From Amphiura filiformis (taxonomy: Eukaryota; Echinodermata; Ophiuroidea; Amphilepidida; Amphiuridae), in assembly GCF_039555335.1 (NCBI RefSeq), contig NC_092642.1, positions 17,823,208 through 17,887,207 on the forward strand: a stretch of 64,000 bases of DNA, in the 5' to 3' direction. Below are positions 1 through 64,000 of this stretch, piece by piece; the first letter of the stretch is position 1; each line of letters begins with the position of its first letter. The notes beneath the pieces are model-generated. The model had not been told where the DNA came from. It made no database searches and saw only the letters and a list, made by a program, of their open reading frames with translations. A program made the position numbers and the translations under genes.

Positions 1-165
1 AAAGGCAAAAATTACATGTGAAAATGTTATTCTGCGGATGAAATTTATTGTTAGAACACGGAGATAAAATAGCATTGAATTGTTAGAAGATTGATGCACT
101 TCTATCTCACAATACACGCAAGCCATCATCATAGTCATCATGATATCAGGTAAATTACATGATGT

Positions 166-420
166 GATCACGCACTTCTTCCACTTGACTTTCACTTACC
201 TGTGTTTTCATTGGTAAATTGTTGTTGATGTGCATTACTTACAATTGTATTCATTGGATACTTTTGGTGTCAAACTTGAAGTAGCTTGGCACGCTTTGAT
301 CATGCACTTCTTCCACTTGACTTCCTCTTACCTGTGTTTTCATTGGTCAATTATTGTTGATGTGCAATACTTACAATTGTATTCATTGGATACTTTTGGT
401 GATAAACTTGAAGTAGCATC
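166..420. repeat. Tandem duplication, ~132 bp x 2
   Basis: Two adjacent direct units begin at 166 and 298, each opening with GATCA(C/T)GCACTTCTT and each containing TTGTATTCATTGGATACTTTTG. They differ at scattered bases. A reading frame crosses both units, but its product has no recognisable motif, so I treat the stretch as a non-coding repeat. Confidence 0.85.
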
Positions 421-509
421 GGTATCGATCGGCTTGCCTTGTCAATATCGTGACAAAGACTTTGTTGAATCTTCTCAATTTTGTGCCTGGACTCGAGACG
501 TTAAGGACC

Positions 510-829
510 TAAGGCCGTATAAAATTAATGTTTTGGTTCTCGTCCAGAGGATTTTCATGAATTGATGAGGGAGGGAGGTGTTTGTTTGTTTGTTTTTGGT
601 TTTTTTTCAAATGTGAGATTCTGAGGGATAAACCCCCTAGAGTACCACAAAAAGACTTGGAAGTGAAGCTTGTTCTCTAATAAACTTATTTATATGTATG
701 AAGATTTCATAAATCATTCCAAAGTCTAAAAAATTGAAAAATCTAAAAAAAATCAAAAAAAATCTGACAAATCCCAGAAATTGAGGAGGGAGGGGACGAG
801 AACCAAAATATTAATTTTACACGGCCTAA
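510..829. mobile_element. Inverted-repeat element (MITE-like), ~320 bp
   Basis: The left end (510-545) and right end (794-829) are near-perfect inverted copies of about 36 bp beginning TAAGGCCGT and ending at CTCGTCC. The interior is low-complexity, T-rich then A-rich, with no coding potential. The structure fits a small non-autonomous DNA element. The target-site duplication is not clear, so the family is unassigned. Confidence 0.65.
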
Positions 830-2542
830 ACATCGATTTGTCAGAAATTTTTTTCAATAAATACGGCAATAATTTGTTCGCATAGTACTTTCTTATTATT
901 GTACATCGATTTTATAGCTTCTGTAGCAAAGGTAGAAACTGCATATAGTTCGGACAATAAGTGTATACCAAATAAACTGCGTGTGCTTATTATGCTAACA
1001 ATTCACGTTCATTGACTGTTGCACTAAGTATTATTCAATGCTTATGAATTTCATCAACGTGTACAATCTTTTCAATCCAGTATATTAAGAAATACATGTA
1101 TAACACAATAAAAACCAGGCCCATAAAAACACATATCTATAATTTGCCAACAATTGAACATCCTTTTATAAATTTTCTCATGCTAATAATCCTTTTTGTT
1201 TTTATCAGCTGTTAGTATTTATCTAAACTTTCATTGTATTAATATGCAATGTATCAAAGACATTACGTTCATGCACAATAATAACATTCTTATTGCGTAA
1301 ACCTTGTATGCTCATAACTATAGTTACTATTTACATATCAACATATATTTTTATACTTTTTTATCCAGCTAACGACTTAATAACTATGTGATGCCATCAA
1401 CAAAAACAAACATATTTCATTGGAAAAAATGATCCAAAGCAATATTTCCTTTTCATTCCTCTTTTGGAAACACTGTACTTGCTCATATCTTTAGGACTAC
1501 TTATTCAAATTCAATGAAGTCTCTGAAAAATGCAGGGTTGTAAATGCTGCTTACTATCCTATAGGCAACTTAATAAATGTCCTATAGCAAATTTAACATT
1601 TCAAAGTTCCAACTTCTGCTTGATGCCATCACATAATGTGTATTAGTGTAACCTTTACAACTTCTACTCTTAATACATATTTGTCAGCAAAATACTTATT
1701 TCTTTCCTTTTTTAAACAGCTCTCTACCATGTTCACAAATGTCACCTTGTCTAAAATTTATATCAACAATTCTAAGCAATTTATGTACCATCACTTAATA
1801 CTATGTAATGTTGTAACTTTCAAACGTAAGCTTCAACACTATGCTCCTCCTTGTACAATATATCAGTAACTTCAAAAGCCTGCCAGTTACAAATGTAAAT
1901 ATGTACATTATTAAAATTACTATATATTTTTGCACGAACAAAACTCAATATAATGCCAAACTTTCACTTTTAATCTTCATTATAAGTGACTTAACAAACA
2001 CATGAAAACAATTCATATGCCAACCACCACTAACCTTCTAATGACATTCATATTTTGTTATGGATATGACTGATGCACATAAACTTATTTACATAATAAT
2101 GTCAACGTAATAACTACTGTGTTATGATAATGCTTTTATGTTATCTCGATCTTTATAAGATTATATTTCCAGTATTATTAAAATTACAAAACTACATTGC
2201 ATGTGTCTGTAGTAATTATTTGTGTTTCTTTTAACCAACCTTTAGCCAACAATTGCCTATCAAGAATTATCCAGTGTATTTTTACTACATGCCCTACTTG
2301 TCATTTGACAAACACCAAGTGATTATTATGAATAATTATAAAAACAATTCGAATAAAATAACTACACCTTTATCATGGCACTTCCTCTTGATTCGCCCTG
2401 TTCCTTTTTAAAGGAATTTTTATTCTCATTCAAGACATGTTAAAAGACAAACAAATATTACACACTTATGGGTTAATGAACTTTGACAAGTTCATGAAAT
2501 TTGACAAATTAATGAAATTAGTCAAAATAATGCACACGCGCG
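830..2542. other. Non-coding AT-rich stretch
   Basis: I see no supported gene, RNA or transposon end here. A 77-codon reading frame at 1636-1869 has no motif and low-complexity composition and is not called. Confidence 0.6.
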
Positions 2543-2600
2543 TGTTGATGCGTCTAATGCACGAGCCCCGAAGGGGGGGAGTGCATTAGACGTATCAACA
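2543..2600. repeat. 20-bp stem hairpin with C/G-rich loop
   Basis: TGTTGATGCGTCTAATGCAC at 2543-2562 pairs with 2581-2600 with a single mismatch. The 18-base loop contains CCCC then GGGG and can form a second short stem. No terminator or coding context explains it. It may be the remnant of a foldback element. Confidence 0.6.
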
Positions 2601-3204
2601 TCAGCTATCATTGATTTACATGTACAGCCCTATTTCCTAGTAAAAGTGGCACAATTGCGATTTTACCTCTTTGTACTTAACTAAACATATCTCGAGATTA
2701 AAAAGAGCTAATTGAACAGACTAAACGGCATTAGAGAGCTAAGACTATGCCCTAGACGTTGATGTAAGCATCATGTCACAACGGTATTTTCTAATTGCCA
2801 CAGAGGGCGCTTTTCACTTGCACAATTTTTTTTGAGGCTGTATATTGGTTTTCAAATAGTGTGCTAATCCAGGCAGTACGGATACACCGTCTGATTTTAT
2901 TACACGATTTACTATATCATTGTACTTTTCATTCTGACATGAATTCATAAGGCATCACATAAAAGCAATATTTTCTCATCCCGCTTTTCGGTTCACGGAT
3001 GATTTCATAAATGTACATTTTATGATGTGTGCAAATTAATTTTTCGCATTTAATGTATTCTTAGTCTCACAATATAGACAAACACCTATAATAATATGGA
3101 TTATTAAGCGTTACTGTTTCTACTGAGATAAATATCAATCAATTGTTTTAACATTTACCACAAAACTGATGCTACAGTTAATAAATACACAAAAAATTTT
3201 AATT

Positions 3205-3735
3205 TTTTTTTAAAAGTTTGGGATCCTCATAATCAAGATCTCATTTACCAAATTGAAGCGATCCAGCGTCGAGCAGTTCGTTTCATAAAAAATGATTTCA
3301 GTAGAAAAACGAGTGTCACCGAACTTGTGAAGGACTTACACATGAGCAGCCTACAGGATAGAAGGAAAATCGACCGTTTGACAATACTTCACAAAGCCAG
3401 AGAGGGTCACCTGGCCCTTCCAGTGCAAAAGATACTTCGCCCACCCCATCGCCTCACCAAACGAAGTCATATTTAATAGTTACCAAGAACTACAAGTCAA
3501 TAAAGACGTTTATAAATACTCATATTATCCCAGAACAATTGAGGACTGGAATTCACTCCCAGCTCCTCTAACGCTAACGCAACAACAAGACTCCAAGTTA
3601 TTCAAAGAAATCATCAAAGACCACTTCTGTGGCATGTAAAGCAGTCCTCGTAGCGCACAACCCAATTCCTCGTCGTTTGACCCCACCTGGGGCGTTGATG
3701 AGTATCTTCGTAAGAGTAAGAGTAAGAGTAAACTT
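3205..3735 (+). pseudogene. LINE reverse-transcriptase C-terminal relic (CR1/L2-like)
   Basis: Reading from about 3220 gives a stretch typical of the region after the RT domain in CR1/L2/Jockey-type LINEs. It includes IEAIQRRAVRFI, then SLQDRRKIDRLTILHK and, after a frameshift near 3475, YYPRTIEDWNSLP, ending at a TAA near 3640. The 3' end carries a short (GTAAGA)n microsatellite at about 3709-3735, a common tail of this LINE group. The 5' end is cut away and preceded by an A/T-rich run near 3190-3210. This is a dead fragment. The clade is inferred from motif style only. Confidence 0.75.
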
Positions 3736-4299
3736 TTTCGTGGACATCTTTTGAACCATACCCTAAATATTCGAATGCGCCTTTAATTATTTTTTATTTT
3801 ACTCTCACGTTTGTAAGTCGTTCTACGTATACTGTTAACATAGTTCGTTTTATGCAATTCCAAGAAAAATAGGTTGATTTTAAGAGATCGAAACTTTATT
3901 ACAGAGGTGGGCAACCTATGGCCCGCATACTAAATATATCCGAAAGAATGTCTTCACTTTAAAAGAAAATTTAATTTCAAACCGCGGACCTTGTGTCAGT
4001 TAATATTCTTTTAGTACAAGTACTTCAAGCATGTCTTCCAGACTTGTCTTACAAGATCATATGTTTTCATTCCTATCAAAATTCCCCCTATCAACTGAGC
4101 AACGATTTTGCCTCTTTTTTCACTACCAAGATTTCAAAAATACAGTATAATCTGAAAAAAGAACACAACACCGGATGGCAATGCAAGTCATAATGATTCT
4201 ACTTGGCAGATTTTGCAACTGCAGCAACTTCATGTCATGATGTTGCTTAATGAATGTTTTTGCTGCAGGCTAAAGTTTGTTTTATATTTACCACCTGTG

Positions 4300-4690
4300 A
4301 CCAAGACATCACAATAATTTCATTTCCATCCCGCCAACAGCTTTAGCACATTTTCTCCTATATCGTTCGTTGCTAACCTAGCTTTAACATTTTACATGAG
4401 TATGCATACTGCCGAATTAAACAACCACATAAGCGATTCAAGCAACGGATTAACATCGTTGTTTTAGCTTCAAACATTCTGTCACCAACCAACCAATACT
4501 ATATATATTGTATATTTCATTTGGCGCCAAACATATGAAGAAAACCGTTTCATTCAAAATCAGAATTTTTCCAACTTGATTTCTGGCGCGAAGCATTACC
4601 GTCGATTGCTTTTCAGTGAGACTTATCCTTTGTTGGATGTAAACAATTCTGCTGTACATGTATGAAGACAGTTTTACTCTGATATTAACA
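4300..4690 (-). pseudogene. GPCR pseudogene fragment, TM5 to C-tail
   Basis: On the minus strand the sequence reads through the end of TM5, the third intracellular loop (LRARNQVGKILI) and TM6 (FFICLAPNEIYN), matching the intact receptor at 8124-9230. The TM7 and C-tail region at 4310-4450 is recognisable only at the DNA level, with frameshifts. TM1-TM4 are absent upstream. A similar remnant sits at 7340-7660. It cannot encode a receptor. Confidence 0.85.
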
Positions 4691-5089
4691 CGTTTGCGCC
4701 CAGATGAAACTCAATTAACTGTTTAGTTTTTATGATGCACATCAAAACGAGGCAATTTCGCGAAGAAAGCCGCGACTGAGGATGTCAATCTCATAAACCA
4801 TATCATGATATTGGTTATTCCAAAAAGTAGATGCACACCCCTATAGAGGATTTCCAGACTTTTAGTCCAGTCATGATTGTTGGAAATCTAGACTTTTAAA
4901 GTGTCCAAAGGCAAAAAAACAGCAGAATATATATTTATTTAATTGCATTTCCAAGGTTTTTCCAGTGCGCACTTATTTTGTGGAATAGCAAATTGCATAA
5001 TTGATGTTTATGTCTGTATGTTTGCAGAGTCCACCATAATCCATACTGCATTGAGAACTAAAATGTGACTAAATATAATATTCATGTCT

Positions 5090-5370
5090 TGGGCGCCGTT
5101 CCCAAACTTTTCAATTTGCAACAACTCCAGGTCATTATGTTACATATTAATGTTTTGGCTGCAGGCTAAAGTTGATTTTGTTCTGTTACCTAGATATCAT
5201 ACTGAAGTTGAACTTGAAATCAATCATAACATTTTCACTTCCATTCCGCGAAGAAGAGCTCTTGTTTCTTATACTGACACATCGAAAAGCTTCTGCAAAT
5301 GCTCCACTGTATTTTTCGTTGCTAACGTTATACATGAGCGGATTTACTGGGTAATTGTCGAATAGTTTAG
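5090..5370 (-). pseudogene. GPCR pseudogene fragment, TM7 end and C-tail
   Basis: The minus strand matches the last ~60 codons of the receptor at 8124-9230 (the YNVSNERYRRAF region, then the SSSRNG tail), but with substitutions and small indels. Homology stops at 5370, where an inverted-repeat element with GGCC ends begins (5371-5801). The element probably replaced or interrupted the rest of the gene. Confidence 0.8.
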
Positions 5371-5801
5371 GCCAAAAAAAAAAAGAAAGTATGTCTCAGA
5401 CACAATTGGTAAAAAAGCTAAGTGCTATGCGTTTTTTATTTTTTTAAAAATTTTTAAGAAAATGAGCTATGCGATATGCGATTTTTTTTACAGTCAAGGC
5501 ACAATATTTATGCACTTTTTGATATTCAAATACAGAAACATAGTAATATGCATACACAATGAATAGTTTTCTTTGTCTCTTTTACAATCATGGCGAAATG
5601 TGTACAAAAACAAAACCAAACTGCAAAAAAAAAGACAAAATTAGATCGCTATACGATACTGAAAAATAATTTAAAGAAATGAACATATGGGGAAAAAAAC
5701 CCACAAAATTACGGCCAACGCGTAGCGCTAAGCGCTAAATTGGATTTCACATAGCAATGCGCGCGGGTGTCTGAGACATACATTGTTTTTTTCTTGGCCT
5801 T
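5371..5801. mobile_element. TIR element, ~430 bp, GGCC ends
   Basis: The left end starts GGCCAAAAA and continues to GTATGTCTCAGACAC; the right end is its inverted copy (GTGTCTGAGACATAC, then an A/T run and TTGGCC). The flanks TTA on both sides may be a 3-bp target duplication. The interior has no coding content. It lies exactly where homology to a receptor gene breaks. Confidence 0.65.
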
Positions 5802-6890
5802 ACGCATTACCGAAGTATTTGCATGCCTATACTTAATCAAATTTGCGGACATCATTTTACCTACTATAAATCAATAAATCATCTTGTTTATTACAAAGTA
5901 TGTTACCTCTTGTTACGCTTATAAGTCGTTATTTGTGTTTAAACAAACAACATCAAGGATTGATTGATTTCAATCATTTTGATAATATAGCAGGTTTAAG
6001 TGGCAGACATTTCTATAAGTGGCAGACATTTTCTATTAAGATAAAAGTACATATGGCCTGAACAAAACATTGGGAACACAAAACATAACAATGTATACTG
6101 TACTTTAGTATATGATCGAATTAAATTGAAAGAATGTGCTCAGAATCCTGATATTGAATTTTATTTTATTCTCCATTATACTAATTTGTGATGCGATCAA
6201 GCAAACTCAGTCGGAACTCGGAGATATTAAATTTTCAGTTTCTTATAGGATAGTGAAAAAACATTAACAAAGCTGCATTTTCCAGAAAATCCCATTGAAA
6301 TTGAACAACCAGTTGCAATGATATGAGCAATTAAAGAGTTTCCAAAACAAGACGAAACAAAAGGAAATATTTGCTTTGTTTGGCTATATCTCTAAATCAA
6401 TATTTCCGAGTTTCGACTGATTTTGTTTGATCGCATCACATTTGAATCTTGAATTTTTTCTTATGCTCTAGCATCCACTAGCTAAATGTGTGTGACCAGA
6501 TCGACAACCGTATCCATTATTCCTCTTCAAAACCGAGCTTTTGATATCAGAAGAAAGTTCATATTTTTTTACATTACCCCAGTAAAATTTCACCCCCGAG
6601 TTGTTTAGTTTAGATGTTGTGAACAAAAACGTCGCAAAAAGACGGAAGTATGTACTATCCTGTGGGGTTTTGTTATACACGTGTTTTTGTCTTATATCAA
6701 AACCGCTGGAGCAATACATATCAAAATTTGGAAACAGATTATTTTAATGGTAGGCTTCAATGAAAGGAAGGAAACAGAATATTAAAAAACTGACCACCCA
6801 CTTTTAAGCCGAGTATAAATGCTTTTAGTACTTTAAAAAAAGAGGAAGAATCTTCTTAACATTAACAGAAACAAATACAAATAATAAACA
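5802..6890. repeat. Receptor-unit flank block
   Basis: Apart from the TIR element at 6187-6440, this non-coding stretch is related to 31500-32200, 42470-43600 and 58970-60450. Shared landmarks include GCAGACATCATTTT-like and GCCTGAACAAAACA strings. It sits on the 3' side of a receptor each time, so it belongs to the ancestral amplification unit. No gene is visible in it. Confidence 0.65.
6187..6440. mobile_element. MITE family 1, copy a
   Basis: The element begins TGTGATGCGATCAAGCAAA and ends with the inverted copy TTTGTTTGATCGCATCACA. The inverted ends extend about 40 bp, through a TCGGAACTC / GAGTTTCGA segment. Two further members are at 29850-30088 and 57270-57510. There is no coding content. 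The target duplication is unclear. Confidence 0.8.
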
Positions 6891-7339
6891 AGAGATCGAA
6901 ACTTTATTACAGGGGAGGGCAACCTATGGACCGCATGTGAAAGATATCCGACAGAATGTCTTCACTTATTTAAAGAAAAATTGAAATTCAAACCGCAGAC
7001 CTTGAGTCAGTTAATATTCTTTTAGTACTAACTAGAACTTTAAACATGTCTTCCAGAGTTGCTGACAAGAATTCGTGTTTCCGTTCCTGATTATGATTAC
7101 CCCCATCAATTAAGCAACGATTTTACCACATTTTTCAATCCAGGATAATCTGAAAAAAAGAAAACAACACCTGATGGCAATGCAAGTCATAATGGTTCTA
7201 CTTTCAGATTTTGATCTTACTACAGAGGACGGAATCCGCAAATCGACATTGAGTTTTCTTGTCTTCCGTGCCGTTACCCCAACAACCCCGTGTCATGATG
7301 TTACATAATGAACGTTTTTGCTGCAGACTAAAGTGTGTT

Positions 7340-7660
7340 TTATATTTACTACCTGTGATATTTTCATTCCCATTCCACCAGAAAGCAACCAAAGGATTAA
7401 CGTCGTTGTTTTAGCTTCAAATATTCTCTCACCAACCAACCAATGCTTAAAATGTTCGAGATTGTATATTTCATTTGGCGCCAGACATTATGAAGAAAAC
7501 CGTTCCATTCAAAATCAGCATTCTTTCAATTTGATTTCTAGCGCGAAGCATTACCGTCGATTGCTTTTAAGAGCCGCGTTCTCCAGTGAGACTTATCCTT
7601 TGTTGGGTGTAAACAATTCTGCTGTACATGTATGAAGACAGTATTACTCTGGTATTAACA
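7340..7660 (-). pseudogene. GPCR pseudogene fragment, TM5-TM7
   Basis: Minus-strand sequence matches the TM5 end, the third intracellular loop, TM6 and the following extracellular loop of the receptors (FFICLAPNEIYN-type region and the GERxFEAK region, with frameshifts). It is the counterpart of 4300-4690 in the local tandem duplication. The C-terminal part is largely deleted and TM1-TM4 are missing. Confidence 0.8.
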
Positions 7661-8123
7661 CCTATGATATACGTTTGCGCACAATATGAGACTCAATTAA
7701 CTGTTTAGTTTTTATGATGCACATCAAAACGAGTCAACTTCGCGAAGAAAGCCGCGACTGAGGATTCCAATCTCATAAACCATATCATGATATTGGTTAT
7801 TCCAAAAAGTAGATGCACACCCCTATAGAGGATTTCCGGACCTTTAGTCCAGTCATGATTGTTGGAAATCTAGACTTTAAAAGTGTCCAAAGGCAAAAAA
7901 ACCAGCAGAATATATATTTATTTAATTGCATTTCCAAGGTTTTTCCAGTATCATTGGGAACTAGAATTCCATTTATTTGAATGTAAAGGTACTCCTCCAA
8001 TATAATATTCATGCCTTGGGCGCCGTTTCCAAACCTTTCAATTTGCAACAACTCCATGACATTATGTTACATATTAATGTTTTGGTACCAGGCTAAAGGT
8101 GATTTTGTTCTGTTACCTAGATA

Positions 8124-9230
8124 TCATACTGGAGTTGAACTTGAAATCATAACATTTTCACTTCCATTCCGCGAAGAAGATCTCTTGTTTCCGATACCAA
8201 CACACCTAAAAGCTTCTGCAAATGCTCTCCTGTATCGTTCGTTGCTTACGTTATACATGAGCGGATTTACTGTCGAATTTAAAAGCCCCAAAACGCGACT
8301 CAACCAATGAATTAACGTCGTCGTTTTAGCTTCAAACATTCTCTCCCCAACCAACCAATACATGAACAAATCGAGATTGTATATTTCATTTGGCGCCAGA
8401 CATATGAAGAAAACCGTTCCATTCATAATCAGCATTCTTCCTATTTGATTTCTGGCGCGAAGCATTGCTTTCGTTTGCTTTTCGGATCCGCGTTCTCCAG
8501 TGATACCGGTCCTTGTACTAAGGGCGTAAATAATTCTGCCGTACATGTATGAGGACAAGGTCACTGCAAGGGTAAACTGTACAAAGTCAATTGCAGCAAG
8601 AGTTTGCCAACACCACGAGCAACGGTCTACCTTGCACACAATGAATTTTTCCGCCATGTTCTGAAATGTGGCACTGTTAGACCAATCTATGCATATCATT
8701 TCAGTTTCATGAACATGGAGAACCACACACGCCGAAACCAATGAAATCAACCAAGCACTTATCGTCATTCGTACAGTCCAGGTTCTGCCTTTGAGCATTC
8801 GATGCGCTAGCGGGTGACATATAGCCAGATATCTTTCAAAGGTGACGAGTGTTATTAAAAACACGGATGTAAAATAACAAAGAAACGTGATAAGCCATAC
8901 TAGAGCACAACCGATACCAGAGTAAAACGTCGAAATAGCAAAGTCAATTGGAGTTGTAAAGTAAAGCCACATAAGCCTAATTGCACCAACAACTAGATAC
9001 GTTGCATCGCTAACAGCAAGATTACATAGGTAGAAGTTGGTCACAGTCCGCATTTCTGGCACCATATATACAACAAATAATAGCGCAGCATTTCCGAGAA
9101 CGCCCAATCCTGACACAATAGGTATGACAACTAAGATGAAGATCTTCTTATACATAGTGTAAAAGAACGGAACAGCTTCTTCTGCTGAAAGCAATACGTC
9201 GCAATCATCGCCTGAATGAGTAGAATTCAT
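8124..9230 (-). CDS. Intact rhodopsin-class GPCR, receptor 1 (368 aa)
   Basis: A single-exon seven-transmembrane receptor expected at the plasma membrane. Visible landmarks: N-glycosylation sequon at N2; TM1 about 30-55 with GN at 46-47; LAVSD in TM2 (D75); C108 before TM3; ERY at 132-134; W160 in TM4; NPxxY at 322-326 (NPLMY); then a basic serine-rich tail. The second extracellular loop has C180, C199, C204 and C207. Unusually, TM6 reads FFICLAP, so the usual CWxP tryptophan is leucine, and TM5 lacks its proline. The style is closest to peptide-receptor branches of class A (TRH or neuromedin U receptor-like), which is family-level inference. The start at 9230 is shared by all full-length paralogues (MNSTxS) and lies in AAAATG context. 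The ligand is unknown. Confidence 0.9.
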   Translation of the reverse strand: MNSTHSGDDCDVLLSAEEAVPFFYTMYKKIFILVVIPIVSGLGVLGNAALLFVVYMVPEMRTVTNFYLCNLAVSDATYLVVGAIRLMWLYFTTPIDFAISTFYSGIGCALVWLITFLCYFTSVFLITLVTFERYLAICHPLAHRMLKGRTWTVRMTISAWLISLVSACVVLHVHETEMICIDWSNSATFQNMAEKFIVCKVDRCSWCWQTLAAIDFVQFTLAVTLSSYMYGRIIYALSTRTGITGERGSEKQTKAMLRARNQIGRMLIMNGTVFFICLAPNEIYNLDLFMYWLVGERMFEAKTTTLIHWLSRVLGLLNSTVNPLMYNVSNERYRRAFAEAFRCVGIGNKRSSSRNGSENVMISSSTPV

Positions 9231-9340
9231 TTTCTCGAGTGCACCCTTTTGATATGCACTTGCACGAGCTACACTACCATATCACAATATGCCGACTGTT
9301 GTACAATGCGATATTTGAATTAATGGACATCAAGTAGTTT
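9231..9340 (-). promoter_or_regulatory. Conserved receptor 5' flank
   Basis: Just upstream of the ATG there is a stretch shared by the intact receptors: CTCGAG close to the ATG, then an A/T-rich segment with CACTTG, CCATATCA and AATATGCCGACTGTTG (plus-strand reading). Versions occur at 35747-35830, 62408-62490 and beside receptor remnants at 23810-23880 and 48225-48290. Conservation through decayed copies may only reflect shared duplication, so promoter or 5' UTR function is an inference. Confidence 0.45.
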
Positions 9341-9367
9341 CCGATGGCAGTATGTCGTCACTGGGCG

Positions 9368-9595
9368 GGAAAAACATGCTTTTTGCCCTTGAACATGGAT
9401 GAAGCAAACCATTCAATATAAAGTATACACATACTAGGCTTTATCCATGTTCAAGGGCCAAAAGTAAATGAGGTGTTTCCTGCATGTACTTTAATTTGGC
9501 CCTTGAACATGGATGAAGCAACCAATTCAATATAAAGTCTACGCCTACAGGGCTTTATCCATGTTCAAGGGCCAAATTAAAGTACAGGAATTATA
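9368..9595. repeat. Two tandem hairpin units
   Basis: Two successive palindromic units occur, each with left arm CCCTTGAACATGGATGAAGC and right arm GCTTTATCCATGTTCAAGGG. The second unit (about 9477-9595) has longer arms, extended by TACTTTAATTTGG and its inverse. Each can fold into a ~100-base hairpin. They look like a small foldback element present twice in the receptor 1 upstream region. Confidence 0.8.
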
Positions 9596-10020
9596 TTAGG
9601 TTAAGTATTGGGTTAATTCACTTTAAATCTACACTCCCCGTGTGAAGGATTACAATATTTCAAATGAAATTACCACATTAAGCAATTCTATTTGAAACTC
9701 ACCTTCCTCTCTAGATGGTTCAAGTTGAATCTTTCTCATAGGGTGTATGCAATTCAAATGGAGCAGCCTAAAGTGTTCATTCCATTTGAATTCATTATCC
9801 TTCTGTGGAAGATTAATCTTGTTGCAGACCCTCCTTAATTTCGATATTAAACGTCATATGCCGTTATATTGGGAACCAATTGATGTATAGATAAGGGTCT
9901 TCTCTATCCAGTGATGCCAAATATTAGTACGAACATTCCCCACATATATAATATGAAATCATACTTCGAGTGTACCGTGGCAAAATTGGAAGATTCTGGC
10001 TATATACAAAAGTATAGGCA
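9596..10020. repeat. Upstream block shared by receptors 1 and 2
   Basis: This non-coding block aligns with 35880-36330, upstream of receptor 2 (for example CTACACTCCCCGTGTG and AAAGTGTTCATTCCATTTGA). It shows that the paralogous unit includes at least ~0.8 kb upstream of the ATG. From 10021 to 10302 I see nothing further. Confidence 0.75.
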
Positions 10021-10302
10021 ACACTTTAACGATTTTATTTATAGAAATATTTAAAAAGATGATTTTTGAGTGATTTTTATGAGCAGCGAGAAGTCCACTC
10101 CACGACTATGTACATGTGTATATGGTGATGAATGCACGCTAAATCGCGGCGACACATACATGTAGCTCCTTGGAAATCACGGTTGTAGCCGTGAGTTCCA
10201 ATTATTGGAACTAAGTGTCCCGCACGCTTAATTTCTTTCTGCAACTATAATGGGCCGCAATATATCACTAACCGCAAAGGACGGGGTATGGTTCATCATT
10301 GT

Positions 10303-10440
10303 TAGGGTTAGAGTCTTAGGGTTAGGGTTTAGGGGATAGGGTTGTTGGGTTAAGTGATAGAGTTGTTGGGTTAGTTTTAGGGTTTAGAGTTAGGGTTGGG
10401 GTTTGGGTTAGGGTTAGGATGAGGATCAGGTTCATTATTG
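10303..10440. repeat. Degenerate telomere-like (TTAGGG)n tract
   Basis: About 140 bp of GGGTTA and variants (TTAGGG, GGGTTT, GGGATA, GGGTTG) in one orientation. This is the metazoan telomere motif in degraded, internal form. Unique sequence and other repeats flank both sides, so it is an interstitial tract rather than a chromosome end. Confidence 0.85.
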
Positions 10441-10581
10441 ATCGGAGATTATATACGTATTTATTAGTACTAATATTGTGAGAAATTTGATGTGTTTACA
10501 CGCTGAGGATGTCATATCGAGATAATAAATGCACGTGAGAAATTTGATATGACGGACGTAGCTGTAACTTTATTGATGTTG

Positions 10582-10614
10582 ATAGTTGTTAGTTTTCGAC
10601 TAAGTCTTCATCAG
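10582..10614 (-). ncRNA. Hammerhead-ribozyme-like core (candidate)
   Basis: On the minus strand CTGATGA (10614-10608) is followed by one A, a self-complementary GACTTAGTC (10606-10598) and GAAA (10597-10594). This is the order of the hammerhead core: CUGAUGA, stem II, GAAA. Stem II is short, with a very small loop. The flanks give only a weak stem I and an uncertain stem III. Hammerheads are known in Penelope-like elements, but no Penelope coding sequence lies beside this copy. Confidence 0.35.
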
Positions 10615-10659
10615 GCAACACAAATAGAAAGTGGACACTTAGACCAGAGCGATGAGATG

Positions 10660-13245
10660 ATGTCATCATCTCATATGACCAAAGTAGCAGAGGTTTTTTT
10701 TTTAACTACCCTGTCGACAACAGATTGCTCAATGTTTAGGCGCTTCCTGATTGCTGTATTTCGGATTTTGTCCAGTCTTGTGACACCCAATATATTTCTT
10801 AGGCATATCATCTCAAAGACGAGAAGTCTGTCCTCATCGACTTTCTTCAATGTCCAGGTCTCAGTCCAGAGAGTAAATATTGAGAAGACGAGGACTTTGT
10901 ATAGTTCTTGGTGTGTGTTTGGATGTCCTTGTTTTGGAGTTTCTGAGCAGCCCCTGTTGCTTTTCCTATCCGGAGTTTGATATCATCTGTGCAGGATCCC
11001 TGTTGGTTGATTGTACCTCCCAGGTAGGTGAACCTTTCAACCTGAGCAAGTTGTTTCCCATTTATATTGATGTTGATTTACTTTGGTACTCTGCTGATGA
11101 TCTGGACTTCCGTTTTGGTGATGTTGATTTTTAGTCCAAATGCTGAACTACTGTGGTGAACAAAAAGTGTTTGGAGATCTTCTTTCTTCTCTGCAATAAG
11201 TGCAATATCATCAGCAAACCGTAGGCTGGTGATGATCTGGCCTTGGACAGTAACTCCTTTGTCGCTCTCGTGAAGGGGGGGGTATTGCATTGCTAGTTCC
11301 AGCAGGATGTTAAATAGTTGTGGAAATATTATACAGCCTTGACGCAATCTTACCAGTGTCTTGAACCAATCGCCATTTACTCTTACTGCGTTTGTGGATT
11401 TCTGATTTCTTCAGGAGTCTTATGATTTTGCTGGAGAAGCCGAAGAAGCTGAGTGCTTTCCAAAGCCCCTCTTACCACACGGAGTCGAAGGCTTTTTCAA
11501 AATCGAAGTGTGAAGAGCTGGTCGATGGTTGATCTCACAGGTCTGAATCCTGCTTGTGATTCAGAGAGAATTTGCTCTGTTTTATTCATGATACGCCTTT
11601 GGATGAGGGTTAAGACTTTACATGCGTGACTGAGAAGGCTGATTCCTCTGTAGTTGCCGCCAGTCCAACTTATCTTTCTTCTTGTAGATGTGTGTGATAA
11701 TCCCCCAGTCATCGGGAAAGGTTTCAGTGTCCCATATCCTCTTGCAGAATTGGTGGAAAGTTTCAATTCTTATGTCTCCTGCTGCCTTTATTTCCTCAGC
11801 GGTGATGCTGTCGTATCCTGGTGCCTTTCCTTCCGAGAGCTTCTTTATACCACTTGCCTATTATCTGGTTCAGTGTCATTATTTGGCATTTGGGGAACAC
11901 TGTTTGCACTGTTCTCGTTGATTGGATTATTTTTGTCATAAAGTTCTTGATAGTTTTCCTTCCATCTTGATTCCTCCATTTCAGTCAGGATTTCCCCCCT
12001 CCTTACTTTTGACGGTTTGCATCTTGGTTGATGCTTTCTTAATTGTGGAGTACACTTCCTTGGACTTTGCAGCCTGGTGTGCATTGTCAACTTTGATACA
12101 CAAAATCCTGTAGTCATTTATCATGGTATCCTTTCGTTTTTCCTTTTGATTTCTCTACCTGGACTCCCATGTCCACTATCCTTGTTCTGTTTGAACTTGG
12201 TGTTGCTGATGAATAAATCGTTCATTGCACAGAAGTTTAGTATTTTTTCACCTCGGTGATTTGATTCACCATATCCATGTTTCCCCAATACATTTTCATA
12301 TTGTGTCCAATCTGTTCGAACTTTTGCATTAAGATCTCCCATGACTATTTGAATGCTGCTTTTGGGAATCTTGTCTATGGTTCTTTGGAGAAGGTCATAG
12401 GATCCTTCTACCTTTTCCTCATGATCTGCAGTGTTTGGTGCATATACTTGCACTACTGTAATGCCTCCTGTTTAATTTAGAATTTTGCTGTTATAACCCT
12501 TGGTGAGATAGGGCTATATCCCATGAGTGCGTTTTGTGCCTTCTTGTTTAGAATGAGGGTTACTCCAGCACGATGAGCTGTGACATTCCCAAAGCATAAC
12601 ATTTTGTATCCTTCCGAGATTAATTCTCCAGAGTCTTACCAGTGGGTTTCGGAGATTCCTAGAATTTGCCAATCAAATTTCTCCATTTGGTTTAGCAATA
12701 TCTCAAGATTGCTAGATTGGTGTAAAGTTCGAACATTCCACGTTCCTATATCAATCGTTGCTTTTGTAGCTAATAAAGCCATCCTGTTCAGTGGTCTATC
12801 AATTAATACTCCGCTAATTGGGGCTCGACTTGGTGCTAGTCCCGCTTTGGGAGGACCTTCAAATCTTCCGATTAGAGTTGCAGCATCATGCTGCACTACA
12901 GTAGGTAGGCCCATTGGTTGGACTGGTTGATGCAGAGTGCTGGAATTTCCTTTTATCATGAAACAGTTTCGCTCATAACTAGCTAGGCGGATGAGACAAT
13001 CCTCTCCTAGCCACCCTGGTCTGTCCGTCACCTACTGAACAAGTCAGTCGGCTCACAACCCCCACCGTCGAGAAGGTAGACCAAGACGTTTACCCATTAA
13101 CTCACAAGTCGGTCGTCCCCTCACTGTATATGCTACACTATGTGCTACTCTATATTCTACACTACATGCTACATGCAAGATGCTACCAGGGACGGTCTCC
13201 TCCTTGTTGTCCATCATAACAAGTATGATAAGAGAAAACAGGTTT
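10660..13245 (-). pseudogene. Decayed non-LTR retrotransposon (RTE-like LINE), EN and RT
   Basis: The minus strand carries, from high to low coordinates, an endonuclease start (GTWNVRTLHQ and ILGISETHW near 12640-12770), more endonuclease (QVYAPN and MGDLNAKV near 12330-12450), RT motifs (QAGFRPVRSTIDQLFTL near 11500-11570, then RFADDIALIAE near 11180-11220) and the post-RT tail (ETWTLKKVDEDRL, then LRNILGV near 10790-10860). Frames change several times, so it is dead. The combination is typical of RTE/'craniofacial development protein 2-like' endonuclease-RT ORFs. The stretch 13031-13245 is probably its 5' untranslated leader. Copy 2 has no equivalent. Confidence 0.8.
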
Positions 13246-13330
13246 TGTTACAGATCTACCTACCAAAAAAAAACCCAAAACCGAGTTTTTGTTTCCAATG
13301 TATATTATTCTGCTTTACTTTTTACACAGT

Positions 13331-14612
13331 CTTCTTCTTCTTTCGTGTCCTTACATCAAACTGTACTTATCCACTGAGAAACACACTTTTGTGCCCGTTG
13401 AGAAAATTGCGCCAGATCGTGTGTCGTCACAGGATCTTCCAAAAGCAGGCATTCCAGCCGATGCTGCATCGTCTGTGGCTCTTGTCCACAATCACACATG
13501 GTCGGGCCACTGATGTATCCCCATTTGTGAAGGGTATCCTTGCAAGGTACAACACCGGTTCGGAGGCGGTTAAGGCATCTCCAGTTTGCACAGACTTCGT
13601 TTGCTCCTGGAGGTAGTGATTCTGTGGGTTAAATCCCCATCTCAGTGGTGACTGCTTCAGATGAAAGCCTTTCTTTCCACATCTGGGTGCGAGCCTCTGA
13701 TGATGTTGTTTGCAGAGGGAGGGTGCTTGTGATGAAGCTTTTCCTTGACTTCAGCCGTCTGTATGGTGGTGTGTGGTTGAAGAGGGGGTGTCTTACGTCC
13801 GTGGTCTGTTTACGGCGTTCCTCTTTGCTTGCCACAGCTCTCCGGATGTCAGGTGGTGCGATACCTGCCAAGAGGTAGACCTTGTCCATGTTGGTAGGCC
13901 TTAGACATCATGTGATGGAGCGGCAGCTTGCGTTGAGTGCAGAGTCCAGCTTCCTAGCATGTGATGATATTTCCCAAGCAGGACATGCGTATTCCGCGGT
14001 GGAGAAACTCAAAGCCAGTGCTGTTGATCTGATGGTATCTGGGCAAGCACCCCATCTGGTGTTGGCAAGTTTGCGCAAGATGTTGTTGCGTGTGCTGACC
14101 TTGGCCTTGGTCTTCTCCACGTGGGCCTTGTAGGATAGGCATCGATCTAGTGTGACCCCTAGGTACACTGGGTTAGGGCAGAAAGGGAGCTTGGTACCAG
14201 ACCAGGTGATGTTCAACTGTCGCTTGGCTTCCTTGTTGATAAGGTGGAAGGTACAGGCCTGGGCCTTCCTGGGTTTGCGCGCAGTTGATTCTCGTCGTAG
14301 TACTCTCCTAGTCCAGTCAGTGTATCTGTCAGAGTGTCTTCAATCACCTCAAAGCTTGTACTCTGGCTGGTTACGCACAAGTCATCTGCATATATAAACC
14401 GCTTGGTTTGGCTGTCAACTGGCTGGTCGTTAGTATAGATGTTGTATAGCAGAGGAGCTAGGACCCTTCCCTGGGGGCATCCGTTTCGCTGTCTGCGCCA
14501 TCGGCTTCGCTTCCCTCCTAGTTCACCAAAGAACCTTCTGTTCTGGAGCAGGGTTTGTAGAAGCCTGGTGAGGTGAACATCCTTAGTCATCTCTAGCACT
14601 TTGGCGAGTAGC
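13331..14612 (-). mobile_element. 5'-truncated LINE with RT domain, copy 1 only
   Basis: The minus strand reads as the C-terminal half of a Jockey/CR1-type RT ORF. It shows NGCPQGRVLAPLLYNIYTND, the catalytic FIYADDL near 14390-14420, YLGVTLDR, and a C-terminal CDCGQEPQTMQHRLECL motif near 13440-13510. Frameshifts separate the pieces. The low-coordinate end (the LINE 3' end) is a GAA-type microsatellite. ACACAGT flanks both sides (13324-13330 and 14613-14619) and occurs once at the empty site in copy 2 (about 39822-39828), so the ends are exact and the insertion is specific to copy 1. Confidence 0.88.
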
Positions 14613-14619
14613 ACACAGT

Positions 14620-14825
14620 GTGTACCACAGACTAATGGTGGGTACACTTTCATCACACAAACTGCGCATGCATGCATCCCACGTGATCACAATCATGGCT
14701 ACCGGTCGGTGATCTTGTTGCCACGCGAGGGGCCCTAGGTTTGAATCCGGGGGGGGGTACCAAGTGACTTCTGTGTTTATCTTTCCTGCATCCAGGCCTA
14801 TTAAAGTACAATCCAAATACAGACA
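14620..14825. other. Short segment with tRNA-like B box
   Basis: Shared with 39830-40044 in copy 2. It includes GGTTTGAATCC followed by a G run, resembling a Pol III B box, and an upstream GGCTACCGGTCGG that could be a decayed A box. It may be a SINE relic. No gene is visible. Confidence 0.35.
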
Positions 14826-14903
14826 CTGAATAGATTCATCAGGTTTGAAGATAAATAAATATACGATTTCTTTAAAACAAAACCAAAATTTACTCACTAG
14901 CTT

Positions 14904-14940
14904 GACGGTTTCGCTTTTCATGGTCGAAAAGCATCATCAG
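14904..14940 (-). ncRNA. Inverted copy of the hammerhead-like motif
   Basis: Minus strand: CTGATGA (14940-14934), extra T, GCTTTTC/GAAAAGC stem, GAAAC and CGTC. It is identical in its core to 17642-17678 because the 5' end of the element carries an inverted copy of its 3' region. In this orientation it would be active only in an antisense transcript. Confidence 0.5.
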
Positions 14941-15104
14941 AATATTGATTGATGATCACTTCTTCCGGTTGGACGATTCCTGACCACAGAGGGTGTAGAA
15001 CTGTCACTCAGTAGCTACCGTCAAACTAGTGAGTAAATGTTGGTTTTGTTTAGAAGAAATCGTATATTTATTTATCTTCAAACCTGATGAATCTATTCAG
15101 TGAC

Positions 15105-17626
15105 TTGAGAACAACTTATGGACAAGAAACTGTCAAAAAAGTACGAGATTTAGAGAGTTTAGGCAAGAAGATCGCCTGACATAGGAATCACCTTGTGTTT
15201 ACACTCCGATGCAAGGATTTACATATTACACCTCGTAGTTTACAACTAAAACGTCCCATCAACACAACGAAAGCCAGGAATATTGTGGAAAAAGCGAGAC
15301 AACAACTAGTTCGCGAGCGTATCCGTATCATAAACAACAAATTTGATTCTTATAAGGAGGAAAAATCGCGAGCGGAGAATGCTTTGTTTACGCGGTTGCC
15401 ACAGGATTCGGATATAGCGAAACACGTGACCGATCATGTGACCAAAAATCGGAAAGTGAATTCTGCAAAACAAAATGCCGGCACGCACGAAAATTGGATC
15501 GGTTACAACAACATTATGTTCCAATTCAAAGGAGAAATACACCCAATAATGTGGAATTAGGAGGTGAGCATTTGAAGAAATGGGTGATTAACCTTTCCAA
15601 ACACAAACTCACGAAACCACAAGAGAGCATTCTGGCCAAAGGACTCAATTTCGCACCGTCACCGAGTAAGCTTCCTTACGAGGATTACATCATTGCCACA
15701 GAATTAGCATGCCGTAAGTTAAATAATAATAATGAAGCTACAGTACTTAGATCAGAAATGGCCGGCGTGTTACGTAGTTCAAAACCCCCCAAATCCAACA
15801 TCACGAGGGAAGAAAGACAAGCAATTAATGAGCTCAAAAATGAAAAGTCAGTGCTTGTACTTCCAGCTGACAAAGGTAAAGCTAGTGTCATTATGGATGT
15901 CCATGAATATGAGGAGAAATTATCTGAGATGCTTAATGATAAAAGAACATATGAAACCCTCGCCTCTGATCCTACACAACGCTATAAAAGAGAGTTAGTG
16001 GCTATATTAAGTAGGCTAAAGAAAGATGGTAAAATTAATAGATCTCAATATGACCTCCTTTTTCCGACAGCGGAAAACATCCCGAGGATTTATGGAACAC
16101 CTACGATCCACAAGCCTGGAAATAAAGCCAGACCCATAGTTGACTACACGGGTACTATCGCATATCAGACTTCCCGTGCTTTAGCAGACACCCTGTCACC
16201 TCTGGTTGGAGGTACAGAACATCACGTGCAAAACTCCAAACATTTAGCTGAGGGTTTAGCTGAGGTCATGATTGAAGAGGAGGAGATATTTAATTCTCAT
16301 GATGTAGTATCTCTGTTTACGAACACTCCAATTGAGCAAACCTTACAAGTTATAAAATCGCGCTTGGAGAATGACACTACGCTGAAAGAAAGAACCCTAC
16401 TCTCGGTTGACAAAGTTTTGGAGTTACTACAGTTTGTACTTACTACTACATATTTCCTTTTCCCCGGCACTATTTATAAGCAACGATTCGGTGCTGCGAT
16501 GGGTAGTCCCGTATCCCCAGTTGTAGCTAACCTCTACATGGAATTTTTAGAGCAAAAGGCCATAGCATCTGCCCCTCTCACATGTAAGCCACGGCTGTGG
16601 AAGAGATACGTGGACGATATATTGGAAATAGTGCAAAAAGATCAAGTAGACAATCTTACAGAGCACCTTAATCAGAGTGACCCCACTGAGAACATCAAAT
16701 TTACCTATGAGAAAGAGCACGAGGGTACCATACCGTTTTTGGACACATTAATTGTTCGTAAGCCAGATGGGTCAGTGAAGTTACTTGTATATAGAAAGGT
16801 CACACACACTGACCAGTACCTCAATTTTAATTCGCACCACCCTATCCACCAAAAACTTGGGGTGATCAGGACTCTATTTGATAGATTGAATTCCATCGTA
16901 ACTGGGGACGCGGATAAGAAACTGGAGGAAACTAAGATCAAAGAGGCCCTCGGCCGCTGTGGATATCCAAATTGGGCTTTTAAGCAAGTTAAAATGGATA
17001 AGAAACAGGCAAAGAAACCTAAAAAGAAAAAGGACACTGACATCCAAACGAAAGGACTAGTTGTCATTCCTTACGTGGAAGGGCTTGCGGAAAAAGCCAA
17101 TAGGATTTTCAGAAAGCATGGCATAGCCACAGCCGTGAAGCCAAACACTAACCTCTGCAAACTTCTAGTCCACCTCAAGGACAAGGTTGACCCCAATAAC
17201 AGCACGGATTGCGTCTATGAGATACCTTATACCAATTGTAACCACACTTATGTGGGTGAGACCGGAAGGAGGTTTGCAACGCGACTCAAAGAACATCAAA
17301 AAGAAACTATGAGGGTGGAAAAGACAAAGCAAAACTACACGCGTCAAACACGCAAACAGTCAGAAACTGAACAATCAAAATCGGATATTGCAGACCATGC
17401 AGTGCAACAGAACCACGTAATAGATTGGGACAATTCAAAAATCCTTAGCAAGGAGTGTAATGCAAATATAAGACGCATCAAGGAATCAATATGGATTCGT
17501 AGAAGAGGACCCAACGTCATGAACAGGGACGAGGGGGCACACTATCTAAGTCACGTATATGATCCTCTACTTAGTGACAGTTCTACACCCTCTGTGTTTC
17601 AGGAATCGTCCAACCGGAAGAAGTGA
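15105..17626 (+). pseudogene. Penelope-like RT/GIY-YIG ORF, disrupted
   Basis: The largest intact part (15494-17626, 710 codons in frame) has the family's VLPADKGKASVIMD motif, TIHKPGNKARPIVDYTG, MGSPVSPVVANLYME, the catalytic YVDD at residues 372-375 of this frame, IPFLDTL, and a GIY-YIG nuclease near 573-605 (YEIPY, then TYVGETGRRF). The N-terminal part lies in a different frame (about 15105-15560, including LRCKDLHITPRSLQL). One TGA at 15177 interrupts it, probably a CGA-to-TGA change, and a frameshift near 15490-15560 separates it from the main frame. RT and nuclease would act in target-primed integration. Otherwise the domains look well preserved, so the insertion is fairly young. Confidence 0.9.
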
Positions 17627-17641
17627 TCATCAATCAATATT

Positions 17642-17678
17642 CTGATGATGCTTTTCGACCATGAAAAGCGAAACCGTC
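17642..17678 (+). ncRNA. Hammerhead-ribozyme-like motif in the Penelope 3' end
   Basis: CTGATGA (17642-17648), one extra T, a 7-bp stem GCTTTTC/GAAAAGC with a 6-base loop, then GAAA (17670-17673), C, C and GTC (17676-17678). This is the hammerhead core order, with a minimal stem III (AC/GU) and GUC as the expected cleavage triplet. A single extra base after CUGAUGA is known in some natural hammerheads. Type I hammerheads with very short stem III are described in Penelope-like elements. Stem I is not obvious in the flanks. An inverted copy of the same core lies on the minus strand at 14904-14940. Confidence 0.6.
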
Positions 17679-17752
17679 AAACTAGTGAGTAAATTTTGGT
17701 TTTGTTTAGAAGAAACCGTATATCCAAATACAGACAGTAAAATGCTCTTTAA

Positions 17753-18665
17753 AGGGCAGGTCTATAGCAAAAACAAGTTTATCTTTATTCGAAGAGAATA
17801 ATTATTACATCACAAGTTGACACTTGTTGCAATTTTTTTGTGCGTATTTCTCCTGAAAAAGGAGAAATTGTGTGGGTAAAGTTCAGCCTCGTACGTGTTC
17901 TTCCCCCGTTTGAAGCGTACGTGTTCTCCCCCGTTTGACTGATGACGTAGGTAAATGAAGCGGACACTTTATCGTGCTCTCATCATACAATCACAATCAC
18001 TTTGACAAGTTTGACATTATCAACAATGAGTTGTACTATCACTTACCATAACAATGCTGCATAACAATATGCACGCTATTGTTCTATTTCGGGAACAAAG
18101 CCCACACAGTAATTGTTACTATGCATTTGCTTTGTAATATTTCATCCAACTGAAACTATAGCGTTGCAATATACAGGGAAATCAGATACATGAGTTTGTG
18201 GACTAACACGGTTTATATGCTAGTCTCAGATGAAATTCTAAGCTGAAATTATGTATTTATTTTTTAGGCCTAATATTGCTCATGATATTGATATACATAT
18301 GAATTGTAATATCACAATTGTCTAATATATAAAAAAGAAGCGGCTGATTTTATCCATATGTTTAAAAACCATGAAATTTGTAATACTTAATTTGGAATTT
18401 TTTTCTGTGAACAGCAACAGTATACGTTCTGTCCATTGAGAGCGTTTATATAGTCCCTTTTCTCACAGCGGGCACATCTCATTTCATGACGTCACCGGTT
18501 TTCTATGCCAAATCTGTCTCGTTCGAAGGAACTCACCGCTTAAGTTGGTTTTTGCGGAATATCAATTTTAAACGTCTTATTTTCTCATAAAAGGAGTCAT
18601 TTTCATTGTCCTCATAATATTAGCTTGCCAATGATATGATGTTGTTTTTGGTATAGACCTGCCCT
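17753..18665. mobile_element. TTAA-flanked TIR element (913 bp), copy 1 only
   Basis: TTAA at 17749-17752 and 18666-18669 flanks an element starting AGGGCAGGTCTATA and ending with the inverse (GTATAGACCTGCCCT); the inverted ends reach about 28 bp. The empty site in copy 2 reads TTCTTTAAATAAC (about 40056-40068), with a single TTAA. TTAA targeting points to the piggyBac-like group. No transposase is present, so the element is non-autonomous. The interior has no supported gene. Confidence 0.88.
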
Positions 18666-19809
18666 TTAAATAACATAATTTAGTACCTACAAACTCATTG
18701 TACAATTTATAATGACATGAATACATTAGGACATCTCGAATGTACACATCGCTTATCGAATGATTTCATAAATGTAAATTGTATGGTGTTTCAATACTTT
18801 GTGCAAGTCAATTTATCCCATTAAATGTATTCTTTGTTTTTGCTGCTTCTATTAAGGCAAATATCAATTAATCAATATGCTATTAACGTTCATTAAACAA
18901 ACCGGTACTACAGTTAATAGACCCACCACTAATTGGAACAAAATCCATTTTACAGGCACCTATCTATATTATACCAAAAGATCACAGAAAAAAATAACAA
19001 AAATCCAAGTAGTAGAACAGTGCCTCAACATTTCGTCAAATGTTGTTTAAAAGCACACCAATGTATTTCCCTTGTCATAAGGATTCAGAAAAAGTATAGT
19101 TTGATATATCTCCGACGCACAATTCTTGACTTGCATGGGAAAAGATCAAAAGTTAAAATTCCACAGGGGGGAAATGGACATCAATTTGGAGTTGCGTTTT
19201 TCGTAAAAATAAAGATGTTATCACAAAAAGTGTCGAAAGTGAATAGTATCAATCTTTATTTTGTCTTTTACATTTTTTTTTCTGTTTTTAGGTCATTTTC
19301 GGGACAAATTTACATTTTTTGTAATTTTGTCAATTTCAAAATGTCACAGTTAAACTTCCTTTGGCAGGGTGTGGTGCATCCAGATGTGATTTTATCTCGT
19401 CCTCTTCTGATTGTTATATTTTGTACAGATTTCCGTTATGAAATAATTTGCGTAGCATTGACATTTTAACAGTAATTTCGAAAGTCCAATTTTAATTTTG
19501 AGAATTACGTATGGAAATTTTAGAAGAGTGTGTATGTTTTACTTAAAATATGATTTGTTTCATATCAAATTTTGAAAAGGCTTTGGAATCTGTTTCGTTT
19601 GATTTATCAGTTATTTGAAGCATGTAGTACAATTTGTGGCAAATCAATATATAAACTAGAGAAATCTGTTCCAACTGACCAGCAGTAGACAATTGCCACA
19701 AAAAAGTGTCTTAACTTTGGTAAGCTTGGCGTCTGTGATATATCAAGGCATGCACCACTTTATTAAACCATTGAAAACAAGCAATCCATTAAAACACAAA
19801 TCACTTTAT

Positions 19810-19955
19810 ACACGTGTTAAAAAACTTTATTATTTTTATTTTGCTGAATTGTTTACATGTGTTTTGTTTTCAATATATTGATACACGTGTTAAAAAAACT
19901 TTATTATTTTTATTTTGCTGAATTGTTTACATGTGTTTTTTTTTATTGAATGTTA
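19810..19955. repeat. Tandem duplication, 73 bp x 2
   Basis: Units at 19810 and 19883 share ACACGTGTTAAA, a TTTATTATTTTTATTTTGC stretch and GAATTGTTTACATGTGTTTT. The corresponding stretch of copy 2 (about 44785-44830) holds one decayed unit, so the duplication or its loss followed the segmental duplication. Confidence 0.8.
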
Positions 19956-20469
19956 ACGATCAACATGTGTTGATTGAGTCTTAAATCTTGTTAATATATT
20001 GCAATATCTAAAACAATAAGCACTTATCAAACGTCAATTATAACAGACTCAGACAAAACGAATTAGTGATAATATATTGCTATTCTGCTTTACAATGTGC
20101 ATTTGAGGTGCTAGAATTTACTGATAGTGTGCTATACAAGCTCTACCAAGTTCAATTGTATACATCAGTTTCCAATAATGGATTGAACATCCTGATACAA
20201 GATTATATCAACCCTATATGGAAGATGTATTTTAAGAAACTTATAGGTATCAAATCATTTTAATATAGCCTGCACTTTTTATCATACATTATTTATAAGT
20301 TTGCAAAGATTGCAAAATTAAATCATCAAGATTATTCATCAAGACAGTAATTCAATAAAATAATATATTTACACGGTGACAACAAGAATTTATGTTCAAT
20401 CTGACTTTGTGAGGACGATAGAGTTTCAGTATGAGACTATACTGGCGTAATTGATATGGAACGTATGTA

Positions 20470-22189
20470 CAGGGTGAGTAAAAAAAAATGCAATAGAGCA
20501 AAGAATCGATATTTATGTAAGAACCAAGTTGAAATTTCCCATTATTGAAGGTTTCTATAAATGCCACACTCAATAGTCACCGTGTGAAAAAATGAAGTGC
20601 CTCGCTTCTACCGTTTAATTTTATGAGTCTTTTTGCTCCGATACCCAAATTCATTATTTGTCCACGAGATACCGTGTATTTTGAATGTAGCACACAATGC
20701 ACGATAAATGCACCAGCTCTGAAACTGACTTTAATTTAAAGGTCCGTAACCCGATCGACAGCATCATCCCCCCGATTTTTTTCATTGTTGATGAGGTTTT
20801 GGTATCACATAATAGATACTATTTTTCTCATTTACTATCCTGAAATTTGACGCTCCAAGTCGATGTATTTCCGGAGAAATCATGAATCACAGCGGTTTTT
20901 ACAGGTTACCAGTTTGTAAACAATAAAAATTTCTTCGGATCATGGGAAGAGAAAAAAGCGAACTACGCTAAGTGTAGTCTCGCGGCCAGACTGTATGTGG
21001 CTATCACGAGGATCGACGAGTGTCAGACCGACGCAAACTGGCTGTGTAGGAGACTACGCTAAGTGCTGAGGAGACGGTCCGCCGTATATAATTAAAACAA
21101 TTCCTTGATTATTTCAGTTGATGAAATAGCTCAATTGGCTAGCGCGCCGTTCTTTTACCCGAGAGGTACCCGGTTCAAAACCCGGTATCGGAAGGTTTTT
21201 TTCCTCTCCATTTTTAACCCAAACTTTTTAAATATTCATTTGAAATGTACATATTGCAAGGGGAAATATATTTTGTTTCCTTTTTTTTGAAACGGTACGA
21301 AAAAACAAAAAAAAACAAATATTTTCCGTTCAATACGGGCCGGGCATTGCAGCATGTCAGCATTCGTCATACGAACGGGAATTGTTGTTGTTGCATGCCT
21401 ACCCAGAATGCAATTCACGTATACAAGGTATTGGATTGCAAATTTGGCTATTTATTCACATTTACGCTGAAAATGCTCTCGATGTTTCACAAAGCAGCAT
21501 AAAGGGGGAGATATTTGATATTATTATGTAATTTTAAAGACAATCCATATCCAAAACCAATAGGGTTACCCCCTTTAAATAAGGTTAATTTTTGCGTTAT
21601 TTTTTATTTCTTTTTTTTCTGTTCAAACAAACTTTCTAACATTTCTTTAAGTCCTTCATTATACCTCACTCAACTCCAACTCCATTTTTTATAATCCCAA
21701 TATGTCCAACTTACTGGATGTAATTCACTCCACTCCAATTTGCACGCATTTCATTTCGACATTTGAAAAACCCGCCTACAAATTTATATGGTTTGAAAGA
21801 GAATAAACATCTTTAAAATAAAGGGAAAATGAAAATAACAACAAATAATGTTTCTGCTCCTTAAACAAGACCAATGGCAATAACACTTTGGGTGCTCCAT
21901 TTTATTTCAATGCCAATGAGGTTAAGAAACTGGCAGTTGTTCCAAATCTACCATACACAGAGTGGGCTGACAATCAAATTTTAGGTGTCTCTTGGACAAA
22001 CATTAAAATTGGGTATCGCTATAAAATATGTCATAAAAACAAAACGGTAAATGCTAATTCCTTGTTTTTTTCACACAATATCACTCATTGATATGTTATT
22101 TATAAAATGTTTTAAAACCTAAATGGTTCAACTCGGTTCTTAAATAAAAATGGATTCATTTCTCTATTGCACTTTTTTTACTCACCCTG
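20470..22189. mobile_element. TA-flanked TIR element (1.72 kb) with internal tRNA-like unit, copy 1 only
   Basis: TA at 20468-20469 and 22190-22191 flanks long inverted ends (about 60 bp with mismatches) starting CAGGGTGAGTAAAAAAA. Copy 2 has an empty site with one TA (about 45028-45033, GTATGTATCTGG). The TA target and CAGGGTG ends suggest the Tc1/mariner group (inference). No transposase is recognisable. It carries a Pol III-type tRNA-like unit at 21120-21202. A deletion relative lies at 26277-26625 and another end at 53071-53265. Confidence 0.85.
21120..21202 (+). tRNA. Degenerate tRNA-like unit inside the TA element
   Basis: An A box (TAGCTCAATTGG), a B box (GGTTCAAAACC) at tRNA spacing, and a T7 terminator at about 21196-21202. 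The T stem has one mismatch and the acceptor and anticodon stems pair poorly, so it is unlikely to be a working tRNA. It is either a decayed tRNA gene or a SINE head captured by the transposon. Confidence 0.5.
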
Positions 22190-22239
22190 TATCTGAAATC
22201 GATGAGCTAATAGCTTCACCGACGACTTCATGCCATATT

Positions 22240-22805
22240 ACATATTTATGGTTTTTCTGAATGTTGCTTCTGTATTAGCTATCTGCGACACAACCTTCAC
22301 AAGTTTTCCATTAATGAAATAATAGGTCCATTTGTGTTTACCAACACATCCGAATGATTCAGCAAATGCTCTTCTGTATCGCTCATTACTTACGTTATAC
22401 AAGATCGGATTTACTGCCGAATTCAAGAGCTTTACAACTCGACCTAACCAGAAGATAAACTTCTTCGTTTCTGCTGAATATATTCTCTCACTAACCAACC
22501 AATACTTGAAGTGATCGAAATTGACCTATTCAATGCTGATTTCATTCAAAATCAGCATTTTAGTAATTTGATTTCTGGCACGAAGCATTGCATGCTGTCA
22601 TCTGCTTTTCAGAGCCACATTCTCTTGTGAGTCCGGACCTTGCACTAAACGCGTATTTAATTCTGTATGTATGACGAAAAGATCACTGCCAGTGCAAACT
22701 GGGCAAAGTTAATTGCAGCCAATACCATGAACACTATGTGTTCACCTTGCAGACGATGCAACTTGTCGCCCCATTTTGAAATATGGAGTTGTTAGACCAA
22801 TATAT
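22240..22805 (-). pseudogene. GPCR pseudogene split by a LINE (copy 1), 3' part
   Basis: The minus strand matches TM5 to the C-tail of the receptors (LLNSAVNPILYNVSNERYRRAF at 22340-22420), with deletions in the TM6 region. Homology ends at about 22805, where a LINE endonuclease fragment begins. A short remnant of the receptor N-terminus (the SFRRRS-like EED region and the ATG flank) resumes at 23735-23812. The same arrangement occurs in copy 2 at 46740-48230, so the interruption predates the segmental duplication. Confidence 0.8.
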
Positions 22806-23734
22806 CCTTCTCGTGAGAATAAATTCACTACCTCTGCATTTTGGATGAGTTTGACAAATTCCTTGATACAACCTGTGTGGCACCCGAAAAGGTTGCATTA
22901 TTAGGGGACTTTAACGTCCATATGGATGAACTCGATAAATATGACACCAATATCTTGAAGAATACCGGTTTCAGTTTCATCAGCACATTTTAGGCCCGAC
23001 AGATATATCGGGTCATACCCTGGATTTGGTCATGTCCCGTCTTGATGATGATCTGATTCAAGGCAGACAATTTGAGGCAGACAATACACTATTCTGATCA
23101 TTATGTTGTACCTTGTGCCATTCAATGTGAAAAACCTCCTTCATTGAAATCTACCAAAACATACCACGAATATGGGAAGATGGATCATGAACAACTAAAT
23201 ATGCTGCTTGGTGAACGGCTTGCCAATTTCCCCGATAGTGAAGATCCTTATGAGATTTTGACATCCTCGGTGCTGGACAAGGTTTGTCCCTTTCTCAGGG
23301 GCTGTGCAATAATTATGAGATCGAAACTGATCTGGAGCTATCTGGTATAATGAGACAATCCATGAGGCTAGGCGCACCCGGCGGCGCCTTGAGCGTAGGT
23401 GAAAAAAGACCCGAGCAGAAGCTGATGAAACTATTTTCAGAACTCAGCAGGTCCTTGTAGCTTAATAACAAGTGCAAAATTGAGTAATTTACAACACAAT
23501 GTACAAGTGTTACAATGAAAGATACGTATAGTACAATCAATTTCCTTTTCAACGGGTCTTCATGTAAACTTCCTGATTGTACTTTTGATAAAATGTTTCC
23601 TGATATGTTTTTAACCTCTTTTATTGAGAAGGTGGAGAATATAAGAAAGTAAAGAATGTATACACTGATGTAACTTCTGTTGCAAGTGATGAATATACTT
23701 CTAGTTACATGCATACGGGTTCATGTACCTTTAA
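22806..23734 (+). pseudogene. CR1-like LINE endonuclease fragment (copy 1)
   Basis: The plus strand reads KVALLGDFNVHMDELDKYD, an endonuclease motif of CR1/Jockey-type LINEs, then SGHTLDLVMSRLDDDLI and later a linker-type WYNETIHEARRTRRRLE segment, with frameshifts and one stop. It is a dead fragment embedded in a receptor pseudogene. Its counterpart is 47271-48139. Confidence 0.78.
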
Positions 23735-23996
23735 GCAACTTCTTCTTCTGAAAGCATTAGGTGGCAGTAAACATCTGTACTTTTAGTAGAATTCATTTCT
23801 CCCGAGTGTGCCCTTTTTGATATAGCACTTGTACGCGCTATAATACCATATCAAAATATGCCAATTGTTGCAAATTGTACTTTATACGTTTCGATTTAAG
23901 AATTCCTGATATGCGCACACAACTGCAGTAACTTCGTGTCATGATGTTATATAGTAATGTTTTGACTCTAGGCTATAGTTACATGTGACCTAGACA

Positions 23997-25075
23997 TCAC
24001 AATATGTTCATCTCCATTCCGCGAGGAAGATCTATTTTATTTTTACCATCACAGCCAAAAGCTTTAGCAAATGCTCTCCTGTATCGTTGGTTGCTTACGC
24101 TATACAAGAGCGGATTTACTGCAGAATTTAACAGCCCCATAACGCGACTAAACCAAAGGATTAACGTCATCGTCTTAGCTTCAAACATTCTCTCACCAAC
24201 CAACCGATACTTGAAATAATCGAGATTGGATATTTGAAGTGGTGACAGACATAGGAAGAAAACAGTTCCATTCAAAATCAGCATTCTTCCAATTTGATTT
24301 CTGACTCGAAGCATTATCGTCGTTTGAGAGCCCCGTTCTCCAGTGAGACCGGTCCTTGTACTAAGCGCGTAAATAATTCTGACGTACATGTATGAAGACA
24401 AGATCACTGTAAGAATAAACTGTACAAAATCAATTGCAACAAGAGTTGGCCAACACCACGGGCAATTTGTGTCTGCCTTGCAGACAATGAATTTTGCCGC
24501 CATATTATGAAATGTGGTGTTGGCAGACCAATTTATGCATATCGTTTCCGTTTCATGAGCATGGAGACCCACACAAGCCGAAATCAACGAAATCAGCCAA
24601 GCACTTATCGTCATTCGTACAGCCCAGTTCCTGCCTTTGAGCATTCGATGAGCCAGCGGGTGACATATAGCCAGATATCTTTCAAAGGTGACGAGTGTTA
24701 TTAAAACACGGATGTAAAATAACAAAGGTAGGTGATAAGATCGACTAAAGCACAACCGGCACCAGAGTGAAACGACGATAAAGCAAATTCAATCGGAGTA
24801 TTGAAATAGGTCCATGTAAATCTTATTATAGCTATAATTAGCAACGTTGCATCGCTAACAGCAAGATTACATAGATAGAAGTTGGTAACAGTCCGCATCT
24901 CTTGCACGCGATATACAACAAATATTAGCGTAGCATTTCCAAGTATGCCCAATCCTGCCACAATGGGTACGATGACTAAGATGAAGATCTTCTTATAGAT
25001 AGAGTAAAAGTATGGAACAGCTTCATCTTCTGAAAGCAATTCGTCGCAATCATTATCTGAATTAGTAGAATTCAT
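23997..25075 (-). pseudogene. Receptor 3 paralogue broken by one base (copy 1)
   Basis: Almost identical to the intact receptor at 48411-49490. The N-terminal part starts at 25075 (MNSTNSDNDCDELLS) and runs to TM3, where the frame breaks. The homopolymer at 24703-24706 has four A where the intact copy has five, a 1-base deletion. The rest (to 23997) continues in another frame with ERYLAICHP, TM6 FFLCLSP and NPLLY intact. No other disabling change is obvious, so this is either a very recent pseudogene, a segregating null allele or a sequencing error in a homopolymer. As written it would give a truncated product without TM4-TM7. Confidence 0.9.
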
Positions 25076-25696
25076 TTTCTCTTTTTAATAAAGCAAAACT
25101 ATATCAAATATGTCAGTTTTTGCAAATTGTACTTACAATTCCATATTAGAATTAATGCATAGCAAATAATAACCGATGAAACTCATAAAAGTGTGTATTA
25201 ATCAAGACATTCACTGTCGTAGTGAGCACGTCATAGCTACCTTAATTACCTTTAGCTACTGGTTCACACCATTACAACAACTTGCATTAGACAAGGGGAA
25301 TGAAAAAGTCTAATGAGCTGTGACATCATCACCCAATTTACATCTCGCCGTGATTTAATAGTGTATTTACTATGCAAATAACCACTTTCTTTGCTCCATA
25401 GTGTACCGGAAACTAACCCTTTATTATGCTAAATAACCTTCCCACACTTTCCATACCTCAGTAAACATCGATTTCTAACGCACTTGTCAATAATATTTGT
25501 GTAATGGTTTGCCAAATATGGGCATTATAGTGGTATATTTATGATTATTGTATGGTACCCGAAGGCAAAATACCCGAATGGTTTCCAAATTTGACTCGAA
25601 TATACCTTATAGTCTATATACTATCAAGTGAGTTTGATATTTTTATGAATGAATTGTAGTACCGCCATCGTAGCCTTAATTCACTACGAAACACTA

Positions 25697-26112
25697 TAAT
25701 GAAAGACAAAGATAAAGAGAATTTATCGCGTCTGACGTCATCTGTCAATCAAACTCGAGCACGGTTTGTTTACAAGTGTCATAATGATGACTTACTGAAC
25801 GCGGATTTATAACCGGGCGCCTTATTGTTAATTTTGCACCTTTCGACATGCAAACCATCTCAAACGTTAGGTCTTTATAGTAGGAAACTTTCTTTACCGA
25901 AGGCACCATGTCCACAATGCCTAGAAAAGCTACTTTTTGCCTTGTAAAAGTACGTACTGTTTTGCCATTTGCTGCTATTCCTTTTCTCCGATCAGCACCA
26001 GATAGATCGGTCTTCCTTTTACGCGCTGATTAACCTGTGTAAACCAATCAAGGATCGTAATTGACAGTGACATCAGAAATAAATAAAAAATTTTTATCTC
26101 TGTCTTTAATTA
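25697..26112. mobile_element. TA-flanked MITE (416 bp), copy 1 only
   Basis: TA at 25695-25696 and 26113-26114. The ends are TAATGAAAGACAAAGATAAA and its near-inverse (TTTATCTCTGTCTTTAATTA). Copy 2 at about 49989-50000 reads ACACTAAAAATGC, an exact empty site with one TA. No coding content. Confidence 0.88.
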
Positions 26113-26276
26113 TAAAAATGCTTTGTTTAAACTACATCGGTACCTGAGTCAGTTCCACACAAGCCTGTTGATCTTCCACAGGGATAAATTTTAATGAACA
26201 CTTTAGACAGCTCCATTTGAATTACATACACACTCTGAGAACGTGGTGTGTATTAAGGTATAAACAAACATAATAC

Positions 26277-26625
26277 AGAGTTAGAAAAAAAAAGAAAGGG
26301 CGATAGGGCAAATAATTTGATATTTACGTGAGATAGTTGAAATATTGAAATATTACTATTGTTGAAAGTTTTTATAAATGCCGCCCTCAATAGTCACGTT
26401 TTTATGAAAATTCTTATTTTAGTTTTACTGCGCTACCCAATTTAATTGTATTTTGAATGAGAGCACACAATGCGCAAAAAAGACACAAGATCTGAATCTG
26501 CCTTTAACTTAAATCAAGTCTTTCATACTTCACCCGACCGCAACTCCAGTTTTCCCATTCGCAATATGTACAACTTTACCTGGAAATTGTGTTTGATCTA
26601 TTACAATTTGCACGTATTTCCAGTG
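26277..26625. mobile_element. Deletion relative of the 20470-22189 element
   Basis: It aligns to the left ~290 bp of the TA element at 20470 (CTCAATAGTCAC and the GCACACAATGC region), then jumps to sequence matching about 21650-21760. It is cut at about 26625 by a different repeat. A related left end is at 53071-53265 in copy 2. Internal deletion is typical of non-autonomous derivatives. Confidence 0.65.
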
Positions 26626-26639
26626 GCGTAGCCTGGTGG

Positions 26640-26945
26640 GCTATGTGGGGTTTAGATGCCTTATCTTAAGTTTATGTTCCTCATTTAGGGTTAAAGCGCC
26701 TTACTTGGGGTTTGGACTGCTTTATCGGCGGTCTACGTCCCTTATCTGGGGTTACGGCGCATTATCTGGGGTTTAGATGCCTTATCTGGGTTTAGACTGC
26801 GATATGCTAAGGTTAAGGCATCTTAGCCACAGGTAAGGAACGTAAACCCAGGATAAGGCCGTCTAAACCACAGGTAGGGCGCCTATCCCTAGATAAGGGA
26901 TGTAAACCCAAGATAAGCCAGTTTAAACCCAGATAAGGCGGAAAT
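26640..26945. repeat. Minisatellite that reverses strand midway
   Basis: About 12 units of 20-25 bp built on CCTTATCTGGGGTTTAGA. Units before about 26815 are in this orientation; units after it are in the inverse orientation (AACCCAGATAAGG). The array is therefore a large imperfect palindrome of repeats. It is absent from copy 2. Confidence 0.8.
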
Positions 26946-26999
26946 GACACACTTATGCTTCTGCTCTCATTCAAAAATCACATTTACGCTCTACCAAAT

Positions 27000-27830
27000 A
27001 GGGGCCATCTTGGATTTCTGGGCAAAAATTATGTTGTAACGTAAAATTAATGTCAGATTCGGATTTCTTGGGGTCGACTTACCGGAAAAAGTGTCTTTGT
27101 ACACGATTTTAGGTAATCTGGTTCAAAACTTATTTTTTTCAAGATGGCGCCGGCGTCCACCATCTTGGATTTCTGGGTAAATATGAGTTCGTAATGTCAA
27201 AGTAATGTCAAATTTGAAATCCTTGTGGTCGACTTATCCAAGACGATACACGATCCAATACACGATTTTAGGTCCTCTTGTTCAAAACTAAATTTTTCAA
27301 GACGGGCACCATCTTGGATTTCTGGGTGAAAATGATGCCGTAATGTCAAACTAATGTCAGAATCCTTGTACTCGACATATCCGAAAAGTGTCTTTGTGCA
27401 TGATTATAGGTGCTCTGGTTCAAAACTTAAATTTTCAAAATGGTGGCGGCGGCCATTTTGGATTTTGGCCTCTAGCGACAAATGCCGGGATTTTTTGCGA
27501 GAGACATGGTGGCTTTTTGTTTTCTAAACCTCAATTCCGTGACCATTTTCTGGCTAGTAAGGTTTGACGATTGATTTGACTTCTATGAACTATTTAGAAA
27601 AAAAAATGGCCCCCATGTCCTTCGCAAAAATCCCGAGGGACTAGAGGCCAAAATCCAAATGGCCGCCGCCGCCAGTTTGAACCAGAGCACCTATAATCAT
27701 GTACAAAGACACTTTTTCGGGTATATCGAGCACAAGGATTCCAATTTTGACATTAGTTTGACATTACGGCATCATTTTCACCCAGAAATCCAAGATGGCC
27801 GCCAAATGATTTCTTCACACCATTATATAA
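27000..27830. repeat. Palindromic satellite-like block (GGCCATCTTGGATTTCTGGG units)
   Basis: Three direct units of about 150 bp begin with CCATCTTGGATTTCTGGG at about 27009, 27165 and 27310. The last unit plus a central part (about 27305-27520) recurs inverted at 27595-27800. Copy 2 keeps only the right arm (53964-54245). No coding content. From 27831 to 28985 I see no gene. Confidence 0.75.
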
Positions 27831-28984
27831 GAAACTGAAATGAAACCCGAATCTCCCTGATACAAATGTCAAGTTTTTAACTAAAGGTAGAAGATATCAA
27901 TATCTTGTCAGTCAAGAGGTTAGGCAGGATAATAGGAAACCACGTGACCAAAACCAAAACAAACCAAAACTAAAACTTAATATTTGAAATGAGGGAATGT
28001 GTTATCGAAGACAGCGACGCTTAGCTGAGCTCAGTAAACCATAATAGTTGTCATCTAAATAAATCGCTCTTCATCCATCTTATATTTATTACTTATACAA
28101 TAAGGGTCATTTTACTTCTTTAAGTATAAATAGTAGGTGCATGACTCTTATGACGTGACGACAGTGGTTTATTATAAAATTTAAGGGCTCACTAATCGGC
28201 AGGTTTAAAGTACATGCGTTTTCCCTAAAGTTGATATTTTTGGATATTTCCAAAGCGACAAGCCAAAGACAAATGTTTGGGCATATACTTTGTAATTTTA
28301 ATACCGCGCTTTTAAGCATACCTACGCTACCATTAGTTTGGGTGATTTGCTGATATATATTTTAGGACTGAATTTGGGCGTTTTCAATGCGTTTTAAGCT
28401 TAAGCTTACCATGTAATTAACGCTGATATCTGGATATTCTCCTTGGTCGGCTACTTGCAAGCAACAGAATGCAGATTGCATCGGTATAAGTGTCGTATTC
28501 CTCTTGGTAGGTATTTTAAATAATTATATATTTACTTTAAGGTGAGTGTAACAATATCAAATTTTACATCTGAATACAGGGTACGTGGTTACGTGTGAAA
28601 AAAGTGTAGTCTTCTGCGTCCCAACAATATCTAAAAAAAAATCAATGACTAGCGAATAATTATGTATTATATATTTCCCGCTTGCGTGTACGCCTAAATT
28701 TTACTTGCTTGAATACGTTGGTTGGCCATTATCAAAATGTTATCAAACCTGTGCAGTGATTGGCACTTGCATTAGGTGCCTCTTTGATAGCTGATAATGC
28801 CCAGCCACTCAGCAAGTAGCAATGTCGATGTCATCTGCTAATCAGCAAAATTACCAGTTACCTATTATTTCAGATGACATTTTAAAATGCTCAATGGCAT
28901 CAGCCGGATTATTTGCCAGGACATGCCAGATAATCAGAAATGGCAACAAAATTAATTGTAACTATACTCCAATTCCATGTTCAC

Positions 28985-29715
28985 CTCAGATATCCTCACC
29001 TCACCTCACCTAGGCTGTATCATCCTCTGCAGTATGAAGTCCTCTTCAAGAATCTTCCATTTCTGTCTGTCTTGCTCATCCCTTGCCTAAGTGATGCCCT
29101 TGCCTATATGCTGTATAGTCATCTCGCCATCTTCGTCTTTGCCTTCCTCTTCTACGCTTTTCTGTTCTTGGTTGCCACTCAGTGACTCTTTTTGTCCATC
29201 TATTGTAATTTTTCTTGCCACATTAAAAGTACATTCCCCCCTCCATCTCCATTTCGCTTCACCAATCCTTTCCATGATGTCTTTGACTCCAGGTTTACTT
29301 CTTATGTCACTGTTCCTAATTCTATATCGTAAAGGATTGTTTAGCATGCGTCTTTCCATGGCTCGACGTGTCGTCAGGAGTTTTTGTTCCAGATATTTAG
29401 TTGTCGACCAGGTTTCAGCACCGTAAGTTATGATTGCATTGATTGCGCATACGCCTCCTCGATGTCATTGGTAGCTATTTATCGCAAATGGTGTCTTTGT
29501 ATCTGCCAAAACAACACCAGCCAGCCTTGATGTTCAGTATAGACTTCCTCTCTTGTTTTGTCTTCCATTTTGACTGTCTTGCCCGGATACTTGTAACTAT
29601 CTACTTTCTCTATCGGTTCATTGTCAATTTCAATGGAATCTCTAGTGTCAAAGTTGGTCATGTATTTCGATGTATTTCGATCCATCTCAGGTGGTGCATG
29701 TACTAACATTACAGG
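28985..29715 (-). pseudogene. RTE-like LINE RT C-terminal fragment (copy 1)
   Basis: The minus strand gives the C-terminal part of an RTE-type RT ORF: KYMTNFDTRDSIEIDNEPIE and VDSYKYPGKTV near 29560-29690, then AMERRMLNNPLRYRIRNSDI and GVKDIMERIGEAKWRWRG near 29250-29360. Frameshifts occur between them. It also occurs at 56415-57125 in copy 2, so it predates the duplication. A tRNA-like stretch follows immediately. Confidence 0.8.
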
Positions 29716-29718
29716 TAC

Positions 29719-29820
29719 CTAGAAATTCGTGACCGAGTGGTCTATAAAGGCGCTTGAATGAATTCTACTATTGTACGATCATCTCTGGTTCAAAACCGTA
29801 ATTATTGCTCCTTTTTTTCG
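29719..29820 (+). tRNA. Degenerate Ser/Leu-type tRNA-like sequence (copy 1)
   Basis: GACCGAGTGGTCTATAAAGGCGC resembles the A-box region of long-variable-arm tRNAs and GGTTCAAAACC the B box; a T7 run ends it near 29812. Acceptor pairing is poor. The counterpart at 57147-57240 reads TTGGCCGAGTGGTCTAAGGCG, closer to a tRNA. It is likely a tRNA pseudogene or SINE head. Confidence 0.45.
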
Positions 29821-29849
29821 TCTTCTTTTCTTATACCCTGTTTCAAACA

Positions 29850-30088
29850 TATGATGCGATCAAGCAAAATCGGAACTTAGAAATATTAAATTTTTAGTTT
29901 CTTATAGGATAGAAAATGCATTTACAAAGCTTGATTTTGCAGCAAAATCCATTGAAATTGAACAACCAGTTCCAAAGATATTAGCAATCAGAGAGTTTCC
30001 AAAACAACAGGAAATATATCCTTTGTTTGGCTATATCTCCAAATCAATATTTCCGAGTTCCGACTGATTTTGCTTGATCGCATTACAT
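29850..30088. mobile_element. MITE family 1, copy b
   Basis: The ends TGATGCGATCAAGCAAAA and TTTTGCTTGATCGCATTACA are inverted copies. The interior aligns with 6187-6440. It is shared with copy 2 (57270-57510), so it predates the duplication. Confidence 0.8.
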
Positions 30089-32199
30089 AATAGAACTGAT
30101 TTTTCTTTTCTATTTCTTTCTTTATTTCTTTATATTTTCTTTATTGTTTAATAACACTTTCTTGTCGCTTACACAATGGAAGCTACATTTCATCATGAAT
30201 TACGGTCGCATATGAGTATTTATACCGACACTTTTCAATTTATTTACCCGTTTTTGAAATCAGTCCAAATTTAATATAATGCCATTAAACCAATGCATTT
30301 TTCATTCCGGCTCCTGCTGCCTGCTCCATATGGAAAGGTTTGCATACAAAAACAATTCTCTTATAAGCCGTCTATGCACAGTTTCCACCTCGATACACTT
30401 GAGTTGTCTCTGCATTGCATCGTAAGAGCTGCGTGAAGTTCTAGCTATATAGAAAACAGGTCTCTGTGGTTGGTTTTTGTCGAAACTTCAAGCGTTTCCC
30501 TTCATCCAATCAGATTTTTTAATATCAAACGAAAGCTAACACTTCCCCCTAAAACACTTTTCCCCATTAAGTCAACAGCTAACGCAATTCGAATGTTATA
30601 GCAAGACGAATGTGGTAGATCTGTTGAAAACTACCTATCCAAGCTATCTAAAAGTATAAACCTCAAGTGTTCCTTACAATATATTTCAAATCTTATGTCA
30701 TTAAATGAAAGAGCGCGCTAATATTGTCCATATACTAGCCTCATTTTAATGAGCAATGACCAATTCTCTTTAAATTCCAAATCTTGTGCAAAAAGTTACT
30801 ATTTTCGCCTGTTTTGTCATACGGTTGTAAATACAATGAACTATATTTGCTAAAGAGATATGAATAATCATCTTAACCAAGGCCGGCGCTAGAGTTTTGG
30901 CAGACCATATCCATCTGCCTCTTGATCATATGACTTCGAAGACCTAATATCAGGTGCCAGAGTTACAAGCAAAAAGATTGTGTCTCTCTTTTACATTACA
31001 CTTTCGTTTTTCTTCACAGTTGATTAGAGATAAGGGACTGGAAGATGAGGGTCATGTAGTGGGAAAAGAACGACACAATAAAACAGCCAAATACCAACCA
31101 CTACATTTCTCATCTCCTACCCCCGCATCCATCGACATTTTACTCAACTCCTGGGAAATGCATAAAAATCATTATCTTACCATTTCTATCTCTTTACACT
31201 TGACTATATAGAAGCCATCCTTAAAAAACCTGGAGTAGCTATATATATAATGAATAAGATAATAAAAAATGAATAACTGTGTACGCAGGTAAAATCACCA
31301 ACCATGCCAACGTTGATGTATTTGTGATGCCTATTTCTCAGCCTATATGTAAGCACGTTTGCAAACATAATGTGTACTCGTACCTACTAGGCCTTGAAGT
31401 TCCTTGAGATGATATAAATAATGAGTAAGCAATAAATAATGAATAACTTTGTACGCAGGTAAAATCATCGATAGTGAAGTATTCTTGTACCTATACGTAA
31501 ACGATGGTGAAGTATTCTTGTGCCTATACGTAAGCAAATTTGCAGACATCATTTTTACCTACTAGACCATCTTATCTCGTATTACAAATTACAATGATGC
31601 TTCTTACACCTGTAAGTCGTTATTAATGTTTCAAAAAAACAATGATTGATTTTCAATGATTTCGATATATAGCAGCTTTAAGTGGTAAATATTTCAAAAT
31701 TATCCATTACGATAAAATTACAGATAGCCTGAACAAAACAATGGGAACACAAAACATAACAATACATCTATTTTAATTTTGTTGATTGACACCAATTGAA
31801 TGAATGTGCTCAGAATCTTGATATTGAATTAGTGTCAACAGAGCCAGGTTATTCTCCATATAATTATCTGAAAACTCAATTATCTATTCTTCTAGCATCT
31901 ATTTGATGTGTGTGATCAGATCGACAACTTCCTGCATCACACATTATTACCGAAATTATGATATCAAACGAAAGCACATATTTTTATCATAACCCAAGCA
32001 AAGTTTAACGCCCAAGATATGTTTCGTTTAGATAATGTGAACAAAAACGACATAGAAAGCAGTAACCACCAGCAAAAGTATGATGTTGTTATAAACGTGT
32101 TTCTCTCTCATATCAAAACTAATATTTTAATGGCATGATTCAAATAAAGGTAGAAAACAGGCTATGAAATAATCTGACCACCCACCTTTAAACCGACTA

Positions 32200-32722
32200 C
32201 AGTAAGCCAAAACATTAAGGTACCAGTTGCATTCACCCCTTGTTTATCCTAAACAAAGACAGCTATGTCATAAGTGGAACCGGTAGCCTATAGCTGCATC
32301 TTTAAGCTCGAATTTAAGTCCTCATTTTTTGATATTGTTCAAGAAATAAAGATATGACGATCCAAAAACCCAAGGAAGATGCCCATTTAAAAGTTGCATT
32401 TGCTCCATTTCGCGCCCTATTGATTTGCACACAAGGCGTTCACGATCAAGAGAAGTATCACCGTGCTTCCATTGATTTTACACGTTAAAACTGGCGTCGT
32501 GCTTTCATTGATTAGAACACAAAAGTGCAACTTTTGATTTTATTTCTTTATTAGGTTTTAGACCACCGTTTCTATAATCCTCAACCAATTTCAACAAATG
32601 AGGTCATAAATCAGAGCTAATGAGTACAGGTATTGGCTGCTTGTTTTAATTTTGACACTTTTTTCTTTATTTAGGATATACAGGGGTGAACAAAACTGGT
32701 AACTTAATTTTTTGGCTTACTG
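32200..32722. mobile_element. TA-flanked MITE (523 bp), copy 1 only
   Basis: TA at 32198-32199 and 32723-32724 flanks inverted ends of about 55 bp starting CAGTAAGCCAAAA and containing TTCACCCCT. Copy 2 shows the empty site CCGACTATAAATAAAC (about 60447-60462) with one TA. The TA target suggests Tc1/mariner mobilisation. No coding content. Confidence 0.9.
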
Positions 32723-32973
32723 TATAAATAAACAAGGGAAGAGGCTTACGCATCATACACTGGAACATGGAAACATTCAAACATTACAGACTAGCGAACG
32801 AGATCAAAATAATGATGCTTACTAGCACAATTAAAGTTGGCAAAGGTTTCTCAAACAAACATATCATACTAGAAAGGTTTATAACCGCATGTTGCACAAT
32901 TAAACATCAATTTACAAATGGAAACATGACATGCATAGGCAAATACACCAGAGTAAAAACTCCGGACAAACCT

Positions 32974-33045
32974 GCCTGTGTGAGGACTTGAACCCCAGAC
33001 CTCTCGCTTGCCGGGCGCGCGCTCTAACCACTAAGCTACACAGAC
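32974..33045 (-). tRNA. tRNA-like SINE head folding into a full cloverleaf
   Basis: 72 nt on the minus strand. The acceptor pairs 7/7 (GTCTGTG with CACAGGC, one wobble), the D arm GCTT/GAGC pairs, the T stem TGGGG/CCTCA pairs with one wobble, and the anticodon stem has one mismatch. The anticodon loop is CCGGCAA. Position 33 is C instead of the near-universal U and the triplet GGC would start with G34, unusual for a eukaryotic Ala tRNA. With multiple copies and an attached body, it is a SINE promoter head. Confidence 0.6.
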
Positions 33046-33392
33046 TCTCCCTGATAAACAGGACTCAAGTCTGGTACTTATGGATATGAGCAGTCAGGGT
33101 AAACAGTGCAAAAAAACACATTACATACCAGTGTGCGAGATCAATTAATGATACTTAACCGCCAGCCTAATATAATCATACAAACAAGGGAAGAGGCTTA
33201 CGCATCATACACTGGAACATGGACACATTCAAACATTACAACAACTAGCGCACGAGATCAAATTATTGATGCTTAATCGTTATTCTTAATATATCAATAT
33301 ACAGGGGAAAGAAGAATTGCGCATCGCACACTGGAACAATTAAACATGAATTTACAAATGGAAACATGACATGCATAGGCAGATATACCAGA

Positions 33393-33464
33393 GTAAAAAA
33401 CTGGACTTGAATCCCAGACCTCTCGCTTGTCGGGCGAGCGCTCTAACCACTGAGCTAAACGGAC
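33393..33464 (-). tRNA. tRNA-like SINE head, second unit
   Basis: A box TTTAGCTCAGTGG and B box GATTCAAGTCC, with a perfect anticodon stem CTCGC/GCGAG and loop CCGACAA. The 3' acceptor strand is replaced by a T6 run. It is the counterpart of 61154-61225. Confidence 0.5.
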
Positions 33465-33554
33465 TGTACCTAATAAACAGGACTCAAGTCCGGTACTTCA
33501 TACCATGATGTTACATATGAATGTTTTGGCTACGGACTAAAGTTGATTTGCTTT

Positions 33555-34293
33555 CTATGATCTAGATATCATAATATTTTCATTTCCATTTCGCGAAGAA
33601 GATCTCTTCTTTCTTTTATCAACACGCCTAAAAGCTTCTACAAATGCTCTCCTGTATCGTTCGTTGCTTACGCTATACACGAGTGGATTTACTGCCGAAT
33701 TTAACAGCCACATAATGCGACTAAACCAAAGGATTATCGTCGCTGTTTTAGATTCAAACATTTTCTCACCAACCAACCAATACTTGAAATCATCGATATT
33801 GTATATTTCATTGGACATATGAAAAAAATCGTTCCATTCAAAATTAACATTCTTCCAATTTGATTTCTGGTGCGAAGCATTGTCGTTTACTTTTCAGAGC
33901 TGGTTTCCCCAGTGAGACCGGTCCTTGTACTAAGCGCGTAAATAATTCTAACGTATATGTATGAAGACAAGATCACTGTAAGAAAAAACTGTACAAAGTC
34001 AATTGCATAAAGAATTGGCCAGCACCATGAACAATTTGTGTCTACCTTGCAGACAACGAATTTTGCCGCTATATTTTGAAATGTGGTGCTGTTAGACCAA
34101 TCTATGCATATCGTTTCAGTTTCATAAACATGGAGACCCACACACGCCGAAACCAATGAAATCAACCAAGCACTTATCGTCATTCGTACAGTCCAGGTTC
34201 TGCCTTTGAGCATTCGATGCGCTATCGGGTGACATATTGCCAGATATCTGTCAAAGGTGACGATTGTTATTAAGAACACGGATGTAAAATAAT
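33555..34293 (-). pseudogene. Truncated GPCR pseudogene at the duplication edge (copy 1)
   Basis: Closely matches the intact receptor at 61316-62407 from TM3 to the C-tail. It starts abruptly at about 34293, just before the TM3 FDRYLAICHP motif, so TM1, TM2 and the N-terminus are missing. A 7-base deletion near 33812 (TM6) shifts the frame. The upstream break coincides with the right edge of the segmental duplication, so the gene was cut by the rearrangement. The sequence beyond 34293 resembles the 3' flank of other receptors instead. Confidence 0.88.
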
Positions 34294-34499
34294 GTGTCTA
34301 AGATACAATATTCCTGTCTTCCGCGCCGTTTTACAACCTTTCGTTTCCCAAACCGGGCGCTCCCTCATTTGCGCACCCTCATTTGCGCACACAACTGCAG
34401 GAACTTCATGTCATGATATAACATAATTATTAATGTTTTTGTTGCAGGCTAAACTTCAATTTGTATTCACTACCTGTTACCTATATATTATAATCAAAT

Positions 34500-34594
34500 T
34501 GAACTTGATATCATAATATTTTTCGTTTTTACCACCACACCTAAAAGGTTCAGCAAATCTTCTCCTGTATCGCTCGTTACTTCATGTCACGATG
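34500..34594 (-). pseudogene. Receptor C-tail remnant
   Basis: About 75 bp match the receptor tail (GTTTTTACCACCACACCTAA, then CTCCTGTATCGCTCGTTACT on the plus strand). It is followed by a second copy of the conserved receptor 3' flank (CATGTCACGATGTTACATA). It shows that a further receptor end once lay between 34.3 and 34.6 kb. Confidence 0.65.
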
Positions 34595-35746
34595 TTACAT
34601 ATGAATGTTTTTGCTGCAGGCTAAAGTTGATTTTGTATTTGCTAAATGTAACCGATACATCTCAATATTTTCATTTCCATTCCGCCAAGAAGATCTCTTT
34701 TTTCTTTTAACAACACATCCAAAAGCTTCAGCAAATGCTCTCCTGTATCGTTCGTTACATACGTTATACATGAGCGGATTTACTTCCAAATTTAACAGCG
34801 TCGTAACGCGAGCCCACCAGAAGATGAACGTTTTTGTTTCGGCTTCAAACAATCTCTGACTAACCAACCAATACTTGAAATCATCGAAATTGTATAGTTC
34901 ACCTGGCGCGAGACATATAAAGAAAACCGTTCCATTCCAAATCAGCATTCTTGCAATTTGATTTCTGGCGCGAAGCATTGCTGTCGTTTGCTTTTCAGAC
35001 CCGTGTTCTCCAGTGAGACCCGTCCTTGTACTAAGCGCGTAAATAATTCTGCCGTTCATGTATGACCACAGTATTACTGCAAGAATGAACTGTGCAAAGT
35101 CAATTGCACCAAGAATTGGCCAGCACCACGAGCAATTTGTGTCCACCTTGCAGACAATGAATTTTGCCGCCATATTATGAAATGTGTCGTTGTTAGACCG
35201 ATCTATGCATATCGTTTCAGTTTCATTAACATGGAGACCCATACATGCCGAAACAAATGATATCAACCATGCACTGATGGTCATTCGTAAAGTCCAGGTT
35301 CTGCCTTTGAGCATTCGATGCGCTATCGGGTGACATATTGCCAGATATCTTTCAAAGATGACGATTGTTATTAAAAACACGGATGCAGAATAAGAAAGGT
35401 AGGTGAAAAACGAAACTAAAGCACAACCAGCACCAGAGTGAAACGACGATAAAGCAAATTCAATTGGAGTGTTGGAGTAAGTCCAGAAGAGCCTAAACGC
35501 GACAATAGTTAGCAACGTTGCATCGCTAACAGCAAGATTACACAGATAGAAGTTGGTAACAGTCCGCATTTCTGGCATGCGATACACCACAAATAAAAGT
35601 GCAACATTTCCAAGAATGCCAAATCCTGATACAATGGGTACGACAGCTAAGATGAAAATCCTCTTATATATAGTGTAAGAGTACTGAACAGCTTCTTCTT
35701 CTGAAAGCAATACGTCGCAATCATCGTCTGAATAAGTAGAATTCAT
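34595..35746 (-). CDS. Intact rhodopsin-class GPCR, receptor 2 (383 aa from the conserved start)
   Basis: Single-exon class A receptor. I place the start at the conserved MNSTYS (35746) rather than an in-frame ATG ten codons upstream (35776), because the paralogues begin there. Landmarks: GILGN in TM1, LCNLAVSD in TM2, FERYLAICHP at the TM3 end, SAWLIS in TM4, FFICLAP in TM6 (no toggle tryptophan) and NPLMYN in TM7. The extracellular loop keeps the CKVDTNCSWCW cysteine cluster. TM7 differs from the paralogues (LLNLEVNP). The C-tail is longer than in its relatives: after NGNENIEMYRLHL it continues about 15 residues before the stop. Its upstream block at 35880-36330 matches that of receptor 1. 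Ligand unknown. Confidence 0.9.
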   Translation of the reverse strand: MNSTYSDDDCDVLLSEEEAVQYSYTIYKRIFILAVVPIVSGFGILGNVALLFVVYRMPEMRTVTNFYLCNLAVSDATLLTIVAFRLFWTYSNTPIEFALSSFHSGAGCALVSFFTYLSYSASVFLITIVIFERYLAICHPIAHRMLKGRTWTLRMTISAWLISFVSACMGLHVNETETICIDRSNNDTFHNMAAKFIVCKVDTNCSWCWPILGAIDFAQFILAVILWSYMNGRIIYALSTRTGLTGEHGSEKQTTAMLRARNQIARMLIWNGTVFFICLAPGELYNFDDFKYWLVSQRLFEAETKTFIFWWARVTTLLNLEVNPLMYNVCNERYRRAFAEAFGCVVKRKKRSSWRNGNENIEMYRLHLANTKSTLACSKNIHM

Positions 35747-36330
35747 TTTCTCGAGTCCACCTTTTTGATAAAACACTTGTACACGCTATACTACCATATC
35801 AAATATGCCGACTGTTGCGAAAATTAATCTTACTATTTGATATCAATCAAACGTATTGTCGAAGCAAACAAATTGATAGTGGTTTTTAAGTATTGGGCTT
35901 ATCCATTTAAAGTCTATACTCCCCGTGTGGGGCGTATAATAATTTCAAATGGAATTACCACATTAAACATCTGAAAAAAACATTTGAAATTCACCACCTC
36001 TGTAGATGATTCAAGTTGCATCTTTCACAGAGGGTGTATAAAATGCAAATGGTTCTGCCTAAAGTGTTCATTCCATTTGAATTCATACTCCCGCTGTATA
36101 AGATTAATCTTGTTGCAACCCTCTTAATTTCGATACCAAACGTGATATACCGTTATAATATTGGGAAGCAATTGATGTATAGCTATGGGTCTCCTCTATC
36201 CAGCAATACCAAAAATAAGTACGAACATTCTTCACATAATATGAAATCATTATTCGAGTGTGCCGTAGCAAAATTAGGAAATTCTGGCTATGTACAAAAG
36301 TATAGGCAAAACTGGTTTTTGGCTAACAAC
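35747..36330 (-). promoter_or_regulatory. Receptor 2 upstream block shared with receptor 1
   Basis: It contains the CTCGAG near the ATG, the A/T-rich ATATGCCGACTGTTG segment and the ~430-bp block shared with 9596-10020. Extended similarity upstream of two intact paralogues fits a common promoter, or simply the duplicated unit. No TATA box or start site can be fixed by eye. Confidence 0.4.
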
Positions 36331-36875
36331 TGTGCGATTTTCTCCGGATTTTCTCCTAAAATATGAAAGGAAACGACTTTTTCAACTATCAAATTAAAAG
36401 ATGATATCTCTTGGAGTAATTTTACAAGAGCAAAATCAAAATCATGGATTTTACTTTAGAAACTTATGGTGGGTCCCACTTACCTAATTGCTATTTTTGA
36501 TGATCGGCCCTACCCCCGGGTAAGGTCCTTGGGTAAAAAGTTTATCACTAACATGACCGCAAAGGTGGGATCTACGATTAGATCACGTCGTTTGGGCGTC
36601 AATAAGCGCGTTTTTATGCCGGATGAAAAACATTAGAAGGTTAGTTTGAAAAATATTGAGGGTGTCTTCCTCAGAAAATGTTACAATATGGCTTTAGATA
36701 GCATTGGACCTCGACTGTTGTCCAAAATAGGGAAAGGAAAACTACTTCACAGTGTGGAGTCAATATAAGCCCATCAATCAATAGTACAAAAATAAAGGTT
36801 ACTACAAAAATGTGATATGAATGATAGTTACCGATGTAGTCTACGTGGCTCTTTGGGTTCTCCAAGATATATAAC
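36331..36875. other. Non-coding stretch
   Basis: I see no gene, RNA or repeat end here. Sequence between this and the following repeats (37064-37423, 38057-39010, 39346-39754) is likewise without a supported feature. Confidence 0.5.
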
Positions 36876-37063
36876 TAAACTCCTCAACAAAAGTTTGGAA
36901 AGTTTTTTCAAGCATCTGTATCTCAAATTATTTGTGACATATTCATATCGTGTTGCATATCACTGGATAGCTACACGATATGAATATGTTGAAACAATAA
37001 CATTTTTCACGGCTGAGATACAGATGCTTGAAAAAACTTTCCAAACTTTTGTTGAGGAGTTTA
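36876..37063. repeat. 188-bp hairpin with perfect 50-bp arms
   Basis: 36876-36925 and 37014-37063 are exact inverse complements over 50 bases (starting TAAACTCCTCAACAAAAG). A second inner stem of 17 bp (36937-36953 with 36973-36989) closes a 19-base loop. Perfect arms imply recent origin or ongoing correction. It could be a small foldback element or a source of double-stranded RNA. No coding content. Confidence 0.9.
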
Positions 37064-37423
37064 TAAAAGCGGCAAATTCGTAATTAATATATATATCCAA
37101 TTGATATTCAAATAGCGTATTCTTATTAAAATGATACCCCGACTTTGTATGAGGGCGATAGTCGTGTCTACTGACAGGTTGGCTCGAAAGTACATCTCAA
37201 ATAGATTCAAATAATGTTCTACACACAGCATCTCAAAAATAGAGGTTTTCTGTCACACATGAGTTAACACTCAATCGGCTTAATTTTACATTACGTAATT
37301 ATGTCACAGATTCTTCTCATGAGGCTTTTGGTTTATAGAATATCCGGAAGGCTTCAGTATAGGAGTCAAATGGTTTATTTGGCTTGGATAAGGTGTCCAG
37401 GGTATTATGACGTTAGAAAGAAG

Positions 37424-38056
37424 AATTGAATATATGAATACAAAAGCCACCCAAGTCCATACTTTGGCCAAATTGAGTTAAGCATGGGAAAGTGTTGCTA
37501 TACATAGGCCTGTCATATGTATGAAAGAACAACTCAAATTCATCCTCTGTATCTATTGAGCATGTGAAAAATAGCATGTATCAAAGAATCAACCCAAGTC
37601 CATGATTTAAGTCTTGTAACACATTGATTGAAATCCAGTATGTATAAAAGTCCACTTGTAACATCTTCATTGCTGGAGAGTGACTTTTGAAGAAAAAAAA
37701 TGGGTTTATTCAAGGAAAGTGTGTGGTTTATATTACATGGCAGAATGCTTATCACCTTTATACATAACTGTGTGCTTTATTTTGTATTATCTTGCTAGTG
37801 GTAATCTCATTCAAACATTATTGTCTTTGTATATGATTCAAAAAACCACCCAAGTCCAGAATTTAAAATGAAGCCCACGAAGTCCCTGAAATGCTAATCG
37901 TCATACCTAATACAGTTTAACCCACCCATTTGCACGTACAACTTACCATATTGACCAGGTAAATCTAACTGAAGGAATTAAAATGATACACAGATTTTTT
38001 TCTGAAAATCACTTCCCATGGACTTGGGTGGGTTTTGGATTCATGTATTCAATTTC
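37424..38056. mobile_element. Inverted-repeat element with repeated CCCAAGTCCA motif
   Basis: The ends 37424-37460 and 38020-38056 are inverted copies of about 37 bp with mismatches (AATTGAATA, then CCACCCAAGTCCAT). The motif CCCAAGTCCA recurs inside at about 37593 and 37849. This may be a non-autonomous foldback with internal repeats of its terminal motif. The target duplication is not clear. Confidence 0.55.
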
Positions 38057-39010
38057 TAGAATTGGTTAGAAGAAGGCGACCTAGAAAGAAGACAGAAGTA
38101 TTCCAAAGATTGCGAGACTGAAAAAGACGTTGTTTTGAATACTAATATGGTATATTTTATACATGACACGTATTCCTTTTAGTATTATTGACAATAAGTC
38201 CTAATTTCGACTTAAATTGGTAGGCTTTCTTTGAAAACAAAGTCACTCCTGCTGATAGGATCATAGTAGTTGACCGCTTTCTGGTCTTTCTGGTATCCCG
38301 GCCATGACCATCCCAAAAAGGCGTTTTACTCTCTTCAACAGGTAAGATGCGCTAAACTTACGACACCTTTATGTGGTGACATCAATACAAGGGCCGAGTA
38401 AGAGAGAGTTGCATGTGAATTATTCAAAACCGATCAACAGTTTGCCTCACTTTGTAGATCACAAACCAACGGAATTCGTCGTAGTTAAAAAACCGTGAAT
38501 TTAGTATCATTCCCCGTGTTTCTCTCCTGGAAATAAATTTGACCGAAATTTCTTCCCAAAAGTTACAGTTTAGAAGTTACACTTTAGAATGAAAAGGAAG
38601 AAAGATAAAGAAGCAAAGTAAGTCACTTCCAACAAACAATTAAACAATTTTCATGATGCAGTCATGTCTACAATAGAATTCACCACTACCTTTGCAGTGC
38701 AGGACTTAAACCCCAAGCTCAACTGAGTAAATCAGATCTTCTCTGGTTAAATCTACACGACACATGTTTCTGTTTTACCTGTGCAATGAGCAATGAGCTG
38801 GTATTATAGTTTCAGTTGGGTGAACGATTATAAAGCGAACGCAAGGTAACAATATTGTGTGCGCTTTTGTTTACGAAATGAGACAATAGTGTGCTTATTG
38901 TTAACCAACGTTCTTGAAAATGAAAAGCATAATGGTTTGCAGACTTAACACGGCTTGGAAATAATTTCTTCATATTTGTTGGTGTTATCTGTCGTTTACA
39001 TATCCTTCCT

Positions 39011-39345
39011 AAAACACAAAAGTGCGAATATTTCCAAACACCTAAATTAGCTAAAAATTTAGGACATGTTACAAAACTATATTTTCTAGAATTTCAGAGA
39101 ATACTTTAAATATTGGCCGGTTAATTTTCACACAGTGACGTTAACTAGGCAATGTCCTATTACCTATAATATACACTAAAACACCAAAGTGCGAATATTT
39201 CCAAACACCTAAATTAGCTAAAAATTTAGGACATGTTACAAACTATATTTTCTAGAATTTCAGAGAATACTTTAAATATTGGCCGGTTATTTTGCACACA
39301 GTGGCGTTAACTAGGCAATTGCCTATACTTCTAACATACACTACT
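39011..39345. repeat. Tandem duplication, ~166 bp x 2
   Basis: Two direct units from about 39011 and 39177 share AGTGCGAATATTTCCAAACA and ATTGGCCGGTTA, with few differences. No coding content. Confidence 0.9.
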
Positions 39346-40566
39346 TGTAGAGGTCACGCGTGAATTGTGAAAGCTCTGTGTATTGTGTATAGGAAAACGG
39401 ACAGTAACTGCAGTATGTATTGTTAACCTATGGGGTTGAGACAGGAACTGTTCTTGGAAGAGTTCTTGTCCCTTTACCTCAAATGGTGGTCAATCGATAA
39501 TGCCCTAGACTCTGGTGTGTAATTGCTTGAAGGTACGAGTTTTAGTCCCGCAATGTCATTATTCGGTTTTGACCAAGTGCGCCCAAATTGAGCAGACATA
39601 ACAACCATACAGCGAAATAGGATCGGGAATATTTAGTCAGGCTGCCTAAAACTGCATGATTTACGGTTTGTTGCAACTAAAGTATATTTACTAAGTCAGG
39701 ATCATCGGAAAATGTTTAATCGTTGCTATTTACAAAATTCATTATTTAATAGTTGAACAGATCTACCTACCCCCAAAACCGAGTTTTTGTTTCCAGTGTA
39801 TATTATTCTGCTTCACTTGTTACACAGTGTGTGCCACAGACTAATGGTGTGTACACTTTCATCACACTAACTGCGCATGCATGCATCCCACGTGATACCA
39901 TGACGCAATCATGGCTACCGGTCGGTGATCTTGTTGCCACGCGAGGGGCCCTAGGTTTTAATCCGGGGGGGGGGGTACCAAGTGACTTCTTTGTTCATCT
40001 TTCCTGCATCCATGCCTATTAAAGTACAATCCAAATACAGACAGTAAAGTGTTCTTTAAATAACATATTTTAGTACCTACGAACTCATTGTACATTTTAT
40101 AATGACATGAATACATTAGGACATCTCGAATGTACACATCGCTTCTCGAATGATTTCATAAATGTAAATTGTATGGTGTTTCAATACTTTGTGCAAGTCA
40201 ATTTATCCCATTAAATGTATTCTTGGTTTTATTAAGCTTTGCTGCTTTTATTAAGGCAAATATCGATTAATCCATATGCTATTAATGTTCATTCGACAGT
40301 TAATAGACCCACCACTAATTGGAACAGAATCCATTTTACAGGTTTCCATCTATATACCAAAAGCTCACAGAAAAACATATCGGAAGTCCCGGAAAATCCA
40401 AGTAGTAGAACAGTGCCTCAACATTTCGTCAAATGTTGTTTAAAAGCACACCAATGCATTTCCCTTGTCATAAGGATTCAGAAAAAGTATAGTTTGATCT
40501 ATCTCAGTTCTTGAGTTGCATGCGAAAAGATCAAAAGTTAACACAGGGGGAAAATGGACATCAATT

Positions 40567-41378
40567 CGTCGGGTGCATCACATACTGGTCTATCTTGATT
40601 TTTTGACTTTTTTGATAAAATTAGTTTAAAATTCTATTTTACGAAGCTCTTCCAATACAACAAATTACATACCTCAATTTTTCCTAGATAATTAGTGATA
40701 AAATGTTAAATTTAAACTATCTCTGATTTTTTCAAAATACGTTTTTCACATACTGATCTATCTCGAAAAAAACACGCATTTATAGAAAATCTCAATTGAA
40801 AATCTTCGTATTAAGTTTACCTTTCTATAATTTAATTAGACTATGGATTTTCATGAAAGTGGTTTTAAATTAAAGCATATACTTAACAGATTTATTTAAG
40901 TGGAATCTTTTATTATATTTACGTATGTAATATTACTTAAAACTATACTAAAGTTGTAGTTCTGTATGTGAAATCGTTAATTTCCCGATATCGTATTGAA
41001 AGTGCATTACATACTGGTCTATCTCGAGATAGACCAGTATGTGATGCGTCTAAAATCACGTCATTGTTCGCGAAATCGAGATAGCTCCCAAGATAGACCA
41101 GTATGAAATGCACTTTAAATACGATATCAGGAAATTAACTATTTCACATACAGAACTACAACTTTAGTGTAGTTTTAAGCAATATTGCAAAGGTAAATAT
41201 AATTCAAGATTCCACTTAAATAAATCTGTTAAGTATATACTTTAATTTAAAACCACTTTCATTAAAATCCATAGTCTAAATAAATTATAGAAAGGTTAAC
41301 TTAATACGAAGATTTTCAATTGCGATTTTCTCGAAATGCGTGTTTTTCGAGATAGACCAGTATGTGATGCGTCCGACG
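40567..41378. mobile_element. AATT-flanked foldback element (812 bp), copy 2 only
   Basis: AATT at 40563-40566 and 41379-41382 flanks ends starting CGTCGG then GCATCACATACTGGTCTATC and its inverse. The empty site in copy 1 is GACATCAATTTGGAG (about 19178-19192). The right ~290 bp (41090-41378) is an inverted copy of 40745-41025. The motif CATACTGGTCTATCT, or its inverse, occurs six times, including a perfect 32-bp palindrome at 41010-41041. No coding content. The AATT target and nested palindromes do not match a family I can name with confidence. Confidence 0.88.
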
Positions 41379-42610
41379 AATTTGGAGTTGCGTTTTTCGT
41401 AAAATAAAGATGTTATCATGTTATTATGTTATTTATATTTTTTCTGTTTCTAATGATATTAAACAACGGTCACTTTCGGGACAAGATTTAAATTTTTGTA
41501 ATTTGGTCAATTTAAAAAAAGTCACAATTAAACTTCCTTTGGTAGGGTTAAAACGCATCCAGATGTTATTTTATCTCGTCCTCTTTTGATTGTTATATTT
41601 TGTACAGATTTCCGTTATGAATTAATTTGCGTAGCATTAACATCTTAACAGTAAATTCACATATTCTTAGATTTAGACCAATTTCTAAAGTCTAATTTTA
41701 ATTTTGAGAATTATGTATTGGAATTTTAGAAGAGTGTGTATGTTTTACTTACAATATGATTTGTTTCATATCAAATTTTGGAAAGGTTTTGGTTTCGTTT
41801 GATTTATCAGTTATTTGAAACCATGTAGTACAATTTGTGGCAAATAAATATATAAACTAGAATAATCTGTTCCAACTGACCAGCAATAGACAAGTGCCAC
41901 AAAAAGCGTCTTAACTTTGGTAAGCTTGGCGGCTGTGATAAACCATGGCAGTAGACCATCATACAAGTAGACAATTAATGTACTGGGTTTCAGTCGTCAA
42001 ATTTATCGTGCTGGCACATCAAAGTAAGGCAGTTGTCAGTAATATAAGCAGTCAGTGTCATCAAATTAGTCAGTACTGGAAAATGAGGATCATGTAGTGG
42101 AAAAGCAACAACACAGTAAAACAGTAAAACCCATGCATTTCTGATCTCCCGCCCCGAGCATCCAACGATCTTTTACAAAGATTAGTGGACTCAACAATTT
42201 TTATCTCTGTTACATTACACTTGACTCGTGAGATTATTCAACTAAATAGAAGATCTACATGAAGTCCTTGAGATGGTATAAATAATGAATAAGGCAATAA
42301 ATAATGAATAAACGTGAATGCAGGAAAAATTACCGACGTTGAAAAATTTATATGCTTATATGTAAAGCCATCTGCAGATATCATTTTTATCTAATTGGCC
42401 TATTTATATGATATAAATAAGACAATAAATAACTGTGTGCCCGGGTAAAATACGTTGAAGTATTTTCTGTGCCTATAGTTTTACGTAAGCAGATTTGCAG
42501 ACATCATTTTTACCTACTAGGCCGATAAATTATTTTTTATTACAAAGTAAAATGATACCTCTTAAGCTGTTTCAAAAAACAACAAGGATTGATTTCCAGA
42601 CATTTTGATA

Positions 42611-43009
42611 TATCATGATCAGAGGATGATTTAAGAAAGCCCCATCATGCACTGCAAACGTGTTATCACTAGAGTTTCAACTGCCACTTTACTTTTCAAA
42701 TCCCATTGAATTCTGTGCAAAAGATGTTGTTTAAGAATTGTGCGTGTGTCGTTATTACTTGGTCGATTTCAGATCTAAAGTGATGTATGCATAAAGGATA
42801 ATTCATACCTTCTGTAGGTAACATAAAATGTGAAATCGACTGGCATTTTGAATGCGTTTTTATTGTAAATATATCAGTCCAAAATCAGATTTAACCATGC
42901 CGTCAATGCAATGTACGAGCAGTGGTGTCATGTTCACTCACACAGCTGTGCTAACCGCAAGTCAACACAGTGGCGTGGTGGGAAGTGCTTAAATCATCCT
43001 CTGTATCAT
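42611..43009. mobile_element. Inverted-repeat element, ~400 bp
   Basis: The left end CATGATCAGAGGATGATTTA and right end TAAATCATCCTCTGTATCATG are inverted copies with a one-base indel. It interrupts the flank block at a point where 31680 and 59040 are continuous. No coding content. Confidence 0.65.
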
Positions 43010-43859
43010 GGTTTATGCGCCTAGCATTTCAATATTATTCATTAAGATAAAAGTACAGATGGCCTGAACAAAACAATTGATACATAAAACATAATAATAT
43101 ATACTGTACAATTAAGTCTTGGACTATATTAACTTTGTGTGATATAAACAAATTGAATGAATGCGCTAATAATCTTGATATTGAATTTGTATTAACAGAG
43201 CAAATTTTATTCTCCATATAATAATTTGAAAATTAAATTTTCTATTGCTCTAGCATCTACCGTAAGGTGTGTGACTAGATTAACAGCCTCATGCATCCCC
43301 ATTTGTTCTCATCAAAACCGAGATTTTGATGTCAGAAGAAAGCTCATATTTTTCTCATTACCCCAGTCAAATTTAACGCCCGAGATATGTTTCCTTTAGA
43401 TGGTGTGTACAAAGACGTTGTAAAAAGTTGTAACCAGTATTGCTATACACGTATTTGTGTCTATATCGAAACCACAGGATCAATATAACTCAATATTTGG
43501 AAACCTGTTATTTTAATGGTTGGCTTCAATGAAAGACTATAAATGCTTTTAGTAATTTGGAAAAAGGGAAAATCTTTATCAACATTTAGAGGATAATCTG
43601 AAAAGAGAAAGTGCGTCGCTATATGGTGATGGCAATGCCAGTCATAATGACACTCCTCACTGTTCATCCGATCCACAGATTTTAATCTTACTACAGACTA
43701 GAATGCGCAAACTGACTCTCTTTATTCCGCGTCGTTTTCCCACCTTTTATTTTCCCCACCCGGCGGGGTGTCCCCCGATTTGTGCACGCATACTGCAGCA
43801 ACTACATGTCATGATGTTACATATTAATGTTGTGGCTGCAGGCTACCCGTTACCTGGAC

Positions 43860-44187
43860 ATCAGAGTATTTTCACTTCCATTCCGCGAAGATGATCTCTT
43901 TGTCCTATTACCAACGCACCCAAAAGCTTCAGCAAATGCTCTCCTGTATCGTTAGTTACTTACGTTATACATGAGAGTATTTACTGTCGAATTTAAAAGC
44001 AACATAACGCGACTAAACGATTAACGTCTTCGTTTTAGCTTTAAACAATCTCTCACCACCCAACCAATACTTGCAATAATCGGTATATTTGATTTGGTGC
44101 CAGACATGAAAAAAAGCGTTCCATTCAAAATCAGCATTCTTCCAATTTGATTTCTGACGCGAAGCATTGCCGTCGTTTGCTTTTAGA
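43860..44187 (-). pseudogene. GPCR pseudogene fragment, TM6 to C-tail
   Basis: The minus strand matches the third intracellular loop (RxRNQIGRMLI-type), TM6, TM7 and the tail of the receptors, with small deletions: part of TM6 is lost near 44095-44105 and several bases near 44020. Homology stops sharply at about 44187 within the third intracellular loop. From 44188 to 44725 nothing further is recognised. Confidence 0.8.
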
Positions 44188-45105
44188 TGATCCCTGGTGC
44201 CATTTCGGTGACACAATCCGGTCGATTCACAATATGATGCACCTCCAGTGGTAGCTGGGAGAGGCCAAACTACGCAGTGCATCATAGGAAAATGTCGACA
44301 TCGTAAGCCCGCGTAATACGAATACAACAGAGGAATATGTCATTGTGTGTTTAAATGTCAATATAATTACGCGATTGTACACTAAACAGCAGTTTACAAT
44401 CATTGTAGTAGATCCATTTTTGATCTATTGATCACACAGAATCCCTCGTGGAGCTACTTTCAGCATTATTATATCACACTCGCGTAAAATCCAATGGTAA
44501 CTAGGAAGGCGGTGTCGACCCTGGAGGTCAAAAATTGAACTAGCAAGAGCAACCGCTGGCGCTGCATTGTATTGTGAATCGCGAGAATTGCTTTCCATCC
44601 CTTTGATTTATGCAACACATTTAAGTAGAGAAAAGCAATGAGATGACATGGTCAATAAGTACCCGCCGTTATTGTTCACTTTTAATCGTCATGGATCACG
44701 ACTACTCCATTATACCACCTGCTCTGGCACACCACCTTGTTAAACCATTGAAAAAAAGCAATCCATTAAAACACAAATCAATTGATACACGTGTTAAATT
44801 ATTTTTATTTTGCTGAATTGTCTACATTTTTGTCTATATATCATGCATTATTTATAAGTTTGCAAAGATTGCACAATTTTATCAGGATTATTCATCAAGA
44901 CACTAATTCAATAAAATAATATATTTACACGGTGACAACAAGAATTTATGTTCAATCTGACTTTGTGAGGACGATAGTTTCAGTGTGAGACAATACAGGT
45001 GCTAGGCGTAATTGATATGGAACGTATGTATCTGGAATTGATGAGCTAATAGCTTCACCGACAACTTTATGCCGTATTACATATTTATGGTTTTGCTGAA
45101 GGTTG

Positions 45106-46699
45106 CAGTGTTGTAGTCGAGTCCTCGTCATCCGAGTCCGAGTCCTTGGTGTCCGAGTCCAAGTCCCTGCCAATTTCTGATGTCCGAGTCCGAGTCCGAG
45201 TCCGAGTCCTCAATGTTCGAGTCCGAGTCCGAGTCCTTATGTATCAAATTCAAGCCCCGGGTTTTTCACCAATACTTTATCAACGTAGGCCTATACTTAA
45301 CCAGAATTTTAGTTCAATAATATTTTCTTGTAAATACATAATTTGCTAAAAATCTTTGCACCCCTCTCTGCACATGCCATTTTTGGGATCCCAATTTAGA
45401 TACATGTTGCAAGCGCAGCGAGCAGGGTAATTTGCATATGTAAGCGTTTCCGTACTGTTTTCTATAAGCCTTTTAGAGCATTTTATTTGAAAGGTGCTCC
45501 ATATGTGCCAAAAATTGCTTGTTCCCCCCTCTCGCTTTGCCAAAAATTGCTTCCACCCTCCCTTTCGATCGGCCAAAAAATTCCCTCCCCACCACCAAAG
45601 CTCATAATTCTTGCTTCTAAAGCCCCTAGGTAGCATACCTTGAAACCGGGGGGATTTCAATTTTGAGGACTAATTGTTCAAAAAAGGGGTCATTCAGTGT
45701 AGGCTACTGAAAAAAACGGTGTCACTGGGTGTAGGGTTTGCCAAAAATAATGGGGTCATTTCATGGGCACATGACGTTTGTCAATGGGAGTGCTCCTCCC
45801 CCGGGCCTTGAAACAGAGTATAATCACAGACTCACAGTAACTTAGGCTTATGTTTTAAAGACGCATAAGATGCAATATGACAATCAAAATATGACGTCAC
45901 TCACCAAACTGCAGGTGCCAAACGAAGGGGTGTTGGATCTGTAGGCCTATGCAGTATTATTCCGAGGGTGGGGGAGGGGTCACTCACATGTAAAGGTGGT
46001 ACGGGTATGTGCAGCGGTCAAGGGTCCCTTTTTCAGGCTCTCCGACTGTTCCTTAAGACTCACATTTGCATCATGCTCCAGTTCATTAAGCTGAACACTC
46101 TGAAAATTGTAGCTATTTAGCTCAAATTTGGAAACATTTTAAATTTGTTAGCTCCAAAGCCTATAATTCGCACAATTTTTAGTTCACAGACCTCCACAAA
46201 AATGTTGAAATTTCAGTTCATTAAGCCCCTATTTTGCCCCCAAATCAATTCTTAGTTCCCAAAGTTCGCATAGTACACCCCTACCAAAATTTAACTTTAA
46301 TGCCCCAGAGTATTATTATTCATGTACATTCTAGACTTGTGTCTAACAAAGCAGTCATGTCAAAACAAACGAGCATGATTAAAATCCATTTAACCAATTA
46401 AAGATGTAACTGAAAGCAATCTTGCTTTTTGGTTGTACTTTTATTTACAAACTAAATTCATTTGCATGCAAATCACGTGTTGTGATCATTGATCATCAAG
46501 CATAAGAGGAAGTTTTCAATGAATGAAAATAAAAGACCTAAAAAGACCCTATTTTGCCGGACTCGAGGAGGACTCGCAGCCGAGTCCCCGAGTCCTTGGG
46601 GTCCGAGTCCAAGTCCGAGTCCGAGTCCTTAGCTCCCGAGTCCAAGTCCGAGTCCGAGTCCTTGAAAAAAGGACTCGAGTCCCGAGTCCTCCAACACTG
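45106..46699. mobile_element. hAT-like element with GAGTCC arrays (1.59 kb), copy 2 only
   Basis: An exact 8-bp target duplication GAAGGTTG (45098-45105 and 46700-46707) flanks ends CAGTGTTG and CAACACTG. An 8-bp duplication plus CAGTG-type termini is the hAT signature. Both subterminal regions hold arrays of GAGTCC (45117-45240 and 46558-46690), the second in both orientations. No transposase is visible, so it is non-autonomous. Copy 1 lacks it at the corresponding site near 22248-22262. Confidence 0.85.
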
Positions 46700-46739
46700 G
46701 AAGGTTGATGTTGCTTCTGTATTCACTATCTGCGACACA

Positions 46740-47270
46740 GACTTCATAACTTTTCCATTCATTTGTCTTTACCAACACATCCAAATGCTTTACCAAATGC
46801 TCTTCTGTATTGCTCATTACTTACGTTATACAAGAGCTGATTTACTGCCGAATTCAAGAGCTTTACAACTCGACCTATTAACCAGAAGATAAACTTCTTC
46901 GTTTCTGCTGAATATAAAAATTATCCTCTCACTAACCATCCAATACTTGAAGTGATCAAAATTGACTAATTCAAATGGCACCAGGCATACGAAGAAAACA
47001 ATTTCATTCAAAATCAGTATTCTTGTAATTTGATTTCTGGCGCGAAGCATTGCATGCTGTCGTCTGCTTTTCAGAGCCACATTCTCTAGTGAGTCCAGAC
47101 CTTGTAATAAGCGCGTATATAATTCTGCCGTACATACTTGACAACAATATCACTGCCAGTGCAAACTGTGCAATGTCAATTGCAGCCGATACCATGAACA
47201 ATTTGTGTCCACCTTGCAGACGATGAAACTTGTCGCCCCATTTTGAAATGTGGAGTTGTTAGACCAATCC
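46740..47270 (-). pseudogene. GPCR pseudogene split by a LINE (copy 2), 3' part
   Basis: Counterpart of 22240-22805. The minus strand gives TM5 (AAIDIAQFALAVILLSSMYG), the third intracellular loop (LRARNQITRILILN), TM6 (FFVCLVPFELVNF) and TM7 with frameshifts. This copy keeps more of TM6 than copy 1. Homology ends at about 47270 where the LINE fragment starts. An N-terminal remnant lies at 48145-48230. Confidence 0.82.
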
Positions 47271-48139
47271 ATCTCGAGAGAATAAATTCACTACCTCTGC
47301 ATTATGGATGAGTTTGACCAATTCCTTGATGAAACCTGTGTGGCACCCGAAAAGGTTGCATTATTAGGGGAATTTAACGTCCATATGGATGAACTCGATA
47401 AATATGACACCAATATCTTGAAGAATACCGGTTTCAGTTTCATCAGCACATTGTAGGCCCGACAGATATATCGGGTCACTATGTTGATATATCGGGTCAT
47501 TATGTTGTACTTTGTGTCATTCAATGTGATAAACCTCCTTCACCAAAACTTACCGCGAATATGGGAAGATGGATCATGAACAACTAAATATGCTGCTTGG
47601 TGAACGGCTTGCCAATTTCCCCGATAGTGAAGATCCTTCTAGTTGAATCTTATGAGATTTTGACATCCTCGGTGCTGCACAAGGTTTGTCCCTTTCTCAG
47701 GGGCTGTGCAATAATTATGAGATCGAAACTGATCTGGAGCTATCTGGTATAATGAGACAATCCATGAGGCTAGGCGCACCCGGCGGCGCCTTGAGCGTAG
47801 GTGAAAAAAGACCCGAGCAGAAGCTGATGAAACTACTTTCAGAACTCAGCAGGTCCTTGTATGTAGCTTAATAACAAGTGCAAAATTGGGTAATTTACAA
47901 CCCAATTTACAAGTGTTACCATGACAGATATAGTACAATCAATTTCCTTTTCAACGGGTCTTCATCTAAACTTCCTGATTGTACTTTTGATAATAAATCT
48001 TTCCTGATATGTCTTTAACCTCTTTTATTGAGAAGATGGAGAATATAAGAAAGTAAAGAATGTATACACTGATGTAACTTATGTTGCAAGTGATGAATAT
48101 ACATTTAGTTACATGCATACGGGTTCATGTACCTTCATG
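47271..48139 (+). pseudogene. CR1-like LINE endonuclease fragment (copy 2)
   Basis: Counterpart of 22806-23734, with small differences: a duplicated GATATATCGGGTCA near 47463-47504 and a loss of the STLDLVMSR-type part. The shared position in both copies dates the insertion before the segmental duplication. Confidence 0.78.
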
Positions 48140-48410
48140 TACCTTCAAGCAACTTCTTCTTCTGAAAGCATTAGGTGGCAGTAAACATCTGTACTTTTAG
48201 TAGAATTCGTTTCTCCCGAGTGTGCCCTTTTTGATATAGCACTTGTACGCGCTATAATACCATATCAAAATATGCCAATTGTTGCAAATTGTACTTTATA
48301 CGTTTCGATTTTAGAATTCCTGATATGCGCACACAACTGCAGTAACTTCGTGTCATGATGTTATATAGTAATGTTTTGACTGTAGGCTATAGTTACATGT
48401 GACCTAGACA

Positions 48411-49490
48411 TCACAATATGTTCATCTCCATTCCGCGAGGAAGATCTATTTTATTTTTACCATCACAGCCAAAAGCTTTAGCAAATGCTCTCCTGTATCG
48501 TTGGTTGCTTACGCTATACAAGAGCGGATTTACTGCAGAATTTAACAGCCCCATAACGCGACTAAACCAAAGGATTAACGTCATCGTCTTAGCTTCAAAC
48601 ATTCTCTCACCAACCAACCGATACTTGAAATAATCGAGATTGGACATTTGAAGTGGTGAAAGACATAGGAAGAAAACAGTTCCATTCAAAATCAGCATTC
48701 TTCCAATTTGATTTCTGACTCGAAGCATTATCGTCGTTTGAGAGCCCCGTTCTCCAGTGAGACCGGTCCTTGTACTAAGCGCGTAAATAATTCTGACGTA
48801 CATGTATGAAGACAAGATCACTGTGAGAATAAACTGTACAAAATCAATTGCATCAAGAGTTGGCCAACACCACGAGCAATTTGTGTCTGCCTTGCAGACA
48901 ATGAATTTTGCCGCCATATTATGAAATGTGGTGTTGGCAGACCAATCTATGCATATCGTTTCCGTTTCATGAGCATGGAGACCCACACAAGCCGAAACCA
49001 ACGAAATCAGCCAAGCACTTATCGTCATTCGTACAGCCCAGTTCCTGCCTTTGAGCATTCGATGAGCCAGCGGGTGACATATAGCCAGATATCTTTCAAA
49101 GGTGACGAGTGTTATTAAAAACACGGATGTAAAATAACAAAGGTACGTGATAAGCCAGACTAAAGCACAACCGGCACCAGAGTGAAACGCCGATAAAGCA
49201 AATTCAATCGGAGTATTGAAATAGGTCCATGTAAATCTTATTATAGCTATAATTAGCAACGTTGCATCGCTAACAGCAAGATTACATAGATAGAAGTTGG
49301 TAACAGTCCGCATCTCTTGCACGCGATATACAACAAATATTAGCGTAGCATTTCCAAGTATGCCCAGACCTGCCACAATGGGTACGATGACTAAGATGAA
49401 GATCTTCTTATAAATAGAGTAAAAGTATGGAACAGCTTCATCTTCTAAAAGCAATACGTCGCAATCATCGTTTGAATGAGTAGAATTCAT
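48411..49490 (-). CDS. Intact rhodopsin-class GPCR, receptor 3 (359 aa)
   Basis: Single-exon class A receptor starting at the conserved MNSTHS. Landmarks: GILGN (TM1), LCNLAVSD (TM2), GAGCALVWLITYLCY leading into TM3, FERYLAICHPLAHR, SAWLIS (TM4), the CKADTNCSWCW loop cluster, FFLCLSP in TM6 (leucine at the toggle position) and NPLLYSVSNQRYRRAF. The short tail ends DLPRGMEMNIL and lacks the SSSRNG motif of receptor 1. The copy 1 relative at 23997-25075 is nearly identical apart from one deleted base. The upstream sequence (TAATAAAGCAAAACTATATC) differs from the flank of receptors 1 and 2 beyond about 15 bases from the ATG, so its regulation may differ. Ligand unknown. Confidence 0.92.
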   Translation of the reverse strand: MNSTHSNDDCDVLLLEDEAVPYFYSIYKKIFILVIVPIVAGLGILGNATLIFVVYRVQEMRTVTNFYLCNLAVSDATLLIIAIIRFTWTYFNTPIEFALSAFHSGAGCALVWLITYLCYFTSVFLITLVTFERYLAICHPLAHRMLKGRNWAVRMTISAWLISLVSACVGLHAHETETICIDWSANTTFHNMAAKFIVCKADTNCSWCWPTLDAIDFVQFILTVILSSYMYVRIIYALSTRTGLTGERGSQTTIMLRVRNQIGRMLILNGTVFFLCLSPLQMSNLDYFKYRLVGERMFEAKTMTLILWFSRVMGLLNSAVNPLLYSVSNQRYRRAFAKAFGCDGKNKIDLPRGMEMNIL

Positions 49491-50130
49491 TTTCTCTTTT
49501 TAATAAAGCAAAACTATATCAAATATGTCAGTCGTTGTGAATACGCCATAGTTACCTTAATTACCTTTAGCTACTGGTTCACACCATTACAACAACTTGC
49601 ATTAGACAAGGGGAATGAAAAAGTCTAATGAGCTGTGACATCACATCTCGCCGTGATTTAATAGTGTATTTACTATGCAAATAACCACTTTCTTTGCTCC
49701 ATAGTGTATCGGAAACTAACCCTTTATTATGCTAAATAGCCACACTTTCCATACCTCAGTAAACATCAATTTCTAGCGCACTTTGTGTAATGGTTTGCCA
49801 AAAATGGGCATTATAGTGGTATATATATAAACATTACATGGTACCTGAAGGCAAAATGCCCGGATAGTTTCCAAATTTGGCTCGAATATACCTTATAGTC
49901 TATACTATCAAGTGAGTTTGATGTTTTTTATGAATGAATTGTAGTATGAATGGTAGCACACCGCAATCGTAGCCTTAATTCACTACGAAACACTAAAAAT
50001 GCTTTGTTGAAACTACATCGGTATATACCTGAGTCGGTTCCACACAACCCTGTTGATCTTCTACAAATTGATTATTTTAAATAGAATGAACACTTTAGAC
50101 AGCTACATTGAATTACATACGCACACTGAG

Positions 50131-53006
50131 CATTACGTGCAGGTACTAGATAAATTGCACACTTAATACTTAGAAAAAAAACGAGAAGTATCCCTGTGCT
50201 ACACAGGGAAACTTTCTCAGAGGTGAATACAATGGGTTGTCAATAGCTGGAGGCTTCTATTGTGGATGTGCGTTTAACTGTTTAATGTTAGTTTTGTTGA
50301 GATAACTCTATTCAGCCCTTATAAGTACATTATTTGCCACTCAAGCATTAAAATACAATATTGATACAAATTACATGATGAGGTTGAATAGGTTTACTCT
50401 TTTATATTTATAGCTGGTTGTTAATATCATAATAGCTTGCTATGCAATTTAGTTCTTCCCAGACCATTGCGGATTCTGGTTTCTAAATGTTGGTTTATTT
50501 GAGCAGAGAAGATGATTTGAGATTCCCTTCTGATCATGAGCTGCATAAACATGTTTGTAAAATATGACTTTTTTTATCCTTTTGTGTGGTGGAGAGAATG
50601 GATAGATTGATTGAGTGTTTTTTGCTGGAAGGAAATTGCCACATATTACAAACATACATCAGTAGCTCAATAAATAATTATTGAACTGTTGAATAGCAAG
50701 TATTATCATGATCAACTAGAATGTTCTGTTTTAGATAAGTAGATAAGTTAAGTTTCACATTCCTGTTTAATAAAAGATCCACTCAGTAGTCAAGCAATAA
50801 GCCCAGGGTGGGGGTGTACCAATTAGAAATGGGCGATGGGATTGTGCGGCCACATTTACCAGAGAAGATGCATTTACCCTCATTTTCACTCTCCTTTTTG
50901 TGTTTCGGTCACCCAATGGCCCGATTGGAAATAGGTTTCAACAGATTTTAGATAAGCTCTTGCCATATAAACCCCTTTTTCTATATAAATAGAATTTTGC
51001 CCTGTCAGTCTCTTTTTCAAAAATTATACTCAATTTAGGCCCAGACTCAGTTTATTGATATTTTTGTATTTAGCTCCACAGGTCTCACTGTAAGTAGGAG
51101 TGAATTGGGAGTATTAAGCACCCAAAATTAGATGTATTATCTTAGATGTATTATTGTCCTTAAGTTTTAGCAGTCATGCACAGTGAAGCACCGGTAAAAC
51201 AGAATAGTGTTGCCACTTAATACACACAAGGAGCATTGTTCCACCCAGAAAGTATTAAGAGTAGCCCAAGGTCTTTCTATTGTAAGTGATTCAGAAGTTG
51301 GAAATCTCCTTTTGTGACACGATAATTGTATCAAAACATTGGCTGGCTATTTTGAAAAGAGGTTTTTCTAGTCAAATAAGAGATTTGCATTTTATCCTAC
51401 CATGACTAGTATATGCATTCTAATACACAGATACATTTTGTGCTCTATAATATTAGGTTATTTTAAGGAAGTGAAGATAAATTTATAACCAAAGAAATAT
51501 TATTTAAAAAAATTAATGCACATGAAGAAACAAAATGTAAACCCGTCCTTCCTAATTTAAAGATGCATAATTAATGTATACAAACGGCCTAATTATTCTT
51601 AAACATTACATTTAGTTATTAGATTTGTTTAACAGGAAAGTAAGCCAAGTGAATAATTATGATAACGAAATATTAACAAAAGAAAGTTATCTATTAATTA
51701 AAACATTGACTTAATTGGCAACAAATCATGATTAGTATGTTTAAGCTAAAGTCAGATGCTAATGCTGTATATATTGATTGCTGTATACCGTATATATATT
51801 ATTATTAACACATATTACTAACAATACTTAGTAAACAGATACAATATATAATTGGCCGCTGAGACACAATGAGAGAGTTATCATGGGAATTTAAGTTGAG
51901 ATTGCCCGAGTACCGACTGTGAACTCAGGTAGTACAGTGGTAAAGCTCTGGACCGGTAATCCAGCAACCGGGGTTCAATCCCCGCTGAGTCCTGATTTTT
52001 TTCTCTCTCAATATTTTTATATGCCAGTTTGCTCGAGCCCCAATCACGCCATTTAAATAGATACTTGTTAGTTTTAGATAAGTTAATAAATCACTCTACT
52101 GAATGGCATCACTGATTACATTTCGTCCTTGCATTACAGATTCATCTTTTGCATGCCACCCCAACATTTTAAACCTGGTATACATACAGGGTGACTGATT
52201 AACCATTGAGAATGTTGATCATAACAACAAACAGATGAATGTAAAATGCAATGCCAGAAATCACATTTATATACAGTGTATAGATCTGTAGATTTTATGA
52301 AATACCTTACCCACAAAAACTACAGTTATATTATGGCTTTCAGCATGTTCAGTGGTATGATTACCTAAAACAGACCTATGTATGAGGAGTGATAACATGA
52401 TGATATCCATCTGTGGATGGATGTTCAACCTGAAAAGCTCTGAAACTTCACTGCAAAAGACTTCTATTAGGCCTATGCAAAAATAAACAATTGCTTGCAT
52501 CATGCAAGTTCATAATAAATAAATAGTGTAGTAATTTTCAGTCTATAGTGCATAAAAATTTCAATCATGGCTTGTAGATAGTAGACCAGTCACTCATGAT
52601 CATGCCTATTTTATTATAATCATCTTTTAGGCCTTGTACTGCAAAGTCACAACTACAAAGTTGTACATGGAGAGTAAAACATGTATTATAGTACCAGTGA
52701 GAGTTGGTGTGTGGCATGGAACATAATAGTTTTATAACATGTAGAAGTAACTATTTCAATTTGTCCTTGTAAAAGTTAAATAATGAGCATTGGTTTGGGA
52801 ACCCTTTATTTACTTAGTCATTGCCCAAAATTACTACAATACACCAGGAAAAACATCATTTCTTTAATCTGACAAGCTATTATTGCATGGGTGATTGGTC
52901 AACAAAAGATCCCATCTTTCCCATATGTCCTGTGTTAAAGGATTTTTGTTAGCTGTCCGGTGACTAAGTATTAAGTGTGCAATTTATCTAGTACCTGCAC
53001 GTAATG
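50131..53006. mobile_element. 2.88-kb element with perfect 43-bp TIRs, copy 2 only
   Basis: 50131-50173 and 52964-53006 are exact inverse complements over 43 bases (starting CATTACGTGCAGGTACTAGA). The aligned position in copy 1 (near 26243, CACTCTGAGAACG) lacks it. A clear target duplication is not visible: the right flank holds about 20 extra bases before homology resumes. The interior is AT-rich without a recognisable transposase, but has a tRNA-like unit at 51922-52002. Superfamily unassigned. Confidence 0.85.
51922..52002 (+). tRNA. tRNA-like unit inside the 43-bp-TIR element
   Basis: A box TAGTACAGTGG and B box GGTTCAATCCC. The acceptor AACTCAG/CTGAGTC pairs 6 of 7, the T stem CGGGG/CCCCG pairs 5/5, the anticodon stem CTGGA/TCCAG pairs 5/5, and a T7 terminator lies at 51996-52002. 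The D arm is weak. The anticodon loop is CCGGTAA: C at position 33 and a GGT triplet, not expected of a normal eukaryotic Thr tRNA. It is probably transcribable by Pol III but not a standard decoding tRNA. Confidence 0.55.
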
Positions 53007-53070
53007 GAAAGATTCAACCTAACACAGAACGTGGTGTGTGAAGGTATAAACAAACATACATACAGAGTGA

Positions 53071-53265
53071 GTTAAAAAAAAAGGGCAATAGGGCAAATAA
53101 TTTGATATTTACGTGAGATAGTTACTATTACTATTGTTGAAAGTTTTTATAAATGCCGCCCTCAATAGTCACGTTTTATAAAAAAAAAATTAAGTGAAAC
53201 GCAACTACCGTTTAATTTTTATTTTATTTTTTACTGCGCTGTCCAATTTAATTGTATTTTGAATG
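53071..53265. mobile_element. End of a 20470-type TA element (copy 2)
   Basis: CAGAGTGAGTTAAAAAAAAA and the following ~190 bp match 26277-26470 and the left end of 20470-22189. After about 53265 the sequence differs from copy 1. From 53266 to 53963 I see no gene. Confidence 0.6.
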
Positions 53266-53963
53266 ATGATTGTCAAATTATTCATCTTGAGGGTAAATTT
53301 TGGTCTAGAAAATTTCTGACCAGTTCGATGTATTGTATCAGGCAAACTTAAATCTTGGCGAGTCACGTGGTTTCTTTTATTTTTAACTTATTTCTGTTAA
53401 TTATTTAATTGAATAACATCAAATTATTTATTTAAACTACTAAACATGTAATATTTATCTAAATTCAGGTGTATTTTGAGCATTTACAACCCATTTTCTA
53501 AAACATTTTTTCATTATTCACCAAATCAGTGGTAGATTTCAGTTATCTGGAGTGTTTTGACGTGCTGAACACGATAGATTCGCCCAAGGTACAAATTAAA
53601 AAAAACAAATGTTTGTTTTACGGTTATGACGGGGCTCATTCTAAAAGTTATTCAGACCTTAAATTTTAATGTGGCTGACGCAATCATTATTATTATTATC
53701 TAATTAAAAGAATGGGTCTACATGGACTCGTTATATACAAAATGTTTACATAAAGTGATGTAATCATCGAGTTGGTATAATTATGTGTCACGGGGTTGTC
53801 AATTAAAGCATGGTCGTAAAATCGATTCAATCGATATTTGGTCAACGGTGGTATCCGAGCGGTGTATAAAATTCAGCGGAGCCTGGCAGAGGCTTTTATG
53901 GGTTTGGGCTTTGCTAAAAGCCGGGTACCTCTTCGCTACGATCCCTCATTTTAGTTGGGCCAA

Positions 53964-54250
53964 AAACCTCAATTCCGTGACCATTCTCTGGGTAGTAAGG
54001 TTTGACGATTGATTTGACTTCTATGAACTATTTAGAAAAAAGTGGCCCCCATTTCCTTCGCAAAATCCCGAGGGACTAGAGGCCAAAATCCAAAATGGCC
54101 GCCGCCGCCAGTTTGAACCAGAGCACCTATAATCATGTACAAAGACACTTTTTCGGGTATATCGAGCACAAGGATTCCAATTTTGACATTAGTTTGATAT
54201 TACGGCATCATTTTCACCCAGAAATCTAAGATGGCCGCCAAATGATTTCT
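53964..54250. repeat. Right arm of the palindromic satellite-like block (copy 2)
   Basis: It corresponds to 27527-27830, including AAATGGCCGCCGCCGCC and CCAGAAATCTAAGATGGCCG. The left arm and direct units of copy 1 are absent, so copy 2 cannot form the palindrome. Confidence 0.8.
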
Positions 54251-54851
54251 TCACACCATTATATAAGAAACTGAAATGAAACCCGAATCTCCCTGATACA
54301 AATGTTAAGTTTTTAACAAAAGGTAGAAGATATCAATATCTTGTCAGTCAAGAGGTTAGGCAGGATAATAGGAAACCACGTGACCAACACCAAAACAAAC
54401 CAAAACTAAAACTTAATATTTGAAATGAGGCAATGTGTTATCGAAGACAGCGACGCTTGGCTGAGCTCAGTAAACCATGATAGTTGTCCTCTAAATAAAT
54501 CGCTCTTCATCCATCTTATAATTATTACTTATACAATAAGGGTCATTGTATTTCTTTAAGTATAAATAGTTGGTCTATGACTCTTATGACGTGACGATAA
54601 TGGTTTATTATAAAATTTAAGGGCTCACTAATCGGCAGGTTTAAAGTACATGCGTTTTCCCTAAATTTGATATTTTTGGTGATATTTCCAGAAAGCGACA
54701 AGCCAAAGACAAATGTTTGGGCATATACTTTGTTATTTTAATACCGCGCTTTTACGCATACCTACGCTACCATTAGTTTGGGTGATTTGCTGATATATAT
54801 TTTGGGACTGAATTTTGGCGTTCAATGCGTTTTAAGCTTAAGCTTACCATG

Positions 54852-55827
54852 TGTTATGGTCCCCAAAATGACCCAGGCCAAAATCACCTGCTTCGGGTTC
54901 ACGCAACACCAAACACACAAACACACTGTTTATTACTTAAAACACTTATGATTATTTATTTAGTGCAGTATGGCTATCAATCAATCCTAATACAATATTA
55001 CAACAATTACGTAAGATTACGATAAAGACTTCTTTATGCTATGGTTACTTAGCTAAGCCTGGAGATCTTGATTGGCTGGCTTTCTGATGAGATTCCGTTG
55101 ATGGTCTCAGTTCTTGATCCAAGATCCGGCAATGTCCGCGATCCTATCTACCACAATCTCAGTCCAAAGTCCTGATGACTATACTTTCACTAACCCTAGC
55201 TACTCTGCTAGTGTTCTCCAAATGGTCTTCTATGTTGACCTTAAGCTCCTCTCTCGGAGATCTCTTGAGCAAGCTTTCTGCTCCACTTGACAGACAGATA
55301 ACACTCTATGCTAGTCCAGCAAAATATCACAGTTCAGTGATGGAGATACTTCAGTCTATCACTTCTCTGAGTCGACAAACAATAAAGCACTATTGGCTTT
55401 CACTACCGCCTTTGGCGTAAAGAATTCTCTCCAACACGCACACACAAGAACCACGAACCGAAGTTTGAAGACTTCAATGGTAACTTTGTACCAATACTGG
55501 CTAACATAAGTTTCACAGAGTTTCCTCTTACACCTCAAGACTGCTGCTCAGTCATTCAACAGTCAATCAGACACTGTACCCTGATTTTTGGCACCGTGCC
55601 AGCACTTTATTACTGTGGTAATTAAGTAATCATGACCATTAGAGTATGATCTAAATGTTGCTAGAACTTTCTCCATATTACTATATATGAATTTCTTGAT
55701 CAATTTAATCATTAAAATTTTCCATATGAGTTCCAGAACATTCCATGAACAAACCAATAGGGATAAATATCAAAACAAGTGTTTTAATTATATAAATATT
55801 ATGAATCATTTTGGGGGGCACATAACA
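54852..55827. mobile_element. LTR-like or TIR element (976 bp), copy 2 only
   Basis: It is flanked by CATG (54848-54851 and 55828-55831), with ends TGTTATG and CATAACA. Copy 1 has a single CATG at 28410-28413. TG..CA termini, a 4-bp duplication and ~1 kb length suit a solo LTR. The inverted similarity continues about 20 bp inward (CCCCAAAATGA with TCATTTTGGGG), which could instead indicate a TIR element. No coding content. Confidence 0.75.
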
Positions 55828-56414
55828 CATGTAATTAACGCTGATATATAAACATTCTCTTTGGTCGGCTACTAGCAAACAACAGAATGCAGATTGGATC
55901 AGCGTAAGTGTCGTATTCCTCTCGTGGATCTTTTAAACATATAATTACTTTAAAGTGAGTGTAACAATATCAAATTTTACATCTGAATACAGGGTATGTG
56001 GCTGCAAAGTGTAATTTTCAGCGGCGCAACAACATCTCAAAAAAATCCACTACTAGCGAATAATTATGTTTAATTTTATATTTCCCGCTTGCATGTATGG
56101 CTAAACTATACTTCTTTGAATACGTTGGTCATGTTGGTTGGCCATTATCAAACTTTTATCAAACCTGTACAGTGATTGGCACTTGCATTAGGTGCCTCTT
56201 TGATAGTTGATAATGCCCAGCCATTCAGCAAGTAGCATTGGGCAATGTCGATGTCATCTGCTAATCAGCAAAACTACCAGTTACCTATATTTCAGATGAC
56301 ATTTTAAAATGCTCAATGGCATCAGCCGCCAGCCGGATTATTTGCCAGGACATGCCAGAGAATCAGAAATGGCAAACAAAATTAATTGTAACTATATACT
56401 CCAATTCCATGTTC

Positions 56415-57125
56415 ACCTCAGATATCCTCACCTCACCTCACCTAGGCTGTATCATCCTCTGCAGTATGAAGTCCTCTTCAAGAATCTTCCATTTCTGTCT
56501 GTCTTGCTCATCCCTTGCTTAAGTGATGCCCTTGCCTATATGCTGTATAGTCATCTCGCCATCTTCGTCTTTGCCTTCCTCTTCTACGCTTTTCTGTTCT
56601 TGGTTGCCACTCAGTGACTCTTTTTGTCCATCTATTGTAATTTTTCTTGCCACATTAAAAGTACATGTCCTGTCCATCTCCATTTCGCTTCATCAATCCT
56701 TTCCATGATGTCTTTGACTCAGCTTTACTTCTTATGTCACTGTTCCTAATTCTATCTTGGATTGTTTAGCATGTGTCTTTCCATGGCTCGCTGTGTCGTC
56801 AGGAGTTTTTGTTCCAGATATTTAGTTGTCGACCAGGTTTCAACACCGTAAGTTATGGTGGGTAACACACATTGATTGTACATACGCCTCCTCGATGTCA
56901 TTGGTAGCTATTTATCGCAAATGGTGTCTTTGTATCTGCCAAAAACAACACCAGCCAGCCTTGGTGTTCAGTATAGACTTCCTCTCTTGTTTTGTCTTCC
57001 ATTTTGACTGTATTGTCCGGATACATGTAACTATCTACTTTCTCTATCGGTTCATTGTCAATTTCAATGGAATCTCTAGTGTCAAAGTTGGTCATGTATT
57101 TCGATCCATCTCAGGTGGTGCACGT
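56415..57125 (-). pseudogene. RTE-like LINE RT C-terminal fragment (copy 2)
   Basis: Counterpart of 28985-29715. The same KYMTNFDTRDSIEIDNEPIE motif lies on the minus strand near 57045-57100, and the post-RT tail follows toward 56520. Frames are broken. Shared by both copies, it predates the duplication. Confidence 0.78.
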
Positions 57126-57146
57126 ACTAACATTACAGGTACCTAG

Positions 57147-57240
57147 AAATTCTTGGCCGAGTGGTCTAAGGCGCTTGAATGAATTCTACTATTGTACGAT
57201 CATCGCTGGTTCAGAACCGTAATTATTGCTCGTTTTTTTC
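57147..57240 (+). tRNA. Ser/Leu-type tRNA-like sequence (copy 2)
   Basis: TTGGCCGAGTGGTCTAAGGCG is a good A-box region for a type II tRNA, followed by GGTTCAGAACC as a modified B box and a T7 run near 57234-57240. The T stem and acceptor do not pair well, so it is a pseudogene or SINE head. The copy 1 version at 29719-29820 is more decayed. Confidence 0.5.
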
Positions 57241-57269
57241 GTCTTCTTTTCTTATACCCTGTTTCAAAC

Positions 57270-57510
57270 ATATGATGTGATCAAGCAAAATCGGAACTTG
57301 AAAATATTAAGTTTTTAGTTTCTTATAGGATAGAAAATGCATTTACAAAGCTTGACTTTGCAGCAAAATCCATTGAAATTGAACAACCCGTTCCAAAGAT
57401 ATGAGCAGTCAGAGAGTTTCCAAAACAACTGCAAACAAAAGGAAATATATTGTTTGGCTATATCTCAAAATCAATATTTCCGAGTTCCGACTGATTTTGC
57501 CTGATTGCAT
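57270..57510. mobile_element. MITE family 1, copy c
   Basis: Counterpart of 29850-30088 at the same relative position. The inverted ends are slightly decayed (ATGATGTGATCAAGC and GCCTGATTGCAT). Confidence 0.75.
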
Positions 57511-59234
57511 TCTATTTCTTTAATTATTTCTTTATATTTTCTTTATTTTTTATTGTAACCAAAATTCCAAAGCAAGACAATAACACTTTTCTTATCCCTT
57601 ACACAATGGAAGCTACATTTCATCATGCATTACGGTCGCATATGAGTATTTATACCGACACTTTTCAATTTATTTACCCGTTTTTGAAATCAGTCCAAAT
57701 TTAATATAATGCCATTAAACCAATACATTTTTCATTCCGGCTCCTGCTGCCTGCTCAAGATGGAAAGGTTTGTATACAAAACAATTCTCTTACAAACGGC
57801 CTATGCACAGTCTCCACCTCGATACACATGAGCACACATTTTCGTCCAAGAGCTTCCAAGCAAGCAGTGAACTATCTCTACATAGCATCGTTAGAGCGGT
57901 GTGAGGTTCTAGCTAGAAAACAGGCCTCTGTGATTGGTTTTTGTCGAAACGCCAAGTGTTTCCTTCATCCAATCACATTTTATTTTATATCAAACGAAAG
58001 CTAACACTTCTCCCTAAAAACACTTTTCCCCATTTGGCCATTAGGTCAACAGCTAACACAATTCTAATGTTATAGCAAGACGAATGTGGTATATCTGTTG
58101 AAAACTACCTATCCAAGCACATTTTTGACCAAAATGTAGGTTTTAAAAGTATAAACCTCAAGTGTTCCAAATCTTATGTCATTAAATGAAAGAGCGCGCT
58201 AATATTGTCCATATACTAGCCTCATTTTAATGAGCAATGACCAATTCTCTTTAAATTCCCAATCTTGTGCAAAAAGTTACTATTTTCGCCTGTTTTGTGA
58301 TACGGTTGTAAAAACTATATTTGCTAAAGATATATGAATAATCATCTTTACCAAGGCCGGCGCTAGAGTTTTGGCAGACCATATCCATCTACCTCTTGAT
58401 CATATGACTTCGAAACCGAAGACCTAATGTCAGGTGCCAGAGTTACAAGCAAAACGATTGTGTCTCTCTTTTACATTACACTTTCGTTTTTCTTCACAGT
58501 TGATTAGAGATAAGGGACTGGAAGATGAGGGTCATGTAGTGGGAAAAGAACGACACAATAAAACAGCCAAATACCAACCACTACATTTCTCATCTCCTAC
58601 CCCCCGCATCCATCGACATTTTACTCAACTCCTGGGAAATGCATAAAAATCATTATCTTACCATTTCTATCTCTTTACACTTGACTATATAGAAGCCATC
58701 CTTAAAAAACCTGGAGTAGCTATATATATAATGAATAAGATAATAAAAAAATGAATAACTGTGTACGCAGGTAAAATCACTAACGTTGATGTATTTGTGA
58801 TGCCTATTTACCAGCCTATATGTAAGCACATTTGCAAACATAATGTGTACTCGTACCTACGAGGCCCTGAAGTCCCTTGAGATGATATAAATAATGAGTA
58901 AGTAATAAATAATGAATAACTATGTACGCAGGTAAAATCATCGATAGTGAAGTATTCTTGTGTCTATACGTAAGCAAATTTGCAGACATCATTTTACCTA
59001 CTAGACCAAAACGTATCTCAATGATTTTGATATATAGCAGGTTTAAGTGGCAAATATTTCAAAATTATCCATTAAGATAAAATTACAGATAGCCTGAACA
59101 AAGCAATGGGAACACAAAACATAACAATACATCTATTTTAATTTTGTTGATTGAAACCAATTGAATGAATTTGCTCATATTAAATCTTGATATTGAATTA
59201 GTGTCAACACAGCCAAATTATTCTCCATATAATA

Positions 59235-60122
59235 GAGACATTGCGATTTTTCAAACGCAGCAAGTGGCACGTACGTTTTCGCGTACGTTTTCGCGTACGT
59301 TAATACGGTGTTGAATATGGCTAGTCTCTGTTCCAGACTGGATTGTGCTCATTCGTCACGATGGAGAACAAGAAAGTCAGAATAAAGACTATAATATTTG
59401 CTCAATATCTAACAGCTTCTACGCTAGGTCGATAGAGGGCATAATGATTGAAAAAATAACAGTGACCTGAGAATATGCCTAAATTGAAACAGACCGCTTT
59501 TGATTTTGATTAAAATTTTGACCTACATGCTGATTAAACCTAATTGTTTTTTGTGCTCCCCAAATATTATAGTTGCCCCAAAACATATATTTTGGTAGAT
59601 TAAAGATCACTACATACATACATCATGGCTTTACTTTCAAAATGAGACTTTTACGTCCTGAAAATTGGGCGCGATGCATGGACTTAGACATGAGGTAAAA
59701 TCAGCATATTTCAACGTAGCATCTGCGTTTTTATTCTACGTTGGAATCCAAAATGGAAATCACATTGTAATTTTTTTTTAACACAAAGTATCACACACAT
59801 TTCAATGGGCAATCTCTGCGTGTGAATATTGCGTTTAAATTTAGTCCATTTTTAACACATCGCTGTACCTTTAATATAATGATTTGTTACAAACAAAAAG
59901 GAACATAATAATAATTAGACTTTCCTTCATATGTTCATTATCTTTGACTGTTTTTAATATATTGGGAAATGGACAAATTTTGTAAATTTTATATCTACGT
60001 CGATTTCGCACGTGGAATATCTTCAAAAATAGCTAAATACGTGACCTCGCATCGATACAGGAGAGTGGTTTTGAATAGATCAACGTACGTCCGATGTCTA
60101 CGTTTGGAAATCGCAATGTCTC
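59235..60122. mobile_element. TA-flanked TIR element (888 bp), copy 2 only
   Basis: TA at 59233-59234 and 60123-60124. Ends GAGACATTGCGATTT and AAATCGCAATGTCTC. Subterminally both ends hold GTACGT-rich sequence, the left with three GTACGTTTTCGC-type repeats. Empty sites are seen at about 31857-31875 and, more exactly, at about 43215-43232 (CTCCATATAATAATTTG). No transposase is recognised; a reading frame at 59969-60259 crosses the right end and is not supported. Confidence 0.87.
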
Positions 60123-60459
60123 TAATATCTGAAAACTCAATTATCTATTCTTCTAACATCTATCTGAGGTGTGTGACAACTTCATGCATCACACATTATT
60201 ACCGAAATTTTGATATCAAAAGAAAGCACATATTTTATCATAACCCAAGCAAAGTTTAACGCCCAAGATATGTTTCGTTTAGCTGATGTGAAAAAAAAAA
60301 AGACGTAGAAAGCAGTAACCACCAGCAGAAGTATTATGTTGTTATACACGTGTTTCTCTCTCATATAAAAACTAATATTTTAATGGCATGCCTCAATGAA
60401 AGATAGAAAACAGAGTATAAAATAATCTGACCACCCACCTTTAAACCGACTATAAATAA

Positions 60460-61250
60460 ACAAGGGAAGATGCTTACGCATCATAACTGGAACATTCAAA
60501 CATTCAAACATTACAGACTAGCGCACGAGATCAAATTAATGATGCTTAATCGTATTCTTAATATATCAATATGCAGGGGAAAGAAGAATGACACATCGCA
60601 CACTAGCACAATTAAAATTGGCAAAGGTTTCTCAAACATACATATCATACTAGAAAGGTTTATAACCGCATGTTGCACGATTAAACATCAAGTTACAAAT
60701 GGAAACATGACATGCATAGGCAAATACACTAGAGTAAAAACTCCGGACAAACCTACCTGTGTGAGGACTTGAACCCCAGACCTCTCGCTTGCCGGGAGCG
60801 CGCGCTAACCACTGAGCTACACAGACTCTCCCTGATAAACAGGACTCAAGTCTGGTACTTATTGATATGAGCAAACAACACATTACATACCAGTGTGCGA
60901 GATCAATTAATGATACTTAACCGCCAGCCTAATATAATCATACAAACAAAGGAAGAGGCTTACGCATCATACACTGGAACATGGAAACATTCAAACATTA
61001 CAACAACTAGCGCACGAGATCAAATTATTGATGCCTCATCGTTATTCTTAATATACCAATATACAGGGAAAGAAGAATTACGCATCGCACACTAGAACAA
61101 TTAAACATGAATTTACAAATGGAAACATGACATGCATAGGCAGATATACCAGAGTAAAAAACTGGACTTGAATCCCAGACCTCTCGCTTGTCGGGCGAGC
61201 GCTCTAACCGCTGAGCTAAACAGACTGTTCTTAATAAACAGGACTCAAGT
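60460..61250 (-). mobile_element. Two tandem tRNA-derived SINE-like units (copy 2)
   Basis: Counterpart of 32735-33500, with tRNA-like heads at 60755-60826 and 61154-61225 on the minus strand and the same bodies. The first head again pairs well in acceptor and T arms; the second ends in a T run. They lie directly 3' of receptor 4. Confidence 0.7.
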
Positions 61251-61315
61251 CCGGTACTTCATACCATGATGTTACATATGAATGTTTTGGCTACGGACTA
61301 AAGTTGATTTGCTTT

Positions 61316-62407
61316 CTATGATCTAGATATCATAATATTTTCATTCCCATTTCGCGAAGAAGATCTCTTCTTTCTTTTATCAACACGCCTAAAAGCTTCT
61401 ACAAATGCTCTCCTGTATCGTTGGTTGCTTACGCTATACACGAGTGGATTTACTGCCGAATTTAACAGCCACATAACGCGACTAAACCAAAGGATTGTCG
61501 TCGCTGTTTTAGATTCAAACATTCTCTCACCAACCAACCAATACTTGAAATCATCGATATTGTATATTTCATTTGGGCCCCGACATATGAAGAAAATTAT
61601 TCCATTCAAAATTAACATTCTTCCAATTTGATTTCTGGTGCGAAGTATTGTCGTTTGCTTTTCAGAGCTGGTTTCCCCAGTGAGACCGGTCCTTGTACTA
61701 AGCGCGTAAATAATTCTGCCGTACATATATGAAGACAAGATCACTGCAAGAACAAACTGTACAAAGTCAATTGCAGCAAGAGTTGGCCAACACCATGAAC
61801 AATTTGTGACTGCCTTGCAGACAACGAATTTTGCCGCTATATTTTGAAATGTGGTGCTGTTAGACCAATCTATGCATATCGTTTCAGTTTCATAAAAATG
61901 GAGACACACAGAAGCCGAAACCAATGAAATCAACCATGCACTTATTGTCATTCGTACAGTCCAGGTTCTGCCTTTGAGCATTCGATGCGTTATCGGGTGA
62001 CATATTGCCAGATATCTTTCAAATGTGACGAGTGTTATTAAATACACAGATGCAAAATAACATAGGTATGTGATAAGCCAGACTAAAGCACAACCGAAGT
62101 GAAACGACGAAAAAGCAAATTCAATTGGAGTGTTGAAATAACTCCACATGAACCTTATTGTAGTTATAATTAGCAACGTTATATCGCTAACAGCAAGATT
62201 CGATAGGTAGAAGTTGGTAACAGTCCGCATTTCTGGCACGCGATATACAACAAATAAAAGTGCAGCATTTCCGAGAATGCCCAATCCTGCCACAATGGGT
62301 ATGATTACAAGGATGAAGATCTTCTTATAGATAGTGTAAAAGTACGGAACAGCTTCTTCTTCTGAAAGCAATATGTCGCAATCATCATCTGAATGAGTAG
62401 AATTCAT
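61316..62407 (-). CDS. Intact rhodopsin-class GPCR, receptor 4 (363 aa from the conserved start)
   Basis: Single-exon class A receptor. I use the conserved MNSTHS start (62407); an in-frame ATG lies ten codons upstream (62437). Landmarks: GILGN, NLAVSD, FERYLAICHPITHR, SAWLIS, the CKAVTNCSWCW loop cluster and NPLVYSVSNQRYRRAF. TM6 reads FFICRGP, putting arginine at the toggle position where other paralogues have leucine and most class A receptors tryptophan. Two residues before the TM3 cysteine are missing relative to its paralogues (SFHFGCALV versus SFHSGAGCALV), an in-frame 6-base loss. The tail has the KKRSSSRNGNENIMISRS motif. The copy 1 relative (33555-34293) is truncated and frameshifted. 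These odd residues may mean relaxed constraint. Confidence 0.9.
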   Translation of the reverse strand: MNSTHSDDDCDILLSEEEAVPYFYTIYKKIFILVIIPIVAGLGILGNAALLFVVYRVPEMRTVTNFYLSNLAVSDITLLIITTIRFMWSYFNTPIEFAFSSFHFGCALVWLITYLCYFASVYLITLVTFERYLAICHPITHRMLKGRTWTVRMTISAWLISLVSASVCLHFYETETICIDWSNSTTFQNIAAKFVVCKAVTNCSWCWPTLAAIDFVQFVLAVILSSYMYGRIIYALSTRTGLTGETSSEKQTTILRTRNQIGRMLILNGIIFFICRGPNEIYNIDDFKYWLVGERMFESKTATTILWFSRVMWLLNSAVNPLVYSVSNQRYRRAFVEAFRRVDKRKKRSSSRNGNENIMISRS

Positions 62408-62720
62408 TTTCTCGAGTGAACCCTTTAGATTAAGCACTTGTACGCACTATAACACCATATTAAAATATGCCGACTGTTGCAAATTATACTTACTATTCGA
62501 TAATTGAATTAATGTACAGCAAGTGGAAAGTGTGCATCAATTTTTAGAATCCAGTGGGGTAAAATCAAGGCAAACCAACTTTGCCTAAATTTTGTTAAGT
62601 ATTGTATGCAGGTATAACCAAACTTGAACAGAAATGTCCGCAATCAAGCAACAATAATATGAATGCACGCAAAATCTTGATTTAACAGAGCTTAATATTA
62701 ACATTCTCTCTCTTTCTATA

Positions 62721-63020
62721 CCACTCTCAATCTGGTTTTTTCTATCTCTCGTTCATTATTCAAATTAAATTTATTATTTATTTTTGTGTTCATCCGTCTG
62801 CCTTGTTTTCATTCTCTTGGCGTAAATGTGTTTCTATAGTATTTTTGAGCATACCTGTATTTAATGCATACCACTCTCAATCCTTTTTTTCTATCTCTCG
62901 TTCATTATTCAAATTATATTTATTATTTATTTTTGTGTTCATCCGTCTGCCTTGTTCTCATTCTCTTGACGTAAATGTGTTTCTATAGTATTTTTGAGCA
63001 TACGTGTATGTAATGCATCT
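62721..63020. repeat. Tandem duplication, 150 bp x 2
   Basis: Units at 62721 and 62871 both start CCACTCTCAATC and contain TTCATCCGTCTGCCTTGTT and CTATAGTATTTTTGAGCATAC. They are nearly identical and lack coding content. Confidence 0.9.
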
Positions 63021-64000
63021 GGTTGTTTAACCTTTTGGTGATTAGCGGTTCTATAACTTACATCAAACACTAACCTCATACGCCTGACTATGCTACATCA
63101 CACCACCTCCGAATTAAACGCACACGCCATACAAGGAATTGCATCACAAAATGCGATATTATCGTCTGAGACTAAGTGTTGATATTATTGAGGAATCATA
63201 ATTGCTGGTTTATTTAGCAACTCATTTGTTTCCGAATTTCATGAAACATACCAATGCATCACATGCATGCAGCACACCGACCTATATGGTTCACTTTAAA
63301 TTGTCATGGAATATGTTATTGTCAACTACTCGATTCTAACATATCTCTGGATCGAAGAAGGCCTCTCCCGTCCCTGGTCCTCTTAAAGTATGTGACCAAA
63401 AATACATCAGTTAGACGAGACTTACTGTAGCAAAATGTCCCAAACAAATAATATTTAGATTAGATTTCAAGTGGTTTTAATGTTGTATTTTGTAAAGACA
63501 GACAGTCCGAGATAATCAAGATTATTATTAATTGCCATTTTGATACAACATTTTATGTATTTGAAAAGATTGTAAAAGCTACACATTTTGTCAGTTGGTA
63601 ATCATCATGACAAAATATCTACTAAAACACGGGGACGGGAAACTTTCAAATCAATCCAGCTCTACATAAGGCCGCTAAACGCAAATTTAAAAAAAAAAGA
63701 GTAATTACATATTGTTACGAGTCGTTGATTTAAAGTCCAAAAACACGTTAACAATAATCTGAATCTTTAACGAAAAGTAAAATATGATTGAAAGTGATCT
63801 GATACATTAATATAAATACGTGCACTTCATAATCAATCAAATACATGGATTAGGAATGTTACTTTCAGGCAGTCTTCGTCTTGATGATTACAAAGTTCTG
63901 TTGCACTCATTGACTGATGTATATCCTGATTCACTTACCCTGCGAGGATCACTGACCAGCGAAGTTCACTGAAGACGTATAATTATATCCTTTGCGAATA
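63021..64000. other. Non-coding stretch
   Basis: I see no gene, RNA or transposon end in this last kilobase. It is not part of the segmental duplication. Confidence 0.5.

Follow-up and report, generated by a model that had tools for sequence, protein, structure and literature searches.

Two collinear segments of a 7TM-receptor array in Amphiura filiformis as probable mutual empty sites of transposable elements

This locus raises the question of how two collinear stretches of the Amphiura filiformis genome came to differ by large blocks of DNA, and whether these blocks are transposon insertions whose empty sites are preserved in the opposite stretch. The window, that is the whole stretch of DNA analysed, comprises 64,000 bases (36.9% G+C, no N). 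We consider it probable from the sequence that a real duplication occurred in an old array of 7TM-receptor genes and that the paralogous copies then took up eight to ten insertions and underwent some deletions. The points that speak for this reading are collinearity at 95.4% identity, sharp edges, exact target duplications at ten of ten elements, eight empty sites and the absence of cross-similarity among the elements. The rival explanations weighed against it below are not mutually exclusive in the confidence assigned to them.

The two collinear copies and their receptor genes

Comparison of the window with itself (BLAST) pairs about 14.6-34.3 kb with 39.8-62.1 kb in collinear matches. Edges and blocks were set by a global alignment that was given no information on target duplications. 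Copy A (13250..34292, forward strand, 21,043 bp) and copy B (39757..62060, forward strand, 22,304 bp) align as collinear blocks, mostly 92-98% identical, that run from 13250/39757 to 34292/62060 with 95.4% identity over aligned columns. The two collinear copies described in the initial annotation are thus real, and its edges (13245-34293 and 39758-62040) are correct to about 20 bases. Long, highly identical and collinear copies at two positions of one sequence are one feature of a segmental duplication. The 11,179 aligned columns hold 519 differences (264 transitions and 255 transversions), which corresponds to p = 0.046 (4.6%) and a K2P distance of 0.048, or 0.049 outside receptor-like DNA; positions 17876-17881 and 26594-27523, where the alignment is accidental, were left out of this count. 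Unaligned bases amount to 9,799 of 21,043 in A and 11,144 of 22,304 in B.

The locus hosts rhodopsin-type 7TM receptors in an array, with four intact frames that match 7tm_1 and further copies that are cut or decayed. The intact receptors, all on the reverse strand, are R1 (8124..9230) in the left flank of A, R5 (34595..35776) between the copies, R3b (48411..49490, 359 aa) in B, and R4b (61316..62437, 373 aa), which extends past the right edge of B. The partners of R3b and R4b in A, likewise on the reverse strand, have broken frames: R3a (24000..25075) is interrupted near codon 124 and R4a (33558..34292) is cut at the right edge of the segment, so that R4 is whole in B only. The PDB proteins nearest to R3b, among the best 60 of 501 matches, are neuromedin-U, TRH and opioid-family receptors, and a comparison of R3b with viral contigs found no relatives. 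Identity reaches 98.1% for R3a/R3b and 95.4% for R4a/R4b, against 83.7-87.0% for the other pairs (83.9% for R1/R5). The A/B pairs are thus far closer than the others, which makes the split of A and B a later event in an older array. The codons of R3a and R3b differ by 6 silent and 12 replacement changes, and those of R4a and R4b (247 codons) by 9 silent and 23 replacement changes and one stop. The LINE that had been reported inside a receptor is supported by half: tblastn recovers residues 181-347 of that receptor (R3b numbering), and a credible other half was not found.

Divergence is spread unevenly along the segment. Full windows of 500 columns, to which these tests were confined (part-windows at the ends were left out), contain 4 to 47 differences (22 windows; chi-square 114, p = 8.5e-15), and the 17 non-coding ones are also uneven (p = 2.2e-9). 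A stretch of low divergence around R3 (23206-24709) extends into non-coding DNA. Because of this unevenness, a single date does not fit the whole segment; the divergence that had been proposed as a means to date the duplication was measurable and does not deliver one age. Gene conversion or several events may be mixed into the A/B divergence, and conversion is a fair guess, from the pattern of differences, for its uneven course. A rival explanation goes further and takes A and B as old array units homogenised by gene conversion or unequal crossing over, with no recent duplication. The uneven divergence and the low stretch with its non-coding part fit this history, and so do the older array units that occur elsewhere in the same order and the windows in which R4a is closer to R1 than to R4b (94 versus 86% in columns 400-500; 97-98 versus 94-95% in columns 500-650). 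We nonetheless hold it unlikely, given that insertions in both copies escaped erasure and that a conversion tract of 21 kb, sharply bounded on the outside, would be exceptionally long.

The spacer between A and B (34293..39756) contains intact R5 and a receptor 3'-end remnant; its matches to A's left flank, and to the visible 1.9 kb of B's right flank, do not exceed about 85%. Since it sets the copies 5,464 bp apart, their arrangement is not a plain head-to-tail duplication. The duplicated unit may be about 26.5 kb long (A plus spacer), in which case the spacer's partner would lie beyond base 64000. R1 and R5 are nearly equidistant from A and B, but a head-to-tail junction at 34292/34293 was rejected, as the two receptors are only 83.9% identical and the DNA between them and the copies is mostly unmatched. 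No breakpoint mechanism shows at any junction within the window.

In the proposed course of events, an old tandem array of genes for rhodopsin-type 7TM receptors would have had a stretch of at least 21 kb copied in direct orientation, after which A and B would have diverged to about 4.8% (K2P). A divergence of 4.8% is also possible between two alleles of a very polymorphic animal. A and B might accordingly be alleles of one highly heterozygous locus mis-assembled in series, their insertions being haplotype polymorphisms, and a divergence near 5%, with roughly half of either copy left unaligned, would be plausible for alleles. PMC9516828 gives a precedent for a false heterotype duplication lying next to its partner; in that study, false duplications of this and other types accounted for 4 to 16% of three earlier assemblies. 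Gaps between the copies are named there among the usual signs (PMC9516828), whereas the window has no N. Alleles should moreover share their flanks, whereas the visible flanks of A and B agree at about 85% at most: the left ones match at 82-83% only, in a receptor, a 0.4-kb stretch and short receptor-related pieces, and the right ones at 85% only via a paralogous receptor, over the 1.9 kb of B's right flank that lie in the window. The identity of R1 and R5 falls inside the range of other receptor pairs, which also argues against alleles. Had two haplotypes simply been joined, homology would have to break down at either edge, a point in favour of duplication. We regard the allelic explanation as quite unlikely and infer that A and B are paralogues; the insertion evidence stands in either case.

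Elements with duplicated targets and their empty sites

Fifteen alignment gaps of at least 300 bp separate the copies, eight of them extra DNA in A and seven in B. A single compound site accounts for two of them (608 and 577 bp), so that 13 discrete differences remain, and 10 of these 13 are elements with an exactly duplicated target. Six of the ten are present only in A. The first is a LINE piece with a GAA-type tail (13331..14612, reverse strand) flanked by ACACAGT at 13324-13330 and 14613-14619. It matches RVT_1 (E = 4.4e-9) and combines RT, 3' tail and target duplication as non-LTR LINEs do. A profile scan of LINE-like frames matched RVT_1 or endonuclease in 4 of 10 and nothing in the remaining 6.

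The second is a Penelope-like element (14826..17721, forward strand) between copies of ATCCAAATACAGACA at 14811-14825 and 17722-17736. It features an RT and, carboxyl-terminal to it, a GIY-YIG domain, direct and inverted copies of its end, and a short target duplication, which together are the features of Penelope-like elements. Both domain matches lie below the Pfam cut-offs (RVT_1, E = 2.2e-4, 21.4 bits against 29.6; GIY-YIG, E = 0.0019, 18.9 bits against 22.6), and the RT is further supported by motifs. The 3' end recurs twice, inverted at 14859-15014 and as a short direct copy at 15017-15067. The frame that overlaps at 15180-15557 presumably corresponds to the usual Penelope amino terminus, and the reading frame is therefore probably broken there. 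Searches with the element's frame found nothing in the PDB at E 0.01 and no relatives among viral contigs. A Pfam scan of ten further frames yielded, besides the weak GIY-YIG match given above, four families at E 0.015-0.066, which were taken as chance.

The other elements of A have inverted ends. The TTAA element (17753..18665; ends AGGGCAGGTCTATA; TTAA at 17749-17752 and 18666-18669) contains no open frame of at least 85 aa, and the spacer holds a relative (81%) of a 0.1-kb piece of it at 38805-38903. Three elements are flanked by duplicated TA: one of 1,720 bp (20470..22189; ends CAGGGTGAGTAAAA; TA at 20468-20469 and 22190-22191) and two short ones of 416 bp (25697..26112) and 523 bp (32200..32722; ends CAGTAAGCCAAAA). 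An older relative of the 1,720-bp element occurs in DNA shared by both copies (26274-26620 and 53061-53219; 72-82% over short pieces), so this family was probably mobile before the split as well as after it.

Four elements are present only in B. An AATT foldback-type element (40567..41378; target duplication AATT) has 32-base inverted ends and internal arms of 262 nt that are 92% complementary. The hAT-like element (45106..46699) has CAGTGTTG ends and the 8-bp target duplication GAAGGTTG. They are joined by an element with TGTTATG inverted ends and duplicated CATG (54852..55827), and by an 888-bp element with GAGACATTGCGATTT inverted ends and duplicated TA (59235..60122), the fourth of the TA type.

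The target duplications listed in the initial annotation (ACACAGT, a 15-mer, TTAA, TA four times, AATT, an 8-mer and CATG) are exact in the filled copy in ten cases out of ten, and the inverted ends directly abut them in all 8 DNA elements. In a random control, duplication length and end-inverted repeats as good as those observed arose 0 to 2 times per 20,000 intervals for each element; for the LINE piece and the Penelope-like element, which have no inverted ends, the control considered the duplication alone. In an alternative control, with edges taken from the alignment or a first guess rather than from the element ends, the Penelope-like element was unsupported (duplication of 1 base), and several DNA elements had weak support or none when judged by the duplication only; their inverted ends stood out even so. 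A comparison of the ten elements with each other found no similarity.

For eight of the ten, the opposite copy has an exact single-copy empty site whose join is free of indels. That of the AATT element shows one single-base indel 18 bases from the join, and the comparison for the Penelope-like element spans 47 of 60 bases because the TTAA element starts just to its right. The two inexact sites are those of the hAT-like element, 6 bases short, and of the 888-bp TA element, 2 bases short. The alignments thus support A and B as mutual empty sites and insertion for eight elements. Insertion of the other two is likely, and their empty sites were probably altered later. The view that each copy proves the mobility of what was inserted in the other, to be checked by the exactness of the alignment gaps, therefore stands for eight elements and is reduced to a likelihood for two.

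Under the duplication reading, six post-split insertions would have occurred in A (the LINE piece, the Penelope-like element, the TTAA element and three TA elements). For B the number would be two to four: the AATT and CATG elements, and probably also the hAT-like and fourth TA elements. Each element would have duplicated its target. Small indels and some larger deletions would have taken out older DNA. Ten insertions against 519 differences give one insertion per 52 substitutions, or one per 65 if only the eight exact sites are counted. With all ten counted, inserted DNA including duplications makes up 7,782 of 21,043 bases in A (37%) and 4,288 of 22,304 in B (19%).

Probable losses and differences of other kinds

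The initial annotation counted at least eleven large insertions. Ten carry target duplications; the remaining large differences, namely the compound site and those of 2,777, 407 and 2,897 bp, are not clean insertions. The 2,777-bp piece (41951..44727, forward strand) is present in B and missing from A. It contains a receptor 3' end, has GGCA at both ends, and five of its parts match DNA of A in order at 72-79%: 42075-42176 with 31037-31143, 42260-42366 with 31395-31501, 42445-42613 with 31497-31670, 43026-43436 with 31691-32068, and 43801-44184 with 33495-33894. The ordered matches and the receptor 3' end identify it as an old array unit. Its loss from A probably explains the data better than insertion into B, and it is withdrawn from the insertions to be listed as a probable deletion.

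The 2,897 bp of extra DNA in B (50129..53025) carry perfect 43-nt inverted repeats (50131-50173 and 52964-53006), 19 extra bases on the right and a tRNA-like stretch inside, with no target duplication and no relative elsewhere within the 64-kb window. The 407-bp difference (19868..20274, extra in A) is ragged and partly a 74-bp tandem repeat. At the compound site (26461..27523 in A, 53267-53961 in B) the DNA is unrelated between the copies. All three are thus ragged or devoid of a target duplication. An Rfam match to MIR2646 at 27434-27681 was rejected (55.6 against a gathering score of 245); it sits on an inverted repeat.

As an alternative to insertion, some A/B differences could be losses, DNA older than the duplication having been excised or deleted from one copy. 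The array unit probably gone from A, together with the shortened empty sites of the hAT-like element (by 6 bases) and of the fourth TA element (by 2), fits such losses. Precise excision is moreover established for piggyBac/TTAA elements, and the empty site of the TTAA element therefore agrees with insertion and precise excision alike. Against this, eight sites are exact single-copy targets without footprints, and LINE and Penelope-like elements are not known to excise. We consider this alternative improbable, and retain insertion after duplication for the elements described above.

Likeness to known elements and to empty-site comparisons

The majority of the ten elements can be likened to known kinds; those with AATT and CATG are left unassigned. 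The TTAA element shares with piggyBac-type non-autonomous elements the TTAA target duplication and inverted ends, which match over 24 bases; it differs in that no transposase or autonomous relative is seen in the window and its ends AGGGCAGG are not assigned to a named family. The hAT-like element has the 8-bp target duplication and CAG-type ends (CAGTGTTG) of hAT-type elements, whereas one scanned frame has no transposase match and its empty site is imperfect. The four TA elements show the TA target duplication and inverted ends of Tc1/mariner-type elements (CAGGGTG and CAGT in 2 of 4); this class is assigned from TA and ends, one scanned frame each of the 1,720-bp and 416-bp elements having no transposase match.

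The Penelope-like element is similar to the Adineta vaga families described in PMC3846280: an RT and GIY-YIG frame, direct and inverted pLTR-like end copies, and a target duplication. The duplications given there measure 8, 9 or 10 bp, or are lacking in some copies, whereas that of the present element measures 15 bp (PMC3846280). The CATG element recalls Ginger1 and Ginger2 as characterised in PMC2836005 by its TGTTA ends (TGTNR) and 4-bp duplication. Its ends match over about 13 bases, not over 40-270 or, as for the Ginger2 TIR, 50-180 bp, and its target CATG is neither the CCGG or CCGT of Ginger1 nor the RTATAY of Ginger2 (PMC2836005); a Ginger assignment was therefore rejected. That the AATT and CATG elements, whose exact empty sites show them to be mobile here, are DNA-transposon families outside the described superfamilies, and that turnover replaces most intergenic DNA of this genome within modest divergence, is very unlikely. 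Note that the fast-turnover reading draws on one surviving insertion per 52 to 65 substitutions, with post-split insertions accounting for as much as 37% of A and 19% of B.

One sequence provides here, without an outgroup, the boundaries, target-site lengths and mostly also the insertion polarity of eight to ten unrelated elements, several of them unnamed, which is useful for the curation of transposon libraries. The locus also allows insertion to be measured against substitution. It advises caution, namely, that copies of receptor clusters in this genome may differ over about half their length, yet be 95% alike where they align. The observation is a good example of evidence of a known type rather than a new kind of system. 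A literature search on this use of duplicated segments found no paper; the empty-site principle is already well known, and the present case is unusually clean. As in comparisons of paralogous or allelic copies, a filled site with duplicated target is set against a single-copy empty site. The difference from the usual comparison is that both sites lie in one 64-kb sequence, and that they do so for eight to ten unrelated elements at once.

Receptor array and the right end of R4a

The locus, an array of rhodopsin-type 7TM receptors, is built on several earlier rounds of duplication, represented by array units at 42075-44184, 31037-33894 and 5812-8877 that are older and more diverged while their general order is the same. 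R4a (33558-34292, minus strand), the receptor with a broken frame that is cut at the right edge of duplicated segment A (13250-34292), is paired with the intact R4b (61316-62437, minus strand) of the collinear copy B. Its final 93 bp (34200-34292) are 94.6% alike to R1, a receptor in the left flank of A (8124-9230, minus strand), and across alignment columns 400-500 R4a shows 94% likeness to R1 versus 86% to R4b. This end of R4a is possibly a conversion tract. Upstream of R1, two adjacent hairpin-like palindromes with GCCCTTGAACATGGATGAAGC are found at 9386-9585.

tRNA-like stretches

Four tRNA-like stretches are paired between A and B (32973-33045, 60754-60826, 33401-33457 and 61162-61218) and a fifth (51921-51993) is confined to the 2,897 bp that B carries in excess of A (50129-53025). 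All are probably SINEs.

Mobile elements and tandem repeats

Left of A lie a degenerate TTAGGG-like tandem array (10301-10418) and a decayed minus-strand LINE (10674-13031) with RVT_1 and endonuclease pieces, whose 5' side is near the left edge of A. The hAT-like element of B (45106-46699) carries CCGAGT-rich arrays immediately inside its two ends (45118-45236 and 46588-46664). The spacer holds, at 38805-38903 and on the opposite strand, an 81% relative of a 0.1-kb stretch from A's TTAA element (17753-18665). Outside A and B, two-copy tandem repeats occupy 39009-39343 and 62718-63018 (units of 166 and 149 bp, copies 93-94% alike).
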